NCBI RefSeq assembly: GCF_001894825.1
Contig: NZ_BCWY01000003.1
Span: 124,001-188,000, forward strand
Origin: Rhodococcus jostii NBRC 16295
Lineage (GTDB): Bacteria; Actinomycetota; Actinomycetes; Mycobacteriales; Mycobacteriaceae
DNA length: 64,000 bases
Reading direction: 5' to 3'
Under the pieces are notes generated by a model. The model was not told the origin of the DNA. It searched no databases and worked only from the letters and a program-made list of their open reading frames with translations. Numbering within the stretch: position 1 is the stretch's first letter; each line of letters starts with the position of its first letter. Positions 1 through 64,000 of this stretch are shown in pieces. The position numbers were made by a program, and so were the translations under genes.

Positions 1-15
1 AATCTCCTTGGATTG

Positions 16-152
16 TCAGATGATTCCCTGGTCGAACGAAATGAAGGCGCCGATGTCGCCACCGGCGAGTAGGGCGGGTTGCTCGGGAGGGCTGGTGCCG
101 ATCATTTTCACGGCGGCAGGCTCGCCCCGAGACTTCGCAGGTACAGGAAGGC
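16..152 (-). pseudogene. Remnant of an NMT1/SsuA-type ABC substrate-binding protein
   Basis: Read on the minus strand, this stretch encodes LYLRSLG, then after a frame change VKMIGTSPPEQPALLAGGDI and a few more residues to a TGA at 16-18. The intact gene at 1315-2295 has the same blocks (LYLRSLG, NTSPPEQPALLARGDI), so this is a piece of a close paralogue that has lost its N-terminal half, its frame and its C-terminus. After the stop comes AAGGAGATT, a good ribosome site for a minus-strand gene starting left of the window. The extent upstream of about 152 is uncertain. Confidence 0.75.
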
Positions 153-398
153 TTGGAGCCCTCGCCGATGGCAGCCAAGTATCTGCAGGTGAGGCATACG
201 GCGCATCAAGGCCGTCCCGGTAGACGGACCCGAAAGGCTGACCTGCATGAATGTGGGAGATCTGTGAAAGGCGTAGTCGGCGTTGACTACCGCACGCCAG
301 CGTCCTGGCGAGACATCCCCAATTCTCGGCCGTCGAGCCGGAGAGTCATGCGAAGCGGTGGAATACTTCGCGTGCGTGCAATCCCGTTTCGTCTCGCG

Positions 399-415
399 GG
401 TTCGCCTACCGGACC
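399..415. promoter_or_regulatory. 17-bp palindrome, site A (putative IclR operator)
   Basis: GGTTCGCCTACCGGACC matches the shared 17-bp pattern RGTYCRS-N3-SCRGAMC. It lies 76 bp before the ATG of the enoyl-CoA hydratase-like gene. The rest of 153-491 holds no recognisable gene, although one frame is open back to 153. Confidence 0.55.
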
Positions 416-491
416 GCTGGGGGTGTGCCGGGGCGCGCGCAAACTGATACTCGAATTCTCAGTTCCAGTCGACCGACCCCATGGAGTACAG

Positions 492-1283
492 ATGACGCCT
501 TCCTTCCCTCCGCTCGCCGCGTCGGTGCATGCCGCTGTGGCCGACGCCGTGGCGGTCGTGCGTATCGAGCGACCGCCGGCCAACGCTTTCGATCCTGCGC
601 TGATCGCGGAATTGCTCGACACCCTGAAGCCGCTGGCGGCGAACACCGACGTGCGGTGCATCGTGCTGCGCGGAACGGGACGCTTCTTCGTGGCCGGCGC
701 CGACATCCGAGTGATGCGTGAACTGTCGGAGGAGACGCAGCACGCGATGCGGCCCTGGATCGAGGTGCAGCAGGTCCTCGAGACCACTCCGAAACCCGTG
801 CTGGCAGCCCTCAACGGACACGCACTCGGCGGCGGAGCGGAGTTGTCACTGGCCTGTGACGTGCGGGTGATGGCGGCGTCGGCGTCGATCGGGTTCCCGG
901 AAATCGGTCTCGGACTGTTTCCCGGGGCCGGCGGCAGTCAGCGCTTGCCCCGCTTGCTCGGCGCGCATCGCGCGAAGCTCCTCATGATGGAGGGTCGGCG
1001 CCTGTCCGCCGACGAGGCCCTGCAGATCGGCTTGGTGGACGAGGTGGTACCCGACGACGAATTCGACGCGCGGATCGACCGTATCGCCGCCGAATGGGCG
1101 GCGAGACCGACTGCCGCAATCGGCCTCCTCAAGCGGGTGGTCGAAGCGGGGCGGACACTCCCACTCGATCAGGCACTGGACGCGGAGTTTGCAGGTGTCC
1201 TCGACCTCATTCGCACGGCCGACGCCGCCGAGGGTCTCCAGGCCTTCCTCGACAAGCGACCGCCGCGTTTCACTGGTCGCTGA
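492..1283 (+). CDS. Enoyl-CoA hydratase/isomerase family protein
   Basis: A 263-residue crotonase-fold enzyme expected to hydrate or isomerise an enoyl-CoA thioester in the cytoplasm. The oxyanion-hole segments are visible as GRFFVAGADIRVM near residue 60 and GHALGGGAELSLACDVR near 100, followed by GFPEIGLGLFPGAGGSQRLPRL, where the crotonase catalytic Glu normally sits. The frame is open back to 153, but the ATG at 492 follows GGAG at a good distance and removes a prefix unlike the family. It leads an operon with the binding protein 31 bp downstream and has site A upstream. It probably serves side-chain or ring-product oxidation with the CoA-transferase and ligase; the substrate is unknown. 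Confidence 0.88.
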   Translation: MTPSFPPLAASVHAAVADAVAVVRIERPPANAFDPALIAELLDTLKPLAANTDVRCIVLRGTGRFFVAGADIRVMRELSEETQHAMRPWIEVQQVLETTPKPVLAALNGHALGGGAELSLACDVRVMAASASIGFPEIGLGLFPGAGGSQRLPRLLGAHRAKLLMMEGRRLSADEALQIGLVDEVVPDDEFDARIDRIAAEWAARPTAAIGLLKRVVEAGRTLPLDQALDAEFAGVLDLIRTADAAEGLQAFLDKRPPRFTGR

Positions 1284-1314
1284 CCCTGCTCGCCACCTCA
1301 CCCGAAGGATGCTC

Positions 1315-2295
1315 ATGACACACTCGATCGGACGGCGAGCGTTTCTCGCCGTCGCGGCACTGGCGGCCCTCACCGTCGCCTCGACGTCCTGTACCCGGCC
1401 CGCGACCGAAGCAGCGCAGGGGAGCGGGCTGATCCGCATCTCCGTGGGCGTCGACCCGTCGTACGCGCCGATTTTCCTCGCCGATGCCGAGGGCATGTTC
1501 GACGACGCCGGACTGGACGTTCAGGTGATGCAGACCGAAGGCGGAGCGGCCGGCGCGCAGAACGTCGTGGCAGGGACATCGGAATTGTCCGGCAATGCCG
1601 ACTCCACGGCGCTCACTGTCATGGCCGCGAATCCGTCGCTGCGCGCGCTCGGTGTGTTCGAGGATTCGGACCGCTATTTCCAGGTGGTCCTCCGCGAGGG
1701 TGTAGAGCCCAAGGACATCGAGACGATGGGTGTGTTCCCCGGTATCGGGCTCTACTTCACCGACTTGTATCTGCGGAGCCTCGGTCGAGATCCGGCGTCG
1801 GTCAAGCTCGTGAACACCAGTCCACCCGAGCAACCGGCGCTGCTCGCCCGCGGTGACATCGACGGATTCCTGTCGTTCGATCCGTGGGTGGAGCAGGCCG
1901 TGGCGACAGGTGGTCGTGTCGTCGCGACGACCGGTGACTTCGGAGCCAAGTATTCACAGTGGATCCTGGCGTCCAATTCCTGGTTGTCGGCGAACGAGGA
2001 CGTCGCGGCCCGGGTGTTCGACGTGATCGCCGAGGCCGCTGCAATCGCCGATGCCGACCCGGACCGGGCCGCCAAGGCGATCTCCGACTCGATCCAGATG
2101 GATCCGGCCGAGGCCCGTCGGACCGTCTCCCAGATCGACTTCGGGGTGCGCGACTTCACGGACGACGACGTGGCACGCGCGAATCAACTGGTCACCTTCT
2201 TCCGAGGCCAGGGCAAGATCACAGGGGAAGTCGATACCTCGAGCGTTCTGCTTCGTGGGTGGGTCACAGACCACCTGAACCAACCCCCGGCCTGA
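1315..2295 (+). CDS. ABC transporter substrate-binding lipoprotein (NMT1/SsuA/TauA type)
   Basis: A 326-residue extracytoplasmic binding protein. The N-terminus has two Arg, a hydrophobic stretch and a lipobox-like ASTSC with the lipidated Cys near residue 26. The mature part starts IRISVGVDPSYAPIFLADAEGMFDDAGLDVQ, the usual opening of binding proteins for sulfonates, nitrate, thiamine precursors and aromatic acids. The ATG at 1315 is preferred over the one at 1309 because GAAGGA sits 5 nt before it. It has no permease or ATPase beside it. It resembles the binding protein at 12405-13385 throughout (RIxVGxDxSxAPxFxAD, DRGDIDGY/ARGDIDGF), so it may share that importer or act as a second receptor. 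The remnant at 16-152 is a third family member. Confidence 0.87.
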   Translation: MTHSIGRRAFLAVAALAALTVASTSCTRPATEAAQGSGLIRISVGVDPSYAPIFLADAEGMFDDAGLDVQVMQTEGGAAGAQNVVAGTSELSGNADSTALTVMAANPSLRALGVFEDSDRYFQVVLREGVEPKDIETMGVFPGIGLYFTDLYLRSLGRDPASVKLVNTSPPEQPALLARGDIDGFLSFDPWVEQAVATGGRVVATTGDFGAKYSQWILASNSWLSANEDVAARVFDVIAEAAAIADADPDRAAKAISDSIQMDPAEARRTVSQIDFGVRDFTDDDVARANQLVTFFRGQGKITGEVDTSSVLLRGWVTDHLNQPPA

Positions 2296-2319
2296 CGCTC
2301 GGCGACGACGCGTCCGTCC

Positions 2320-2336
2320 GGTTCGGTCAGCGGAAC
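2320..2336. promoter_or_regulatory. 17-bp palindrome, site B (putative IclR operator)
   Basis: GGTTCGGTCAGCGGAAC is 91 bp before the CoA-transferase GTG. It differs from the ideal GGTCCGGTCAGCGGACC by one symmetric change in each arm (T and A), so the palindrome is kept. Confidence 0.6.
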
Positions 2337-2343
2337 AGATCGA

Positions 2344-2385
2344 TTCACTGGTACGGGACCGCGACGTAGGTTCGGTTCCAGTGAA
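2344..2385. repeat. Inverted repeat TTCACTGG / CCAGTGAA
   Basis: Perfect 8-bp arms at 2344-2351 and 2378-2385, centres 34 bp apart (about three helical turns), lie between site B and the CoA-transferase start. The right arm sits inside GTTCCAGTGAAC, itself a small palindrome. This may be a second regulator site or a paired operator. Confidence 0.4.
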
Positions 2386-2427
2386 CGGGCGGACGCCCGC
2401 TGGGAACAATGAAACGGAGTCCTTCTG

Positions 2428-4770
2428 GTGGAAAGCGCAATTCGCGTGGTGGAGTTGTCCAGCCCGCTGAGTCGATTCGCCGGCCGCATCCTGGTCGGAC
2501 TGGGATACGAGGTCGTTCTGGTCGAACCGCCGGAGGGTGATCCGACGCGCTGGGAACTGGACGGCCACGCATTTACGCACTGGCACGCCGGGAAGAAATC
2601 CGTCGCCATCGACGTCGAGACCACCGTGGGCCGTGCGGAATTGGCGCGTCTGGTGGCCGGGGCGGACGTGTATCTCGATGGCAGCGCCGTCGGCGACGAG
2701 CCGATCGCGCGGGCACCGGGACCGGTCGTTCACGTACGAGTCACACCCTTCGGCGTCGACGGTCCGCGACGCCAGTGGTGCGCCACCGATCTGACGCTCG
2801 CGGCCCTCGGCGGAATGCTCGCCCAGGTAGGTGAATCCGACGGGCCCCCGCTGGCTCTACCTCAGGGCCAATCCGAACAGCTGGCAGGGGTGAACGCCGC
2901 GATCGCGGTGTTACTCGGTCTCCGGGCGCGGCGTCGCGGCCCGGTCCCGCTGATCGACGTCTCCGCGCAGGAATGCGTGGCGGCAGGCCTCGAGGCCGGC
3001 GCCCTGGCCTATCTCCACGAGGATCGCGTCCCGCACCGACCCGGCCGGGTGCACCCGTTGGTACCGCACGGCCTGTTCCGGGCCGCCGACGGCTATGTCG
3101 GTGGCGGGCTCGGCGGAAGTCCCCGGATGTGGGACGCTCTGGTCTCCTGGCTGGTCGAGGAGGGCGCGCAGGAGGATCTGGACGACCCGAGATGGGCTGA
3201 CCCCGTCGAGCGGAAGGCGCACCAGGACCACATCTTCACCGTGCTGCAGCGTTTCCTCGACAAGTGGCCGAAGGAGGATTTCGCGCGGGCGGCGCAGCAA
3301 CGCAAGCTGCCGTGGTCCGCGGTCATCCGACCGGACGAACTTCTGTCCAACCCCCAACTTCTGGACCGCGACTTCTTCGTCGACGTCGACGAGGTCGGGA
3401 CCACCGTACGAGATCTGGGCTTCTCCTTCCCTTTCCCGGAAGGAGGAAGGACCCGGGCCCTGCCGGTTCCGCCGATCGGTGCGCACCAGTTCCTCCTCGA
3501 CGAGGTGCAATCCGAAGACCTCGAATCGAATCTGACCTCATCCGGACAGGACATGCTGCCCCTGTCGGGCGTCCGGGTCCTGGACCTCACCTGGGTTCTC
3601 GCCGGTCCCTACTGCACTCAGATCTTGGCGGACCACGGCGCCGACGTCATCAAGGTCGAGTCGTCGGGCCGACCCGACCCCACACGGTTCGCGCCGTTCA
3701 TGCACTTGTCCCGCGGACCACACGACGACCCGAACACCAGCGGGTACTTCAACGACGTCAACAGGAACAAGCGCAGCATCACTGTGGACACCCGTTCCGA
3801 GGCAGGACTGGCCGTGCTCGCCGACCTCGTGGCGCAGTCCGACGTGGTGGTCGAGAACTTCAGTTCCTCGGTGATGGAGAAGATGGGCTTCGGGTACGAA
3901 CGGCTTCGCGCCCTATGTCCGGACATCGTGTACGTCTCGATGTCGGGGACCGGTCACACCGGACCGCGACGCGACTGGGTCACCTATGCGGACATCGTCT
4001 CCGCCGCTACCGGACTGACCGCTCTCACCGGGTGGACCGCCGACGATGTCGTCGGGGTGATCTACGGTCATGGTGACATCGTCGCAGGATTACATGGCGC
4101 CGCAGCGGTTCTCGCCGCCCTCGAGCACAGAGACCGCACCGGCCGTGGTCAGCACATCGATCTCTCCCAGCTGGAGGCGATGGCGTCACACATGGGCACC
4201 AGTGTGGTGCAGGTGACGGGTGCCGGACAGCTTCCTGTTCCGCTCGGCAATGCCCATCCCGATATGTCACCGCACGGCGTCTTCCGCTGCCTCGGACCCG
4301 ACCGCTGGTGCGCGGTCACCGTTCGTGACGACGCGGACTGGACCCGATTGTGCACGGTGATCGGCCGCCCGGAATGGGCGGCGGACGAGCGTTTCCGCAC
4401 GCCCGATTCGCGACGGGCACACGAGGCCGACATCGCGGCGGCGATCACGGCCTGGACGTCGCCGCGGCCGGCGGATCTCGTCACCGAGCAACTCCAGCAG
4501 GCGGGCGTCCCCGCCGGGACCGTACAGAACGGGCGGGACCTCGTCGAAGCCGATCCTCACCTGCGTGCCCGCGGGTACTACGTGCCCGCCGTCCATCCCC
4601 GTGCGGGAACCGTTCTCCACCAGGGCGCCCCGATCCGGGTCGGGAAAGCCGTCACGATCCGGCAACCGGCGCCGGTACTGGGCGCGGACACCGATGTCGT
4701 ACTCCGCGAGGTCACCGGTTACTCCGCGGAGACCGTTGCGCGGTTGCGATCCCACTCGGTCCTCTCCTGA
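2428..4770 (+). CDS. Tandem (fused) class III CoA-transferase, CaiB/BaiF family
   Basis: A 780-residue protein made of two class III CoA-transferase domains, about residues 1-365 and 375-780, whereas family members usually have one domain of about 400. These enzymes move CoA between carboxylic acids through an aspartyl-CoA intermediate. The second domain has LTWVLAGPYCTQILADHGADVIKVE and YGHGDIVAGL, with the likely catalytic Asp at 550. The equivalent segment of the first domain reads GQSEQLAG, with Glu150 in place of Asp, so that half may be structural. GTG start after ACGGAGT. It heads a run with the MDR and ligase genes at 53 and 40 bp spacing and probably makes the CoA ester of a pathway acid. 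Confidence 0.88.
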   Translation: MESAIRVVELSSPLSRFAGRILVGLGYEVVLVEPPEGDPTRWELDGHAFTHWHAGKKSVAIDVETTVGRAELARLVAGADVYLDGSAVGDEPIARAPGPVVHVRVTPFGVDGPRRQWCATDLTLAALGGMLAQVGESDGPPLALPQGQSEQLAGVNAAIAVLLGLRARRRGPVPLIDVSAQECVAAGLEAGALAYLHEDRVPHRPGRVHPLVPHGLFRAADGYVGGGLGGSPRMWDALVSWLVEEGAQEDLDDPRWADPVERKAHQDHIFTVLQRFLDKWPKEDFARAAQQRKLPWSAVIRPDELLSNPQLLDRDFFVDVDEVGTTVRDLGFSFPFPEGGRTRALPVPPIGAHQFLLDEVQSEDLESNLTSSGQDMLPLSGVRVLDLTWVLAGPYCTQILADHGADVIKVESSGRPDPTRFAPFMHLSRGPHDDPNTSGYFNDVNRNKRSITVDTRSEAGLAVLADLVAQSDVVVENFSSSVMEKMGFGYERLRALCPDIVYVSMSGTGHTGPRRDWVTYADIVSAATGLTALTGWTADDVVGVIYGHGDIVAGLHGAAAVLAALEHRDRTGRGQHIDLSQLEAMASHMGTSVVQVTGAGQLPVPLGNAHPDMSPHGVFRCLGPDRWCAVTVRDDADWTRLCTVIGRPEWAADERFRTPDSRRAHEADIAAAITAWTSPRPADLVTEQLQQAGVPAGTVQNGRDLVEADPHLRARGYYVPAVHPRAGTVLHQGAPIRVGKAVTIRQPAPVLGADTDVVLREVTGYSAETVARLRSHSVLS

Positions 4771-4823
4771 GCCGGTCACTTCGATCAGGCTTTCCACCCG
4801 ACAGCACACCCGAAGGACAGAAC

Positions 4824-5768
4824 ATGCGCGCAGCCCGCTTTCACACATTCGGACACGACCCGATCATCGACGATGTCGAGGTGCCGAGCCGGAAATCCGG
4901 ACAGACCCTCGTCCGGATCGATGCGGCGGCGCTGGGGCACCTCGACCTCACCGTCGGCAGCGGGAACTTCGACATCAAGCCGGCCCTGCCGCACGTCGGA
5001 GGAACCGACGGGGCCGGCACCGTGATCGAATCCGATACCTTCGATGCCGGTACCCGGGTGCTGGTCCGGGGTGGCGGAGTCGGCCTCTTCAAGCCCGGCT
5101 GCTGGGCCGAGTACCTCGTGGCCGCCGACAAGGTCTTCACTCCGTTCGATTCCGCCCTCGAACCGGCCATCGCGGCCACCTTCTTCCTCCCGAGCACAAC
5201 CGGTTTCGTCGCGGTCCACGACATCGCCCGCATCGCCGCCGGTGAGCGGGTGGTCGTGTCCGGAGCAGCCGGCGCGGTCGGATCCATGGCTGCACAGTTC
5301 GCGCTCCTCGCCGGGGCCGACGTGATCGGTGTGGTGCCGCGAGCCGACCAGGTACCGCTGGTACCCAACGGAGTCCGAACCGTCGTCGGCCGTGGACGTG
5401 AACTGGCCGACACGCTGGGGCCCGATCCAGTGGCGGACGTGCTCGTCGACACCCTCGGCGGCGACTCGCTGCCGTACCTTCTCGAACGCGTCGTACCCGG
5501 CGGGCGGGCCGCACTGGTCGGCTACACGCTGGGGACCGAACTCACGATCGATTTGCCGAACTGGTTGCTCGAGGATGTACAGATGTTGCCGGTCAACATG
5601 ATTCGCAAGGGTAAACGACAGGCGGAACTCGCACCCGACCTCATCCGACGCCTCGTCGAGGGCGAGATCGGCATGGCGGTTCAGGAGTTTCCGCTCGACG
5701 ACATCGCGTTTGCACTGCAGATGATGCGTGAAGGGAAGGTCGCCGGCCGCGCGGTCGTCGTACCGTGA
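4824..5768 (+). CDS. MDR-family NAD(P)-dependent oxidoreductase (quinone oxidoreductase-like)
   Basis: A 314-residue medium-chain reductase. The N-terminal GroES-like part reads DEVEVPSRK-type residues through LVRIDAAALGHLDLTVGSG, and the Rossmann part has VVVSGAAGAVGSMAAQFALLAGADVIGV near residue 150. The zinc ligands typical of alcohol dehydrogenases are not evident, which favours the quinone oxidoreductase/enoyl reductase branch. Start chosen at the ATG after GAAGGAC; the frame is open much further upstream but overlaps the CoA-transferase. Likely reduces a double bond or ketone of a pathway intermediate; substrate unknown. Confidence 0.85.
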   Translation: MRAARFHTFGHDPIIDDVEVPSRKSGQTLVRIDAAALGHLDLTVGSGNFDIKPALPHVGGTDGAGTVIESDTFDAGTRVLVRGGGVGLFKPGCWAEYLVAADKVFTPFDSALEPAIAATFFLPSTTGFVAVHDIARIAAGERVVVSGAAGAVGSMAAQFALLAGADVIGVVPRADQVPLVPNGVRTVVGRGRELADTLGPDPVADVLVDTLGGDSLPYLLERVVPGGRAALVGYTLGTELTIDLPNWLLEDVQMLPVNMIRKGKRQAELAPDLIRRLVEGEIGMAVQEFPLDDIAFALQMMREGKVAGRAVVVP

Positions 5769-5808
5769 CCGGCCGCCATCGCATGTTCGCCGAAGAAAGG
5801 TGACACCC

Positions 5809-7353
5809 GTGAAGCCCGAATCCGATTCTCTGCCACTGCCGGCGGCGATGACGATTCCGTCCCTCCTCGTCCAGCGTGCCACCGAGCGGGGCGATCATCC
5901 CGCCGTCCGGGCCGGAGACGTGGAGGTGTCCTATCGCGAACTCGCGCAGCGTGCCGCAACGACGGCCGAGGCGCTGTCCCGGCGTGGGATCGGCAGGGGT
6001 GACGCGGTGGCCGCGATGTGTGCCAACCGCATCGAGATGATCGAACTGCTGCTCGGCTGTAGTTGGCTCGGAGCGGTCACGGTGCCGCTGAACACAGCGT
6101 TGCGCGGCGCCGCCCTCGACAGCGTGCTCGAGCAGTCCGGGGCGCGCCACCTGTTGATCGACCCGGCCTTTCTGCCCCGGCTCTGGCAGACCCGGTTCAC
6201 CGGTGAATCCTGGATACTCGGCACGTCGTCCGGTCCCTGGGCGGATGACAGCCGAATTCCCGGACGAGCGGCCGACCCCGCAGTGAGCGCGCTCGACACG
6301 GCGGCGGTGTTGTTCACGTCGGGAACGACGGGACACCCGAAAGGGGTCCGTTGCCCTCATGCTCAATCACTGTGGTGGGGCGCAGGAGTGGGAGCGTCCT
6401 TGGGGCTGGGACCCGACGACATTCTGTACAACGGCCTTCCCCTGTTCCACACGAACGCGCTCAACACACTGTTCCAGGCATTGGTTGCGGGAGGAACATT
6501 CGTGCTCGGTGACCATTTCTCGGTTCGGCGGTACTGGGAACAGGTGGCCGACAGTGACGCCACGGTGATCTATCTGCTCGGTGCGATGGTCGCGATGCTC
6601 ACCGGCCGGGAACCCGGTACGGAAGACAAGAAGCACCGCGCCACCCGTGCCCTGGCACCGGCGACACCGGCCCGCCTGTGGGCTCCCTTCCGTGAGCGTT
6701 TCGGCGTCGAACTCGTCGACGGCTACGGCACCACCGAGACGAATCTCGTCGTCGGAACACTGCCCGGCGATCGACGTCCCGGCTATCTCGGAACGGTGCG
6801 CGACGGCTACGACGCGAAGGTCGTCGACGACGCCGGAGCCGCAGTGGCGGACGGCGTCCCCGGCGAACTCGTCGTCCGCACGGGCCTTCCCGGAGGATTT
6901 GCCACGGGATACCTGTCCGAGCTTCCCCGCACGGCGGGGGACTGGTTTTACACCGGTGACCGAGTAGTCCGGGAACCCGACGGGTGGTATCGGTTCGTCG
7001 ATCGCGTCCGCGACGTGATCCGCCGGCGCGGCGAGAACATCTCCTCCGCCGAGGTCGAGGAGGTCCTGTCCCGGCATCCGGCGGTCGCGCAGGTCGCGGT
7101 CTTCCCCGTGCCGTCGGAACTCGCCGAGGACGAGGTGATGGCTGCCGTAGTCCTCCGGGAAGGAATGCAGGTGAGTCCCGGCGTCTTACGTCACCATGCG
7201 GCACCCCAGCTGGCGTACTTTGCTCTACCGCGGTTCATCGATTTCGTCGGTGAGCTGCCGTTGACCGAGACCGGCAAGGTCCGCAAGGAAGTACTCCGGG
7301 CGCGTGGGGTCGGCGACGGCACCTGGGATGCCGATGCCGTCCCGTCCCGGTGA
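5809..7353 (+). CDS. AMP-dependent acyl-CoA synthetase/ligase
   Basis: A 514-residue adenylate-forming ligase that activates a carboxylic acid with ATP and CoA. Motifs in order: LFTSGTTGHPKGVRCPH (phosphate-binding A3), GYGTTETN (A5), GDWFYTGDRVV with the hinge/ATP Asp (A7), and ETGKVRKEVLR carrying the C-terminal catalytic Lys (A10). It resembles the crotonobetaine/carnitine- and long-chain-like ligases more than benzoate ligases, but specificity cannot be read. GTG start preceded by GAAAGG at 8-nt spacing. Last gene of the left plus-strand run; it faces the IclR gene tail to tail. Confidence 0.9.
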   Translation: MKPESDSLPLPAAMTIPSLLVQRATERGDHPAVRAGDVEVSYRELAQRAATTAEALSRRGIGRGDAVAAMCANRIEMIELLLGCSWLGAVTVPLNTALRGAALDSVLEQSGARHLLIDPAFLPRLWQTRFTGESWILGTSSGPWADDSRIPGRAADPAVSALDTAAVLFTSGTTGHPKGVRCPHAQSLWWGAGVGASLGLGPDDILYNGLPLFHTNALNTLFQALVAGGTFVLGDHFSVRRYWEQVADSDATVIYLLGAMVAMLTGREPGTEDKKHRATRALAPATPARLWAPFRERFGVELVDGYGTTETNLVVGTLPGDRRPGYLGTVRDGYDAKVVDDAGAAVADGVPGELVVRTGLPGGFATGYLSELPRTAGDWFYTGDRVVREPDGWYRFVDRVRDVIRRRGENISSAEVEEVLSRHPAVAQVAVFPVPSELAEDEVMAAVVLREGMQVSPGVLRHHAAPQLAYFALPRFIDFVGELPLTETGKVRKEVLRARGVGDGTWDADAVPSR

Positions 7354-7378
7354 CCCGGCAGCCGACTCGAACTTCCGG

Positions 7379-8272
7379 TTACCGGCCGCAACCGTTGAAG
7401 GAGCACATCGCGGGCGTGCATGCCTCGGCGCCGACGATGTCGGTCGCCGAGTATGCGCAGCGCATCGCGTGAAGTGCTCGGGAGATCCCGATGCCCGCGG
7501 TTCGCAGGGCACCGGTGACCCGGGCGACGTTGAGCCGCGCCGTCGGACCTGTTACCGAGAGGGCACCGGCGAGGGTTCGGGGTCCGCTGAACACCGGCAC
7601 CGCAACACTCATGTAGCCGATGCGGGTCTCTTCGACTTCGACTGCGAGTTGCTCGTTGCGCATGCGGTCGAGTTGCTGGCGCAGGACGGCGACCGACATC
7701 GTGGTGCGGGCGGTGAGGGCGGTGAATCCCTGCTCGATGACTTCGTCGAACACCGACTGCGGCGAGAACGCCAGGATCATCTTCCCGGTCGCGGTGCAGT
7801 ACAGCGGCAACCGGCCCGCCACCCGCGACTGCTGTTGCAATCCGCGGTGACCGACGATCTTCTCGATGTAGAGCACGTCGATGCCGTCCCGAACCGCGAA
7901 GTGCACCGTCTCCTGCGTTGCAAGCAGCAGGTCCTCCATGTACGGCAGGGCGGCGTCACGCAGGATGCGCTGCCGGGGGACGAGCTGTCCGAGCTCGAAC
8001 AGCCGCAGGCCCAAGCGGTACTTCGTGCCCGCCCGCTCGAGGAGTCCCCATTCGACGAGTTCGCCGGCCAGCCGGTGCACGGACGCCTTCGCGACACCAC
8101 TTCGACGTGCTAGTTCGGTGAGCGAGAGGTCGCTGTGCTCACTCCCGAACGCGTCGAGAATGAGCCGCGCCTTGCCGAGAACGGACGACATGTCCTGTGC
8201 CGCAACGCGGTGTGCCGACGGAATCGGTACGACCGGGCCGAGGCCGACCGAATGCTGCGCCTCTGTAGTCAC
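7379..8272 (-). CDS. IclR-family transcriptional regulator (1)
   Basis: A 297-residue regulator. The winged helix-turn-helix covers about residues 33-85 (LSLTELARRSGVAKASVHRLAGELVEWGLLER); the IclR effector domain follows, with PYMEDLLLATQETVHFAVRDG and ATGKMILAF. Start is a GTG placed 6 nt after AGGAGG; an internal ATG (residue 28) would give the usual family length, but the ribosome site favours the longer form. A 17-bp palindrome (site C) lies 82 bp upstream. It is closely similar to the second IclR protein (24887-25630), for example RLGLRLFELGQLVP, so the two may bind the same or related sites. Likely controls the surrounding catabolic operons. Confidence 0.9.
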   Translation of the reverse strand: MTTEAQHSVGLGPVVPIPSAHRVAAQDMSSVLGKARLILDAFGSEHSDLSLTELARRSGVAKASVHRLAGELVEWGLLERAGTKYRLGLRLFELGQLVPRQRILRDAALPYMEDLLLATQETVHFAVRDGIDVLYIEKIVGHRGLQQQSRVAGRLPLYCTATGKMILAFSPQSVFDEVIEQGFTALTARTTMSVAVLRQQLDRMRNEQLAVEVEETRIGYMSVAVPVFSGPRTLAGALSVTGPTARLNVARVTGALRTAGIGISRALHAMRCAYSATDIVGAEACTPAMCSFNGCGR

Positions 8273-8354
8273 TGCTGCCTCCTGGCGATTGGCGGGGCAT
8301 TCGTCCCGATCACAGCCACGCTAGGGCTGGACAGTGGCGAGACGCACGCCACAG

Positions 8355-8371
8355 GGTCCGGTCACCGGACC
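8355..8371. promoter_or_regulatory. 17-bp palindrome, site C (putative IclR operator, possibly also a terminator stem)
   Basis: GGTCCGGTCACCGGACC is a perfect palindrome with a 1-bp centre, and the symmetry extends one more base on each side. It contains the hydrolase stop codon (8362-8364), so in RNA it could also be a hairpin ending the hydrolase transcript. It is the likely autoregulatory site for the IclR gene downstream. Confidence 0.6.
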
Positions 8372-9201
8372 CGTCTCGAGTTTTCGGGCACGGCCCGCAC
8401 GTCCGGTGAGTTCAGAAAGGAACGGACCGCCGCGGCTATCCGCGGGGCCTCACGCTCGATCAACGCAACGGTCCCGTCCTCGATGAACTCCTCGAGCACG
8501 ATCCGCGCCCCGGTGAGCTGGTTTCTCAACGTCGGTAGGTGGCGCATCGAGAACGGGTCTGCGCCGGCGGCCAGCAGGAGCACCGGCGCCGTCACCGCTT
8601 CGATGCGGTCCGCCATGCGGTAGCGAGCGCAGGCGCGGTGCCCCTCGGCGGGATCGACACCGTGCGCGAGGGCGTCGCGCAGGAAGCGGTCGAGCAAATC
8701 CGTCGCCGGGGCCGGGTAATACGGTCGTCTCAGGTTCCACAGGGTCTGCAGATGGCTGCCGTCGGGTTCGCGGACGGCGCGGTCCACGCCTCCCGAACCC
8801 GATTCGTCGTTGCGGTCGCTTCCCCCCGTCCACGGACAGGAGGACAACACCACAGCATCGACTTCCCCGGGGCGGCCGGCAGCCATCTCCATCGCGACCG
8901 CGGCGCCGGTGTGATGCCCGAGGACCGCCACCCGTCCGGCGTTCACGGCGTCGAGGAATTCCCATGCGGCGTCGGCGAACGACTCGATCGTCTGCGGCGG
9001 AGCGAGTGACGCACTCGCTCCGAACCCCACCATGTCGAGGGCGAGAACGCGAAACTCGTCGGCCAGGATCGGAATCAACTCGCGGAACTCGTCCCAGGAC
9101 CGTGGGGTCTGATGCAGCAGGAGGAGCGGCCGGCCACTGCCCGATTCCGCATAGTGCAACTGTCCGAACGTCGTGTCGGCGTAGCCGAACCGTATCGCCA
9201 T
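8362..9201 (-). CDS. Alpha/beta hydrolase
   Basis: A 279-residue alpha/beta-hydrolase. It has LLLLHQTPRSWDEF at the HG-type oxyanion position and VAVLGHHTGAAVAMEMAA, where the expected Gly-x-Ser-x-Gly nucleophile elbow reads GHHTG: the usual Ser is replaced, apparently by His-Thr. That makes ordinary Ser-hydrolase chemistry doubtful, and a cofactor-free dioxygenase-like or dead role is possible. It ends an operon with the ferredoxin (ATGA overlap) and ferredoxin reductase. The ATG at 9201 is chosen; the frame is open upstream through the ferredoxin gene, but that part is antiparallel to its coding and unlike the family. Confidence 0.8.
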   Translation of the reverse strand: MAIRFGYADTTFGQLHYAESGSGRPLLLLHQTPRSWDEFRELIPILADEFRVLALDMVGFGASASLAPPQTIESFADAAWEFLDAVNAGRVAVLGHHTGAAVAMEMAAGRPGEVDAVVLSSCPWTGGSDRNDESGSGGVDRAVREPDGSHLQTLWNLRRPYYPAPATDLLDRFLRDALAHGVDPAEGHRACARYRMADRIEAVTAPVLLLAAGADPFSMRHLPTLRNQLTGARIVLEEFIEDGTVALIEREAPRIAAAVRSFLNSPDVRAVPENSRRVR

Positions 9202-9521
9202 CAGTAGGCCGTGACCATGGGGGTGTCCACGCCGATGGCGTCGATCTTCGCGGCACCGCCCGGATTGCCGACCGGCTCCGCCCGGGTCGGTAGGACCTCG
9301 AGGAAGAAACGCTTCGCGTCCTCCTTGAAGTCGGGGTCTGCCTTCCGATCCACCGTGATCGCCTCGACTGGGCAGGCGATTTCGCAGGCGCCGCAGTCGA
9401 TGCACTCGTGCGGATTGATGTAGAGCTTGCGCTCACCCTCGTAGATGCAGTCGACCGGGCACTCCTCCATGCAGGAGCGGTCCATGTAGTCGATGCACGC
9501 TTCGCCTATGACGAATGCCAT
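9201..9521 (-). CDS. fdxA: 7Fe ferredoxin (FdxA type)
   Basis: A 106-residue [3Fe-4S][4Fe-4S] ferredoxin. N-terminal Cys lie in EACIDYMDRSCMEECPVDC, followed by the 4Fe motif CIDCGACEIACP, then the C-terminal extension usual for actinobacterial FdxA. It carries single electrons; the reductase gene is 2 bp upstream, and the terminal oxygenase it feeds is plausibly the Rieske oxygenase at 20426-21742, which has no ferredoxin of its own. GGAGAG precedes the ATG at a normal distance. Confidence 0.93.
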   Translation of the reverse strand: MAFVIGEACIDYMDRSCMEECPVDCIYEGERKLYINPHECIDCGACEIACPVEAITVDRKADPDFKEDAKRFFLEVLPTRAEPVGNPGGAAKIDAIGVDTPMVTAY

Positions 9522-9523
9522 TG

Positions 9524-10534
9524 TCAGCTCTCCTTTTCGGTGGAATGACCCGGGAAGATGTCTGCATCCGGATCGAGGACGGCCGCGGCGTTGTTGACCG
9601 CGGTCGCGGCCTCACCGAATCCGACGGCAATGAGCCGGACCTTCCCGGGATAATCGGTGATGTCGCCGGCCGCGTACACGCGCGGCACGGTGGTCTCCAT
9701 TCGGGTATTGACGACGATGTGGCGCGAATCGATCTCGAGTCCCCACTCGGTCATCGGCCCGAGGTCGGCGGTGAACCCGAGAGCGGCGATGACGGATTGC
9801 GCCGGCAACGTCGTAGTGGTCTCGTCGAGTTTGTGCGCGACGTCCACCTCCGCGATCCAGCCGTTGCCACGAACTGCTGCAATGTCCGCATTGACCAGCA
9901 TGCGCACAGTGCTCTCGCGCACCTTCGTCACCGTCGCCGCGTGTGCACGGAACTTGTCGCGACGATGCACCAGGGTCACCGACGATGCGATCGGCTCGAG
10001 ATGGACCGCCCAGTCGAAGGCGCTGTCGCCGCCGCCCACGATTACCACGTCCTTGCCGGTGTGCGCGGACAGGTCGGGTACGAAGTAGCTGAGACCGCGG
10101 TCGACGAAATCGAGCCCCTTCACCAGAGGGCGTGGCGTGAATGTCCCGATCCCACCGGTGATCACGACCGCACCGGCGGTGACGGTGCGTCCTTTGCTCG
10201 TCCCGATCACGACACGTCCGTCCCGGGCATGATCCAGTGACCGGGCCTGCTCGCCGAGCAGATACGCCGGATCGAACGGCGCGGCCTGCGCGAGCAATCC
10301 ATTCACGAGATCTCGCCCTTTGACGGACGGGAAGCCCGCGATGTCGAGGATCGCCTTCTCCGGGTACATCGCGCTCACCTGGCCCCCGGGCTCGGACAGA
10401 GCGTCGAGAACGGCGACCCGGAGTCCGCGGAAGCCGGCGTAGTACGCAGCGTAGAGACCGGCCGGGCCGGCACCGATAATGAGAATGTCGACGTCGAGGT
10501 CCGTGCCGGTCGACGCGTTGAGCGAAGCGTTCAT
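9524..10534 (-). CDS. Ferredoxin-NADP+ reductase, thioredoxin-reductase-like type
   Basis: A flavoprotein of about 336 residues that moves electrons from NADPH to ferredoxin. The FAD Rossmann motif is IIGAGPAGLYAAYYAGFRG near the N-terminus and the NADPH motif is VIVGGGDSAFDW mid-protein. The CxxC of true thioredoxin reductases is absent, as in YumC-type reductases. The C-terminal YAAGDITDYPGKVRLIAVGFGEAATAVNNAA is the second FAD contact. An upstream in-frame ATG at 10552 is also possible; neither has a clear ribosome site. Palindrome site D is 44 bp upstream. First gene of the reductase-ferredoxin-hydrolase operon. Confidence 0.9.
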   Translation of the reverse strand: MNASLNASTGTDLDVDILIIGAGPAGLYAAYYAGFRGLRVAVLDALSEPGGQVSAMYPEKAILDIAGFPSVKGRDLVNGLLAQAAPFDPAYLLGEQARSLDHARDGRVVIGTSKGRTVTAGAVVITGGIGTFTPRPLVKGLDFVDRGLSYFVPDLSAHTGKDVVIVGGGDSAFDWAVHLEPIASSVTLVHRRDKFRAHAATVTKVRESTVRMLVNADIAAVRGNGWIAEVDVAHKLDETTTTLPAQSVIAALGFTADLGPMTEWGLEIDSRHIVVNTRMETTVPRVYAAGDITDYPGKVRLIAVGFGEAATAVNNAAAVLDPDADIFPGHSTEKES

Positions 10535-10577
10535 GCCGGCAACGCTAATCATGGTGCCGCGCCGGATAAATGAAGCC

Positions 10578-10594
10578 GGTCCGGTCAGCAGACT
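10578..10594. promoter_or_regulatory. 17-bp palindrome, site D (putative IclR operator)
   Basis: GGTCCGGTCAGCAGACT matches the ideal sequence at 15 of 17 positions, with both changes in the right arm. It is just upstream of the ferredoxin reductase gene. Confidence 0.5.
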
Positions 10595-10639
10595 GTGTTC
10601 ATTCCTGCCGCTGACACGAACGGACGCGAACACGGAAAA

Positions 10640-10678
10640 GCGGGTCCACCGGCGAAGAAGAAATGCCGGTGGACCCGC
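10640..10678 (-). terminator. Rho-independent terminator of the ABC importer operon
   Basis: Perfect 14-bp arms (GCGGGTCCACCGGC at 10640-10653 and its complement at 10665-10678) with an 11-nt loop. On the minus strand the stem is followed by TTTTCC. It lies after the permease gene and before the ferredoxin reductase promoter. Confidence 0.8.
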
Positions 10679-10762
10679 CTGCAGCTCTGTTCTGTCGGCG
10701 CCGGAGTCGTCCGACGACTCGTTACCCGGCGTTCATGTGCACCCGGGCACCGGCGAGAACGA

Positions 10763-11592
10763 CTACTTGACGCCGTACCGGGTCAGGTACCGGCCCGACA
10801 ACACCCTCAGGACACGGTCGAACAGAAAGCCCATGATCCCGAGCACGATGATGCCCACGAACGTCCAGTCGATGCGCCCGTAGTTCCGGGCCTGCCAGAT
10901 CATCGAACCGATGCCGTGGTCGGCCGCCACGATCTCGGCGGAGACGATGGTGAGGAAGCTGTTGCCCATCGCGAGACGGGCGCCGGTGACGATGCCCGGC
11001 ACCGACGACGGCAGCACCACGGTTTTCATGATCTGCAGTTTGCCTGCCCCCAGGTTGGCGGCGGCCTGCAGCTTGTTCTCACTGATCGCGACGGTCGCGG
11101 CGATCGTGCTCACGGTGACTATGAACACCGAGGTGTAGAAGATCAGTACGATCTTGGACGTCTCACCGATGCCGAACCACACCACCGCCAACGTCACGAA
11201 CGCGATCGGGGGGATGAAACGGAAGAATTCGATGTACGGGTCGAGCAGTTGGCGCACGAGGTTGACGCGGCCCATGAGAATGCCGACGGGTGCGCCGATC
11301 ACGACGCCGAGACTCCAGCCGACCAGAATGCGCTGGGCCGACGCCCAGATCGACGTCCAGAGGACACCGCTTTCCGCCAGTTCCCTTGCTGCTGTGACGA
11401 CTTGAGCGGGAGACGCGATGGTCGTCGGTCCGTACCACCAGGCGAGGAACGACCACACTCCCAGACCGATGGCAACGGAAGCGACCCACAGCGCCGCCGT
11501 GCGCAGGGCGGCCCCACCTGCGCTCGCGCGTCTCTTTCGGGCCGGTTGCGCGCGTTCGCCGCGGGTGGGGGCGGTGTTCTGTACCACTGCGG

Positions 11593-11596
<4 letters not shown>
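10763..11596 (-). CDS. ABC transporter permease (SsuC/TauC-like)
   Basis: A 277-residue inner-membrane permease with about six membrane segments. The EAA loop that docks to the ATPase reads AAANLGAGKLQIMKTVVLPSSVPGIVTGARLAMGNSF. The C-terminal part AEIVAADHGIGSMIWQARNYGRID is typical of taurine/sulfonate/aromatic-acid importers. Third gene of a binding protein-ATPase-permease operon; overlaps the ATPase gene by 4 bp. Confidence 0.92.
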
Positions 11597-12404
<808 letters not shown>

Positions 12405-12408
<4 letters not shown>

Positions 12409-13385
12409 TTCTTTTCCTCCTGGTACCAATCGAGCAGCATGGCCGAGGCCAGATCCGGCTGCTCGGAGAGAACGCCGATCTTCTTGTAGAAGTCGACGAT
12501 CGACTGTGCGGACTCCATACTCTTGTCGGTCAGGTTCTCGACGCCGAAGTCGATCTCGTCGACCGCTGTGACGGTCTGGTCGTCGGCTACATTGACGGCT
12601 GTCCTGGTCGCGGCGGCGGCGGTTCGAGGGTCGGACTCCACCCGCGCGGTGGCGTCGACAAGGACCTGGGCAACCGCACGAGCGGTGCCCTCGTTCTCGT
12701 CGAGCCAGGGCTCAGTCGTGATCGCCCAGTGGTGGTAGAACCAGTCGAAGTCACCGGTGACGGCTGCCACGTGCCCGCTGCCCTGCGCGAGCGCGGTGGC
12801 CGGCCACGGTTCCCACAGGACGTATCCGTCGATGTCGCCCCGATCCAGGAGCGCCGGCATGTCTGTGGGGGTGGCGGAGACCATCTCGACCGAGCCTGCG
12901 GGAACTCCATTGGCGTCGAGGTACCTGTCGGTCGAGATCTGGCTCAGCCCCGGGACGATGCCCATCTTGCGGATGTCGGCGGCCGAGTCGACCCCGTTGC
13001 GCAGTATCACCTTGATGTAGTCGCCCGACACTTCGTACGAGTACATCGCCCGCAGGGACGGATTCTGACGTAGCTGCGCGATCGTTGTGGTGTCCGAACT
13101 GCCGGCCAGCTGGACCTGGCCGGTTGCGAGCGCGTCGACGGCTTCGCCACCCCGGCCGAACTGGACCAGCTCGATGTCGAGGCCGGCATCGGCGAACATG
13201 CCCTCCTGGTCGGCGACGAAGAAGGGTGCGAACGACGCGTCGATGCCCACGGCGATCCGGAGCGGGGCGCCGGCGGAATCGGCGGCGGTCTGCGTGGCGG
13301 GGCGGCTGCACGCCCCGGTCGTGACCGTGAGAACCACCGCCGCCGAGGCAAGTGTCACCTTGCCGAGAATCGATCGCCAGGCCAT
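12405..13385 (-). CDS. ABC transporter substrate-binding lipoprotein (NMT1/SsuA type)
   Basis: A 326-residue binding protein. The signal peptide ends in a lipobox (VTTGAC, Cys26), and the mature part opens LRIAVGIDASFAPFFVADQEGMFADAGLDIE. First gene of the importer operon, with AGGAGG nine bases before the ATG. Palindrome site E lies 88 bp upstream. It is a paralogue of the orphan receptor at 1315-2295. The genomic setting suggests an aromatic or sulfonated acid as ligand; sequence alone does not decide. Confidence 0.9.
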
Positions 13386-13472
13386 GTTTGTACACCTCCT
13401 ATTGTGATCTGGACCTCATTGGCGGGCTGTGGTGAAAATCTAATGGCACCTCGGTGGGGCGTGAATCAACCG

Positions 13473-13489
13473 GGTCCACCGTGCGGACC
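13473..13489. promoter_or_regulatory. 17-bp palindrome, site E (putative IclR operator)
   Basis: GGTCCACCGTGCGGACC has near-perfect arms around a 3-bp centre, 88 bp before the importer binding-protein gene. Confidence 0.6.
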
Positions 13490-13718
13490 GGGCCGCAGAA
13501 CTTACCCGCGCGGAACATCGTGGCCGGTAGGTGCAGCTTGTTCGAAACGCAAAGGAAACAAATCGGCGTTCCGGTTCGTGCGGTCGCCCGCCGTGGCGAA
13601 TTTTGCGATCCGTTGGAACGCTGACGACGCGATGCATTGACGGAAATACGGTCGATCGGCAGCGCATGCAACCCAGCAGCCCGCCCTCGTGCGAGCGAAG
13701 AAAAGCCGCGGGACCTGT

Positions 13719-13735
13719 AGTCCGCTCTGCGGACC
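13719..13735. promoter_or_regulatory. 17-bp palindrome, site F (putative IclR operator)
   Basis: AGTCCGCTCTGCGGACC has GTCCGC/GCGGAC arms and lies about 350 bp before the AbgT gene and 334 bp before the importer gene. It may serve either promoter or a DNA loop with site E. Confidence 0.5.
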
Positions 13736-14087
13736 ACGAAGGTTCGCATTCGCGCGTCCCCAGTGCTAACTTTCGTCGCCCCGGGTGATCCACACCACAG
13801 AGAGGCGACGGCCATGTATGGAGTTCTGAACGTGCCTACGCACAGGGCTCGCGTCCGCATCTGAACCGATGTACTAGTTGTGTCCAGTCCCGGAGTCCGC
13901 AGTCGCCATACGGGATGCAGCGACGTCGTGACCCGAGGACAAGCGGTCGCGGAACCTGGCCGCCTCTCGCCCTCCACCCAGCATCGAGCTTTTCCCGCCC
14001 GCCCAGCGAAACTCACGCCACGTTCCAAATATTTCCTTGTGTGGAAACACGCGGGTTCAGCCGAACACAGACATGAAAGTCTTGCAT

Positions 14088-15617
14088 ATGACGAGCGTCA
14101 TCAGGCAGTACACGAAGAAGTTGCCCGGGAACGTACTGAACCGAGTGGAGAAGGTGGGGAACCGACTCCCGCACCCCTTCATACTCTTCCTGTACATCGC
14201 GGTTGCGATAGCCTTGTTCTCGTTGATTGCGTCCCTCGCCGGCGCAACGGTCATCGATCCCAAATCACAGGAACAGGTTGATATCCAGAACCTGCTATCC
14301 GCGGATGGACTCGAGTTCGCGCTGACAACCATGCTGGACAATTTCTTGTCCTTCCCGCCCCTCGGCCTGGTCATCGTCATGCTCCTCGGAGTTGGACTGG
14401 CCAATCAAGTCGGCCTCCTGGAGATCGCCTTCAAAGCCATTGTCGTGCGGGCGTCTCCCAGGATGCTGACGTTCGTGGTGATCTTCGTGGGCATCATGAG
14501 CAATATCGCTTCTGAATCGGCAGCCATCGTCATTCCCCCGCTGGCAGCGATGTTGTTCCTGGCGGTGGGGAGGCATCCGATCGCGGGCTTGGCAGCGGGC
14601 TTCGGCTCGGTAGGTGCAGGATTTTCCGCCAACTTCATTATCGCCGGAACCGACGTACTACTGTCTGGAATCACCACGTCCGCTGCGGGAATCGTCGACA
14701 ACTCCGTGGTCGTCACTCCGGTGTCGAACTGGTACTTCATGTCCGCATCGACACTCATCCTGACCATCGTTGGTGTCCTCATCACCGAGAAGGTGGTCGA
14801 GCCTCGACTCGGTCCGTACACAGGCACTGGATCCGACCGCGACAATTCCGAATTCTTGATCACCGCCGAACAGCGTCGCGGGTTGCGTAACGCGGGAATC
14901 GTCGCCCTTCTGTATGCCGCAAGTGTCACAGCACTCGTGGCACCACCCAACGCGGCCCTCCGCGGCGAAGGCGGTTCCATCATCACTTCGCCATTCATGG
15001 ACTCCCTCGTTCCGATCATCTTTCTGTTCTTCGTGTCCGTTGGCATCACCTATGGAATCGCAGTGGGAACGATCACGAGCAGTAGTGACGTTCCGAAGCT
15101 GATGACCGAATCGGCGAAAGACCTAGCTGGAATTCTGGTTCTGGTCTTCGCGGTCGCGCAGGCAATCGCCTATTTCCAGTGGACCAACCTCGGCCTGTGG
15201 GTGGCCGTGCAGGGTTCCGAAGTTCTCAAGGCCCTCGACGTCGACGGCGTCGTGGCTCTCATCATGCTGAGCCTTGTGACGATCGTGCTCAGTCTCGTCA
15301 TCTCGAGTGGTTCAGCACTGTGGGCAGTCATGGCTCCCGTATTCGTGCCCATGATGATGCTGCACGACGTCAATCCTGCATACGCCCAGCTGGCATATCG
15401 CATCGCAGATTCGTCGACCAACATGCTGGTGCCCCTCAGCCCGATATTGGCGGTAGCGCTCGGATACATCCAGAAGTACGACAAGAAGGCCGGCGTCGGT
15501 ACGGTCTTCGCTCTGATGATTCCCTACGCTGCAGCGTTCTACGTGATCTGGATGCTCCAGTTCGTCGTCTGGACAGCTCTCGGACTACCCATCGGACCGG
15601 GGGAACATCTCAATTGA
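14088..15617 (+). CDS. abgT: AbgT-family transporter (p-aminobenzoyl-glutamate type)
   Basis: A 509-residue integral membrane protein with about ten to twelve hydrophobic segments. Family blocks include NRLPHPFILFLYIAVAIALFS, IMSNIASESAAIVIPPLAAMLF, GFSANFIIAGTDVLLSGITT and VISSGSALWAVMAPVFVPMMMLHDV near the C-terminus. AbgT proteins import p-aminobenzoyl-glutamate, a folate breakdown product, and some export sulfonamides. Start at 14088 is supported by GAAAG; an ATG at 14073 is an alternative. The amidohydrolase 31 bp downstream makes uptake plus hydrolysis likely. Confidence 0.85.
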   Translation: MTSVIRQYTKKLPGNVLNRVEKVGNRLPHPFILFLYIAVAIALFSLIASLAGATVIDPKSQEQVDIQNLLSADGLEFALTTMLDNFLSFPPLGLVIVMLLGVGLANQVGLLEIAFKAIVVRASPRMLTFVVIFVGIMSNIASESAAIVIPPLAAMLFLAVGRHPIAGLAAGFGSVGAGFSANFIIAGTDVLLSGITTSAAGIVDNSVVVTPVSNWYFMSASTLILTIVGVLITEKVVEPRLGPYTGTGSDRDNSEFLITAEQRRGLRNAGIVALLYAASVTALVAPPNAALRGEGGSIITSPFMDSLVPIIFLFFVSVGITYGIAVGTITSSSDVPKLMTESAKDLAGILVLVFAVAQAIAYFQWTNLGLWVAVQGSEVLKALDVDGVVALIMLSLVTIVLSLVISSGSALWAVMAPVFVPMMMLHDVNPAYAQLAYRIADSSTNMLVPLSPILAVALGYIQKYDKKAGVGTVFALMIPYAAAFYVIWMLQFVVWTALGLPIGPGEHLN

Positions 15618-15647
15618 CGCACACTTCGAACACCCGAAAGGAAATCT

Positions 15648-16877
15648 GTGAGCACCTTCGACAACAGTGAAATCGACGAAGCAGTCGACACCGAAGACGA
15701 GGCCGTCCATCGCAAGTTTCTCGATGAGATCGCCGATGACCTACTCGACATCAGCCACGAGATTCATGCCAATCCAGAAATCCGGTTTCAGGAGACCGCC
15801 GCAAGTGCCCTCCTCGCCTCGAAACTCAGGGAAGCGGGCTTCGCAACACAACTCGGTGTCGGTGGCCTTCCGACCGCCTTTCTCGCCCAGTACGGTTCGG
15901 CCTCAGACGGTCCCACGATCGCGTTCTTCCTCGAGTACGACGCATTGGAGGAGATCGGTCACGCGTGCGGGCACAACGTGATTGCGACGATCGGGCTGGG
16001 CGCGGCCTTGACGGTGCAGGCATGGATGCGAAATCACGGGCGTGCAGTCGGCAGACTGGTAGTCGTCGGCAGTCCCGGAGAAGAAGGCGGCGGGGGTAAG
16101 CAGTACCTCATCAAAGCAGGGTGCCTGGACGGAATCGATGTGGCACTCATGATGCATCCGTCAGGAGAGAACCTTTCCTGTATGACCACGCTGGGCCGCG
16201 TAGCGCTCGATTTCGAGTTCACCGGGAAGGCGGCACACGCTGCAGTCACGCCGCATCACGGAGTCAATGCGCTCGATGCCGCCGTTCTCACCTTGAACGC
16301 GATTGCCCTTCTGCGCCAGCAACTCCCAAGCGACGTGCGAGTTCACGCAATCATGCTCGAAGGTGGGGAAGCGCCGAACGTAATCCCGGAAAGGGCCTTG
16401 CTCCGGGCGTACATTCGTGCAGCCGATACCCGAGCCTTGGTTGATGATTTCCAGCCGAGGGTCGAGAACTGCGCCCGCGGTGCAGCCATCGCTACGGGCG
16501 CGCAGGTCTCCATTACCCAGCAATCGCCGACGTATGCAGCGCTACAGCCGAATGCGGTACTCGGCGATCTTGTCGAACGGAACTTCGCGCGCGTCGGTAG
16601 GCGAACGGAACCCCCACGTACCGACGTCTTTCCGGGTTCGACGGACATGGGTAATGTCAGTCAGATCATCCCGTCGATTCATCCCAACATCGAGTTCGTG
16701 CCGGGGCTGGGGATGCACACCCGTGAAGCCGCGGAGTATGCGGGAGCGCCGGAAGGCGACAAAGCCGTGCTGGACGGTTCACTCATCCTTGCGATGACCG
16801 CGAGTCAGCTGTTCTCGAACCACGGACTCGTGGGCCAGGTGAAGGCGGCCTTCAGCGAAGGGGTACGCGTCGACTGA
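15648..16877 (+). CDS. M20-family amidohydrolase (AbgB-like)
   Basis: A 409-residue metallo-hydrolase of the M20D type. The metal-site motifs look intact: LLDISHEIHANPEIRFQE, EEIGHACGHN near residue 105, GSPGEEGGGGKQYL near 145, and MMHPSG near 165. AbgB with AbgA splits p-aminobenzoyl-glutamate; related enzymes act on N-acyl amino acids. GTG start after AAAGGAAA. Cotranscribed with the AbgT gene. No AbgA-like partner is present, so the substrate may be a different aryl-amide. Confidence 0.85.
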   Translation: MSTFDNSEIDEAVDTEDEAVHRKFLDEIADDLLDISHEIHANPEIRFQETAASALLASKLREAGFATQLGVGGLPTAFLAQYGSASDGPTIAFFLEYDALEEIGHACGHNVIATIGLGAALTVQAWMRNHGRAVGRLVVVGSPGEEGGGGKQYLIKAGCLDGIDVALMMHPSGENLSCMTTLGRVALDFEFTGKAAHAAVTPHHGVNALDAAVLTLNAIALLRQQLPSDVRVHAIMLEGGEAPNVIPERALLRAYIRAADTRALVDDFQPRVENCARGAAIATGAQVSITQQSPTYAALQPNAVLGDLVERNFARVGRRTEPPRTDVFPGSTDMGNVSQIIPSIHPNIEFVPGLGMHTREAAEYAGAPEGDKAVLDGSLILAMTASQLFSNHGLVGQVKAAFSEGVRVD

Positions 16878-16899
16878 CCCGGAGACGAAAGACCGACCC

Positions 16900-16929
16900 G
16901 AAGAGCCGAGCCGGCCAGCTCGGCTCTTC
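16900..16929. terminator. Hairpin after the abgT operon
   Basis: Perfect 12-bp arms (GAAGAGCCGAGC at 16900-16911, complement at 16918-16929) with a 6-nt loop, 23 bp after the amidohydrolase stop. There is no U-run, as is common for actinobacterial terminators. Confidence 0.7.
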
Positions 16930-17038
16930 GGCCGTATCAGGATGCTGGTGCAGCGATCTCAGACCCGGCCACTACTATCGCGATGCCGGATGCGTTCCGA
17001 AGGGCAACGATCCAGCGCTGACCGACCTTTCGATGCAC

Positions 17039-17072
17039 GAAGCCGGCCGCGTTCGAGGACGCGGCCGGCTTC
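17039..17072. terminator. Hairpin after the meta-cleavage operon
   Basis: Perfect 14-bp arms (17039-17052 and 17059-17072, core AAGCCGGCCGCGT) with a 6-nt loop. It sits 23 bp beyond the minus-strand hydrolase stop, between converging operons, and may work in both directions. Confidence 0.7.
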
Positions 17073-17094
17073 ACGGTTGTGCTGTCGGCTCCGG

Positions 17095-17967
17095 TCAGAC
17101 GGCGCTCTTCACGCGCTCCGACGCTTTCGCCAGGAACTCCAGGCTCAGCGGGTTGTACAGTGCCGCCTGCTCGTGCTGGGGCCAGTGGCCGCATTCCGGA
17201 TACAGCTGCAGCTGAGCACCGGCGATGTCCGCGGCCATCTTCTCGGCCTCCGGCACATCCCCGAAGGGGTTCTCGTGGCCCCACACGACCAGTGTCGGGG
17301 CCTGGATGCGTGCGAGCCGATCGGGCCGGAGCAGATTTCGCTGACGCGTGTCCATGTCCTGCAGCGACAGCAGGTTGTGAATGTTCGCGACGAAATCGGG
17401 CTGATGGTAGATCCGGTGCCGGGCCGCCACCAGTTCCTCGGTGGCGTTGACCGGATCGTGCATCAGCAGGTGCAGCCGAGCCCGGGTCAGTTCGATGTCG
17501 TTACTCTGGACGGCCTTGGTGGTCGAGGTGCGAATGCGCTGCATCACTTCGGGGTTTGCGACGGTGCCTCCGGCGGCGAGCAGTTGCAGCGACAGCACTC
17601 GTTCGGGCTGCTCACTTGCGAGGTACGCGGCAACCCAGCCGCCCAGCGATTCCCCTACGAGGTGCACCTTGTCCAGCCCGACCGCGTCGAGGTAGTTTAC
17701 GAGATGGTCTACATAGCGCGGAATTTCGTACGGGTAGTCCGGTTTGCCCGTGTAGCCGTGGCCCAGCATGTCGAGCGCGTGGCACTCGTAGTACGGAGCA
17801 TGTGCGGCGATGTTACGCGCGAAGGCTTCCAGGTGGCCGCTGGTGCCGTGGAGGAAGATCACCGCCTCCTCGCCCGTGCCGGCCTGTAGCGACCGGGTGG
17901 GAACTCCGGCTGCGTCCACCGTCTTCACTGCGAAGTCGAGTCCGGCGAGTTCGTTCCAGATTGTCAT
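17095..17967 (-). CDS. Alpha/beta hydrolase, meta-cleavage-product hydrolase-like (1)
   Basis: A 290-residue hydrolase of the MhpC/BphD/CarC group, which cleaves the C-C bond of the ring-fission product. It has VIFLHGTSGHLEAF (oxyanion), VHLVGESLGGWVAAYLA with the nucleophile Ser in GESLGG, LVVWGHENPFGDV with the acid Asp/Glu region, and PECGHWPQHEQ with the catalytic His. AAAGGA lies before the ATG. Last gene of the minus-strand block after the extradiol dioxygenase (46-bp gap), which matches its expected place in the pathway. Confidence 0.88.
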   Translation of the reverse strand: MTIWNELAGLDFAVKTVDAAGVPTRSLQAGTGEEAVIFLHGTSGHLEAFARNIAAHAPYYECHALDMLGHGYTGKPDYPYEIPRYVDHLVNYLDAVGLDKVHLVGESLGGWVAAYLASEQPERVLSLQLLAAGGTVANPEVMQRIRTSTTKAVQSNDIELTRARLHLLMHDPVNATEELVAARHRIYHQPDFVANIHNLLSLQDMDTRQRNLLRPDRLARIQAPTLVVWGHENPFGDVPEAEKMAADIAGAQLQLYPECGHWPQHEQAALYNPLSLEFLAKASERVKSAV

Positions 17968-18004
17968 GTGTGTGTCCTTTGTCGGGAGTGGAGGGTTGAC
18001 GAAT

Positions 18005-18958
18005 TCACGGCGCGAGCGGCCGTGTGGTCGGATCGAGGACGACGACGCCCATCCCCGTGAGCCATTCCGGCATCGGCTCGTAGGCGAGACGTTCCGCGGG
18101 AACGTAGTTCACCATTGCGGCCATCATGAGCCAGGTGCGGAGTTCCTGCGCACCGTTACCTGCCTCGGTGTCGACCTCGTCGGTGGAGAACTCCGCGAGT
18201 TCGGCCGCCTTGCCGGTCTCGAAGAGATCGAGGATCCGGTCGTCGAACTCCGGTGAGATGGCCGCCTCGGCCGCGCGGATGATCTCACGTCGGCGCACGT
18301 CGTAGTCCGACCAGTTCTCGCGACCGTCGAGCCAGGCCTGCACCATGAAGTCGTCGTCCTCACCGTGCGGATCACGCCAGTCCGGCCACGGCAGCCGGTG
18401 CGACAGACCACCGGAGGCGATGACGACCACTCGCTTGTCCTCCGGATACGAGTCGAGCGCCTCGCGGAGGGCGTGTGCGAGCGCCTCACAGCGCCTGAAA
18501 GTCGGCAGCGGTGGTGCGAAGACGTTGACGACCAGAGGCACGATGGGCACGTCGAGGTCCGCCAGCAGGTACTGGATGGCATGCGACTGTCCGTGGTCGA
18601 TCTGCAGACGGGCGGAGAACGCGAGATCGAACCGTCCGCTCTCCACCACCTGGGAGGCGAGGTGCCCGGCCAGGTCCACGTCGACACGCTGCGGGCCCTT
18701 CGGGGTGCCCGACTCGCCGCTCGCGATGCACTCGCCCACGCCGAGCGTGAAGGGCGGGAGTAGGTCGAGCCAGAATCCTCTGAAGTGATTCGACCCCAAC
18801 AGGATCACCACGTCGGGCCGCGCCGCGGCGATACGCTCGCGCACCGAGAACAACGCCTCCCGGAAGCGTTCCGCCTCGGCTTTGTGTGTCGTTTCCTCCC
18901 AATGGGTGTTCATGAGGGTGCTGTGCGAAGCGCCCACCCCCAAGACGATCTCGGCCAT
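18005..18958 (-). CDS. Class III extradiol ring-cleavage dioxygenase (LigB/MhpB superfamily)
   Basis: A 317-residue protein of the LigB fold, which uses Fe(II) to open catechol-type rings next to a hydroxyl. Likely metal ligands are His12 (GVGASHSTLM) and His58 (LLGSNHFRGFW); the conserved basic patch DHGQSHAIQYLL and ASGGLSHRLPWPDW are family hallmarks. Unlike two-subunit LigAB it appears to be a single chain, as in MhpB-type enzymes. Its ATG overlaps the M20-like stop as ATGA, so the two are translationally coupled. Its likely substrate is the diol made by the Rieske system. Confidence 0.88.
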   Translation of the reverse strand: MAEIVLGVGASHSTLMNTHWEETTHKAEAERFREALFSVRERIAAARPDVVILLGSNHFRGFWLDLLPPFTLGVGECIASGESGTPKGPQRVDVDLAGHLASQVVESGRFDLAFSARLQIDHGQSHAIQYLLADLDVPIVPLVVNVFAPPLPTFRRCEALAHALREALDSYPEDKRVVVIASGGLSHRLPWPDWRDPHGEDDDFMVQAWLDGRENWSDYDVRRREIIRAAEAAISPEFDDRILDLFETGKAAELAEFSTDEVDTEAGNGAQELRTWLMMAAMVNYVPAERLAYEPMPEWLTGMGVVVLDPTTRPLAP

Positions 18959-20301
18959 CAGCCGGCTCCTACTTCCTCGAGTGTGCGGGTCACCGTGTCG
19001 ATGGCGACACGGATCAGGTACCGGGTCAGCCTCTGGGCCTCGGCCAGGTCGACGGTGTTCATGCCCATGGCGAAGTCCACCTCGAACGGTGCGTCCACGA
19101 CTTTGGGCATGCCGACCCGGACAGTCGGGATTCCCCGGCTGCGCAGGATGTTCGCGTCCGTGGCGCCACTGGCGTCGCGGACCGCGCGGTGCGGTTGACC
19201 CTCGATCGCCTCCCAGGCCGCTACGGCACTGCGGCAGAGCCACATCCGCTCGTCGGACGTCTCGCCCGGGATCGACAAGATCTGCTCGACGTCGATGCGG
19301 GCGTCCAGTTCGGTGGCGATCCGCCGCACGGCGTCGACCAGCTCGCGTTTGGCGGCGGTCGGTGTGGTCCGTGGGCTGAGGCGCAGATCCACCATCATCC
19401 GGACCTGAGCCGGGGTGAACGAGGCGGTCCGGTCCCACCCGCCCCGGATGTTCGCGACCATGCCCTGGGGCAGGACCAGGCCGTCCCGGTGCGCATGCGA
19501 GTACTGCGGGAACCATTGCTCCAGGCGTACTGCCACCTCGCCCGCCAGCGCGACGGGGTTGCGGTACGGCAACCGGTGCCGGGATCCGACGTAGGTGTGG
19601 GTGCCGTGCACGGTGATCTCGAACCAGGCCAGGCCCACTTCCTCCCAGGACACCGTCCACCCGGGCTTGGCGATGAGCGCGAAATCTGTCCAGACCCCCT
19701 GTTCGAGCAGGAACGAACAGCCCACGCCCTGGCCGGTGTTGCGGCGCGGGTTTCCCACGCCCGGACGAGGATTCGTCGGCATTCCGCCGGCTCCGAAACC
19801 CGCGATCAGGTCGCCGGTGAGTGGTATGCCCGCAGTGTTCACTGCTTCGATCGCTGCCATGACGCAGGCGGCATGCCCCTTGGGATTCGAAGCGCCGAGG
19901 CCGATGATGTAGTCGCCCTTGCTGTCGGCTCGCGCCGTCATGTCGGGACGGAGCGTATCCGCAGCCCAGGGCACGTCTTCCTCGCTGTTGCCACTGGTGA
20001 CGGTGTCGATCGGGGCGTACAGCATGAGGTCCGGGCCCGACCCGTCACCGCGCAACCGTGCCCACGAGTTGGCCTGCCGGTCGTCGAGATCCATCGAGTG
20101 CGCTTCGATGCCCCCGGCGGCGAACGTCTCTGTGATGTGCCGTGCGAGTGGCGCTTCGTCGCCGGTCGGACTGGCGATGTCCACCAGACCGATGATCAAC
20201 TCCCGCAATCGCTCACGATCGACCGTCGCCCACGCCTGTTCGGTCCAGGCGCGGCGCCGCTCGTCGAGGCCCGCGAGCGGGGTGGCGGTTGCGGCCGTCA
20301 C
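18958..20301 (-). CDS. M20-family (ArgE/DapE-like) protein lacking metal ligands
   Basis: A 447-residue protein with the M20 fold outline, but the dinuclear zinc ligands are missing. The usual H-x-D is Pro97-Ile-Asp99 (LYAPIDTV), the bridging Asp is Asn139 (GASNPKG), the Glu-Glu pair region reads FGAGGMPTNP, and the next acidic ligand is in AKPGW. The C-terminal block ATDANILRSRGIPTVRVGMP is conserved. It may bind a substrate, scaffold the neighbouring enzymes or work without metal. GTG start overlaps the stop of the 38-residue ORF upstream (GTGA), and it is coupled to the extradiol dioxygenase downstream. Confidence 0.82.
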   Translation of the reverse strand: MTAATATPLAGLDERRRAWTEQAWATVDRERLRELIIGLVDIASPTGDEAPLARHITETFAAGGIEAHSMDLDDRQANSWARLRGDGSGPDLMLYAPIDTVTSGNSEEDVPWAADTLRPDMTARADSKGDYIIGLGASNPKGHAACVMAAIEAVNTAGIPLTGDLIAGFGAGGMPTNPRPGVGNPRRNTGQGVGCSFLLEQGVWTDFALIAKPGWTVSWEEVGLAWFEITVHGTHTYVGSRHRLPYRNPVALAGEVAVRLEQWFPQYSHAHRDGLVLPQGMVANIRGGWDRTASFTPAQVRMMVDLRLSPRTTPTAAKRELVDAVRRIATELDARIDVEQILSIPGETSDERMWLCRSAVAAWEAIEGQPHRAVRDASGATDANILRSRGIPTVRVGMPKVVDAPFEVDFAMGMNTVDLAEAQRLTRYLIRVAIDTVTRTLEEVGAG

Positions 20302-20414
20302 GAGTTGATCCGGTGTACCTGGGTGTTGCTGCGTGCGGCGACGAAACGCCATGCCCTCGGCACGCCGGTGGCGAGCAGGAGGCCGAATGTGACGCCTGTC
20401 AGAGTCTTGAACAT
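20298..20414 (-). CDS. 38-residue putative membrane micro-protein
   Basis: This short ORF starts at an ATG 5 nt after AGAGGAGGA, one of the best ribosome sites in the operon. Its sequence begins MFKTLTGVTFGLLLATGV, a hydrophobic helix, followed by a basic tail (PRAWRFVAARSN). It fits exactly between the Rieske oxygenase stop (11 bp upstream) and the GTG of the M20-like gene, which overlaps its stop. It is either a true single-pass peptide or a leader that couples translation; no family was recognised. Confidence 0.6.
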   Translation of the reverse strand: MFKTLTGVTFGLLLATGVPRAWRFVAARSNTQVHRINS

Positions 20415-20425
20415 CGAATCCTCCT

Positions 20426-21742
20426 CTAGTCGGCGTCGGTCGCGGCGGGTGCGCTCGCCCCGTTGGCCGACTCGGTGGGTGTAGCCGGCCGTGCAGTCTT
20501 CCGTGCCACGGAGACACGGCGCTCACGAGCCGGTCGATCGGGTGTTGCCGGCGCGAAAGAGACTGCAGCCGCGATCTTCTCTCCATACTCTTCTTCGGCG
20601 AGATTGCGCCAGGTAGTGAGCGAGACGTCGGGTCGGTACAGCTTCTCCGGCGGAGCGTCGGTGACACGGACCATCCACTCGTCCTGGCCCGAGAACTGGC
20701 CGTGGAACAGCCACCGCACGGCACCGAGGTATTTGGCGTAGAAGCCGAGCCTCTTCACACCGGTCTCGAAGTTGGCCATGAGTCCCACGTACTGGTGGTG
20801 ATCCTCGTCGACCGGAACATAGAACTCGTAGTGAATGAAGTTGGGGTAGGCGATCCGCAGCACACCGGGCATCGACAACGATGCGAAGCCCGGGAAGTTC
20901 TGGGCCGCGATCACCGGATTCACCTTCAGGCCGGCGCCGACGTTGCCGATCTGCGAGATCTGGTTCTCGTCGGGCTTCTTCTTCCACCATCGCTTGTTCG
21001 TCCACTTCCCGACGCCGGGAAAGTCGGCCTCCCAGTAGACTTCCTCTTGGACCCGGTAGATCCACCGGCCCTCCGGGACGATGCTGGTGATGTTCCACGT
21101 CGGCATCGGCTTGAACAACCGCCACAACGCGGTGCGGTGCAGGTACTTCGCATGCCCCTCGTCGAATCCGTTCTCGCACGCGAATCGCCAATTGCCGCCT
21201 CGGGGTTGGATCCGGCCCCCGACGACGCCTTCGTTCTCGACGAGCTCACGGGGCAACTGCTCGTCGATCGACGGCACGGGCTCGTTGGCGATCGGGATGT
21301 ACACCCAGACCAGGCCCAGGCGTTCTTCGGCCGAGTAGGTCTGCACGGACAGTTTGCCGCAGATCTTCGAGTCCGGCCCGTCGGTGATGACGGCGGCCAG
21401 TTTGCCGTCGGTGAGTCGGAACGTCCAGCCGTGGTAGGGGCAGCTGACCGTTCCCGGGAACTGTTGATCACCCTCCGACAGCGGCACGCCACGATGGGGG
21501 CAGCGGTCGTGCAGTGCGTAGACCTTGCCCGCGTCGCGAATGAGCGCGAGCTTCTCGCCGCAGATGGTGTGGCTCGTCGGCTTACCTGTTACATGGTTCG
21601 CCCACGTCACCGGATACCAGTATCCGCGGTAACCACTGCCTGCCTCGTTGTATCGAGGCCAGGCGGTCCAGTCCTGCCGACCGGCCGCGCGCGGCCTCTC
21701 CGGGAGAACCTGCGTGTTCTCCGGCGCCTCGACACCAGTCAT
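20426..21742 (-). CDS. Rieske non-heme iron oxygenase, alpha subunit (CarAa-like)
   Basis: A 438-residue terminal oxygenase. The [2Fe-2S] Rieske cluster is bound by Cys81-x-His83 (CPHRG) and Cys101-x2-His104 (CPYHGW). The mononuclear iron site has ENGFDEGHAKYLH with His197 and His202 and the bridging Asp194. Sequence style resembles carbazole 1,9a-dioxygenase and 2-oxoquinoline-type oxygenases, homotrimers without a beta subunit, and no beta-subunit gene is present. The C-terminal 40 residues are Ala/Pro/Arg-rich and probably disordered. Electrons likely come from the ferredoxin pair at 9201-10534. Start after GAGAGGA; palindrome site G is 75 bp upstream. Confidence 0.9.
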   Translation of the reverse strand: MTGVEAPENTQVLPERPRAAGRQDWTAWPRYNEAGSGYRGYWYPVTWANHVTGKPTSHTICGEKLALIRDAGKVYALHDRCPHRGVPLSEGDQQFPGTVSCPYHGWTFRLTDGKLAAVITDGPDSKICGKLSVQTYSAEERLGLVWVYIPIANEPVPSIDEQLPRELVENEGVVGGRIQPRGGNWRFACENGFDEGHAKYLHRTALWRLFKPMPTWNITSIVPEGRWIYRVQEEVYWEADFPGVGKWTNKRWWKKKPDENQISQIGNVGAGLKVNPVIAAQNFPGFASLSMPGVLRIAYPNFIHYEFYVPVDEDHHQYVGLMANFETGVKRLGFYAKYLGAVRWLFHGQFSGQDEWMVRVTDAPPEKLYRPDVSLTTWRNLAEEEYGEKIAAAVSFAPATPDRPARERRVSVARKTARPATPTESANGASAPAATDAD

Positions 21743-21816
21743 GTGAAGTCCTCTCGAGATGAGATCAAGTGATGCAGGAGATCTTCCGATCGACTGCCCT
21801 GCACCTCAACAATTCC

Positions 21817-21833
21817 GGTTCGCTCAGCAGACC
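21817..21833. promoter_or_regulatory. 17-bp palindrome, site G (putative IclR operator)
   Basis: GGTTCGCTCAGCAGACC lies in the 95-bp gap between the MaoC-like gene and the Rieske gene and suggests a separate promoter for the meta-cleavage block. Confidence 0.55.
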
Positions 21834-21837
21834 GGGT

Positions 21838-22248
21838 TCATCCTCGCGATGTCGTGGTGATCACCGCGCTGCCCTCCGCGCACAATGCCCCGTCGTCGGC
21901 GTGTTCGACGAGGGCGACCTCGATCCGGTCACCCTCGATACGAGTGACGGTTCCGCTGACCGTGAGGACACACCCCACGGGTGCGGGCGCTCGGTTGCGC
22001 CACGTCACGGACGTCACCGCACCGGCCTCCCCGGCCAGGCGGGCGGCGGCCCGGAAGAACAGCGTCCCCTGCAGCTGAGCCATCACCACCCGGTCATCGA
22101 GGCCCTCTGCACGTGCATGGTCGGTATCGTAGTGAATGCGGTGGGCGTTGTGCGTGGTAGCGCCGAAACGGAGCACACGGACCGGATCGCACTGCAGTGC
22201 AACATGTTCGATTGTGTCTCCGACCTTCCATAGGCTGGGGAGCGTCAC
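21838..22248 (-). CDS. MaoC-like hydratase subunit
   Basis: A 136-residue single hot-dog protein with the MaoC hydratase-2 signature region FGATTHNAHRIHYDTDHARAEGLDDRVVMAQLQ, including the catalytic-type His in NAHRIHYD. Such proteins hydrate trans-2-enoyl-CoA. It overlaps the upstream hot-dog gene as ATGA; the two probably form one heteromeric hydratase, as in actinobacterial HTD/ChsH-type pairs. Confidence 0.85.
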   Translation of the reverse strand: MTLPSLWKVGDTIEHVALQCDPVRVLRFGATTHNAHRIHYDTDHARAEGLDDRVVMAQLQGTLFFRAAARLAGEAGAVTSVTWRNRAPAPVGCVLTVSGTVTRIEGDRIEVALVEHADDGALCAEGSAVITTTSRG

Positions 22249-22730
22249 CGGACGATGAACCGTTCCGTGACAACTGCCAGCGTGAGCGATCCCATGACGC
22301 GATAGGTCTTGGACACGGTGATCACAAGGAACTCATGGCCGTCACGGCCCTTCCGGTCGACACCGCACACGGTGCGTGTGACCTCGATGTGCTCGCCGAG
22401 CGGAGGTGTCGAACAGAACTCGATGGTCTGTCCTCCCGCCAGCAGGCGCACGTCCAGCCCCGCCGTGCCGGGCACCTCATCGACGAACATGCCGTCGGGG
22501 CGATACTCGTCGCTGTCGGCGCCGTCCGGTCCTCGCAGCATGCTGGGCAAGTACATCGGGTGGACCCGGAAGTCGTCTCGTCCGGAGTCGAGAAATCGAG
22601 GATCGCGCTCCGCCGACGCCCTCGCGAATGCCACGGACTCCGCTGCTCTCACCGCCCCGAGGCGGCGGTGCGTGGTGGTACCGATCATCCGGCGCGCGCG
22701 TTCGAAGGCTGAATCCAGGCCAATGTGCAT
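22245..22730 (-). CDS. FAS1-like/MaoC N-terminal hot-dog dehydratase subunit
   Basis: A 161-residue hot-dog protein resembling the N-terminal half of MaoC dehydratases (VHPMYLPSMLR, EHIEVTRTVCGVDRKGRDGHEFLVITVSKTYR). It lacks the catalytic His motif found in its partner 21838-22248, the usual division in heterodimeric enoyl-CoA hydratases. First gene of the minus-strand pair, facing the C-C hydrolase gene across a 101-bp divergent promoter with site H. Confidence 0.8.
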   Translation of the reverse strand: MHIGLDSAFERARRMIGTTTHRRLGAVRAAESVAFARASAERDPRFLDSGRDDFRVHPMYLPSMLRGPDGADSDEYRPDGMFVDEVPGTAGLDVRLLAGGQTIEFCSTPPLGEHIEVTRTVCGVDRKGRDGHEFLVITVSKTYRVMGSLTLAVVTERFIVR

Positions 22731-22772
22731 GGGCGAACGCTAGATCCGGTATGGCGGCGTCACTACGGTCCC

Positions 22773-22789
22773 GGACCGTCCAGCGGACC
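22773..22789. promoter_or_regulatory. 17-bp palindrome, site H (putative IclR operator)
   Basis: GGACCGTCCAGCGGACC lies in the 101-bp divergent promoter between the hot-dog pair and the hydrolase-MFS operon. The right arm is perfect; the left arm has one or two changes. Confidence 0.5.
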
Positions 22790-22831
22790 GCGATGCTTCC
22801 GTCACCGCCGCCGATCGGGTCAGGTGTGGTC

Positions 22832-23683
22832 ATGGTACATCCACCGAACAGTCTGTACGCCACCGCCGCAGGTGTGAAATTCCACTACCACGACATGGGC
22901 GAGGGGTCTCCAACGATCTTCCTGCACGGCGGCGGCCCCGGCTGCACGGCGTGGTCCGATTTCGGACCCGTCGCACCACTCTTCGCCGACGATCGTCGAG
23001 CCGTGCTCGTCGACATCCTCCAGTACGGCAAGTCCGACAAGTGCACCATCAGCGGACCGATGTGGGACTTCCACGCAGCCAAGATGGTCGCCCTCCTCGA
23101 CGAACTCGGCATCGCCCGAGCTGATTTCGTCTGCAATTCCTGGGGCGGGACGATCGCACTGAATCTCGCGGCAAAATACCCGGACCGGGTGCGTGCACTG
23201 GTGATCACCGGAAGCATGCCGGTCTTCTACGGACCACTTGCCCCGTTGCCGGAGGACGGCCGGCGCGGCCGCAACGCCCGCGACGTGTACTACGGCGGCG
23301 ACGGTCCCACCCGGGAGAAGATGCGGCAACTGATCACTCGCCTCGAATGGTTCGACGGAGACCAGCTGCCCGACGCGACGCTCGAGATGCGGTACCGCCA
23401 AAGTCTCGATCCCGACGAGATGGCGCTGGCCGCGGCGTCGGACAATCCGCGTGGGGACTGGCAGGATCTGACGACTGAACTCGGGACGATCGAGGCGCCG
23501 GTTCTGTTCGCGTGGGGGATGCACGACGCCTTCCTGACGCCGGACTATCCGCTGATGCTGGCCCGAATGATCAAGCACGGCCACCTCTACGTGATGGACC
23601 GCGCGTCCCACCACCTGCAGGAGGAACGCCCGCACGACTACTACTCGCTCGTGACGGGGTTCCTCGAACAGCGACACCCGTGA
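22832..23683 (+). CDS. Alpha/beta hydrolase, meta-cleavage-product hydrolase-like (2)
   Basis: A 283-residue enzyme with strong MhpC/BphD features: IFLHGGGPGCTAWSDFGPVAPLFADDRRAVLVD, FVCNSWGGTIALNLAAKYPDRV (nucleophile Ser in NSWGG), FAWGMHDAFLTPDY (acid Asp) and ASHHLQEERP (catalytic His). It splits ring-fission products to 2-hydroxydienoates. Its stop overlaps the GTG of the MFS gene. The ATG at 22832 is chosen; a GTG two codons upstream is possible. With the hydrolase at 17095 the cluster has two enzymes for the same type of step. Confidence 0.88.
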   Translation: MVHPPNSLYATAAGVKFHYHDMGEGSPTIFLHGGGPGCTAWSDFGPVAPLFADDRRAVLVDILQYGKSDKCTISGPMWDFHAAKMVALLDELGIARADFVCNSWGGTIALNLAAKYPDRVRALVITGSMPVFYGPLAPLPEDGRRGRNARDVYYGGDGPTREKMRQLITRLEWFDGDQLPDATLEMRYRQSLDPDEMALAAASDNPRGDWQDLTTELGTIEAPVLFAWGMHDAFLTPDYPLMLARMIKHGHLYVMDRASHHLQEERPHDYYSLVTGFLEQRHP

Positions 23684-24924
23684 CCACGAGCAGCACCTGC
23701 TCCGAACTACACCCCGCACCACCTGCCGGAATCAACCGCATCAAACTCGTCGTCGTCCTCGGTGTGCTCACCGCACTGGGCCCGTTCACCGTGGACATGT
23801 ACCTACCGGCACTACCGGCGATCGCCGTCGACTTCGAGACCTCGGAGTCGACGGTGCAACTGACACTGACCGGAACGCTGATCGGTCTCGCTCTCGGACA
23901 GCTGGTGATCGGCCCGGTCTCCGACCGCTACGGTCGGCGTCGCCCACTCCTGCTGGGCACGGCAGTCCATGTCGTCGCGTCCGTGGCGTGCTATTTCGCG
24001 TCGACCATGACGGTGCTGGGTGCGTTCCGGACAGTCCAGGGGGTGGGCGCCGCGGCGACTGCGGTCATTGCGACCGCCATCGTCCGGGACCTCTTCTCGG
24101 GCCGCGCCGCTGCAGTCATGTTCTCCCATCTGATGCTGGTCATGGGCGTGGCCCCGATCCTGGCGCCGAGCATCGGCGGAATCCTCATGACCACCATGTC
24201 GTGGCACGGTGTGTTCCTCGTGCTGGCCGTGCTCGCGGCTCTGCTGATGCTGCTCGGTGCCGTCGCGCTGCCCGAAACGCTTCCGCCCTCGCACCGGAGC
24301 CGACGCGGACTTGCCCCTGCACTCCGGACCTACACCCGGCTCGTCCGCGACGGCCGCTTCATGACCCTCGTCCTCGTGTGTGGACTGGGCCGAGCGGTCC
24401 TGTGGGCGTACATCGCCGGATCCTCGTTCGTCATGCAGAGGGAGTTCGAACTGGATCCGACCGTGTATGGAGTGGCGTTCGCGGCCGGCGGCGTGGTCCT
24501 GATCGGGGCGGCCCAGGTCAACGTGCGGCTGCTGGACCGCTGGTCTCCCGCCCGGATCTGTATCGTCGCGCTCGCCGTCAGCGTCGCCGTCGGAGTTGCG
24601 TTCGTCGCGGTGGCTCTCCACGGCACGACCGGGTTCGCGGGATTCGCGGTGCCGGTGCTGGCCTTGCTGTGTGCGACCGGATTCGTCATGCCGAACGCGC
24701 CGGCTCTCGCGCTGACCCGGCACGGCGACGCGGCCGGCACGGCGGCGGCGATCGTCGGGTTCGCCCAGTTCGGTACGGCCGCCGTGGTGGCGCCGGTCGT
24801 CGGAGTCCTGGGTAACACCGCGCTCGCCGTGGCCGTCACGATGACCAGCTGTGCGGTCCTGGCCGTTCTCGCGCTCGGGTACGGTGTCAGGCCGATCGCG
24901 CGACGCCACGGAGTGCGCGACTGA
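23680..24924 (+). CDS. MFS drug-resistance-type transporter (Bcr/CflA subfamily)
   Basis: A 414-residue protein with 12 predicted membrane segments. It has the Bcr/CflA opening LGPFTVDMYLPALPAIAVDF and motif A as GPVSDRYGRRRPLL. Members export small molecules by proton antiport. Coupled by a GTGA overlap to the C-C hydrolase, so it may expel a toxic pathway intermediate or move the aromatic substrate. Its last 38 bp overlap the convergent IclR gene. Confidence 0.88.
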   Translation: MTTSSTCSELHPAPPAGINRIKLVVVLGVLTALGPFTVDMYLPALPAIAVDFETSESTVQLTLTGTLIGLALGQLVIGPVSDRYGRRRPLLLGTAVHVVASVACYFASTMTVLGAFRTVQGVGAAATAVIATAIVRDLFSGRAAAVMFSHLMLVMGVAPILAPSIGGILMTTMSWHGVFLVLAVLAALLMLLGAVALPETLPPSHRSRRGLAPALRTYTRLVRDGRFMTLVLVCGLGRAVLWAYIAGSSFVMQREFELDPTVYGVAFAAGGVVLIGAAQVNVRLLDRWSPARICIVALAVSVAVGVAFVAVALHGTTGFAGFAVPVLALLCATGFVMPNAPALALTRHGDAAGTAAAIVGFAQFGTAAVVAPVVGVLGNTALAVAVTMTSCAVLAVLALGYGVRPIARRHGVRD

Positions 24925-25630
24925 TGTTCGATCCCGCGGCGGTCAACGGCTTCGCCGTCCGTGCGACGTTCATCCGCGACGTCGTGGTGGTCACGCTTAC
25001 CGCACCGACCACCATCGAGCCGGCGAAGACGGGTACCGCGATACTGGTCATACCGAGTCCGACCTCCTCGACCTCCAACGCGAAGCCCTCTGTACGGACC
25101 CGATCGAGTTGCCGGCGAAGGCGAAGAGCCGAGGCAACGGTCCGAGTCGTCAGGGGGGCGAACCCACGAGCGACCACCTCGTCGAACACCCTCGATGGCG
25201 AGTACGCGAGGATTGCTTTACCGGTCGCCGTGGCCTCGATCGGTAGTCGGCCGGCGATCCGAGATGGGAGCCGGGCGCTGCGGTGACCGGAGATCTTTTC
25301 CACGAACATGACGTCGAGACCGTCCCGAATCGCCAGGTGCACCGTCTCGAGGGTGAGAGTGTGCAGGTCCTGCATGAACGGAACCGCGGCATCCCGGATG
25401 ATGCGTTGCGTCGGAACCAGCTGGCCGAGTTCGAAGAGGCGCAGTCCCAGCCGGTAGTCGGTTCCGACCCGCTCCAGGAGCCCGATCTGGACCATCTCCC
25501 CGGCGAGTCGGTACACGGTCGCCTTCGCAACCCCGCTCCGACGTGAGAGCTCGGTCAACGACAGCGCTCCGGACTCTGCATCGAAGCTGTCGAGTAGCAG
25601 TCGCACTTTTCCCAGCAACGACGCGTTCAT
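24887..25630 (-). CDS. IclR-family transcriptional regulator (2)
   Basis: A 247-residue regulator with the winged helix at about residues 5-60 (LSLTELSRRSGVAKATVYRLAGEMVQIGLLERVGTDYRLG split over the helix and wing) and an effector domain including LETVHLAIRDGLDVMFVEKISGH. It is much closer to the first IclR protein than to the third. The ATG at 25630 is chosen because GGAGG sits 6 nt before it; the ATG two codons earlier abuts GGAGG. Site I, 20 bp upstream, fits autorepression. Confidence 0.9.
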   Translation of the reverse strand: MNASLLGKVRLLLDSFDAESGALSLTELSRRSGVAKATVYRLAGEMVQIGLLERVGTDYRLGLRLFELGQLVPTQRIIRDAAVPFMQDLHTLTLETVHLAIRDGLDVMFVEKISGHRSARLPSRIAGRLPIEATATGKAILAYSPSRVFDEVVARGFAPLTTRTVASALRLRRQLDRVRTEGFALEVEEVGLGMTSIAVPVFAGSMVVGAVSVTTTTSRMNVARTAKPLTAAGSNISRALRGVARSA

Positions 25631-25649
25631 GTACATCCTCCGACAGGCG

Positions 25650-25666
25650 GGTCCACTCAGCGGACC
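25650..25666. promoter_or_regulatory. 17-bp palindrome, site I (putative IclR operator)
   Basis: GGTCCACTCAGCGGACC has near-perfect arms in the 60-bp gap before the second IclR gene, close enough to block its own promoter. Confidence 0.6.
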
Positions 25667-25690
25667 AGCCAGTCGAGCATACCCCGGCCC

Positions 25691-26458
25691 TCATTTCCGG
25701 AGCAGACTTGATCGCCGCGCCAATGTGGCCCCGATTTCTTCGGCGGCGGCGCGGACCGAGCTGGTGTGGTTGTCGGGGCGGAAGCGGTGGGACGGGCCGG
25801 TCACGCTGATCGCGGCGACGACGTCCTCGCCGTCGCGGACGGGGGCGGCCACGCACACGATTCCGGTTGCGGATTCCTCGTATTCGTAGGCCACACCTTC
25901 GGCGGCGATGCGGTCGAGCTGAACGTCCAACGGGCCGGGCAGGACGATGGTGCGCGGGGTGTACCGGGCCAGCGGAGCGGAGAGCACCTGCTCCCGCAGC
26001 GTTTTGTCGGCGTGGGCGAGCAGCACCTTGCCGATTGCGGTGCAGTGCACCGGCATCCGGCCCCCGATCCTCGACGGTGCGCTGGCCTGTCGATGCCCGC
26101 CGATCTTGGACAGGTACACGACCTCCGTCCCGTCGAGGACGCCCAGGTGCACCGTTTCGTGGGTGCGCACGTACAGATCCTCCATGAACGGGATCGCCAC
26201 CTCGAGCAGGCTGCGCTCGACCGACGCCCGCATGCCCAGCTCGAACAGCGATCCGCCGAGCCGGTAGCCGGGATCGGTGCGGTCCAGCATCCGCACCGTC
26301 ACCATGTCGGTGAGGATCCGGTGCAACGTGCCTTTCGGGATGGATGTCCGCCGGGCCAGTTCGGCCAGCGACAGGGTCGAGTCGTCGATGGTGAACGCGT
26401 GCAGCACCATCATGACCTTGCCCAGCACCGTCGTGCGGTCGAACTCCTGATCGGACAC
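25691..26458 (-). CDS. IclR-family transcriptional regulator (3)
   Basis: A 255-residue IclR protein, more distant from the other two. Its helix-turn-helix is LSLAELARRTSIPKGTLHRILTDMVTVRMLDR and its effector domain includes HETVHLGVLDGTEVVYLSKIGGHRQASAPSRIGGRMPVHCTAIGKVLLAH. GTG start 8 nt after GGAGGA. It is divergent from the mhpDFE-type operon across 147 bp and so is the likely local regulator of the lower pathway. Confidence 0.9.
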   Translation of the reverse strand: MSDQEFDRTTVLGKVMMVLHAFTIDDSTLSLAELARRTSIPKGTLHRILTDMVTVRMLDRTDPGYRLGGSLFELGMRASVERSLLEVAIPFMEDLYVRTHETVHLGVLDGTEVVYLSKIGGHRQASAPSRIGGRMPVHCTAIGKVLLAHADKTLREQVLSAPLARYTPRTIVLPGPLDVQLDRIAAEGVAYEYEESATGIVCVAAPVRDGEDVVAAISVTGPSHRFRPDNHTSSVRAAAEEIGATLARRSSLLRK

Positions 26459-26511
26459 TGCCGATTCCTCCTTCCGCTGCTACCGGCGACATCGCCCACG
26501 ATACGGCGCGT

Positions 26512-26569
26512 GTTCGGCTCAGTGGAACGCAATGCTTGGCCGACGATCGCCCGGCGGCGACAGTGGAAC
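26512..26569. promoter_or_regulatory. Direct repeats CAGTGGAAC in the IclR-3/mhpD divergent promoter
   Basis: CAGTGGAAC occurs at 26520-26528 and 26561-26569, 41 bp apart. The first copy is the right half of GTTCGGCTCAGTGGAAC, a weaker relative (14 of 17) of the shared palindrome. This may be the binding region of the third IclR protein. Confidence 0.45.
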
Positions 26570-26605
26570 CACAGTCCATTCCCCACGATCACATCGGGAA
26601 GTCAG

Positions 26606-27424
26606 ATGAGCACACCTCGGGGCACCAGCCTGCCCTCCACTACCGACGCGGTCGCCGCGGCCGCCGAGCGGTTGAGCACCGCCGCCGCAACTTCCACGCC
26701 GTGCACCCCGGTCCGCGACCTGATCGGTGCCGACGACGTCGCGGCGGCGTACGCCGTCCAGGAGCGGATCGTCGCCGGCCGGATCGCCGCCAGCGCGAGT
26801 GTGGTGGGCCGCAAGATCGGCCTGACCTCCCCGGCGGTCCAGCAGCAGCTCGGCGTCGACCAACCGGACTTCGGGGTGCTGTTCGACGACATGTACTGCC
26901 AGGAGGGCATCCCCATCCCGTTGTCTCGTCTGCTGCAGCCGAAGGTCGAGGCGGAGATCGCGTTCGTCCTCGGCCGCGATCTGGTGGACGGGCCGCTCGA
27001 CGACGCGCAGGTCCGCGCCGCCGTCGACTACGCGGTGGCCGCCCTCGAGATCGTCGACAGCCGAATCGCCGGGTGGGACATCACCTTCGGCGATACGGTC
27101 GCCGACAACGGGTCGAGCGGACTGTTCGTCCTCGGCGAGAACCGCCGCACCCTCGACTCCTTCGACCCGGTCGCCGCGCAGATGCAGATGTCCATCGACG
27201 ACACCGAGGTGTCGACCGGCACCGGTGCCGCCTGCCTCGGTGACCCGCTGCGGGCGCTGGCCTGGCTCGCACGCACGGCACGCGAGTTCGGCCAACCACT
27301 ACTGGCCGGCCAGGTGATCTTGTCCGGGGCCCTCGGCCCGATGGCCGCCATCGACACCGCCGGCACCGTCCGCGCCGACATCACCGGTCTCGGATCGGTC
27401 ACCGCAACCTTCACCCAGGAGTGA
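26606..27424 (+). CDS. mhpD: 2-keto-4-pentenoate hydratase (MhpD family)
   Basis: A 272-residue enzyme that adds water to 2-hydroxypenta-2,4-dienoate to give 4-hydroxy-2-oxovalerate. Family blocks: [49 protein letters not shown] with the metal-binding Glu pair, and [38 protein letters not shown] precedes the ATG. First gene of a tightly overlapped three-gene lower pathway; the next start (GTG 27421) overlaps its stop. Confidence 0.92.
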
Positions 27425-28416
27425 GCACCATGAGCGAGAACACCCGTAAGGTCACCGTCGCGGTGATCGGATCCGGCAACATCGGCACCGACCTGATGAT
27501 CAAGGTGATCCGCCACTCCGACGTCCTGCAGATGGGCGCGATGGTCGGCATCGACCCCGACTCCGACGGCCTCGCCCGCGCCCGCCGCCTCGGCGTCCCC
27601 ACCACCACCGCCGTCGGCGTCCAGGGCCTCCTTCAGTTGCCGAACTTCGACGAGATCGACGTGATCTTCGACGCCACCTCCGCCAAGGCACACGCCGCCA
27701 ACGCCGCCCTGCTCGAACCGCTCGGCAAACGGCTGATCGACCTCACCCCGGCCGCCCTCGGCCCCTTCGTGGTGCCGGCGGTCAACCTCGACGAACACCG
27801 GGACGCCACCAACGTCAACATGGTCACCTGCGGCGGTCAGGCCACCATCCCGATCGTCGCCGCCGTCTCCCGCGTGACACCGGTCGCCTACGCCGAAATC
27901 GTCGCCTCCATCGCCTCGAAGTCCGCCGGACCGGGCACCCGCGCGAACATCGACGAGTTCACCGAAACCACCTCCCACGCCATCGAAACCGTCGGCGGCG
28001 CCCGCCGCGGCAAGGCCATCATCGTCCTCAACCCGGCCGACCCGCCGCTGATCATGCGCGATACCGTCCTGTGCCTGATCTCCGCCCCCGACCCGGCCAC
28101 CCACGACGCCATCCGGAACTCGATCCGGACGATGGTCGAGCACGTCGCGACCTACGTGCCCGGCTACCGGCTCAAGCAGCAGGTCCAGATCACCCCCGTC
28201 CCGGACGGCCAACCCGTGCACACCCTGCTCGCGTCCGGGGACACGGCGGCACCCACCCACCAGGTGACGGTGTTCCTCGAAGTCGAAGGCGCCGCCCACT
28301 ACCTGCCGGCCTACGCCGGAAACCTCGACATCATGACCTCCGCCGCGGTCCGCTACGCCGAGTCCGTCGCCGACACGATCGCCGCCCCGACGGCAACCCA
28401 GGGAGCCACCCGATGA
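27421..28416 (+). CDS. mhpF: Acetaldehyde dehydrogenase (acylating), MhpF/BphJ family
   Basis: A 331-residue enzyme that oxidises acetaldehyde to acetyl-CoA with NAD+ and CoA. The NAD motif is [21 protein letters not shown], the catalytic Cys is in [12 protein letters not shown] near residue 137, and [21 protein letters not shown] is a family block. It starts at GTG 27421, or at ATG 27430 three codons later. It forms a channelling complex with the aldolase, whose ATG overlaps its stop. Confidence 0.94.
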
Positions 28417-29441
28417 CCACCAGGCTGTTCATCCAAGACGTCACCCTCCGCGACGGCATGCACGCCGTCCGCCACCGCATCACCCCCGACGACGTCGGCA
28501 AGATCGTGGCCGCGCTCGACGCCGCCGGTGTCGACGGCATCGAGGTCGCCCACGGCGACGGCCTCGCCGGCGGATCGCTGAACTACGGTCCCGGCAGCAA
28601 CACCGACTGGGAATGGATCGAAGCCGCCGCCGCCAACCTCACCCACGCCCGGCTGACCACCCTGCTGCTGCCCGGCATCGGAACCATCGCCGAACTCGAA
28701 CACGCCTACCAACTGGGCGTGCGGTCCGTCCGGGTCGCGACCCATTGCACCGAGGCCGACGTCGCCGCACAGCACATCGGCAAGGCCCGGGAACTCGGCA
28801 TGGATGTGTCCGGCTTCCTGATGATGAGCCACATGACCACCGCACCCGAACTCGCCGCCCAGGCCAAGCTCATGGAGTCCTACGGCGCGCACTGTGTGTA
28901 CGTCACCGACTCCGGTGGCCGGTTGACCATGGACGGCGTCCGCGACCGGGTCCGCGCCTACCGGGACGTGCTCGACGAGACCACCGAGATCGGGATCCAC
29001 GCCCACGAGAACCTGTCGCTGTCGGTCGCCAATTCTGTCGTCGCGGTCGAGGAGGGTGTCACCCGGGTCGACGCCTCGCTGGCCGGGCACGGCGCCGGCG
29101 CCGGTAACTGCCCGATCGAACCGTTCATCGCGGTTGCGGACCTGCAGGGCTGGAAGCACAACAGTGACCTGTTCGCCCTCCAGGACGCCGCCGACGACCT
29201 CGTCCGGCCGCTGCAGGACCGGCCCGTGCGCGTCGACCGCGAAACCCTCACCCTCGGCTACGCCGGCGTCTACTCGTCCTTCCTCCGGCACGCCGAAGCC
29301 GCATCCCAGCGGTACGGCATCGACGTGCGCACCATCCTCCTCGAGGTCGGCCGCCGCGGCCTCGTCGGCGGACAGGAAGACCTCATCGTCGACATCGCCC
29401 TCGACCTGCTCGCCGCGAACCCTGAGCCCGCAGTGAGCTGA
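28413..29441 (+). CDS. mhpE: 4-hydroxy-2-oxovalerate aldolase (MhpE/BphI family)
   Basis: A 342-residue HMGL-like TIM-barrel aldolase splitting 4-hydroxy-2-oxovalerate to pyruvate and acetaldehyde. The N-terminus [15 protein letters not shown] carries the base Arg and metal Asp (RD), IEVAHGDG follows, and the metal His pair is in [16 protein letters not shown]. Length is usual for BphI. It overlaps the dehydrogenase by 4 bp, consistent with a stoichiometric complex. Last gene of the catabolic island. Confidence 0.94.
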
Positions 29442-29790
29442 GTTCGGCTGCGGCGGAAGGGAATTCGGACCGACTCCGCCCAGTGAGCCGCCCGTGTGCA
29501 CGAGCATGCAACGGCGACGCCAGGGAGCGTGTCATGTCGTCAGAACGGTACGCGGGCATCGCGCTCTGATCGGTGACCCACTGTGTTTCGGTGAAAGCGT
29601 CGAGATTGGCTCCGATTCGATGGTACGCAACGCGTTTTGGCCGTCGGTAACGTTTGGATTTCGAACCGGGCCACCACAGTGCGGTCGTCGAGCCAGGACT
29701 GCCACAACCGTTCTGGAGACGCGGTTCGGTTGCGGCGCAATGATGAGGGCGAGCTGCTCGATCGACCGAGTGGGGTGGGGGAGAGCAATG
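29442..29790. other. 349-bp region without a recognisable gene
   Basis: Open frames cross it, but none has motifs. It follows the lower-pathway operon and precedes two decayed genes, and it probably contains more eroded DNA. Confidence 0.5.
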
Positions 29791-30196
29791 TCAGACTCTC
29801 GCGAGCGCCCGCCAGGTCGAGATCGCCGCCCCGGCGAGGAGCCCGCCGGTCAGCACGAAGACGGCGTCGGCGCCGGCAGAGCCGGCGATTGCTCCTGCGG
29901 TGAGTGGGATGAAGACTTGCCCGAGCCGGTTGCCGGTCAGCCGGAGGGAGAGCGCGGAGGCGCGGTTCGGGGGCGGGACCAGTCCGGCGACCCAGGTCAT
30001 GGTGAGGGGCTGGGCCCCAGAAGGACCCGGCATCGCTGCGACGAGTGGTACGAGCGAATACAAGGCGGTCAGGATCCCGACGGTCGCGCCGTCACCGCCG
30101 AGTTCGAGGGCGGTACGAGATCATCACTCGGACAGCCGCATAGACCGCCTGCAGGAGGGCGGTGACGAGGCAGAGGGAGACGAACCAGGACTTCAC
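29791..30196 (-). pseudogene. Decayed MFS transporter
   Basis: From a GTG at 30196 the minus strand encodes VKSWFVSLCLVTALLQAVYA, a first MFS helix. The frame then breaks near 30110 (two bases missing or one extra) and continues as ALELGGDGATVGILTALYSL. Right after this second helix comes TMTWVAGLVPPPNRASALSL and a C-terminal helix pair. Helices 3 to about 9 are therefore deleted as well. No function is expected. Confidence 0.8.
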
Positions 30197-30229
30197 GAGT
30201 GAGTGGAAGGAATTCGGCGCCTCACGAAC

Positions 30230-30742
30230 TCAGACATTCCCGAAGTCTTCGCGCTCGTCCGATCCGGCCGCGCGTAGTTCGGGTTGGCTTTCCCGAATCT
30301 TGTAGGCGCGCTGGATGTGCGGTGCCATGAAGTTGCCGGCGGCCTGGGCGTCTTTCCGAAGGAGGGCCTCGAGGATCTGGTCGTGGTCCTTTTCCAGTTC
30401 GTGGGCGTCAGGCAGGTGCCGCCACACGGTGGTGCTGGGTGTCAGTCTCGACCACAGCAGCTCGATGTGTTGTACGACGAGCGGAGACGTCTGACTGTAG
30501 ATGGCGAAGTGGAACGCCCGGTTCATCAGGGACAGCTCGGCCGCGCTCGCGGTGCCGTCGCGTTGTGCCCGGTCGAGGGCCGCGTGCTTTGCCTTGATCG
30601 CTTCCAGCCCTGCCGGCGTCATTCGCTCGACCGCCATCACGGTGGCTTCGCGTTCGGCGGCGGCCCGCAGACGGTACAGATCGCGGGCGGTCTCGGGCGT
30701 CATCTCCCGCACGGCGGCCTGTTGCTGGGCCGATGGCCGCAT
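30230..30742 (-). pseudogene. FCD-domain GntR regulator without its DNA-binding domain
   Basis: The reading frame encodes an FCD effector domain (MTPETARDLYRLRAAAERE, MNRAFHFAIYSQTSPLVVQ, EKDHDQILEALLRKDA) with the usual metal-site His residues. The winged helix that normally occupies the first 70 residues is missing: upstream codons to 30985 in the same frame and in the other minus frames do not resemble one. The break lies near 30742-30770, beside a run of seven T (A on the minus strand). It is probably an inactive remnant of the regulator for the adjacent decayed MFS gene. Confidence 0.7.
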
Positions 30743-30983
30743 CGACGCAGCCGGAATTGACGCAGAGCTCCTTTTTTTGAAGGTCGCGCCCCCGGACCCG
30801 ACGGCACACACGCGATATGGATCGACGGCACCTTGTACGGCGAGCCTGCCGGAGGGGCTCGAGGCGATCGACCCGATCGACGCCGACCTGAAGGACGAGG
30901 TGCGTGCCCGACCGTCGTTTTCGTGGGACGGTGGACGGGTAGCCGACCGGTGCGGCGAGGAGACGAGATGACGACGGAGGACC

Positions 30984-33173
30984 ATGAACCCCGAGATCCA
31001 TCACGAACCCAGCGAGATCAGCTACGACGAGCAGTTCTACCCGGCCCGCCCTCGGCCGTTGAAACCGTCGGTCCGTCGTGCCACCCGAGTGGATGCGCAG
31101 CGTGGTGAGCCGGTGCCGGACAATCCGGACTATGTGGAGTGGCTGATCAATCAGTCGATCCTGCACGATGCGAAGTTGATCGCGGAGCAGTTGTCCGGCA
31201 AGGGCAGCATGTGGCAGAACCCGTATGCCGACCCGAATCCGCGCGCAGCGGTGGAGCGGGGTTCGGTGTGGTTCACGGCGTACCCGATTTCGATCATCAC
31301 GGCGCCGGGCGCGAGTTTTCTGAGTTCGCTCGGCGACGAGTCGTTGTGGCAGGCATTCTCCGAGATCGGGGTGACGGCGGTGCACACGGGGCCGGTGAAG
31401 CAGGCCGGCGGGATCAAGGGGTGGCGGGCCACGCCGTCGGTGGACGGCCATTTCGACCGCATCAGCATGCAGATCGACTCGGCGTTCGGGACGGAGGAGG
31501 AGTTCCGTCGCCTGTGCGTCGTCGCCGCGGCGTACGACGGCATCGTCATCGACGACATCGTTCCCGGTCACACGGGCAAGGGTGCCGACTTCCGGCTCGC
31601 CGAGATGGCGTACGCCGACTATCCCGGCATCTATCACATGGTGGAGATCGAACCGCAGGACTGGCATCTGCTTCCTCGTGTGCCGGATGGCCGGGACTCG
31701 GTGAACATCGACGCCGACACCGAGGCGCAACTTGCGCGGGCCGGGTACATCATCGGTCAACTCCAACGCGTCATCTTCTACGAACTCGGGGTGAAGGAAA
31801 CCAACTGGAGCGTCACCCCCGCGGTGAAGGGGGTGGACGGCGTCGAGCGCAGATGGGTGTACCTGCACTATTTCAAGGCCGGTCAGCCGTCCATCAACTG
31901 GCTGGATCCGTCGTTCGCGGGTATGCGCCTCGTCATCGGGGACGCCTGCCACTCCATCGCGGATCTCGGTGCCGGCGCGCTTCGCCTGGACGCCAACGGA
32001 TTCCTCGGGGTGGAACGCCGGACCGAGGGTCTTCCCGGCTGGTCGGAGGGGCACCCGCTGTCGGAGGCGGCGAATCACCTCATCGCCAGCATCGTGCGGA
32101 AGATGGGTGGATTCACGTTCCAGGAGCTGAACCTCACCATCGACGACATCAAGGCGATGGGCACGACCGGGGCCGACCTGTCCTACGACTTCATCAATCG
32201 TCCCGCCTACCATCACGCGCTGGTCATGGGGAACACCGAATTCCTTCGGCTGACCATGAACCTCGCCCGCGATCACGGTGTGGACGCCGCCTCGCTCGTC
32301 CATGCCCTGCAGAACCATGACGAGCTGACGTTCGAGCTGGTCCATTTCGCGACGCTGCACAAGGACGACGAATTCGACTACGGCGGCGAGTCGGTCACCG
32401 GGTCCGACCTCGGTGATCGCATCCGCAAAGACCTGTGCGAGCGGCTCACCGGGCGGTGGGCGCCGTACAACCGCACGTTCACCACGAACGGGATCGCCTG
32501 CACGACGGCCAGCGTCATCACCGCCGCACTGGGCATTCGCGACCTCGACCGGATGGACGCCGCCGACATCGACACCGTCAAGCAGGCCCACCTGCTGCTG
32601 GCGATGTTCAATGCGCTCCAGCCGGGCGTCTTCGCCCTGTCGGGCTGGGATCTGTGCGGACTGCTTACCGTGCCGTCCGAGGACGTCGCCGATCTTCTCA
32701 CCGAAGGGGATACCCGCTGGATCAATCGGGGTGCGCACGATCTGATGGGGGTCAACCCCGATGCCGCTCGGTCGGAGTCGGGAATCCCCCGCGGACACAG
32801 TCTGTACGGGAGTCTTCCTGTGCAACTGCAGGATCCGACGTCCTTCGCCCGCCGGCTCGCTCGCATCATCGACGTCCGGAACCGATTCGGCATCGCCACC
32901 GCGGTCCAACTCGACGTGCCCACCGTGTCGCACAAGGGGCTGCTCGTCATGGTTCACGAACTGGCGGATTCGAGTCTCGAGGTCACGGTTCTCAACTTCA
33001 CGTCCGAGGAGATTGCCGCGACCGTCCAGTCGCAGTTCCTGCCCGCCGGATCACCTGCGGTCAACCTGTTCACCGACGAACAGATCGGCACCGTGGACGA
33101 ACTCCACAGTTTCCCGGTCACCCTCGCGCCCTACGAGGGCGTCCCCGTCGTGGTGAGGCCCGAATCTGCCTGA
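30984..33173 (+). CDS. GH13 alpha-amylase-superfamily enzyme, trehalose-synthase-like (maltose alpha-D-glucosyltransferase)
   Basis: A 729-residue GH13 protein. The four conserved regions can be placed: DIVPGHTG (191-198, region I), ALRLDANG with nucleophile Asp336 (region II), TFQELN with acid/base Glu381 (region III) and LQNHDE with Asp446 (region IV). The C-terminus (from about 630) is a beta-sandwich ([17 protein letters not shown]). It differs clearly from the classical mycobacterial TreS, which opens with a standard region-I NH motif, so it may belong to the less-studied trehalose synthase branch (possibly GH13_33). It would interconvert maltose and trehalose. ATG after ACGGAGG. It stands alone between decayed DNA and the rsrR locus. 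Confidence 0.75.
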
Positions 33174-33185
33174 CACCGACCCTTG

Positions 33186-33233
33186 ACTCGGATAACAGCT
33201 GTCGGAGTAAACTCAGACACGACTTATCCGAGT
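33186..33233. promoter_or_regulatory. Two tandem 23-bp imperfect palindromes (putative RsrR operators) before the NmrA-like gene
   Basis: Site 1 (33186-33208) and site 2 (33211-33233) each have 11-bp arms around one central base, begin ACTC, end GAGT, and pair at 8 of 11 positions, with the mismatches at the same positions. The outer arms also form a perfect 10-bp inverted repeat, ACTCGGATAA / TTATCCGAGT. They lie 13-60 bp before the GTG of the oxidoreductase, overlapping any promoter. Confidence 0.65.
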
Positions 33234-33246
33234 AAAGGAGAGAGAC

Positions 33247-33996
33247 GTGAAGATCGTCATTTTCGGAAAAGGGCTCATCGGAAGCCAGGTCGCTGCCACG
33301 CTCGGCGAATCGGGCCACGACGTGGTGGCCCTCGGCCGTGAGGCCGGTATCGACACCACCACCGGCAAGGGCGTAGCGGAGGCCGTCGAGGGCGCCGACG
33401 TGGTCGTGGACCTGACCAATTCGCCGTCGTGGGAGGACGACGACGTCCTGGCGTTCTTCCGTGAGTCGACGAAACACCTGCTCGCCGCCGAGGAGGCCGC
33501 GGGCGTCGGGCACCACGTGATCCTGTCCATCGTGGGCGCCGACCGACTCCCCGACTCGGGATACTTGCGAGCAAAGGTCGCCCAGGAAGAGGTGGTCAAG
33601 TCCGGCCCGGTGCCCTACTCGATCGTCCGATCGACCCAGTTCTTCGAGTTCATCGCCGGTATCGCCGACGCCGGAACCGTCGGCGACACGGTGCACGCCA
33701 CTCCGGCGCACCTTCAACCCATCGCCTCGCGTGACGTCGTGTCCCGGGTGGCGGAGGTCGTCACCGGTTCCCCACTGAACGGCACTGTCGAGATCGCCGG
33801 ACCCGAACCGCTGGGCATCGACGAACTGGTGCGCCGGCTGTTCGCGTCGACCGGCGACACGCGGTCCGTGACGTCCGATCCCGACGCCGGCTACTTCGGT
33901 GCGAAGCTCGACGACGCGGCGATCACCCCGACACCCGGCGCGAACGCGTGGATCGCGCCGACCACACTGGACGAATGGCTTCGCGAACGCGTCTGA
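33247..33996 (+). CDS. NmrA-type NAD(P)-binding oxidoreductase (atypical SDR)
   Basis: A 249-residue Rossmann protein. MKIVIFGKGLIGSQVAATLGESGHDVVALGRE is the nucleotide-binding start; SIVGADRLPDSGYLRAKVAQEEVVKSGPVPYSIVRSTQFFEF is the NmrA-like core, with a Tyr-x3-Lys arrangement (YLRAK). The GTG follows AAGGAG. Homologues are redox-sensing or quinone/flavin-reducing proteins. The paired operators upstream and the RsrR-like gene 52 bp downstream indicate redox control. Confidence 0.85.
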   Translation: MKIVIFGKGLIGSQVAATLGESGHDVVALGREAGIDTTTGKGVAEAVEGADVVVDLTNSPSWEDDDVLAFFRESTKHLLAAEEAAGVGHHVILSIVGADRLPDSGYLRAKVAQEEVVKSGPVPYSIVRSTQFFEFIAGIADAGTVGDTVHATPAHLQPIASRDVVSRVAEVVTGSPLNGTVEIAGPEPLGIDELVRRLFASTGDTRSVTSDPDAGYFGAKLDDAAITPTPGANAWIAPTTLDEWLRERV

Positions 33997-34048
33997 GGGC
34001 TGCGGTACCCGCGGCATCGGCGCAGCGGGCGTGGATAGGGTCGTGCAT

Positions 34049-34507
34049 ATGAAGCTTTCCGGTGGTGTGGAGTGGTCGCTCCACTGCTGCGTCGTACTCA
34101 GCCAGGCCGAGGTCCCGGTGCCGACCGCCCGGCTGGCGGACCTGCACGGGGTGTCGAAGTCATACCTCGCGAAGCACTTGCAATCACTGGCACGTGCCGG
34201 CCTCGTCCGTCCGACCGAGGGGCGCGACGGCGGGTACGTCCTGACCCGCGCGTCCGCGGACATCACGGTGCTCGACGTCGTGCAGGCTGTCGACGGCACG
34301 GCGCCGGCATTTCGGTGCACCGAGATCCGCCGGCAAGGGTTGCTCGCCGCGCCACCGGAACAGTGCACCGCCCCCTGCGGCATCGCGAAAGTCATGGCCG
34401 ACGCCGAGCGGGCCTGGCGAGACACGTTGTCGGGTGTGACGATCGCGGATCTGGCGGCGACATTGGACCTCGCCGTGCTCAAACAGACACTGGAGACGTC
34501 CTACTAG
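34049..34507 (+). CDS. rsrR: Rrf2-family redox regulator, RsrR-like
   Basis: A 152-residue Rrf2 protein. The helix-turn-helix is PTARLADLHGVSKSYLAKHLQSLARAGLVRPTEGRDGGYVL. In Streptomyces venezuelae RsrR the [2Fe-2S] cluster is held by Cys90 and Cys110 of one subunit and Glu8 and His12 of the other; here Glu8, His12, Cys90 and Cys110 are all present at the same numbers (VEWSLH; FRCTEI; APCGI). Cys106 is an extra one. It should sense redox state through cluster oxidation and repress the NmrA-like gene before it. Confidence 0.87.
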   Translation: MKLSGGVEWSLHCCVVLSQAEVPVPTARLADLHGVSKSYLAKHLQSLARAGLVRPTEGRDGGYVLTRASADITVLDVVQAVDGTAPAFRCTEIRRQGLLAAPPEQCTAPCGIAKVMADAERAWRDTLSGVTIADLAATLDLAVLKQTLETSY

Positions 34508-34647
34508 CGGTGCGCCGCAACGACAGCACACGCGCCATGAACCTCACACGCCACTTCACTCGCACGAGACACGTGCTTGGTTGGTGCTCCTGCCGTCCAG
34601 GTCCATTCTGAGAAGGGTGAGTACCGACAAGACAAGGGAGAGCGGCG

Positions 34648-34956
34648 ATGATGACAATCGTCACCAGGTTCATGCTTCGCGAGGAGGGCGTCGAGCAATG
34701 GGATCGCGCGATGCATGCGCGGGTCGAAGCGGCGCGTGAGAAGTCTGGTTGGATATCCGCGCAACTTCTCAAGGGGGTCGATGAGCCACTGGAGCGCGCG
34801 ATCGTCGGCGTCTGGGAGACGAGGGAAGACTGGTCGGCCTGGCATCACGACGAAGCGTTCCGCTCGACTCGCGAACAGCTCGCAGGACTCGAGGCGGGAC
34901 CGATGGATTCCACGTGGTTCGAGGTGGTTCAGAATACTGCGACCGAAGGCGACTGA
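34648..34956 (+). CDS. ABM-domain (antibiotic biosynthesis monooxygenase-like) protein
   Basis: A 102-residue dimeric alpha/beta-barrel type protein: MTIVTRFMLREEGVEQWDRAMHARVEAAREKSGWISAQLL, then IVGVWETREDWSAWHHDEAF. Such proteins include cofactor-free monooxygenases and heme oxygenase-like folds. Start is the first of two adjacent ATG codons after GGGAGAG. Isolated gene; function unknown. Confidence 0.75.
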   Translation: MMTIVTRFMLREEGVEQWDRAMHARVEAAREKSGWISAQLLKGVDEPLERAIVGVWETREDWSAWHHDEAFRSTREQLAGLEAGPMDSTWFEVVQNTATEGD

Positions 34957-35007
34957 GTGATCCGGACGCGCTGATCGAGCGGCGCCCGGACCACCAGGGA
35001 TCCGGTT

Positions 35008-35406
35008 GTGCCGGAGTTTATTCGGCGGTGCGGACCGTCTAATCCGGCCTTCTCGAATCATGCGCCTGTGAATGATCAAGGAAGTGACGGATTTCCGTTC
35101 CAAGCCCTTTGGTTGGCGACACCGGATGAGATTCCGGACATGAGAGACCTGGGTATGTGGCTGGATGTCAACGGCATTCGTCGTCAGGGTGGATCCACGT
35201 CGAAAATGGTCTTCGACCCGTACAGCATCGTTCACCATCTGAGTCAGTTCATGGTCCTCGAGCCCGGCGATCTGATAAATACAGGTACGCCCTCCGGCGT
35301 CGGTATGGGATTCGATCCGCAGATCTGGTTGCAGCCGGGCGACGTGATGGAGTTGGGTATCACGCACCTCGGTGAACAGCGTCAAACCGTGCTGTCGCCG
35401 CGCTGA
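35008..35406 (+). pseudogene. Truncated fumarylacetoacetate hydrolase-family protein
   Basis: 132 codons cover only the C-terminal part of the FAH fold: LGMWLDVNGIRRQGGSTSKM, HHLSQFMVLEPGDLINTGTP, then SGVGMGFDPQIWLQPGDVM. The N-terminal metal site (E-x-E and D ligands) is missing, and before the WLATPDEIPD block the sequence jumps from NDQGS to DGFPF. Intact enzymes have about 280 residues. The reading frame is still open, so decay may be recent. Confidence 0.72.
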
Positions 35407-35477
35407 CCCGGTGAGTCCGCCTGTCATCTGACAACACGCTGTTGCCCTGGGGCCCGACCTGGGCGAAGACTGAGTTC

Positions 35478-36131
35478 ATGGCCGAGATGCAGGGCGAGGC
35501 GGAGTTCCATCGACTGCGGACTCCGCGGGCCGCGGCCGTCGCCGGTGTCGTCTTCGGTATTCTGTTCGCCTCCAGCATCGTCCTGCTGCGCAGCGCCTTG
35601 CCGGGCGCGGCGGGCACCCCGTGGGTGAGCCACCAGACGCAGATCACGACGGCCTTGATACTTGCGCCCTTCGCGGGCATCGCGTTCCTGTGGTTCATCG
35701 GTGTCATCCGCGACCGGCTCGGGGAACTCGAAGACCGATTCTTCTCCACCGTCTTCCTGGGCAGTGGGCTGTTGTTCCTCGCGATGACGTTCGTGTCAAT
35801 GGCACTCGCCGGCGGGATGCTCGCCATCTCCCGGCTCTCCACCGTTCCGCAGAACGACCTCGTCTACTTCGGGCGCGAGGTGATGTTGCACGTGAACAAC
35901 GTCTACGGCGTCCGCATGGCCGGGGTGTTCATGATCTCGCTGGGAACCATCTGGCTGCGCACCGGACTGATGCCGCGATGGCTCGCGATCGCCACCTACC
36001 TGCTGTCACTCGCCCTGCTGGTGGTCGTCAGTTTCAGTCTCTGGGTGACGCTGGTCTTCCCCGCCTGGGTGATGGTCATCAGCGTGTATATCCTCACCGT
36101 CGACCGGACGCCGTCCACCCCGCCGGACTGA
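35478..36131 (+). CDS. Multi-pass membrane protein of unknown function
   Basis: A 217-residue protein with about five to six hydrophobic segments (AAAVAGVVFGILFASSIVLL, ITTALILAPFAGIAFLWFIG, FLGSGLLFLAMTFVSMALAG, MAGVFMISLGTIWL, YLLSLALLVVVSFSL, TLVFPAWVMVISVYIL). The Arg/Glu-rich loop after helix 2 (RDRLGELEDRFFS) is notable. No enzymatic motif and no clear operon partner. The ATG at 35478 is preferred because it removes a 12-residue prefix, but its ribosome site is weak. Confidence 0.75.
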   Translation: MAEMQGEAEFHRLRTPRAAAVAGVVFGILFASSIVLLRSALPGAAGTPWVSHQTQITTALILAPFAGIAFLWFIGVIRDRLGELEDRFFSTVFLGSGLLFLAMTFVSMALAGGMLAISRLSTVPQNDLVYFGREVMLHVNNVYGVRMAGVFMISLGTIWLRTGLMPRWLAIATYLLSLALLVVVSFSLWVTLVFPAWVMVISVYILTVDRTPSTPPD

Positions 36132-36146
36132 CGGCCGGCTCTCACA

Positions 36147-36173
36147 GACAACCCTGCAAGCAGGGACGTTGTC
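36147..36173. terminator. Hairpin between the membrane protein and sulfatase genes
   Basis: Arms GACAAC+CCTGC and GCAGG+GTTGTC around a 2-nt loop with a 3-nt bulge in the right arm, 16 bp after the membrane-protein stop. No U-run. Confidence 0.5.
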
Positions 36174-36281
36174 ATCCTCGCGAACGCGGTAATCGGCTGA
36201 TCCGGCTGCGCCGACCGAGTACCGTCCACACGAGGCCCCCCGAGCCGACGTGGGCTGACCCGAACCGCTGCGGGGTGACGC

Positions 36282-37829
36282 ATGAGCGAAAATCAGCCGA
36301 ACATCGTGTACTTCTTCTGGGACAACTTCGGGTGGGGCGAGCTCGGGTGCTACGGCGGCGGGGTGCTGCGCGGTGCCCCGACACCGCGGATCGACGCCCT
36401 GGCCGGGGAGGGCCTGAAGCTGCTGAACTTCAACGTCGAGGCGCAGTGCACGCCGAGCCGTTCGGCTCTGCTGACCGGGCGGCACGCGATCCGCTCCGGC
36501 ACCCAGACGGTTCCCCTCGCCGGCGGCCCGGACGGGATGACCCGCTGGGAGGTCACGATCGCCCAGGCGCTCTCGGAGGCCGGGTACGCCACCGGGATGT
36601 GGGGCAAGTGGCATCTGGGCAGTGACCCCGAGCAGCGCAGCCCGGTCGACTTCGGGTTCGACGAGGCGGTGTGGTGCCCGCGCACGGCCGACGAGGTGCT
36701 GTGGACCATGCAGTCGTACTTCCCCGACGGCTCGGTGACCGCCGCCCCATACGCGGGGTCGACACAGATCCCGCTGGAACCGGAGCCGATCTACTCCCGG
36801 CGCAAGGGCGAGAAATCCGAGAGGATCTCGACCTACGACGCCGAGTTCCGGGCCGGATTCGATCGGAAGATCACCGACTGGGCCTGTGATTTCATCACCC
36901 GGTCGACGAGGACGGGCACACCGTTTTATGCCTACCTGCCCTACACACAGGTCCACAGCCCGACGATCCCGGACCCCGAGTACGCGGGCACCACCCAGCG
37001 AGGGAACTGGGCCGACCTTCTCACCCAGATCGATGCCTTCACCGGCACGATCCTCGACAAGCTCGACGAGCTGGGCATCGCCGAGAACACGATCGTGGTC
37101 TGGGCCTCCGACAACGGCGCCGACACCACGAACCATTTCCCGGCGATCGACCCGGATCCGGTCGGCGGTCAGTGGCACGGATTCTCCGGACCCTGGAGGG
37201 GTGGGTTGTTCACCTCGCTCGAGGGTTCCAATCGGACACCGTGCCTGGTGCGCTGGCCTGGGAAGGTGCCCGCCGGGCGGGTCAGCAACGAACTGGTGCA
37301 CGAGGTCGATTTCTTCACCACCCTGGTGACGGCCGCCGGTGGCACGGTTCCGACGGACCGGCAGATCGACGGGATGAACATGTCGGGGTTCCTGCTCGGT
37401 GGGGACGAGGATTCGGGCCGAGACATGGTGCTGTGTTTGCAGGGCAACCGGCTGCAGGCAGCGAAGTGGCATCAGTGGAAGGTGCACCTGTTTCAGCAGG
37501 ACGATTTCTACTCCACCTGGGCGCCGATCAACATGCCGATTCTCTACAACCTGGAATGGGATCCGCGCGAGGAGCATCAGGTCGACTTCCCTCATGGCTG
37601 GGTCCTGCATCCCATCGCTGCCGGAGCCGGCGCCTTCCTCAAGTCGCTCGTCGTCGAGCCGCCCATCAAGCCGGGCACACCCGACCCGTACGTGCCGCCC
37701 GAACCGGGTGAGCTGCAACCGCAGACGCACCTGCAGATCGGGCCCATCGTGCAGTACATCACCACCCTGGTCAGGTCTCACGACGAGCTTCCCGACCCAG
37801 GGCATGGGATCGAGCACCAATCGGGGTGA
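36282..37829 (+). CDS. Arylsulfatase-type sulfatase (Cys-type, CTPSR)
   Basis: A 515-residue sulfatase of the alkaline phosphatase superfamily. The Cys that is converted to formylglycine is Cys56 in QCTPSRSALLTGR, the standard C-x-P-x-R form. Metal ligands are suggested by WDNFGWGE near residue 13 and ASDNGADTTNHF near 285; MWGKWHLG supplies the active-site Lys and His. No signal peptide is visible, so it is probably cytoplasmic. First gene of a four-gene module that includes the maturase (40506-41441). Hydrolyses a sulfate ester of unknown identity. Confidence 0.92.
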   Translation: MSENQPNIVYFFWDNFGWGELGCYGGGVLRGAPTPRIDALAGEGLKLLNFNVEAQCTPSRSALLTGRHAIRSGTQTVPLAGGPDGMTRWEVTIAQALSEAGYATGMWGKWHLGSDPEQRSPVDFGFDEAVWCPRTADEVLWTMQSYFPDGSVTAAPYAGSTQIPLEPEPIYSRRKGEKSERISTYDAEFRAGFDRKITDWACDFITRSTRTGTPFYAYLPYTQVHSPTIPDPEYAGTTQRGNWADLLTQIDAFTGTILDKLDELGIAENTIVVWASDNGADTTNHFPAIDPDPVGGQWHGFSGPWRGGLFTSLEGSNRTPCLVRWPGKVPAGRVSNELVHEVDFFTTLVTAAGGTVPTDRQIDGMNMSGFLLGGDEDSGRDMVLCLQGNRLQAAKWHQWKVHLFQQDDFYSTWAPINMPILYNLEWDPREEHQVDFPHGWVLHPIAAGAGAFLKSLVVEPPIKPGTPDPYVPPEPGELQPQTHLQIGPIVQYITTLVRSHDELPDPGHGIEHQSG

Positions 37830-37994
37830 GCGACTGAACTTCCGTGCGGTCACCACCGGGCGAACGCGTCCCAGCCGCGTTCTCACCCCGTACGGGTGAT
37901 GTGGGGCGGAGGTACCGCGAGCATCGTCAGGACTGCGATTCTCGGTTGTCGCCCGGGAAGCGCATCCGCCGCCCGACGATGCGAGGAGAGACAG

Positions 37995-39533
37995 ATGACG
38001 GACGCGAAACCGAACATCCTGGTCATTTGGGGCGACGACATCGGAATCACCAATCTCAGTTGCTACAGCGACGGGCTGATGGGGTACCGGACTCCGAACA
38101 TCGACCGTCTCGCCGACGAGGGTATGAGGTTCACCGACTCCTACGGCGAGCAGAGTTGCACGGCGGGTCGCGCGTCGTTCATCACCGGACAGAGTGTGTA
38201 CCGCACCGGTATGAGCAAGGTCGGTATCCCGGGAGTCGACGTCGGACTGTCGCCCGAGGATCCCACCATCGCGGAACTGCTCAAGCCACTCGGATACGCC
38301 ACCGGACAGTTCGGGAAGAACCATCTCGGCGATCTGAACAAGTATCTGCCGACCGTGCACGGGTTCGACGAGTTCTTCGGCAACCTCTATCACCTGAACG
38401 CCGAGGAAGAACCCGAACTCCCCGATTTTCCCAGCGCACTGGACTACCCCAAACTGCATGAGGTCGTCATGCCGCGCGGTGTCCTCCATACCTGGGCCAC
38501 GGAGGAGGACGCCGGCGAGGTCGATCAGCGCTACGGGCCGCTCGGGAAGCAACGCATCGAGGACACCGGTCCGCTGAACAAGAAGCGGATGGAGACGATC
38601 GACGACGAGACGGTCTCCGCGGCAATCGACTTCATCACGCGCCAGAAGGAAGCGGACACCCCGTTCTTCGTGTGGATGAACACCACGCACATGCACCTGC
38701 GCACCCATACGAAACCGGAGAGCATCGGCCAGGCCGGGCACTGGCAGTCGCCGTACCACGACACCATGATCGATCACGACAAGCACGTCGGTCTGTTGCT
38801 CGACGCGGTCGACGAACTGGGCCTCGCCGAGAACACCATCGTCATCTACAGCACCGACAACGGTCCCCACGCGAACACGTGGCCGGATGGCGCGACCACC
38901 CCGTTCCGCAGTGAGAAGGACACCAACTGGGAGGGTGCGTTCCGTGTCCCCGAGGTGATCCGCTGGCCGGGCAAGATCCCCGCCGGCGTGGTGTCCAACG
39001 AGATCGTCCAGCACCACGACTGGCTTCCCACCTTCCTCGCCGCCGCGGGGGCACCCGAGGTCGTGGAGCAACTGAAGACCGGCTACGACGTCGGGGAGAA
39101 AACGTTCAAGGTGCACATCGACGGCTACAACTTGCTCCCGTACCTCACCGGGGAGGTCGAGACGTCCCCGCGCCGGGGAATGATCTACTTCTCCGACGAC
39201 TGTGACGTGCTGGGCATCCGGTTCGACAACTGGAAGATCGTGTTCATGGAGCAGCGGGCGAAGGGCACCCTCGCGCTGTGGGCGGAGCCGTTCACCGCGC
39301 TGCGGGTGCCCAAGCTGTTCAACCTGCGGACCGACCCCTTCGAGCGGGCCGACGGCACGTCGAACACCTACTGGGACTGGTTCCTCGACCACGACTACAT
39401 CGCCATCTACGGAACATTCATCACGTCGCAATTCCTCGAAACCTTCAAGGAATTTCCTCCGCGGCAGGAGCCGGCGAGCTTCACCATCGACCACGCCGTG
39501 GCGAAGCTGCACGCCTTCCTGGCGAAGGACTGA
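37995..39533 (+). CDS. Sulfatase with variant activation motif (CTAGR)
   Basis: A 512-residue sulfatase. ILVIWGDDIGITNLSCYS holds the metal Asp pair, STDNGPHANTWPDG the second metal set, and QFGKNHLGDLNKYLPT the Lys/His. The activation site reads SCTAGRASF with Cys55 and Ala57 where the canonical motif has Pro: C-x-A-x-R, a form known to be converted in some sulfatases. ATG after GAGGAG; an earlier in-frame codon at 37896 is less likely. Second gene of the module, 165 bp after the first. Confidence 0.9.
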   Translation: MTDAKPNILVIWGDDIGITNLSCYSDGLMGYRTPNIDRLADEGMRFTDSYGEQSCTAGRASFITGQSVYRTGMSKVGIPGVDVGLSPEDPTIAELLKPLGYATGQFGKNHLGDLNKYLPTVHGFDEFFGNLYHLNAEEEPELPDFPSALDYPKLHEVVMPRGVLHTWATEEDAGEVDQRYGPLGKQRIEDTGPLNKKRMETIDDETVSAAIDFITRQKEADTPFFVWMNTTHMHLRTHTKPESIGQAGHWQSPYHDTMIDHDKHVGLLLDAVDELGLAENTIVIYSTDNGPHANTWPDGATTPFRSEKDTNWEGAFRVPEVIRWPGKIPAGVVSNEIVQHHDWLPTFLAAAGAPEVVEQLKTGYDVGEKTFKVHIDGYNLLPYLTGEVETSPRRGMIYFSDDCDVLGIRFDNWKIVFMEQRAKGTLALWAEPFTALRVPKLFNLRTDPFERADGTSNTYWDWFLDHDYIAIYGTFITSQFLETFKEFPPRQEPASFTIDHAVAKLHAFLAKD

Positions 39534-39538
39534 TCGAC

Positions 39539-40483
39539 GTGGGGGCCGAGCTGGGTGTTTCCTGGGCGGACGGGTCGACGCGGTCCGCGATCGAGGACTT
39601 CGTCGGGCGGGTGACGGAGCCGGGTGGGGCGGACTTCGTCGAGGCCGCGGACCGGGTGGCCGTGTTCGACAACGACGGCACACTCTGGTGTGAGAAGCCG
39701 ATGCCCATCCAGCTCGACTTCACCATCAGGCGTTTCGCCGAGATGGCCGAGGGTGATCCCGAATTGCAGCAGAAGCAACCGTGGAAGGCGGCCTTCGAGC
39801 ACGACCTCCAGTGGCTCGGGGCGGCGATGGTCAAGCACTATCACGGCGACGACAGCGACCTGAAACTGTTGATGGGCGCGGTCACGCAGGCGTTCGATTC
39901 GGTCACCGTCGAGAACTACGACGCCCGGGTCCGGGCCTTCTTCGACGGCGCGAACCACCCGACGCTCGGCCGCCCGTACTACGGCTGCGGATACGTGCCG
40001 ATGGTCGAATTGCTCCGCTATCTCGAGGCGAACGGGTTCACGGTCTACATCGCGTCCGGTGGTGACCGGGACTTCATGCGCCCGGTCGCCGGGCGGCTCT
40101 ACGGGATTCCGCCGGAACGCATCATCGGCAGCGCCCTCGGCCTCTCGTACCGTGAGGGGGCGGATGCGACCGAACTGCTCTACAAGGCCGCGATGGATTT
40201 CTTCGACGACGGACCGGAGAAACCGGTACGGATCTGGAGCAGGATCGGGCGGCGGCCGATCCTGTCGGTCGGCAATTCCAACGGCGACCTGCCGATGCTG
40301 GCGTTCTCCGGACAACCCGACCGGCCGTCGCTGCGGGCGCTGATCCTGCACGACGACGCCGACCGCGAATTCGACTATGTGGCGGGCGCCGAGCAGGCTC
40401 TCGATCAGGCACGAGAAAAGAACTGGACCGTGGTAAGCATGAAGAACGATTGGACGAGTGTCTTCTCGCCGGCCGACACCTGA
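39539..40483 (+). CDS. HAD-superfamily hydrolase (phosphoserine phosphatase-like)
   Basis: A 314-residue HAD enzyme. Motif I is VAVFDNDGTLWCE near residue 37 with both Asp, motif II is YIASGGDRDFMRP, and the motif IV region is ILSVGNSNGDLPML. A phosphatase acting on a small metabolite is likely. The GTG is 5 bp after the sulfatase stop, with GAAGGAC before it. Its place between sulfatase and FGE suggests it acts on the desulfated product or in the same scavenging route. Confidence 0.87.
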   Translation: MGAELGVSWADGSTRSAIEDFVGRVTEPGGADFVEAADRVAVFDNDGTLWCEKPMPIQLDFTIRRFAEMAEGDPELQQKQPWKAAFEHDLQWLGAAMVKHYHGDDSDLKLLMGAVTQAFDSVTVENYDARVRAFFDGANHPTLGRPYYGCGYVPMVELLRYLEANGFTVYIASGGDRDFMRPVAGRLYGIPPERIIGSALGLSYREGADATELLYKAAMDFFDDGPEKPVRIWSRIGRRPILSVGNSNGDLPMLAFSGQPDRPSLRALILHDDADREFDYVAGAEQALDQAREKNWTVVSMKNDWTSVFSPADT

Positions 40484-40505
40484 TCAGGCAGAAGGGAAGG
40501 CTTCG

Positions 40506-41441
40506 TTGGAAACTCAGACCGTCTCCGAAGTCCGTCGCATCCCCGCCCAGACCTTCACCATGGGCTCCGATCGGCACTATCCGGAGGAAGGTCCCGCGCA
40601 TCGCGTCGCGGTCGATGCCTTCGCCATCGAGACCCGCCAGGTCACCAACGAACAGTTCGCCCGGTTCGCCCGCGACACCGGGTACGTCACGGTCGCCGAG
40701 CGTCCGCTCGACCCCGCCGATTTCCCGGGGGCTCCCGCGGAGAATCTGCAACCCGGATCGATGGTCTTCACTCCCACTCGGGGCCCGGTCGATCTTCGTC
40801 ACCTCAGCCAGTGGTGGACCTGGACCGTCGGCGCGTCCTGGCAACGCCCCACCGGGCCGGCGTCGACGATCACCGGCCGCGAACAGCATCCCGTCGTCCA
40901 CGTCGCCCACGAGGACGCGGCGGCATACGCACAGTGGGCCGGACGGTCCCTCCCCACCGAGGCGCAATGGGAGGCCGCGGCGCGCGGCGGGCTCGACCAG
41001 GCCGAATTCACCTGGGGTGACACCCCCGAAATCGAAGCGCCGTTGGCGAACTACTGGCACGGGGAGTTCCCGTGGCGTGCGGACCCCGGGTACGGCACGA
41101 CGACCGCCGTCGGCAGCTATCCGCCCAACGGATACGGGCTCTTCGACATGGCGGGAAACGTGTGGGAATGGACCGCCGACTGGTACTCGGAGCGTCACAG
41201 CGACACGGGGGAGTCGTGCTGCGCGCCACGCAATCCGCGCGGGCCCGGCATGTCGGAGAGCTTCGACCCACGCCAACCCCAGTTCCGGGTTCCGCGGCGG
41301 GTGATCAAGGGCGGATCGTTCCTGTGCGCCGACAGCTACTGCCGGCGGTACCGGCCCGCGGCGCGGCGGCCGCAGATGGTCGACACCGGGATGAGCCACA
41401 TCGGATTCCGCTGTGTCACGGCCCTGCCCGGGTCAGAGTAG
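40506..41441 (+). CDS. Formylglycine-generating enzyme (FGE/SUMF1 family)
   Basis: A 311-residue oxygen- and copper-dependent enzyme that turns the sulfatase Cys into formylglycine. The fold blocks FTMGSDRHYPEEGPAHRV, PVVHVAHEDAAAYAQWAGRSLPTEAQWEAAARGG, and NGYGLFDMAGNVWEWTADWY are complete. The active-site Cys pair is Cys274/Cys279 (FLCADSYCRRY). TTG start after AGAAGGGAAGG; an alternative GTG at 40458 would overlap the HAD gene by 26 bp. It serves the two sulfatases upstream. Its last 9 bp overlap the convergent DUF202 gene. Confidence 0.93.
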   Translation: METQTVSEVRRIPAQTFTMGSDRHYPEEGPAHRVAVDAFAIETRQVTNEQFARFARDTGYVTVAERPLDPADFPGAPAENLQPGSMVFTPTRGPVDLRHLSQWWTWTVGASWQRPTGPASTITGREQHPVVHVAHEDAAAYAQWAGRSLPTEAQWEAAARGGLDQAEFTWGDTPEIEAPLANYWHGEFPWRADPGYGTTTAVGSYPPNGYGLFDMAGNVWEWTADWYSERHSDTGESCCAPRNPRGPGMSESFDPRQPQFRVPRRVIKGGSFLCADSYCRRYRPAARRPQMVDTGMSHIGFRCVTALPGSE

Positions 41442-41780
41442 GACCACCACGGCGAGAAGCGCGAGAATGGTGACGACGCTGGAGGTGACGACAGCGGCGA
41501 ACGTGGCCGGCGCGAATTCCCCGGACTCGATCTGCTTGCTGATGACCCGATAGCGGACGGTGCCGTAGGCGGAGACCAGCAGGCCCGCGGCGATCAGGAT
41601 GAAACCGGCGGCCACGGCATGATCTCCACGGTTCGGGGCGAACTTCGCCACCGCCACACCGAGTGCGGCGACGCTGATGCCGGTGCGATGCCAGGCGAGG
41701 TAGGTGCGCTCGTTCGCGAGGTGGTCGCGTGCGGTGCTTCCGGTGTTCGGCTGGGTGGGGCCGAAGATGTTGCGGCTCAT
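41433..41780 (-). CDS. DUF202 membrane protein
   Basis: A 115-residue protein with the DUF202 start ARDHLANERTYLAWHRTGISVAALGVAVAKF and three hydrophobic segments (AAGFILIAAGLLVSAYG, VVTSSVVTILALLAVVVLL). DUF202 proteins occur in bacterial inner membranes and as the VTC-linked domain in yeast; function unclear. ATG overlaps the stop of the pseudokinase gene, so the two are coupled. Confidence 0.85.
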   Translation of the reverse strand: MSRNIFGPTQPNTGSTARDHLANERTYLAWHRTGISVAALGVAVAKFAPNRGDHAVAAGFILIAAGLLVSAYGTVRYRVISKQIESGEFAPATFAAVVTSSVVTILALLAVVVLL

Positions 41781-43267
41781 GGCGTACCACCGAAGAACCC
41801 GATCTCGGACAGGCGCGACTGGAATCCCGAATCGCCGGCCGACAGCCCCGAGATCCAGACGAGGACCCGGTCGGTGGGTGCGGGCGGCCGGGCCACGATC
41901 TGGGTGACCCCGTCGCCGAGCGTGGCTGAGCCGATCACCTGGGTGTGATCGATGTTCGCCCACGCGACGGGCGCGGTCCGGATCTCGACAGTGGTGCCCG
42001 GTGTCGGAGAGTCGATCCAGACGGTCCGCAAGTCGACGGGCCCGGGGAAGGAGACGATCAGGCCCACGCCGGTCTTCGCCGACGACAGTTGCTGCGGGTA
42101 GCGGTCGGTCGCCCAGGACGTCGTGGGGTTGGAATCGACGGCAAGGAAAGCAGTGGTGCCGTTGTCGGGGAAACGCAGAGGCGAGTAGGCGGCCGCCGAC
42201 GACGGGGTGAGCGGTACCTGGAGGGGGTCCTGTACCGGCGCGAACTGGCTGAGGGTGCTGTCGGCGACGGCGGCCGGGGGAGCGTCCGACGCGGTGAACG
42301 AGGTGCCGATCGCCCAGCCGCCGGCGCCGAGGGCCACGATCAGGGCGAGTGCGCCGCTCACCGCGGGGAGCGGCGCCTTCGGTCGCGCGGCCGGGTCGTC
42401 GGGCTCGTCGTGCGCTCGCGCGGCGGCCGCCGCGAATGCGGACGACGAACGCGCCCGCGCATCCGACAAGATCCGGTCGAGGGAGTCGACCACCGCCTGC
42501 GCGGTGTCTGCGCCGGGGCTCCGGGCGAGCGCGTTCATGGCCACCTCGGACAGCGCACGCGGAATGGCCGGTCGTACCCGATGCGGTGCGACAACGGAAC
42601 CGTCGCCCCGCCGGGCGGCCGCGGGCAGTCCGGCCACCGGGGTCGTGCCGGGGGAGGACAGCGGCCACGTCCCGAGCAGCAATGCGTACAGCAGTGCACC
42701 GAGGCCGGCGACGTCGTCTTCCCTGATTCCGTCGGCCAGGGTGGCGGGGAAGGCGAGGACCGCGATTCCCTCCCAGGAAATCCGCACGCGGTTGGGATGG
42801 TCCAGCGCGATACGGGCGCCGTGATGGTGTGCGTCGGCGATCGCGGCGGCGAGGTACCGCACGGTGCGCGCCGCATCCAGTGGGCGCGGGACCGTGCGCG
42901 CGAGATCCGCGACCCGCCACCCCGGTGTCCACTCGGAGACCACCGCGATCCGGTCGCCGACCGACCCGATGTCGTAGACCTGGGCGATCCGCCCCTCGTG
43001 ACTGAAGCTGGTTCCGGTGGTGTTCCGGAAGAACCGCGACAGCGGATCCGCGCCGGTGTCGGTGGCGCGAATGTGCGCCGAGTCGACGAGGCTGAGCGAG
43101 ACGTCCCGGCACAAGTCGACGTCGTGGGCGTGCCACCACTGCACCCAGTCGGGGCCGGCGAAACGTCCGAGGAGCCGGTAGCGCTTTGCGACGACCATGC
43201 CCGGGGCCAGCTGATCCAGGCCCGGCCGCGATTGCGGCGGGACCCCGGACACCGGTGTCGCTGTCAT
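41777..43267 (-). CDS. Free-standing pseudokinase with one membrane helix and a discoidin-like outer domain
   Basis: A 496-residue protein. Residues 1-290 resemble a Ser/Thr kinase fold (VVAKRYRLLGRFAGPDWVQWWHAHDVDL, REDDVAGLGALLYALLLGTWPL) but lack the Lys of VAIK (DVSLSLVD), the HRD loop (RIALDHPNRVRISWEG) and DFG, so catalysis is unlikely. After an Ala/Arg linker, LPAVSGALALIVALGAGGWAIG is a membrane helix, and an outer domain follows (STLSQFAPVQDPLQ, NPTTSWATDRYPQQ, VLVWISGLSAGDSG). This layout matches the C-terminal two-thirds of actinobacterial MviN/MurJ proteins (Rv3910 type), but here it is separate from any flippase. Confidence 0.8.
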   Translation of the reverse strand: MTATPVSGVPPQSRPGLDQLAPGMVVAKRYRLLGRFAGPDWVQWWHAHDVDLCRDVSLSLVDSAHIRATDTGADPLSRFFRNTTGTSFSHEGRIAQVYDIGSVGDRIAVVSEWTPGWRVADLARTVPRPLDAARTVRYLAAAIADAHHHGARIALDHPNRVRISWEGIAVLAFPATLADGIREDDVAGLGALLYALLLGTWPLSSPGTTPVAGLPAAARRGDGSVVAPHRVRPAIPRALSEVAMNALARSPGADTAQAVVDSLDRILSDARARSSSAFAAAAARAHDEPDDPAARPKAPLPAVSGALALIVALGAGGWAIGTSFTASDAPPAAVADSTLSQFAPVQDPLQVPLTPSSAAAYSPLRFPDNGTTAFLAVDSNPTTSWATDRYPQQLSSAKTGVGLIVSFPGPVDLRTVWIDSPTPGTTVEIRTAPVAWANIDHTQVIGSATLGDGVTQIVARPPAPTDRVLVWISGLSAGDSGFQSRLSEIGFFGGTP

Positions 43268-43411
43268 GTGCGCTCCCCGGGCTCTCCCCGACCCCGAAAA
43301 TCTTTGTCAGGCAACAGTTCGCCCGGACAGCACATCACACAATTCGCACGGCACCGGGCCTTGCCTTCATGATCCTCGGATGTGTCGCGAACCGTGTGCT
43401 TTTCGGCCGAC

Positions 43412-44782
43412 CTAACCCAGGACGTGTTCGGCGTATCTCGCCACCGCGAGCACCAGGTCGTCGGAGTGACGGGGACCGATGATCTGCAGGCCGACCGGCA
43501 GACCCGCCGCGGTCCGGCCGACCGGGATGCTGATCGCCGGCTGCTGCGTGAGGTTGAACGGGTAGGTGAACGGGGTCCACTGCGGCCAGCTGGTGAAATC
43601 GCTGCCCGGCGGAACGTCGTAGCCGGCCTCGAAGGGCGGAATCGGGACGGTGGGAGTGAGCAGCACGTTGTGCGTCAGGTGGAATTTGCCCATCGTGATG
43701 CCGACATCTGCCGCGACCGCGCGAGCGTCGAGATACTCGACCGCGCTGAACTTCTCGCCGCGTTCCCACGCCTTGCCGAGGCCCGGGTCGACCTTGTCGC
43801 GCGCACCCTCCGGGAAGTTCTTCAGCATTGCCGCGGCCCCGGACGCCCAGAGCAGTTCGAAAGCCTCGATCGGATCGCTGAAGCCGGGGTCGGCAGCGGT
43901 GACCGGCAGACCCGCCGCGTCGAGCGCCTGCACGGCCCGGTCGACGATCGCCCGGACCTCCGGGTCGACCGTCACGTAGCCGAGCGTCGGGGAGTACGCG
44001 ACTCCGAGTCCGACGACTTCGCGGCCGATCTCGCCCCGGAAGGTGGTCGGGAACGGTGCGAGGGACGTCGGGTCGCGCGGGTCGGGCAGCGACATGATGT
44101 CCATCAGCAGTGCCGCGTCCTCGACGGTCCGGGTGAGGGGACCGGCGTGGGCCAGCGGCCCGAACGGGCTCGCCGGGAACAGGGGGATCCGGCCGTGGGT
44201 GGGTTTGAACCCGACGACGCCGCAGAACGAGGCGGGGATGCGCACGCTGCCGCCGCCGTCGGTGCCGACGGAGCACGGGCCGAGGCCCGCCGCGACCGCC
44301 GCGGCGCTGCCGCCCGACGAACCGCCCGCCGTCTTCGTCGGGTCGGCCGGGTTGCGGGTGATCCCGCACAGGGCGCTGTCGGTGACGGCCTTCCACGCGA
44401 TCTCGGGGGTCGTGGTCTTGCCGAGGAACACCATTCCGTCCTCGCGGAGGCGGGCGGCCACGGGACTGTCGACGTCCCACGGCTGGTCCTCGTCGACGGC
44501 CTGCGACCCCCGCAGCGTCGGCCAGCCGTCGGTGAGGAAGATGTCCTTGATCGAGATGGGGACGCCGTCGAGCAGTCCCTTGGAGTAACCGGTGTTCCAG
44601 CGCTCCTCGGACCTCCGGGCCTGCGCGAGCGCCCGCTCCTCGTCGACGAGGCAGTAGGAATTGATGGTGCGATCCCGTTCGCTGATGGCGTCGAGCATCG
44701 CCTGCGTCGCTTCCACCGGCGAAAGCTCTCCGGACGAGTAGGCCGTGACCAGTTCGACGGCGGTCATGTCGGTGGGATTCAT
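43412..44782 (-). CDS. Amidase-signature family amidase
   Basis: A 456-residue amidase using a Ser-cisSer-Lys triad: Lys in VPISIKDIF, cis-Ser in TAGGSSGGSAAAVAAG, nucleophile Ser in TDGGGSVRIPASFCG. It cleaves an amide to acid and ammonia. It is 36 bp from the hydroxyacid dehydrogenase on the same strand, and the two likely form one operon divergent from the racemase-type genes. Substrate unknown. Confidence 0.92.
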   Translation of the reverse strand: MNPTDMTAVELVTAYSSGELSPVEATQAMLDAISERDRTINSYCLVDEERALAQARRSEERWNTGYSKGLLDGVPISIKDIFLTDGWPTLRGSQAVDEDQPWDVDSPVAARLREDGMVFLGKTTTPEIAWKAVTDSALCGITRNPADPTKTAGGSSGGSAAAVAAGLGPCSVGTDGGGSVRIPASFCGVVGFKPTHGRIPLFPASPFGPLAHAGPLTRTVEDAALLMDIMSLPDPRDPTSLAPFPTTFRGEIGREVVGLGVAYSPTLGYVTVDPEVRAIVDRAVQALDAAGLPVTAADPGFSDPIEAFELLWASGAAAMLKNFPEGARDKVDPGLGKAWERGEKFSAVEYLDARAVAADVGITMGKFHLTHNVLLTPTVPIPPFEAGYDVPPGSDFTSWPQWTPFTYPFNLTQQPAISIPVGRTAAGLPVGLQIIGPRHSDDLVLAVARYAEHVLG

Positions 44783-44818
44783 GAGAACTCCTTCAGCCTG
44801 GACGTTCGGGCCCTGTCG

Positions 44819-45793
44819 TCAACGGCTCGGTACGTACCCGAGGTGCTTGTCTACTACGTTCTCCAACGGGTACCCCGCTACCCAGCGTTCGAAATTGTCG
44901 GTGAACACGGTAACGAGGGCGTCTCGCCAGCCGGCGAAATCACCCGAATTGTGTGGCGTGATCGAGACATTCGGCATGTCCCAGAGTGGATGGTCGGCGG
45001 CGAGCGGTTCCGTGTCGAACACGTCGAGCGCGGCGCCGGCGATCGTCCCCGCCCGGAGCGCGGTGACGAGGTCGTCGGTGCGGACGAGTTCACCGCGTCC
45101 CACGTTGACGAACCGGGCGCCCGGCTTCATCGCGGCGAACGTCGAGTCGTGGAACATGTGCCGGGTCTGGTCGGTGAGCGGTGCCACCGCGATCACGTAG
45201 TCGGCGACGGCGAGTTGCGAGGGCAGGTCTTCCGCCGCCGTGACGGTGCCGAAGTCGGGATCGGCGTTGCGTGCGCTGCGACCCGAACCGCTGACCTTCA
45301 TTCCCGCGGCCCGCAGAAGGCGGGCGACGGCGCGACCGATGGGGCCGGTCCCGACGATCAGGGCGGTGCGGCCCGCGATCCGCTCGGACTCCCGGTGCTG
45401 CCACGTGTGCGACTGCTGCAGGCGGAGCGAACCCGGCAGATCCTTCGCGAAGGAGAGGATCTGCGCGAGGACGTACTCGGCGATCGCCCCGTCGAACACG
45501 CCCCGCGAGTTGGTGATCGTGACGTCGCTGTCGCGGGCCTCGGGGAACATCACGGGATCGACCCCGGCCGCGGCGATGTGCAGCCATTGCAGGGAGTCGG
45601 CGGCGTGCCACGCTCCCGGCACCGCGTCGGTGAGGAAGTCGTAGAGGAAGAGGACGTCCGCACCGTCGAGGGCAGTGCTCAGCCCCGCCTTGTCGGTGTA
45701 GCGAACTTCGGCACGGGATGCGACCGGTGCCATGAGTTCGTCGCTCGGCAGGACGTGGGCATGTAGCACCGCGACGATCGGGTTCCGACTCAC
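44819..45793 (-). CDS. D-2-hydroxyacid dehydrogenase
   Basis: A 324-residue NAD-dependent dehydrogenase. NAD motif ALIVGTGPIGRAVARLLRAAGMKV; catalytic Arg in NVGRGELV, Glu in ALDVFDTEPL and His in ITPHNSGDFAGW. It interconverts a 2-oxoacid and a D-2-hydroxyacid. The GTG at 45793 is chosen because the codons upstream lie in the divergent promoter. The GntR operator candidate is 27 bp upstream. Confidence 0.9.
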   Translation of the reverse strand: MSRNPIVAVLHAHVLPSDELMAPVASRAEVRYTDKAGLSTALDGADVLFLYDFLTDAVPGAWHAADSLQWLHIAAAGVDPVMFPEARDSDVTITNSRGVFDGAIAEYVLAQILSFAKDLPGSLRLQQSHTWQHRESERIAGRTALIVGTGPIGRAVARLLRAAGMKVSGSGRSARNADPDFGTVTAAEDLPSQLAVADYVIAVAPLTDQTRHMFHDSTFAAMKPGARFVNVGRGELVRTDDLVTALRAGTIAGAALDVFDTEPLAADHPLWDMPNVSITPHNSGDFAGWRDALVTVFTDNFERWVAGYPLENVVDKHLGYVPSR

Positions 45794-45819
45794 GTTGACA
45801 CCGTATGAGTAACTCGTAT

Positions 45820-45833
45820 GATTGTCAACAATC
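45820..45833. promoter_or_regulatory. FCD-GntR-type operator in the divergent promoter
   Basis: GATTGTCAACAATC is a perfect 6-2-6 inverted repeat. It sits within a larger symmetry (GTTGACA at 45794-45800, complement at 45824-45830) and beside repeats of CGTATGA. It lies between the dehydrogenase/amidase operon and the racemase-type genes, whose operon includes an FCD-type GntR gene. Confidence 0.6.
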
Positions 45834-45873
45834 TGATAATCCTCGGGCGTGGCCGGAACGAAGGTGAGGCCTG

Positions 45874-46617
45874 GTGTTGGAACTGAACATTCCCGAATTC
45901 GAGGGCCCAATCGCGCAACGGGGGATCGGCATCATCGCCCCGTTCGACCTGGCGCTCGAACGAGAGTTGTGGCGTTGGGCTCCCCTCGAGGTGAGCCTGC
46001 ATCTGGCGCGCACGCCGTACGAACCCGTGCCCGTCAGTCTGGAGATGGCCGAGCTCGTATCCGAGCGAAGACACCTCATGGCCGCGACGCGCGACGTTCT
46101 GCACGTGGAGCCCGAGGTCGTGGCCTATCTGTGCACGTCCGGGAGTTTCATCAAGGGTCTCGAGTACGAGCGAACGCTGTGCGACGCGATCTGCGAGGCC
46201 GGCGCCCAGCACGCGATCACCACGTCCGGCGCTCTGGTCGAGGCGATCGAACATCTCGAGCTGAGCAGGCTGTCGGTGATCACGCCCTACGACGCCCCGC
46301 TGACCGAACGGTTGCACGCGTTCCTGAACGAGGCGGGCACCGAGGTGGTGCGCTCCGACCACCTCGGCCTCGGCGGCGGCATCTGGAAGGTCAACTACCG
46401 CACGATCGCCGAGCGGATCATCGCGGCCGACGACCCCAAGTCGGAGGCGATCTTCGTCAGCTGTACCAACCTGCCGACCTACGACGTCATCGCCCCACTC
46501 GAACGCGAGCTCGGCAAACCGGTCCTCACCGCCAACCAGCTCACCATCTGGGCCTGTCTCGGCCGGATGAAGCTCCCCATGACGGGCCCGGGCAAATGGC
46601 TCCGCAACGTTTTCTGA
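45874..46617 (+). CDS. Asp/Glu racemase superfamily enzyme (maleate isomerase/EutA-like)
   Basis: A 247-residue enzyme with both expected catalytic Cys: Cys87 (YLCTSGSF) and Cys197 (VSCTNLPTYD). Members racemise or isomerise acids (maleate isomerase, hydantoin/aspartate racemases) or decarboxylate arylmalonates. C-terminal block GKPVLTANQLTIWACL is typical. GTG start. 34 bp before a paralogue; they may act in sequence or as a heteromer. Confidence 0.85.
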   Translation: MLELNIPEFEGPIAQRGIGIIAPFDLALERELWRWAPLEVSLHLARTPYEPVPVSLEMAELVSERRHLMAATRDVLHVEPEVVAYLCTSGSFIKGLEYERTLCDAICEAGAQHAITTSGALVEAIEHLELSRLSVITPYDAPLTERLHAFLNEAGTEVVRSDHLGLGGGIWKVNYRTIAERIIAADDPKSEAIFVSCTNLPTYDVIAPLERELGKPVLTANQLTIWACLGRMKLPMTGPGKWLRNVF

Positions 46618-46651
46618 CATCAGTCCCCACGACACGCACAGAGGAGAAAGC

Positions 46652-47392
46652 ATGACGAGCACGCCGACCCCCACCGTGGGATTCATCTACCCCGATCACG
46701 CCGCCGAAGACGACTACCCCTTCGCCGCGGAGATGCTCGGGGTGGACTTGCCGGTCGTGCACATCTACGGCACCGACCTGCACGCCGTGCCCGAACTGCT
46801 GGACCTCGGAAGCCCCGAGAAACTGGCCGGCGGGGCCGCACTCCTCGCGGACGAGAAGCCGGACGCCGTCGTGTGGGCGTGCACCTCGGGCAGCTTCGTC
46901 TACGGACCCGACGGCGCGAAGCGGCAGGCCGAGACCCTCGCCGCGGCCACCGGTGTGCCCACGTCCAGCACCAGCATTGCGTTCGTCAACGCCCTCCACG
47001 CCCTGGGAATCACCCGCGTGGCCGTGGCCGCGAGCTACCCGGAGGACGTTGCGAAGCTGTTCGTCGAATTCCTCGCCGCCGCCGGCATCGAGGTGCTGTC
47101 GATGTCGAGCGCGGGTATCGACACCGCCGCCGAGGTCGGTCTGCTCAGCCCGGAACGGGTCGTGGAACTCGCGGTGGAGAACGACCACCCGGACGCCGAA
47201 GCCCTCCTCATCCCCGACACTGCGATGAGGACGCTGGGTGCGCTGAGTACTCTCGAGCAGCGCCTCGGCAAGCCGGTACTCACGGCAAACCAGGTCACCA
47301 TCTGGGAAGGCCTGCGTCTTGCGGGCCACACGGCGGTGCAGCCGTCGTTGGGAACATTGTTCGAGAAAGGCCACAGTCATGGCTCTGACTGA
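46652..47392 (+). CDS. Asp/Glu racemase superfamily enzyme with one catalytic Cys (EutA/arylmalonate decarboxylase-like)
   Basis: A 246-residue paralogue of the preceding protein. Cys77 (WACTSGSF) is kept, but the second Cys position reads LLIPDTAMRTL, so two-base racemisation is unlikely. EutA proteins of ectoine utilisation belong to this family, and an EctD gene is two genes downstream. Arylmalonate decarboxylase also uses one Cys, though the other one. ATG after GAGGAGAAA. Confidence 0.83.
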   Translation: MTSTPTPTVGFIYPDHAAEDDYPFAAEMLGVDLPVVHIYGTDLHAVPELLDLGSPEKLAGGAALLADEKPDAVVWACTSGSFVYGPDGAKRQAETLAAATGVPTSSTSIAFVNALHALGITRVAVAASYPEDVAKLFVEFLAAAGIEVLSMSSAGIDTAAEVGLLSPERVVELAVENDHPDAEALLIPDTAMRTLGALSTLEQRLGKPVLTANQVTIWEGLRLAGHTAVQPSLGTLFEKGHSHGSD

Positions 47393-48056
47393 CCTGGAAC
47401 CCGTCAGTCGTCAATCGACTGCCGAATTCATCGCGGACCGCCTGCGGGTCGCCATCATGAAGGGTGCGCTCGAGCCGGGTGCACAGCTGGGCGAGGCGGA
47501 ACTGGCCGCGCACTTCCAGGTCTCGCGCGGGCCGCTGCGCGAAGCCATGCAGAGGCTCGTCTCCGAGGGCATACTTCACAGCATCCGTCACCGCGGGATC
47601 TTCGTGACGGAGCTGACCCTCGACGACGTCGTCGACGTGTACCGCAGCCGATCGGTCATCGAGCGCGGGGCCCTCGAGATGATCCTCGACGACGGACGTC
47701 GGGAAGCCACCTACATCGCGCTCGAGCCCACCGTGCTCGTCATGCAGGCCGCGGCCGAGCGCGGCGACGCCGCCGCCGTCTCGGACGCCGACCAGCAGTT
47801 CCACCAGATCCTGGTGGAGAGCGCGGAGAGCCCTCGGCTCATCCGCGCAGCGCGGACGCTCCTGATCGAGACCCGGATGTGCCTGGGTGCGTTGCAGACC
47901 ACCTACGACGACATCCGCGAGCAGGCGCAGGAACACAAAACGCTGCGTGAGGCGATCCGCACGGGTACTGCTGGAGAGGTGCAGAAATTGCTCGCCGAGC
48001 ATCTGGACGACGCCGTCCAGCGGCTGCGCGCCGATCAGAAGACTCTGTCGTCGTAG
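47379..48056 (+). CDS. GntR-family regulator with FCD domain
   Basis: A 225-residue regulator. The winged helix is FIADRLRVAIMKGALEPGAQLGEAELAAHFQVSRGPLREAMQRLVSEGILHSIRHRGIFV; the FCD domain follows with VYRSRSVIERGALEM, DADQQFHQILVES and QEHKTLREAI, giving the Asp/His metal-type site. It overlaps the preceding gene by 14 bp. The operator candidate at 45820-45833 is of the kind bound by this subfamily. Confidence 0.9.
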   Translation: MALTDLEPVSRQSTAEFIADRLRVAIMKGALEPGAQLGEAELAAHFQVSRGPLREAMQRLVSEGILHSIRHRGIFVTELTLDDVVDVYRSRSVIERGALEMILDDGRREATYIALEPTVLVMQAAAERGDAAAVSDADQQFHQILVESAESPRLIRAARTLLIETRMCLGALQTTYDDIREQAQEHKTLREAIRTGTAGEVQKLLAEHLDDAVQRLRADQKTLSS

Positions 48057-48092
48057 CGACAGTGAAGTAGAGGTAAGTGCCGAGGAGGGACA

Positions 48093-49007
48093 ATGACTCA
48101 GGTAGCTGAGGTTCAGGGACACACCAACCGCCACGATCGCTACCCGACTCGGATCGACGCCGAGCCGTCGATGCTCCACCGGAACGAACCTGCAGTGTGG
48201 GGTAGGCCCGCGGACGGGCCCTTCGATTCGACGGCCCTCGCCGGACACGAATCCCGCGGCTACACGATCATCGAGGACGTACTGGACGCGGGCGAGGTGA
48301 TGTCCTGCCGGGAGGAACTCGACCGGCTGTCCCGGGATCCGGGGATGCGCGAGAGCGGGCGCGTCATCACCGAACGCGGCACCGACGAGGTTCGATCCGT
48401 CTTCGACGTGCACCGGCGTAGCGCCGCGGTCGCCGAGCTGATCCGCGACGGCCGGATTCTCGACCGCGCGCGCCAACTGCTCGGCTCCGACGTCTACATC
48501 CACCAGAGCCGGATCAACTCGATGCCCGGTTTCAAGGGCACCGGCTTCTACTGGCACTCGGACTTCGAGACGTGGCACGCCGAGGACGGTCTGCCTGTCC
48601 CGCGCACCGTCAGCTGCTCGATCACGCTCACCGAGAACTACCCGTTCAACGGCTCGCTGATGGTGATGCCCGGTTCGCACAAGCGATTCGTCCAGTGCGT
48701 GGGTGCCACCCCCGACGACAACTACACGTCGTCTCTCGTCGCGCAGGAGGTCGGGGTTCCGCGTCGGGAGGACGTGACCCGGATGGCCGCGGAGTTCGGG
48801 ATCGACCAGTTCACCGGCGCGGCGGGCACCGCGCTGTGGTTCGACTCCAACGTGATGCACGGGTCGGGCAACAACATCACGCCCTACCCGCGGTCGAATC
48901 TCTTCCTCGTGTTCAACAGTGTCGAGAACACTCTCGTCGAGCCGTTCGCGGCGGCACGTCCGCGGCCGGAGTACATCGCGTCGCGCGACTTCACACCCCT
49001 GTCCTGA
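48093..49007 (+). CDS. ectD: Ectoine hydroxylase (Fe(II)/2-oxoglutarate dioxygenase)
   Basis: A 304-residue enzyme converting ectoine to 5-hydroxyectoine. The EctD signature is GFYWHSDFETWHAEDGLP with iron ligands His155 and Asp157; the third ligand is His256 in NVMHGSG. VYIHQSRINSMPGFKGTGF and NGSLMVMPGSHKRFVQCVG are specific family blocks. Start after GAGGAGG. No ectA, ectB or ectC is present in the window, so it would act on imported ectoine, on ectoine made elsewhere in the genome, or on a related compound. Followed by a strong hairpin. Confidence 0.88.
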   Translation: MTQVAEVQGHTNRHDRYPTRIDAEPSMLHRNEPAVWGRPADGPFDSTALAGHESRGYTIIEDVLDAGEVMSCREELDRLSRDPGMRESGRVITERGTDEVRSVFDVHRRSAAVAELIRDGRILDRARQLLGSDVYIHQSRINSMPGFKGTGFYWHSDFETWHAEDGLPVPRTVSCSITLTENYPFNGSLMVMPGSHKRFVQCVGATPDDNYTSSLVAQEVGVPRREDVTRMAAEFGIDQFTGAAGTALWFDSNVMHGSGNNITPYPRSNLFLVFNSVENTLVEPFAAARPRPEYIASRDFTPLS

Positions 49008-49008
49008 C

Positions 49009-49048
49009 GTGAGTGGCAAGGCGTGCTCCGGCACGCCTTGTCACTCAC
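49009..49048. terminator. Bidirectional terminator between ectD and marR
   Basis: An 18-bp stem with one mismatch (GTGAGTGGCAAGGCGTGC at 49009-49026, complement at 49031-49048) and loop TCCG fills the gap between the converging genes. Confidence 0.85.
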
Positions 49049-49492
49049 CTATGCGGGGAGCTCGTGCAGGGTGCGGGCGAGGTGGGCGAGCTCGGGCACC
49101 TCGGCGGCCCGGTCGAGTGCGGCTTCCAGGGTGGCGTCGTGGGTGGGGCGGGCCTCGTCCAGCGCCGCCCGACCCGCGGGTGTGAGCTCGGTGTAGATGC
49201 CGCGACGGTCGTCGTCGCAGAGAATGCGCGTGAGCAGTCCGCGGTTCTCGAGACGGTTCACCAGCCTGGTGGTGGCGCTGCTGCTCAGCGCCGCCGCGCG
49301 GGCGAGCTGGGCCATGCGCATGTGCCAGCCGTCCTGGCGGCTCAGCGCGTCGAGCACCGTGTACTCGACCACCGACAGGTCGTGGCCGCGCTGCAGAGCG
49401 CGTTCGAGTTCTGCCTCGAGCAGTCCGTGCAGGGCTGCGAGTGTGCGCCATCCCTGCGACCGGATCTCGACGGCGTCATCAGCGACTGCCAC
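49049..49492 (-). CDS. MarR-family transcriptional regulator
   Basis: A 147-residue winged-helix regulator: LSVVEYTVLDALSRQDGWHMRMAQLARAAALSSSATTRLVNRLENRGLLTRILCDDDRRGIYTELT split between helix and wing with the conserved DDRR. GTG start after AGGAGG. Divergent from an MFS gene across a 154-bp region with repeats, so it probably represses that exporter until a ligand binds. Confidence 0.92.
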   Translation of the reverse strand: MAVADDAVEIRSQGWRTLAALHGLLEAELERALQRGHDLSVVEYTVLDALSRQDGWHMRMAQLARAAALSSSATTRLVNRLENRGLLTRILCDDDRRGIYTELTPAGRAALDEARPTHDATLEAALDRAAEVPELAHLARTLHELPA

Positions 49493-49535
49493 GGGCCACC
49501 TCCTGTGAATACGACTGCCTGGTCAGAATACCAGC

Positions 49536-49584
49536 TTGCGCACATAGCAGGCGTGTGCAACTATTTATGACGCGTCTGCAACTA
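49536..49584. promoter_or_regulatory. Putative MarR operators between marR and the MFS gene
   Basis: TTGCGCAC (49536-49543) and GTGTGCAA (49553-49560) form a near-perfect inverted repeat. TGCAACTA is repeated at 49556-49563 and 49577-49584, exactly 21 bp apart (two helical turns). Confidence 0.5.
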
Positions 49585-49646
49585 CTGCAAGCGCGGTATT
49601 CGAGCTAGCGCTCTTATCTCCAGTCTGTCTGAAAGGAGTGGCTGCG

Positions 49647-50846
49647 ATGCCACTGGGTCTGCTCGCCCTCGCAATGGGCGGCTTCGGGATCGGTCTCACC
49701 GAATTCGTCATCATGGGACTGCTGCCGGAAGTGTCGGCCGACTTCCAGGTGAGCGAGTCGGTGGCCGGCTACCTCATCTCCGGCTACGCGCTCTCCGTTG
49801 CCGTCGGCGCGATCGTCATCACCGCGGCGGTCACCCGCTTCGACCGCAAACGCGTCCTCGAGTCGCTGATGGTGTTGTTCATCGGCGGCAACCTGTTGTC
49901 GGCGCTGGCCCCGACCTACGAGGTCATGATGGGCGGACGCGTCCTCGCGGCCCTGTGCCACGGCGCGTTCTTCGGTATCGGTTCGGTGCTCGCCGCCGAC
50001 CTCGTGCCCGCGAGCAAGCGGGCCGGCGCGATCGCGACGATGTTCGCGGGGCTCACCATCGCCAACGTGCTCGGCGTCCCGTTCGGCACGTTCCTCGGTC
50101 AGCAGTTCGGATGGCGCTCCACGTTCTGGGCCATCACCGTCATCGGTGTCGTGGCGTTGATCGGTATCGCGACGCTCGTGCCGTCGGTGTCCCGCCCGGA
50201 GGATGCACCGGAATCCGGCGGTCTGCGTGGCGAACTGCGGGCCTTCCGGTCTCCGCAGGTGTGGTTCTCGATCGCCGTCACGATCCTCGGATTCGGCGGC
50301 ATGTTCGGCGCTTTCACCTACATCGCCTTCACTCTCACCGAGGTCGGCGGATTCGCGTCGAGCAGCGTCCCGTGGCTCCTCGTACTCTTCGGCGCCGGCC
50401 TGTTCGTCGGCAACTTCCTCGGTGGACGCGCCGCCGACAAGGCGCTCACCCGCACCCTCACCGCGATCCTCGCCGTGCTCACCGTCGTACTCGTGGTGTT
50501 CGCACTCACAGCGGGCAGCAAGCCGATGACGATCGTCGCCCTGTTCCTCATGGGCGCGTTCGGTTTCGCGACCGTCCCCGGACTGCAGATGCGCATCATG
50601 AACTACGCGGCGCAGGCTCCGACCATGGCGTCCGGTGCGAATATCGCCGCGTTCAACGTGGGCAACGCGCTCGGAGCGTGGCTCGGTGGCATCACCATCG
50701 CCGCCGGACTCGGCTTCACGTCCCCGATCTGGATGGGTGCGGCACTGACCGTGGCCGCGCTCGCCGTTCTCGTCGTCGCCACCGCGCTCGATCGGCGGTC
50801 GGAAGATCGGTCGGTGGAGGAGGATCCGGCCGTGGTGTCGGTCTAG
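49647..50846 (+). CDS. MFS transporter (DHA1/AraJ-CmlA type)
   Basis: A 399-residue protein with 12 membrane segments, opening GLLALAMGGFGIGLTEFVIMGLLPEVSADFQVSESVAGYLISGYALSVAVGA (in two halves), the hallmark of the AraJ/YdhP group. Motif A is replaced by TRFDRKRVLE. Start at the ATG 8 nt after GAAAGGAG. Likely an efflux pump controlled by the divergent MarR protein. Confidence 0.9.
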   Translation: MPLGLLALAMGGFGIGLTEFVIMGLLPEVSADFQVSESVAGYLISGYALSVAVGAIVITAAVTRFDRKRVLESLMVLFIGGNLLSALAPTYEVMMGGRVLAALCHGAFFGIGSVLAADLVPASKRAGAIATMFAGLTIANVLGVPFGTFLGQQFGWRSTFWAITVIGVVALIGIATLVPSVSRPEDAPESGGLRGELRAFRSPQVWFSIAVTILGFGGMFGAFTYIAFTLTEVGGFASSSVPWLLVLFGAGLFVGNFLGGRAADKALTRTLTAILAVLTVVLVVFALTAGSKPMTIVALFLMGAFGFATVPGLQMRIMNYAAQAPTMASGANIAAFNVGNALGAWLGGITIAAGLGFTSPIWMGAALTVAALAVLVVATALDRRSEDRSVEEDPAVVSV

Positions 50847-50965
50847 CGGCAGGACATTTCACTGGGTCCGCGAATCCGGGACTGCGCACCACCGAATGTG
50901 ATGCCTGCCACTATCGGCCAGGTTTTCCCACGTCGCTGTGTCGCAGGACACGAGTACGCACACTC

Positions 50966-50984
50966 TTAGGCCAGGCATGCCTTA
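50966..50984. promoter_or_regulatory. DtxR/IdeR-like iron box before the DoxX gene
   Basis: TTAGGCCAGGCATGCCTTA matches 13 of 19 positions of the IdeR consensus and contains the perfect palindrome AGGCATGCCT. It ends 11 bp before the GTG and overlaps a possible -10 element (TTATCT), so bound regulator would block transcription. Confidence 0.45.
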
Positions 50985-50995
50985 TCTTTCTGCGG

Positions 50996-51475
50996 GTGAC
51001 AACTCAGAGCTTCTCCCGCCTTCGCGGCCCCAGTGTCGACTATGCCGTCGCGGCTTTCCGCGTGGTTATCGGCTTCCTCTTCTTCTGCCACGGAACGTCG
51101 ACGTTGTTCGCGTGGCCGACCGCACCTCACGGCGGGCATACCGCAGCCGTGGGCGCCTGGCCGAGCTGGTGGGGCGCGGTCATCCAACTCGTCTGCGGCG
51201 CAGCACTGTTCCTGGGCCTGGGCACGCGTGTCGCGGCCTTTGTTGCATCCGGTTCGATGGCATACGCCTACTTCTGGAGCCATCAGCCGGACGGCGCCCT
51301 TCCCATTCAGAACAACGGCGAACTCTCCGCCATCTTCTGCTGGGCGCTGTTCCTGATGATCTTCCTCGGCGGCGGGGCGCTCTCGCTCGATCGCCTCATC
51401 GTTCGCAGTCGGCGCACGGAACAGCCGAGCGACGACCACGAGGCCGCCGGCGATCTGTCCGAAGCGAAAGCATGA
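50996..51475 (+). CDS. DoxX-family membrane protein
   Basis: A 159-residue protein with four membrane helices. It has DYAVAAFRVVIGFLFFCHGTSTLF, WWGAVIQLVCGAALFLGLGTRVAAFVASGSMAYAYFWSHQPDGALPIQNNGE and an LFLMIFLGGGALSLDRLI end, the DoxX/DoxD pattern. Homologues take part in thiosulfate:quinone oxidation or membrane redox defence. GTG start; almost no leader. Iron-box-like palindrome directly upstream. Confidence 0.83.
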   Translation: MTTQSFSRLRGPSVDYAVAAFRVVIGFLFFCHGTSTLFAWPTAPHGGHTAAVGAWPSWWGAVIQLVCGAALFLGLGTRVAAFVASGSMAYAYFWSHQPDGALPIQNNGELSAIFCWALFLMIFLGGGALSLDRLIVRSRRTEQPSDDHEAAGDLSEAKA

Positions 51476-51889
51476 CCACCACCTCGTAAATCCGGGGGCG
51501 CACTCGAATGGCCCCACGAACCGCGTGTGACGACCCCGGGCGACGTCGGTGACGCAACCGCTCCGGGCCCATCAGCGTCTACACAGATCTCATACTGCCT
51601 GGACGGCAGAGATGCATGTGTGTCACGGCCACGGCCACCCGCATCACCGTGCGGCGGTGCGGGTCGGACCGTGTCCCATACCGACGCTTGCGATGCAGGA
51701 ACATGTCTGTTCGAATTCGTGCCCGGCTGGTGAGACGAGAGCGTGTGACGAGCTGCGTCGTACTCCCCGGGCGTAACCCGATGGACGTATTCGACCGACT
51801 CAGTCGGGGGCGCCAAAGCTCTTGTGGCCGGGTCGAATCGATCCGAGATCGATGCGATCGCGGCGTCGCGGCGTCGCGGTGTCAGGTAG
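51476..51889. other. 414-bp region between converging genes, no gene recognised
   Basis: Short open frames are present on the plus strand, without domains. At its right end is a 16-bp perfect palindrome, GTAGTCAGCTGACTAC (51886-51901), that includes the stop codon of the next gene and may form a hairpin or protein site. Confidence 0.5.
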
Positions 51890-52414
51890 TCAGCTGACTA
51901 CGTCGTCCTCGGCGACGACATCCGTCGGCAGGTCGATGCGTCGTGGAGCGCCGGCTTCGTCGCAGATCACGGTGACGAACACGGGAAACACTATCCGCCA
52001 GGACCCGGCGACGGGCGACAGCGCGCTCGCGGCGAAGTCGGCCCACTGATCCGGCAGCAGGGTCACCGGTCCGTTCAAGTGCCATTGCGGCGTCGGAATG
52101 CGGCGGTTCTGTTCCTCCTCCGGGTCGATCACGAACCGAACGTTCGTCGCCGGTCCGGTTCCGACATTGCGGAGCCGGAACCGGTCGACCGGTCCGCGGA
52201 TGCGCTGAACGTGGAAGTCGACGTTCTGCGGGACGGCCGCCCGGGCGGCCTCGACGAGCTGCGTCAGCGCCGCGACTTGCTCCAGTGCCGCATCGCGCTC
52301 GGCTTCCACCTGGAGCCTCGCCTGATCGGCACGGTTCGCCCGCCGCCACGCAGCGGCAGCGACTGCGCCGGACAGCACCGCAGTCCCGGCACTCACCCAC
52401 GATGCGGCTCTCAT
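51890..52414 (-). CDS. Hypothetical protein with N-terminal helix and coiled coil
   Basis: A 174-residue protein not assigned to a family. Residues 1-22 (AASWVSAGTAVLSGAVAAAAW) form a membrane anchor, residues 27-62 are a heptad-like Arg/Ala/Glu/Leu coiled coil, and the rest (FHVQRIRGPVDRFRLRNVGTGPATNVRFVID) looks like a beta-sandwich. It is 58 bp downstream of glnH on the same strand, in the place where pknG would be expected. Confidence 0.65.
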   Translation of the reverse strand: MRAASWVSAGTAVLSGAVAAAAWRRANRADQARLQVEAERDAALEQVAALTQLVEAARAAVPQNVDFHVQRIRGPVDRFRLRNVGTGPATNVRFVIDPEEEQNRRIPTPQWHLNGPVTLLPDQWADFAASALSPVAGSWRIVFPVFVTVICDEAGAPRRIDLPTDVVAEDDVVS

Positions 52415-52472
52415 GCGCGGAAACTTACCCGACCACCGCCGGGGCGCTCGGTGCGGACGTCCGGGCCGCCGC

Positions 52473-53501
52473 TCAGTCCCGATAGACGGCCGGGGGTGGG
52501 CCCGCGATCGGACCGAGTGGAGCGGCGAGCCATCGGTCGTAGAGCCGCATCCACGTGCCGTCGGCGCGCATGCGGTCGAGGGTGCCGTTGACGAACCGCA
52601 CCAGGTCTTCCCTGGCCTTGTTGACGCCGACTCCCCAGTGCTCCTCCTCCAGTTGGGGTCCCACGATCTGAAAATTCAGGTCCTGGGTGGCGAGCCCGGC
52701 GAGGAGCGAGTCGGAGGTGCTGACGGCGTCGGCCTGCCTTTTCTGCATGGTGACGAGGCAGTCGTCCCAATCGGGGACCGCGATGATCGTGGCGTCCGGC
52801 GCGACCCGTTGGACGGTGGCGAGCGACGTGGTGTCGAGGAAGGTGCAGACCCGCTTTCCGGCGAGGTCCGCCGGTCCGGTGATGTCGGATCCGTGCGGGA
52901 CGAGAATGCGTTGAAAGGCGCGGAAGTACTCGGTGGAGAATCCGACACGCTGTGCGCGTTCGCACGTCATCGAGGTGGCATGGACGACGACGTCGACGCC
53001 GTTGTTCTCGAGTGCCGAGAACCGGCCGGCGGAGGTGAGCAGCCGGAACTCGACTTTTGTCGGGTCGCCGAAGATGTCCCGGGCGATCTCCTTCGCCACG
53101 TCGATGTCGAACCCGTGCAGGGTGCCCGTGCTCGGGTCCCGGAAGCTGAACAGGTTGGTGTTCTGGTCGACGCCGACGATCAACCGGCCGCGCGAGGCGA
53201 TCTCGGCGAGTGACCCACCGGGCGGCATCCGACCGGGCGGGGGTTGCGGGCCGGGTCGCAGGCTCGCGAGTGCCCCGCACGACTCGGGGAGCGGTGGCTC
53301 AGGCGGTGGATTGTTCGTCGGCGGGATGATCTGGGCGCCGTTTGTCATCGGTCGTGTGGTGTACGTGCCCGCGACGGTCGGGGTGAGAGGGTCGGGCGCG
53401 GCGCAGCCGGCGAGGACGGCGAGGACGGCGACGGCGAGTATTCCGACGAGGTGCCGGGCACGCGGTCTCAGCCCCGGTCCGAAAAGCCTCATCTGTGTCA
53501 T
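52473..53501 (-). CDS. glnH: GlnH-type amino-acid-binding lipoprotein
   Basis: A 342-residue extracytoplasmic binding protein of the glutamate/aspartate class. Lipobox LAVLAGC (Cys33), a Pro-rich linker, then LAEIASRGRLIVGVDQNTNLFSFRDPSTGTLHGFDIDVAKEIARDIFG in the first lobe. In mycobacteria GlnH binds Asp/Glu and, with GlnX, signals to PknG. Its ATG overlaps the glnX stop by one base (TGATG). No ABC permease or ATPase is nearby, which supports a sensor role. Confidence 0.88.
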   Translation of the reverse strand: MTQMRLFGPGLRPRARHLVGILAVAVLAVLAGCAAPDPLTPTVAGTYTTRPMTNGAQIIPPTNNPPPEPPLPESCGALASLRPGPQPPPGRMPPGGSLAEIASRGRLIVGVDQNTNLFSFRDPSTGTLHGFDIDVAKEIARDIFGDPTKVEFRLLTSAGRFSALENNGVDVVVHATSMTCERAQRVGFSTEYFRAFQRILVPHGSDITGPADLAGKRVCTFLDTTSLATVQRVAPDATIIAVPDWDDCLVTMQKRQADAVSTSDSLLAGLATQDLNFQIVGPQLEEEHWGVGVNKAREDLVRFVNGTLDRMRADGTWMRLYDRWLAAPLGPIAGPPPAVYRD

Positions 53502-54850
53502 CAGTGGTACTCGTTCAGTCGCGGCCAGATACCCCCGCCGACGGCGAATCCGCAGGACACGCCGATAACCATGCTACCGATGGCCAGTGCCGACATCGAT
53601 CTGTAAACGTCCGTCACGGCGTTGGCCTCGTCGTCGCGAAGTCGGTCGATCGCGTTCCGGAGAGACTCGTCGAGGGCGGCGAACCGCGCCGCCGACGTGC
53701 CGGAGCCGGATCCCGCGGCGATCGCCGCGGCTGTCGGGTAGTCGCCGCGTTCGAGGGCGATCTCGATATCCCGGTGCGCGGCCAGCCAGCCGTCGCGGGC
53801 CGTCACGGCGTCGGCGAGGTAGGGCGCGGCGTCGCGACCGTGCGAACTGTCCAGCTGTCGGGTGAGCTCGTCGGACAACGCCTGGGAGTGCCGCGCGTAG
53901 TCGATCTCCGACTGGGTGTCGGACCCGCGTTGCAGAAGCGCGAGGGTCTCGTCGGCGCGGGCCTGCTGCGCCAGGATGCGAGCGCGAGCAACGGTGTTGA
54001 TGGGTTGCGTCCCTTCGGTTCTCGCGTGTTCGCTTGCCGACGTCGACACCAGGCTCGCGGCGGTCAGCCACACCAGGAGTCCGGCCATGAGCAGGGTGGC
54101 GACAGCGAGGCCGGGGTTGAACCGGCGCCTGCTCTTCCGTACGAGGTACAGCTGAGCGAGGACGAGCGCGACGAGCGCGGCCGCGGTCGCCGCGAAGGCG
54201 GTCGCGGGCAGTTGGGCCGTGTGCGTCTGGGTCTCGGCGACCGCCTCGGCCTGGAGAACGTAGAGTCGCTCGGCCAGCGGGAGGATTGTGTCCTGCATGA
54301 GCGCGGACGCGTCGGCCAGATACGCCACCCCGACCGGATTGCCGGCCCGGTCGTTCGCCTGAGCCGTGGCGACGAGGTTGAAGTACTCGGCGAGGTTGCG
54401 CACGACGTCCGACAACAGCGCCAGCGATTCGGCGTCCTGCGACGACACCCCGTTGGTCGCCGTGACCAGCGCGTTCGACGCGTCCCCGATCGCCTGGGTG
54501 AACTGCTCCGCACCGGTACTCGCGTCGACGCCACCGCCACCGGAGATGAACGACGTGGTCGCGGCGGCGTCGGCGATCGACAGCGAGCTGTAGAGGGCCT
54601 GGGCGGCGTTCGCCAGCGGCTCGGTGTGGGTGCGCAGGGTCTCGACGCGCTGTTGCCGCGCCCCGACTGCCGCCGACGTGATCGCGCCCGCCGCGATGAC
54701 CGCAGCGATGAGCGCGATCCCCAGCACGGTCAGCCGTCCGGGCGTGGACGTGAAGAATTCGACCCACGGGCGGCGGGCAGCGGGCTCGACGAGCAGATCC
54801 TCGTCGAGCGTCGGGCCTTCGGTGACGACATGGTCGCCGCGGTGGAACAT
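53501..54850 (-). CDS. glnX: GlnX-type membrane sensor protein
   Basis: A 449-residue protein matching mycobacterial GlnX in layout. It has a cytoplasmic N-terminus, a membrane helix (LTVLGIALIAAVIAAGAITSAAVGA), an outer helical bundle, a pair of helices (ATAAALVALVLAQLYLV, LAVATLLMAGLLVWLTAASLVST), a second helical bundle rich in Ala/Glu/Arg, and a final helix (SALAIGSMVIGVSCGFAVGGGIW). GlnX passes the GlnH signal across the membrane. Start at the ATG after AGGAGGAT; an upstream ATG at 54946 lacks such a site. Confidence 0.87.
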   Translation of the reverse strand: MFHRGDHVVTEGPTLDEDLLVEPAARRPWVEFFTSTPGRLTVLGIALIAAVIAAGAITSAAVGARQQRVETLRTHTEPLANAAQALYSSLSIADAAATTSFISGGGGVDASTGAEQFTQAIGDASNALVTATNGVSSQDAESLALLSDVVRNLAEYFNLVATAQANDRAGNPVGVAYLADASALMQDTILPLAERLYVLQAEAVAETQTHTAQLPATAFAATAAALVALVLAQLYLVRKSRRRFNPGLAVATLLMAGLLVWLTAASLVSTSASEHARTEGTQPINTVARARILAQQARADETLALLQRGSDTQSEIDYARHSQALSDELTRQLDSSHGRDAAPYLADAVTARDGWLAAHRDIEIALERGDYPTAAAIAAGSGSGTSAARFAALDESLRNAIDRLRDDEANAVTDVYRSMSALAIGSMVIGVSCGFAVGGGIWPRLNEYH

Positions 54851-54980
54851 CCGATCCTCCTGCACCGCCGACGCGGGTCCAGTAGGAGCACCGACCCCGG
54901 CCGCGTGGCTGAGTTCAGTGTGCGCCGCCAGGGTCGAGTCCGGCACGTCTTCTCGACGGCCTGGCGCTCGGAACGCCGGC

Positions 54981-55340
54981 CTACTGACCGAAGGAGTACC
55001 GGAGGTGGGCGTTGATCAGCTGGTTCAGACGTTTGCGGAGATGACCGAGCAGGGAGGGGTCTGGCCCGGGCTCGTCGACGAGGAGTGTCCAGCGGAGGTC
55101 GGTGCCCGCTCGGCCGTCGCAGGGGAGGTCGAATCGCAGCCGGGCGTCGGGTCGGGTGGTCCAGATCGAGGACCAGACCACCAGGTCCGGACTCCGGGCC
55201 TCGATCACGGTCGGTTCGATCTCGTCGTCCAGGAGAATCAACCACGGTCGAGTGGGATCACGGTGAGGGTTGGTGAGGGCCTCGAAGATGATGTGCGGCG
55301 GCGCCGGCTGGTTGCGTGCACGTGTGCCGACTTCGAGCAT
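54981..55340 (-). CDS. SRPBCC-like small protein
   Basis: A 119-residue protein. PPHIIFEALTNPHRDPTRPWLIL at the N-terminus and a C-terminal amphipathic helix (LLGHLRKRLNQLINAHLRYSF) fit a START/polyketide-cyclase helix-grip fold. DLRWTLLVDEPGP gives the central strands. Ligand and role unknown. 130 bp upstream of glnX on the same strand. Confidence 0.65.
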   Translation of the reverse strand: MLEVGTRARNQPAPPHIIFEALTNPHRDPTRPWLILLDDEIEPTVIEARSPDLVVWSSIWTTRPDARLRFDLPCDGRAGTDLRWTLLVDEPGPDPSLLGHLRKRLNQLINAHLRYSFGQ

Positions 55341-55500
55341 GAGCCGACCTTACCGTCGGCCGGCACGCGTGGTCGGTGCCGCGCGGTTGTTGCCGAATGC
55401 GAGGCGTCGTGTCATTCGTGTGGAGTATTGACCTGAGGCGTTGATACCCAACATCTTTGCTGCGCGCACGAGGGTCGTGTTTGTCTGCTATGTATTGGCC

Positions 55501-56928
55501 ATGACTGCAGCACCGCCACCGCCCGGTTGGCATCCCGATCCGGACGGCCGCCCTCAGCTTCGTTGGTGGGACGGGTCCGATGGACATCGGCGACGCAGCC
55601 GATGGTCACCTCACCCGCTGATCAGTCGTCGCGCCCGGCGGCCGGTGGGCCGGCTCCGTCGGTGCGTCCGGTGTCAGTGTTCAACGCCAAGAAGCGGGCC
55701 CAAGAACTGCAGGTCGAGGTAGACCGGCTGCAGCGCCTGATCGACAGCATGGGACTGGGCGGGGTCGCCACCCTCGACGCCGAGACCACGCGGTTGTCCA
55801 ACGAGGTCACCCGGCTCCGGACCGAGCACACCACGCTGACCGAGCAGATCAATGCCGGTCGCCTCGAACTCGTCGAGACACAAGCCCAACAGGAACTGCA
55901 AGCGGTCGGTCTGTATCGATACCACCACCCGGCTGAGTCGTCTGTGCGGCTCAAGGATGAACTTCTGAGGGTTCAGTCGGCGATCAAGCAGGCGGTGCGG
56001 GAGAATACTGCAATCACCGCGACCGCGAACTTCACCTTCAACGGTTCCACCGTCGAAGGTCGCAAGTTCGTCTCCGACATGTCCCGGATCATGCTGCGCG
56101 CGTACAACGCCGAGGCGGAGAATTGCGTGAAGACGGTCAAAGCGGGCAACCTACCGGCCGCGAGTCTGCGCCTGTTCAAGGCCGCCGATCAGATCGCCAA
56201 GCAGGGGCAGATGATCAGCCTGCGGGTGACCGACTACTACCACCGGTTGAGGTTGACTGAACTCGAATTGGCCGCCGACTTTCACATGAAGGTGCAAGAA
56301 GAGAAAGACGCCGAACGCGAACGCCGCGAGGAACTGCGTGAACAACGTAAGGCCGAACAGGAACTGCAGGCCGAGAAGGCGAAGCTGGAGAAGGAACTGG
56401 CTCACTACCGCAATGCGCTGAACGCGCTCGAGAGCAGCGGCGACACCGCGGGTGCGGAACGGTTGCGCGACAAGCTCGGTGACGTGCAGCGAGCTCTGGA
56501 CGACGTCGACTACCGGGCCACGAACATTCGGGCCGACTTTGTCTACGTCATCTCCAACATGGGTGCGTTCGGAATCAACATGGTCAAGATCGGGATGACC
56601 CGGCGTCTCGAGCCGATGGACCGGGTGCGTGAACTCGGGGATGCGTCGGTGCCGTTCCGGTTCGACGTGCATGCGTTGTTCTTCGCCGACGACGCGGTCA
56701 CGGTGGAGAACAAACTGCACCAGGCGTTCGCCGACCGCCGAGTGAACAAGGTCAACCCCCGACGGGAGTTCTTCTACGCCACCCCCGCCCAAGTCCTCGG
56801 CGTCCTCACACAGCACGTCGGTGAGGTCATCTCCTTCACAAACGCGGCGCCGGCGTTGAGGCCGAGGAGAAGAACCCGAAGCCGACGAGTATCTCGTCAG
56901 CATCGGCAAGAAGGACCCCACTTTCTAG
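55501..56928 (+). pseudogene. DUF2510-DUF4041-T5orf172 protein gene with three apparent frameshifts
   Basis: The ATG at 55501 begins PPPGWHPDPDGRPQLRWWDG, a DUF2510 module. At about 55575 the frame breaks; adding one C restores WDGS-RWTSATQPMV. The main frame then gives a long coiled DUF4041 region (KKRAQELQVEVDRLQRLID; EEKDAERERREELREQRKAE) and a GIY-YIG-like T5orf172 domain (NMGAFGINMVKIGMTRRLEP; REFFYATPAQV). Near 56847 and 56871 one base each is missing before a normal end EADEYLVSIGKKDPTF and TAG at 56926-56928. Such proteins are often phage- or defence-linked. It is a pseudogene, or intact with read errors. Confidence 0.75.
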
Positions 56929-56968
56929 CTGCACCGCCCAGTGCGGTTCGGCATCGTCCTGGCACCGA

Positions 56969-57508
56969 CTATCCGGCGCGTTGTGCCGAGGTTCGCGGGC
57001 CGCGTGGCCGTGGACCGGGGGAGACCCCGAGTGCGGCGAGGGGGGCGCGCTCCTCGTCCGACAAGGCGTCGGCCCTCCATTTCTTCACCGCCCGGTAGAG
57101 CCACTGGCCCAGCTGTTCGCCGTCTGCGGTCACATAGTTCGCGGGAACGAGTGCGTCGCCGTGCTCTTCGCGATAGGCGGCGATGGCGGTCAGCATCCGG
57201 CGTCGCTTGCTGTCGGCCCGTGACACGGCAGGAAGTGGGACGTCGTCGTCGCTCCATACGAACCCGATGGCGTCGAGCTGCTCAATGCGTTGGGGCGGCA
57301 GGGTGCCGAGCATGCGGGCGACACGCTGGCGATCCTGCCAACGTCCCAGCCGGAAACCGCCTTCGGTGACGTAGTCGGCGGGAATCGCAGTTCGGGGGTG
57401 TCGCTGGCGGAAGGCGCGGTAGAGCTGCAGGGCGGAGGCTGTGGACCGGTTCTCTCGCATCGAGATCGCATCCTTGTGAAAGCCGTCTAACGTTGTCCGG
57501 ATAGTCAT
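56969..57508 (-). CDS. Helicase-associated (HA) domain protein
   Basis: A 179-residue protein with two helicase-associated repeats: ALQLYRAFRQRHPRTAIPADYVTEGGFRLGRWQDRQR (about 26-62) and MLTAIAAYREEHGDALVPANYVTADGEQLGQWLYRAVKKWR (about 104-144), each with the G-x-x-L-G-x-W core. These repeats usually follow helicase motors; no motor domain is present. Probably DNA-binding. Divergent from the glycine-rich gene. Confidence 0.8.
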   Translation of the reverse strand: MTIRTTLDGFHKDAISMRENRSTASALQLYRAFRQRHPRTAIPADYVTEGGFRLGRWQDRQRVARMLGTLPPQRIEQLDAIGFVWSDDDVPLPAVSRADSKRRRMLTAIAAYREEHGDALVPANYVTADGEQLGQWLYRAVKKWRADALSDEERAPLAALGVSPGPRPRGPRTSAQRAG

Positions 57509-57619
57509 TGACTCAAGTATGTCAACCTGTTTGACGTTCTGTCACGCAACTCGACTCGTGTCGGTGCGTAAATTGCAGGCAGATGCGGTGGTGATCGGTG
57601 CGCGAGGGGAGGAGAACGG

Positions 57620-58636
57620 ATGGGTTCGGGGTGGAAGATGCGACGCGTCTGTCTGGCGGCTGCGGTGGGTTCCACCGCTGCCGGGCTGGCGGTATTTCCC
57701 GGCTCGGGTGTGGCAGCGGCGCAGTTGCCGTCGCAATGCGCTCAGTCCGGCAAGGCGGTGACCTGCACTTACACGGACAACAGCGGGGCAGTGTCCGATC
57801 CGGGAGGGGTGCAGGGTGTGCCGTTGACGATTCCGGACGGCGTCTGGAATGTGCACATCGAGGCGACCGGTGGCCGCGGCGGTGACAGCTGTTGCAGCAC
57901 GGCCGCTCCCGGAGGCCCGGGAGCGGTGGCCGGTGGTGACGTGTGGCTCGTTCCGGGATCGACGGTGTACATCAGGGTCGGCGAGAACGGTCACGGCGGC
58001 GGCTCTGACGCGCTGACGCAGGTGGAGGGCGGGGGAGGTAGCGGAGGCACCACCGATTGGCGACGCAACACCACCCCACCGAACGTCAACGGCGGTGACG
58101 GGGGTGGCCTTTCAGAGGTCGTTCTCGATACCGGAAGGTCGAGCGTGCTGGTGCCGCACCGTATCGCATTGCCGCTGGTGATCGCAGCGGGAGGGGGCGG
58201 GGGTGCGTCGACGTCGAGCGGACTTCTTTCGCCGGGTGGCGATGCGGGACGGCCGGGTGCCGGCGCGCGCGGCGGCGGAACACCGGCCGGCTACGGCGCG
58301 TTCGGAGACGGCGGCGGGCAGGCGGTGTTCGGGTCCGACGGGTCCAGTCCGGCAGGTCTTGCCGGTGGGCCCGGATACGGCGGCAGTGCAGGAAGTTCCG
58401 GGGCCACGTTCCCGGTTGCCGTCGGCGACGGGATCGGGGGTGGGGGCGGCGGCGGAGCCGGCTGGTACGGCGGTGGTGGCGGCGCCGCTGGTGGGCGGAT
58501 CGGCGGCCCGGGTGAGGCGAACGAGCCGCCGGGCGGTGGTGGCGGCGGTCTGTCCCTCGTACCGTCGGGCGGCACGATCGGACTGTCGTCGTCCGACTCG
58601 GCACCCTCCGTAGTCGTGACGTTCACGCCGGCGTAG
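57620..58636 (+). CDS. Secreted glycine-rich protein
   Basis: A 338-residue exported protein. Signal peptide about 1-34 (MRRVCLAAAVGSTAAGLAVF to VAAAQ), a short Cys pair domain (SQCAQSGKAVTCTYTD), then Gly-rich repeats with the pattern VPGSTVYIRVGENGHGG and ALPLVIAAGGGGGAS, as in the Gly_rich/lectin-like family. About a third of the mature chain is Gly. Strong GGGGAGGAG ribosome site. Probably a cell-surface or matrix protein; its last 14 bp overlap the convergent ACT gene. Confidence 0.8.
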   Translation: MGSGWKMRRVCLAAAVGSTAAGLAVFPGSGVAAAQLPSQCAQSGKAVTCTYTDNSGAVSDPGGVQGVPLTIPDGVWNVHIEATGGRGGDSCCSTAAPGGPGAVAGGDVWLVPGSTVYIRVGENGHGGGSDALTQVEGGGGSGGTTDWRRNTTPPNVNGGDGGGLSEVVLDTGRSSVLVPHRIALPLVIAAGGGGGASTSSGLLSPGGDAGRPGAGARGGGTPAGYGAFGDGGGQAVFGSDGSSPAGLAGGPGYGGSAGSSGATFPVAVGDGIGGGGGGGAGWYGGGGGAAGGRIGGPGEANEPPGGGGGGLSLVPSGGTIGLSSSDSAPSVVVTFTPA

Positions 58637-59474
58637 CCGAGGTTCGGCCGCCCGCCTCCGACCTCTGCCGGGTCTTCTGCGCCAGCTCTCCCAGGCGGCG
58701 GGCACGCGCGATCTCGGCAGGCGTGAACGGCTCGTCCGCGGGCCGGACGAAGACGAGCGGTGCGTCGTCACCCGACGGGATCTCGACGCACGCCGCCGCG
58801 GTGGGATGATCGCCTACGCGCGAATCGACGTACTGGGCACCGAGGAGTTCCGCGATCGACAGGGGCAGTTCGGACGGATCGGCCGCCACCCGGGCCGCCA
58901 ACGTGAGCGCCTTGGTCTGGCCGTCGATCAGGGCGAGCGCCGACGCGGGCCAGATGCCGACGCTGTGGCCGCCCCCGGCCCTGACGGCTTTCGACAGAGC
59001 GTCCGGCGACGTTTCCCGGCACGCTCCGACGATCAACTCGTCGAGAGAACCGCCGTCGAGGTGATGGACGTGCACGGTCAGGATGTTCGCGTCCAGCTCC
59101 GCCAGGTGGTGGGCCAGCGACTCGAGCTGTCCGGGGCGGTCGCTCACCCGGGCGCGGATGCGCCACAACGATTGCCCGGTCGTGAGGGGGCCGTGCTCCC
59201 CACCCGGCGGACCGTGCAGCCACCCGCCGAGCAGCCGCATCGCGGACGGCTCGACCACCCAGATCACCAGCACCGTCGTGGTGACCGTGAGGACCGTGAC
59301 GGTGAGCAGATACGACGCGTGGAAATGGATGACCAAGGCGTGGAGCAACAGTTCGACGGGAAACACGGCACACAGCTTCGCCAGCGCCAGGCGGACGCGT
59401 CGGGGATGCGGAAGCCGGCCGCACGCCTCGCACGCGTTGACATGAACTCCGGGTTCTCTCACGGCATCGGTCAT
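58623..59474 (-). CDS. ACT-domain membrane protein
   Basis: A 283-residue protein. The N-terminal part has a CEACG pair and two membrane helices (VFPVELLLHALVIHFHASYL, LTVTVLTVTTTVLVIWVVE), then an ACT domain (LWRIRARVSDRPGQLESLAHHLAELDANILTVHVHHL) and an acetyltransferase-like or unknown C-terminal part (VEIPSGDDAPLVFVRPADEPFTPAEIARARRLGELAQ). ACT domains bind amino acids. ATG at 59474. Role unknown. Confidence 0.72.
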   Translation of the reverse strand: MTDAVREPGVHVNACEACGRLPHPRRVRLALAKLCAVFPVELLLHALVIHFHASYLLTVTVLTVTTTVLVIWVVEPSAMRLLGGWLHGPPGGEHGPLTTGQSLWRIRARVSDRPGQLESLAHHLAELDANILTVHVHHLDGGSLDELIVGACRETSPDALSKAVRAGGGHSVGIWPASALALIDGQTKALTLAARVAADPSELPLSIAELLGAQYVDSRVGDHPTAAACVEIPSGDDAPLVFVRPADEPFTPAEIARARRLGELAQKTRQRSEAGGRTSATPA

Positions 59475-59698
59475 GCACCCACTGTCGCCCCGCCGTATTG
59501 CGAAGTGGTTTCCTCGCACGGTCGGTGGTGTGACGGGTCGACGTGAAATGCATTGGAGCGCAATGTGAATGTGGTGGGGGACACGGCGACGGCGGTGTGA
59601 GCGGGGGCACGTGCCCGAGGTCGATGTGTGCGCGGACATGGTTGCGCCGCTGCCGCCGGGGACTGACGCCCGGCAGCAGCGGCGTGTTCGGGGTGAGC

Positions 59699-61039
59699 TC
59701 AGCGCAGTGACGCGGCGTCGCTCAGATCCGTTCCCCGGGTTTCCGGGGCCATGAGGAAGCTGACGAGTGCGCCCACTCCGGCGATGCCTGCGGCGATGTA
59801 CATCGTTGCGGAGAGGCCGAGGTTGGACAGCGCCCACGGGGTGGCGAACGTGCCGATGGCCGCGCCGATCCGGCTGATCCCCGTGCAGAGGCCGACGGCA
59901 GTGGCTCGCACCTCGGTGGGGAACAGTTCGTTGGGGTAGATCCATTCGAGGATGGAGGGTCCGCCGTTGAAGAGCGCGTAGATGGCGAACGCGAACGCGA
60001 TCACCCACAGGCCTGCGTCCGGCTTGATCGCGAGGAAGAGCAATCCGAGACCGGACAGGACGAATCCCCAGATCAGGATCGGTCGCCGCCCGAGCCGATC
60101 GACGAGCAGCAGTGCGACGACGTTACCGATGAGGAAGAACAGGTTGATGAGGCCGTATCCGATGTGGGCAAGATTTCCGGAGCCGAGGTTGAAGAGCTCG
60201 AGGATCTGCGGACCGAACGCGTAGATGGCAAAGAGCGTCACGATCGTGCACGTCCAGAAGATCGAGATGAACACGACCCGCCGCAAGTACCCTCCGTGCA
60301 TCAATCCGCGAATGGACGTGCTTCCTTCCTCGTCGGGCAGATCGTCCAGCGTTGCATCCTCCCCGATCGTCTTTCGCAACACCGTCAGTGCCTCGTCGGA
60401 ACGTCCCTTGCTCAGCAGCCAGCGGGGCGACTCGGGGATGCTCGTGCGAGCGATGACGATCAGGGTGGCGGGAACCGCGGAGGAGAGCAGCATCCACTTC
60501 CAGCCGTCGGGATTGCTGAGCAGGAGGTAGCCCACGAACGCGGCGGCGGTTGCGCCAACGAACCACATGGCGTTGAGGCCGCCGACGAGTTTGGCGCGCC
60601 ACGCCTTCGGTGCGAACTCCGTCACCAGCGCCGTCGCGATCGGGTAGTCGGCGCCGACTGCGATACCGATGATCAAGCGCAGGATGAACAGTTGCATTTC
60701 GTCCGCCGCGAAGAATTGCAGCACCGAGCAGACGATGATCACGATCAGATCGATGGTGTACATCAACTTGCGACCGATCCGATCGGTCACCGCGCCGAAC
60801 ACTGCACCACCGAGGAAGACCCCGATGAGAGCGGAGGATCCGATGAGGCCGGCCCACAGCGCGCTCATGTCCCATTGTGCCTGGATCTGCACCATCGCGA
60901 TGCCGATGATGCTGAGGATGTAGCCGTCGAGGAAGGGGCCGCCAGACGAGAAGAGGGCGAGTTTGGCGTGAAAGCCGTTGAGCTTGGCACTGTCCAGTGT
61001 GACGCCCGATCGGGCGGTGACGGTGGTGTCGAGGTTCAT
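59699..61039 (-). CDS. MFS metabolite:H+ symporter (sugar-porter-like)
   Basis: A 446-residue protein with 12 membrane helices. Motifs include GAVTDRIGRKLMYTIDL (motif A), ESPRWLLSKGRSDEA and LLVDRLGRRPIL, with YPNELFPTEVRATAVG near helix 10, as in sugar and aromatic-acid symporters. Start at the ATG 61039. Last gene of the right-edge operon, 110 bp after ridA, so it likely imports the compound processed by these genes. Confidence 0.88.
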   Translation of the reverse strand: MNLDTTVTARSGVTLDSAKLNGFHAKLALFSSGGPFLDGYILSIIGIAMVQIQAQWDMSALWAGLIGSSALIGVFLGGAVFGAVTDRIGRKLMYTIDLIVIIVCSVLQFFAADEMQLFILRLIIGIAVGADYPIATALVTEFAPKAWRAKLVGGLNAMWFVGATAAAFVGYLLLSNPDGWKWMLLSSAVPATLIVIARTSIPESPRWLLSKGRSDEALTVLRKTIGEDATLDDLPDEEGSTSIRGLMHGGYLRRVVFISIFWTCTIVTLFAIYAFGPQILELFNLGSGNLAHIGYGLINLFFLIGNVVALLLVDRLGRRPILIWGFVLSGLGLLFLAIKPDAGLWVIAFAFAIYALFNGGPSILEWIYPNELFPTEVRATAVGLCTGISRIGAAIGTFATPWALSNLGLSATMYIAAGIAGVGALVSFLMAPETRGTDLSDAASLR

Positions 61040-61149
61040 CTGAGGAATCCCATCGGAGGTGTGGGCTTGAGGGTTGGTCCCCACGTGATGTGGTTGCTGC
61101 CACATTAGGAAGTGAATCGGCTTCGCGGAATTACCAATCTCCTACCAAT

Positions 61150-61554
61150 TCATGCCCGGTGCTTATCAATTCGAGGGTCGACGGCGGCAATCCCGTCGAT
61201 CTCGATCCGTTTGTCGCCGCGGAATCGCGCGACCTCGACAGTCGTTCGTGGAGGCAGCGGAATGCCTTCCAAGCGCTCGAGATAGGCGTCGTTGTATTCG
61301 TCGAACTCCGAGAGGTCGGCCAGGTACACCGTGGCCTTCAGGAGTGTGTGCAACCCGCCGCCCGATGCCTGGAGCGTGGCTTCCAGGTTGTCGAGTGCGA
61401 CCCGGACCTGATCGCCGATCGCGGTCGGGGTCTGCCCGTCCGCCGTGGTGGGTATCTGCCCGCAGGCCCAGATGGTGTCGGCGAACACCGCAGCCCTCGC
61501 GTACGGTCTCGCGGTGCCGGCCGGGTGCGGGACGAGTTCACGCTGATCAGTCAT
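61150..61554 (-). CDS. RidA/YjgF-family protein
   Basis: A 134-residue RidA-fold protein: AVFADTIWACGQIPTTADGQTPTAIGDQVRVALDNLEATLQASGGGLHTLLKATVYLADLSEFDEYNDAYLERL, then PPRTTVEVARF. The Arg that anchors the imine carboxylate in true RidA (usually PARxxV) is replaced here by PPRTTV with Arg one place on, so exact activity is uncertain. Overlaps the upstream gene by 8 bp. Likely deaminates an enamine or imine intermediate. Confidence 0.87.
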   Translation of the reverse strand: MTDQRELVPHPAGTARPYARAAVFADTIWACGQIPTTADGQTPTAIGDQVRVALDNLEATLQASGGGLHTLLKATVYLADLSEFDEYNDAYLERLEGIPLPPRTTVEVARFRGDKRIEIDGIAAVDPRIDKHRA

Positions 61555-62290
61555 GAGTTGCCTCCGGGACGAGGAATCGCCTGCCGAGTTCGTACGCCCG
61601 CGACCACGTCGCGGTGTCGACGAACAGTCCGTAGGAGACGGCGTGGCGATACCGCGTCTCCCGTTCGGCGGCGGTGTGGACGGGACGGGTGGTGTGCGCG
61701 GCGAGCGGCGCCGTCCGGACGAGTGTGCCTCCGCCGTACTCACCGTCGGTCGTTGCGCCGGCTGGGAGTGCCGCGGGGGAAACGCTGCGGTACATGTCGC
61801 CCGCGCCGGTCACGACAGTGGCGTCCGCCGGTTGCCCGCGGTCGTCGAGCGTGATCAGCCACAGTGTCGCACCGGACCGGGCGGCGGCGTGGAGGGCATA
61901 CCAGGCGACGGCCTCGTGATCGACGATCCGAGGCAGGAGGACCGGACGCGATTGCGCCAGTGCCAGATCGACGGCCAGCGGGCCCATCAACAGGGCACTC
62001 CTTGGTGAGCGCTCGACGATGTCGGCTCCCGGCCCCCTGGTCAGGGTGGCGTCGGCGGGAGGCGAATCGAGTTCGGCGATCGTGTGCAGGAGCGTGTCGA
62101 TACCGCTTCGGGCGTGGAGTTGCATCGAGGTCACGGTTTCGGCCGCGGCGCCGGCTTCGCCCGCGTCGACTCCCGCGGCGTACAGGGCGCGGAACGCGGT
62201 CTCGCGAACCTCACGCACTGCCAACCTGATTCGGTTTCCCGCAGGGGGTACGGTGTCGTGCTCGAGTTCGTGGGTGAGCATGTCGGTCAT
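61547..62290 (-). CDS. Protein of unknown function in the RidA/M19 operon
   Basis: A 247-residue protein. The N-terminal helix set (LAVREVRETAFRALYAAGVDAGEAGAAAETVTSMQLHARSGIDTLLHTIAEL) recalls DUF3726 or the N-terminus of Ldh-type malate/lactate dehydrogenases, but no NAD motif or catalytic His block follows. Start at ATG 62290, which overlaps the M19-like stop. Function not assigned. Confidence 0.6.
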   Translation of the reverse strand: MTDMLTHELEHDTVPPAGNRIRLAVREVRETAFRALYAAGVDAGEAGAAAETVTSMQLHARSGIDTLLHTIAELDSPPADATLTRGPGADIVERSPRSALLMGPLAVDLALAQSRPVLLPRIVDHEAVAWYALHAAARSGATLWLITLDDRGQPADATVVTGAGDMYRSVSPAALPAGATTDGEYGGGTLVRTAPLAAHTTRPVHTAAERETRYRHAVSYGLFVDTATWSRAYELGRRFLVPEATHD

Positions 62291-63291
62291 CGGCGTTCCT
62301 GTGTGTCGTGCAGTCCGGGGAAGACGTCGTCGAAGATCCGCAGCCAGTTCTCGCCGAGAATCTTCGCGACGGTCTCGTCGTCGAGGCCGACCTTCTGCAG
62401 GCATTCGGTCAGTACCGGGAAGTCAGACGGCCCCGAGAACCAGTTCGGCCACATCGGCCACTCGGGTTCGACGGGGTTCTGACTGGGCGGTCGCCAGCGC
62501 CCGTTGCGCAACCAGGCGACGTAGTCCTCCGACCAGTTGCGCGTGCAGTCACTCCCGATCGCGACGTGGTCAGGGCCGATCTGGTCGACGAGTCGCGCGA
62601 CCATGACCGCGAAATCCGAACTGGAGGTGGCTTCGCCGCCCAGTACGTTGGGGTAGAGGCAGCAGCCGATCACGCCGCCACGCGCGGCCAGCGCGTTTAT
62701 GACCTCGTCCGGCTTGTTGCGGGGACTGTCGACGAACCACGTCGGGTTCGAATGGGTGATCGCGACGGGCGTTCGGGAGGCCTCGATCGCGTCCAGGCAG
62801 GTGCGGTTCCCGACATGGGAGAGATCGACGAGCATGCCCACCCGATTCATCTCGGCGATCATGATGCGCCCGAACGCCGTGAGTCCCGAGTCGTGTTCGT
62901 CGTAGCAGGCGCCACCCGCCAGGTTCTGAATGTTGTAGGTGAGCTGGGCGACACGAACGCCCAGTCGGTGGAAGATCTCCACCATCCGGTAGTCGTCGCC
63001 GAACGGGGAGGAATTCTGAAACCCGAGGAGCACGGCGATTCGGTTGTCCCGCTTCGCGGTGCGGATGTCCTCGGAAGTTTCCGCGAGGGTGACGATGTCG
63101 TCGTTGTGGGCGGTGAGCTGATACCACTGTGCGACGGCGCCGAGCGTGTCGGCGGGGCCGTCCCACACCGCGCAGGTGGCGTTCACCCCGGTGACGCCGC
63201 CGGCCCGCAGTTCCTCGAGGACTTTCCGATCCCAGTTGTTGATCTGAAGTCCGTCCACCACCAGCAGGTCGGAGTGTGTGAGCGTGTGCAC
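62287..63291 (-). CDS. M19 (renal dipeptidase-like) family protein with altered metal site
   Basis: A 334-residue TIM-barrel protein. The second-half ligands are kept (DLSHVGNRTC; AITHSNP; IGSDCTRNW). The first-site motif DGHND reads DGLQI (residues 13-17) and the bridging Glu region is LLGFQNSS, so the standard binuclear zinc site is not complete. It could be a one-metal lyase or amidohydrolase. GTG start overlaps the upstream stop (TAGTG), with AAAGGA before it. Confidence 0.82.
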   Translation of the reverse strand: MHTLTHSDLLVVDGLQINNWDRKVLEELRAGGVTGVNATCAVWDGPADTLGAVAQWYQLTAHNDDIVTLAETSEDIRTAKRDNRIAVLLGFQNSSPFGDDYRMVEIFHRLGVRVAQLTYNIQNLAGGACYDEHDSGLTAFGRIMIAEMNRVGMLVDLSHVGNRTCLDAIEASRTPVAITHSNPTWFVDSPRNKPDEVINALAARGGVIGCCLYPNVLGGEATSSSDFAVMVARLVDQIGPDHVAIGSDCTRNWSEDYVAWLRNGRWRPPSQNPVEPEWPMWPNWFSGPSDFPVLTECLQKVGLDDETVAKILGENWLRIFDDVFPGLHDTQERR

Positions 63292-64000
63292 TAGGAGTCC
63301 TTTCGCGGCTTGCGGGTGAAGATCCAGTCGTCGTCCACCCCGGCGGCGACGTCGTCGGCCCGTGGGGCTCCCGAGTAGAGGGTCACCCGGAGCCAGTCGG
63401 TCGATTGCGGGCTGTAGTTGTCCATTCCGTACATCGCGAGTTGGAACCGCTGCAGATTCAGGGGGAGGAAGTTCCGGGCGAGCAGGTTGTCGCGCGCCTC
63501 CGCGTACGGGACGTCGGCGAGCGTCTGGACGCGGGCGACGATGCCGCGGTGCCGAGGATGCCCGACGAGAAAGGCGGCGACCGTGGCGTCGTCCGGAGCA
63601 GCCGCCAGATCGTGTTCCAGGGCGGCGACGGATCGGGCGACGTCGATCGGATGCTCGACGTTCTCGCCCGGATCGACTCCTCTGCGTCCGCGGCGCGGCT
63701 CCTCGTTGTTCTCGGAGGAGAACCAGAAATGGGCCTGCTCGTCGGGGTCGTCGAAATCGAAACTATGCACCCACGCATAGCCGTCCCGGAGGACGGCGCG
63801 GAGCTCGGCGCAGGTCTGCGCGGGTTCGACGGCCTGTCGCTGGTCGCAGTGCAGCAATTCCTCGACCTCGGTGTCGAGTTCCGGATGTACTTCGACGATC
63901 ACGGAGTCCATCACGCCGCGGGCCTCCACCCCGATCGATGCGGCTCGGTCGTGCAGCGCCTTCCAGGCATGGGTGGTTCGCGTGCCTCCGATCGTCCCCG
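63291..64000 (-). CDS. Unrecognised protein, 5' end beyond the window
   Basis: The frame is open from 63291 to the right edge without a convincing start: GTIGGTRTTHAWKALHDRAA continues into VEARGVMDSVIVEVHPELDT. At least 235 residues. Conserved-looking blocks are AWVHSFDFDDPDEQAHFWFSSENNEEPRRGRRG and RNFLPLNLQRFQLAMYGMDNYSPQSTDWLRVTLYSGAP. A GTG at 63929 is possible, but coding-like sequence upstream suggests truncation by the window. First visible gene of the M19/RidA/MFS operon; no family recognised. Confidence 0.6.
   Translation of the reverse strand, partial: GTIGGTRTTHAWKALHDRAASIGVEARGVMDSVIVEVHPELDTEVEELLHCDQRQAVEPAQTCAELRAVLRDGYAWVHSFDFDDPDEQAHFWFSSENNEEPRRGRRGVDPGENVEHPIDVARSVAALEHDLAAAPDDATVAAFLVGHPRHRGIVARVQTLADVPYAEARDNLLARNFLPLNLQRFQLAMYGMDNYSPQSTDWLRVTLYSGAPRADDVAAGVDDDWIFTRKPRKDS

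Follow-up and report, generated by a model that had tools for sequence, protein, structure and literature searches.

The regulator MhpR controls a pathway of the MhpB/MhpC type, and part of the gene cluster described here resembles that pathway. Table 1 of the survey by Suvorova and Gelfand (2021, PMC8222616) lists MhpR together with PcaU, PobR, PcaR and CatR as IclR-type regulators of aromatic catabolism. In the parts of the survey covered here, the operator of IclR group 1 is given as a 17-bp inverted repeat with 7-bp arms around 3 bp (GKTYCRY-W3/4-RYGRAMC). The window, a stretch of 64,000 nucleotides from Rhodococcus jostii NBRC 16295, carries nine palindromes whose consensus, GGTCCGCT(C/G)AGCGGACC, fits this operator except at the central base, although single sites deviate at more positions. 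The central base is C or G here, whereas it is A or T in group 1 as given in those parts. The inverted-repeat layout, a regulator gene inside the cluster and catabolic targets are features that the same parts of PMC8222616 give for group 1; the -10 box at a fixed distance seen here is not discussed in them. The locus shares with the PcaU, PobR, PcaR, MhpR and CatR systems the protein family, the type of motif and the local control of an aromatic pathway, but differs from them in having two paralogues and nine operators within ~25 kb. Switches of this kind are well known. However, the present set of sites appears to be undescribed, and no description of this regulon was found in the open-licence papers searched. 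The skatole cluster of Rhodococcus was rejected as the known pathway because PMC13101512, in the parts covered, gives a LuxR-type regulator and names no Rieske or IclR protein.

The nine 17-mers reported in the earlier note were all found at their positions, with 5 to 8 of 8 arm positions palindromic in each. With a symmetric matrix built on them, the nine sites score 15.7-23.1 bits, and 11.6 bits is exceeded nowhere else in the window. A second matrix, derived from 110 distinct sites in other species with R. opacus excluded, ranks exactly the nine sites as its top nine in the window (15.2-24.0 bits, the next match having 9.8 bits); this test is not fully independent, because the window's own matrix had served to find the 110 sites, at a threshold of at least 13 bits. 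Permutation of the arm columns (200 draws) gave a mean of 0.47 and a maximum of 6 matches of at least 14 bits, compared with 9 real ones. When the threshold was lowered to 10 bits, one of the permuted matrices gave 11 matches vs. 9. Across the 9.73-Mb genome, GGTYCRSNNNSYRGACC is found at 22 distinct places (30 strand matches), of which 5 (8 matches) fall within the 25.3 kb of the earlier note, a span that makes up 0.26% of the genome; outside these 25.3 kb its 22 strand matches equal the 20 of a reversed-pattern control. GGTYCRSTCASCRGACC without mismatch occurs at three places genome-wide, all inside the cluster. With up to two mismatches it gives 139 strand matches genome-wide vs. 42 for the reversed control, and since such looser versions are commoner than the control predicts, a loose match is no sign of membership. 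The strict form GGTYYRSTSASYRRACC is found at 5 places in its own genome, 3 of them in the cluster, and at 6 places in 5 genomes among 20 of the same genus outside the eight cluster genomes searched. The claim that several sites change symmetrically in both arms did not hold up: such a change was seen in one of 72 pair cells (site 8355, position 7), and among the 110 orthologous sites symmetric arm covariation was slightly above shuffles only at position 8 of 8, with positions 5 and 7 below. Judged by their sequences, the nine palindromes are nevertheless real, functional-looking and conserved in related bacteria. No Rfam match was found in the window.

Of 113 distinct orthologous promoters, 78 carry a TANNNT box that begins 30 or 31 nt beyond the operator; elsewhere the rate is 0.12% per position. 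The box is present in the iclR-1 (24/25), sbp2 (23/23), fdr (19/19), caiB2 (9/11) and hot-dog (3/3) classes, and absent at this distance from the orthologous ech (0/20), Rieske (0/8), sbp1 (0/2) and acdh (0/2) promoters. Within the window, it occurs in 6 of 10 promoter orientations, including that of abgT, which lies outside the training set. The box has the consensus TAG(C/G)(G/T)T; the -35 is weak, its T-rich start alone being kept. An operator upstream of a weak -35 with a good -10 at a fixed distance is an activator-type layout, and it was found at the promoters that carry the box, but not at those of ech and Rieske. With the TANNNT box taken as -12, the operator centre would lie near -51, an activator-like position. 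In fdr the box is followed by 7 nt and then ATG or GTG in the four species looked at, a spacing that supports the -51 geometry; the fdr mRNA is probably leaderless, starting 52 nt from the operator centre.

On the plus strand, the operator of the enoyl-CoA hydratase gene (ech, 399..415) has TACTCG at 448-453, 32 nt downstream, a possible -10 that is not TANNNT, and that of the fused CoA-transferase gene (caiB2, 2320..2336) has TAGGTT at 2367-2372, 30 nt downstream. The iclR-1 operator (8355..8371, minus strand) is a perfect palindrome with TAGCGT at 8318-8323, 31 nt downstream, and overlaps the last 10 bp of an alpha/beta-hydrolase gene that ends at 8362. Also on the minus strand, the operator of the ferredoxin reductase gene (fdr, 10578..10594) has TAGCGT at 10542-10547, 30 nt downstream, with a likely ATG at 10534, and the operator of the ABC importer operon (sbp2, 13473..13489) has TAGATT at 13437-13442, 30 nt downstream, and a second TANNNT 9 nt upstream. 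Of 23 sbp2 promoters, 11 have such a second box at this distance of 9 nt, an arrangement that would suit repression. The operator of the block of Rieske, M20, LigB and hydrolase genes (21817..21833, minus) has no TANNNT at 30-31 nt. Between the divergent genes, the operator at 22773..22789 has TAGCGT at 22737-22742, 30 nt off on the minus (hot-dog) side, and no TANNNT at 30-31 nt on the hydrolase side. The iclR-2 operator (25650..25666, minus) lies 13 nt before the start codon, and with TATGCT 9 nt upstream (25676-25681) it covers the presumed transcription start. The operator is 11 nt downstream of a -10-like box in three of four iclR-2 orthologues; from these sequences, it is placed just past a -10, in a repressor-like position. 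A weak related palindrome of 9.8 bits (26512..26528, plus strand) before the 2-hydroxypentadienoate hydratase gene is a possible IclR-3 site. The identical palindrome, GTTCGGCTCAGTGGAAC, stands between iclR-3 and the lower-pathway genes both in the window and in another locus (L050, position 19559).

The site at 13719..13735 (plus strand) had been described as lying mid-way in a 702-bp intergenic region. Orphan status was rejected for it: the site is promoter-like, with TAACTT at 13767-13772, 31 nt past it and directed towards an AbgT-type transporter gene that is paired with an M20 amidohydrolase gene, and the leader would be ~290 nt. This leader contains a short open reading frame, MYGVLNVPTHRARVRI (13814-13864), with a GAGAGG-like ribosome site, possibly encoding a leader peptide. 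The R. opacus ATCC 51881 cluster (L048, L071) lacks the transporter and amidohydrolase pair (14073-16877), whereas in L061 and L065 the pair lies within the importer operon. To judge from these placements, the pair is a movable module, with two different ways of becoming part of the regulon.

Comparison with related genomes identified IclR-1 orthologues of 79-98% identity at 23 named loci of Rhodococcus, Prescottella, Nocardia and Rhodococcoides, with gene order largely preserved. Sites of at least 12 bits precede the orthologous iclR-1 (23/23), fdr (21/21), sbp2 (22/22) and ech (17/17) genes, these loci not being phylogenetically independent since they include three N. carnea strains and several Prescottella. 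The caiB2 site is present at 10 of 19 loci and missing in 9 Nocardia loci. Wider stretches, taken from eight other genomes and from locus L070, show a site at the Rieske gene in all 9 non-duplicate regions; in the gap between the hydrolase and hot-dog genes, one is present in 6 of 8 and lacking in 2. A site precedes iclR-2 in 5 of the 9 other genomes examined and is missing in three of Prescottella/R. hoagii and in N. araoensis. Genes that have moved keep their sites: a single site separates caiB2 from the hydratase-aldehyde dehydrogenase-aldolase genes in L067/L085, and one stands ahead of the aldehyde dehydrogenase gene in L068 and L069. In some species, caiB2, ech and iclR-1 have a second site nearby. 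Outside the close IclR-1 group the motif is largely lacking: of 21 loci with distant IclR-1 homologues (41-49% identity, L027-L047, ~3.7 kb each), 18 show no site that reaches 14.5 bits, and one or two are present in each of L034, L035 and L042. In L042, two strong palindromes (2261 and 2897) adjoin an IclR gene 43% identical to IclR-1.

Sites as common inside genes as at promoters would have spoken against a regulon, and this was not the case when 24 chosen loci outside the cluster were compared with it. All nine sites of the cluster are at promoters and none is inside a gene apart from the 10-bp overlap at 8355, whereas 22 of the 25 matches at the 24 chosen loci are inside genes and 3 are intergenic. 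At the 23 orthologous loci, 98 of 103 matches of at least 15 bits are found no more than 450 bp upstream of a placed gene, and one falls inside such a gene; placed coding sequence covers 321,114 of the 446,595 bases, genes outside the window cluster having been placed by a home-made codon score and tblastn. Intergenic matches elsewhere at L010 (21.2 bits), L002 (15.8 bits) and L120 (15.1 bits) have TANNNT at 30-31 nt on neither side and are not claimed as regulon members. The strong L010 match (2001-2017; C22:15673 in the same genome) is between divergent genes.

The window encodes three IclR proteins rather than the two of the earlier note. All three have both family domains above the Pfam cut-offs (HTH_IclR 22 bits, IclR_C 24 bits): IclR-1 (7379..8272, minus strand; 53.0 and 126.2 bits), the proposed main regulator; IclR-2 (24887..25636, minus; 43.5 and 119.6 bits), a paralogue 62% identical to IclR-1; and IclR-3 (25691..26458, minus; 40.3 and 145.8 bits), 41% identical. 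The recognition helices of IclR-1 (SGVAKASVHRLAGE) and IclR-2 (SGVAKATVYRLAGE) are near-identical, making it plausible that the two share targets. The helix of IclR-3 (TSIPKGTLHRILTD) differs, and IclR-3 probably has a separate specificity. Among the 23 genomes, IclR-2 is present in 11, one has a partial match without the HTH part, and 11 show none, several of these being drafts of unstated completeness. IclR-1 is the likelier reader of the sites because these 11 genomes keep the sites, and on this distribution IclR-1 alone seems enough to keep them. IclR-1 scored 132.5 bits against the PcaR/PcaU/PobR subfamily model TIGR02431, below the curated cut-off of 284.75. When plasmids were searched with the M20b and IclR-1 proteins, the best identities were 35.7% and <60%, respectively, and no named relative was found.

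The recurrence of the sites before orthologous genes at 23 loci and the fit of their layout to the group-1 consensus support the earlier proposal of one regulon under an IclR-type protein. The nine palindromes are probably the operators of one local regulon, bound by IclR-1 as a dimer and activating most promoters. The regulon would govern the import of an aromatic compound, possibly an N-heterocyclic one, and its breakdown by meta-cleavage. Since the operator lies just upstream of a weak -35, we infer that inducer-bound IclR-1 probably recruits RNA polymerase at most promoters. Binding at the iclR-2 operator would instead repress iclR-2, as this operator covers the presumed start. The recognition helix of IclR-2 is almost that of IclR-1, and IclR-2 is probably able to use these sites as well. 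Several observations speak against this reading: the ech and Rieske promoters lack the spaced box, the iclR-2 operator is missing in 4 of 9 genomes, 2 of 8 regions have no operator between the hydrolase and hot-dog genes, the CoA-transferase site is missing at 9 of 19 loci, and 11 of 23 sbp2 promoters have the upstream box. A two-regulator switch may be suggested tentatively, in which IclR-1, acting from -51, would activate its own gene as well as seven or eight promoters for catabolism and transport, and the same operator over the iclR-2 start would shut off a paralogue of the same DNA specificity.

Repression by IclR-1 at all sites of the same regulon, exerted from -51 through looping, tetramers or blocking of the polymerase, seems rather unlikely. 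The position of the iclR-2 operator and the TANNNT just upstream of 11 of 23 sbp2 operators would suit it, as would the neighbouring second sites at caiB2, ech and iclR-1, IclR proteins being able both to form tetramers on DNA and to occupy tandem sites according to the covered parts of PMC8222616; however, the conserved box and weak -35 of five promoter classes have the look of activator-dependent promoters. The near-identical helix and the operator before iclR-2 in the window and in 5 of 9 other genomes could also mean that IclR-2, alone or in competition with IclR-1, is the real reader, which is quite improbable given that no IclR-2 appears in 11 of the 23 genomes that have IclR-1 and the sites, though several are drafts. 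Binding by an IclR protein is what we infer, and the looser motif exceeds its reversed control (139 vs. 42), so that a regulator of another family encoded elsewhere might own the palindrome. This is very unlikely, because the palindrome in its strict form has the layout of IclR group 1 and iclR-1 travels with the cluster, always with a site of its own (23/23 loci). Single weak matches do occur inside genes, but a chance likeness of GC-rich sequence or a dispersed repeat is already refuted by the positions conserved at 23 loci, the gap to the next window match of the 9-bit class and the fixed TANNNT spacing.

The genes under the putative IclR-1 operators resemble those of the quinoline (coumarin route) and 3-phenylpropionate meta-cleavage pathways in the Rieske oxygenase, which is like carbazole dioxygenase and 2-oxoquinoline 8-monooxygenase, in the extradiol enzyme, which is like 2,3-dihydroxyphenylpropionate dioxygenase, and in the BphD/MhpC-like hydrolase. 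In contrast to these routes, the cluster has in addition a CoA ligase, whose nearest solved relative is anthranilate-CoA ligase, a fused CoA-transferase (2428-4770), in which a single gene joins both subunits of a benzylsuccinate-type CoA-transferase, and an M20 protein like 5-nitroanthranilate aminohydrolase. The importer, a ferredoxin with its reductase and a lower meta pathway complete the cluster. A 2-quinolinone-like substrate is a doubtful guess from these likenesses, and the substrate could be found through what induces these promoters. The nine operators provide a ready set for one IclR protein, in which one spacing rule would predict activated vs. repressed promoters. The regulon would thereby tie ~20 genes for aromatic import and ring cleavage into one unit common to soil and host-associated actinobacteria.
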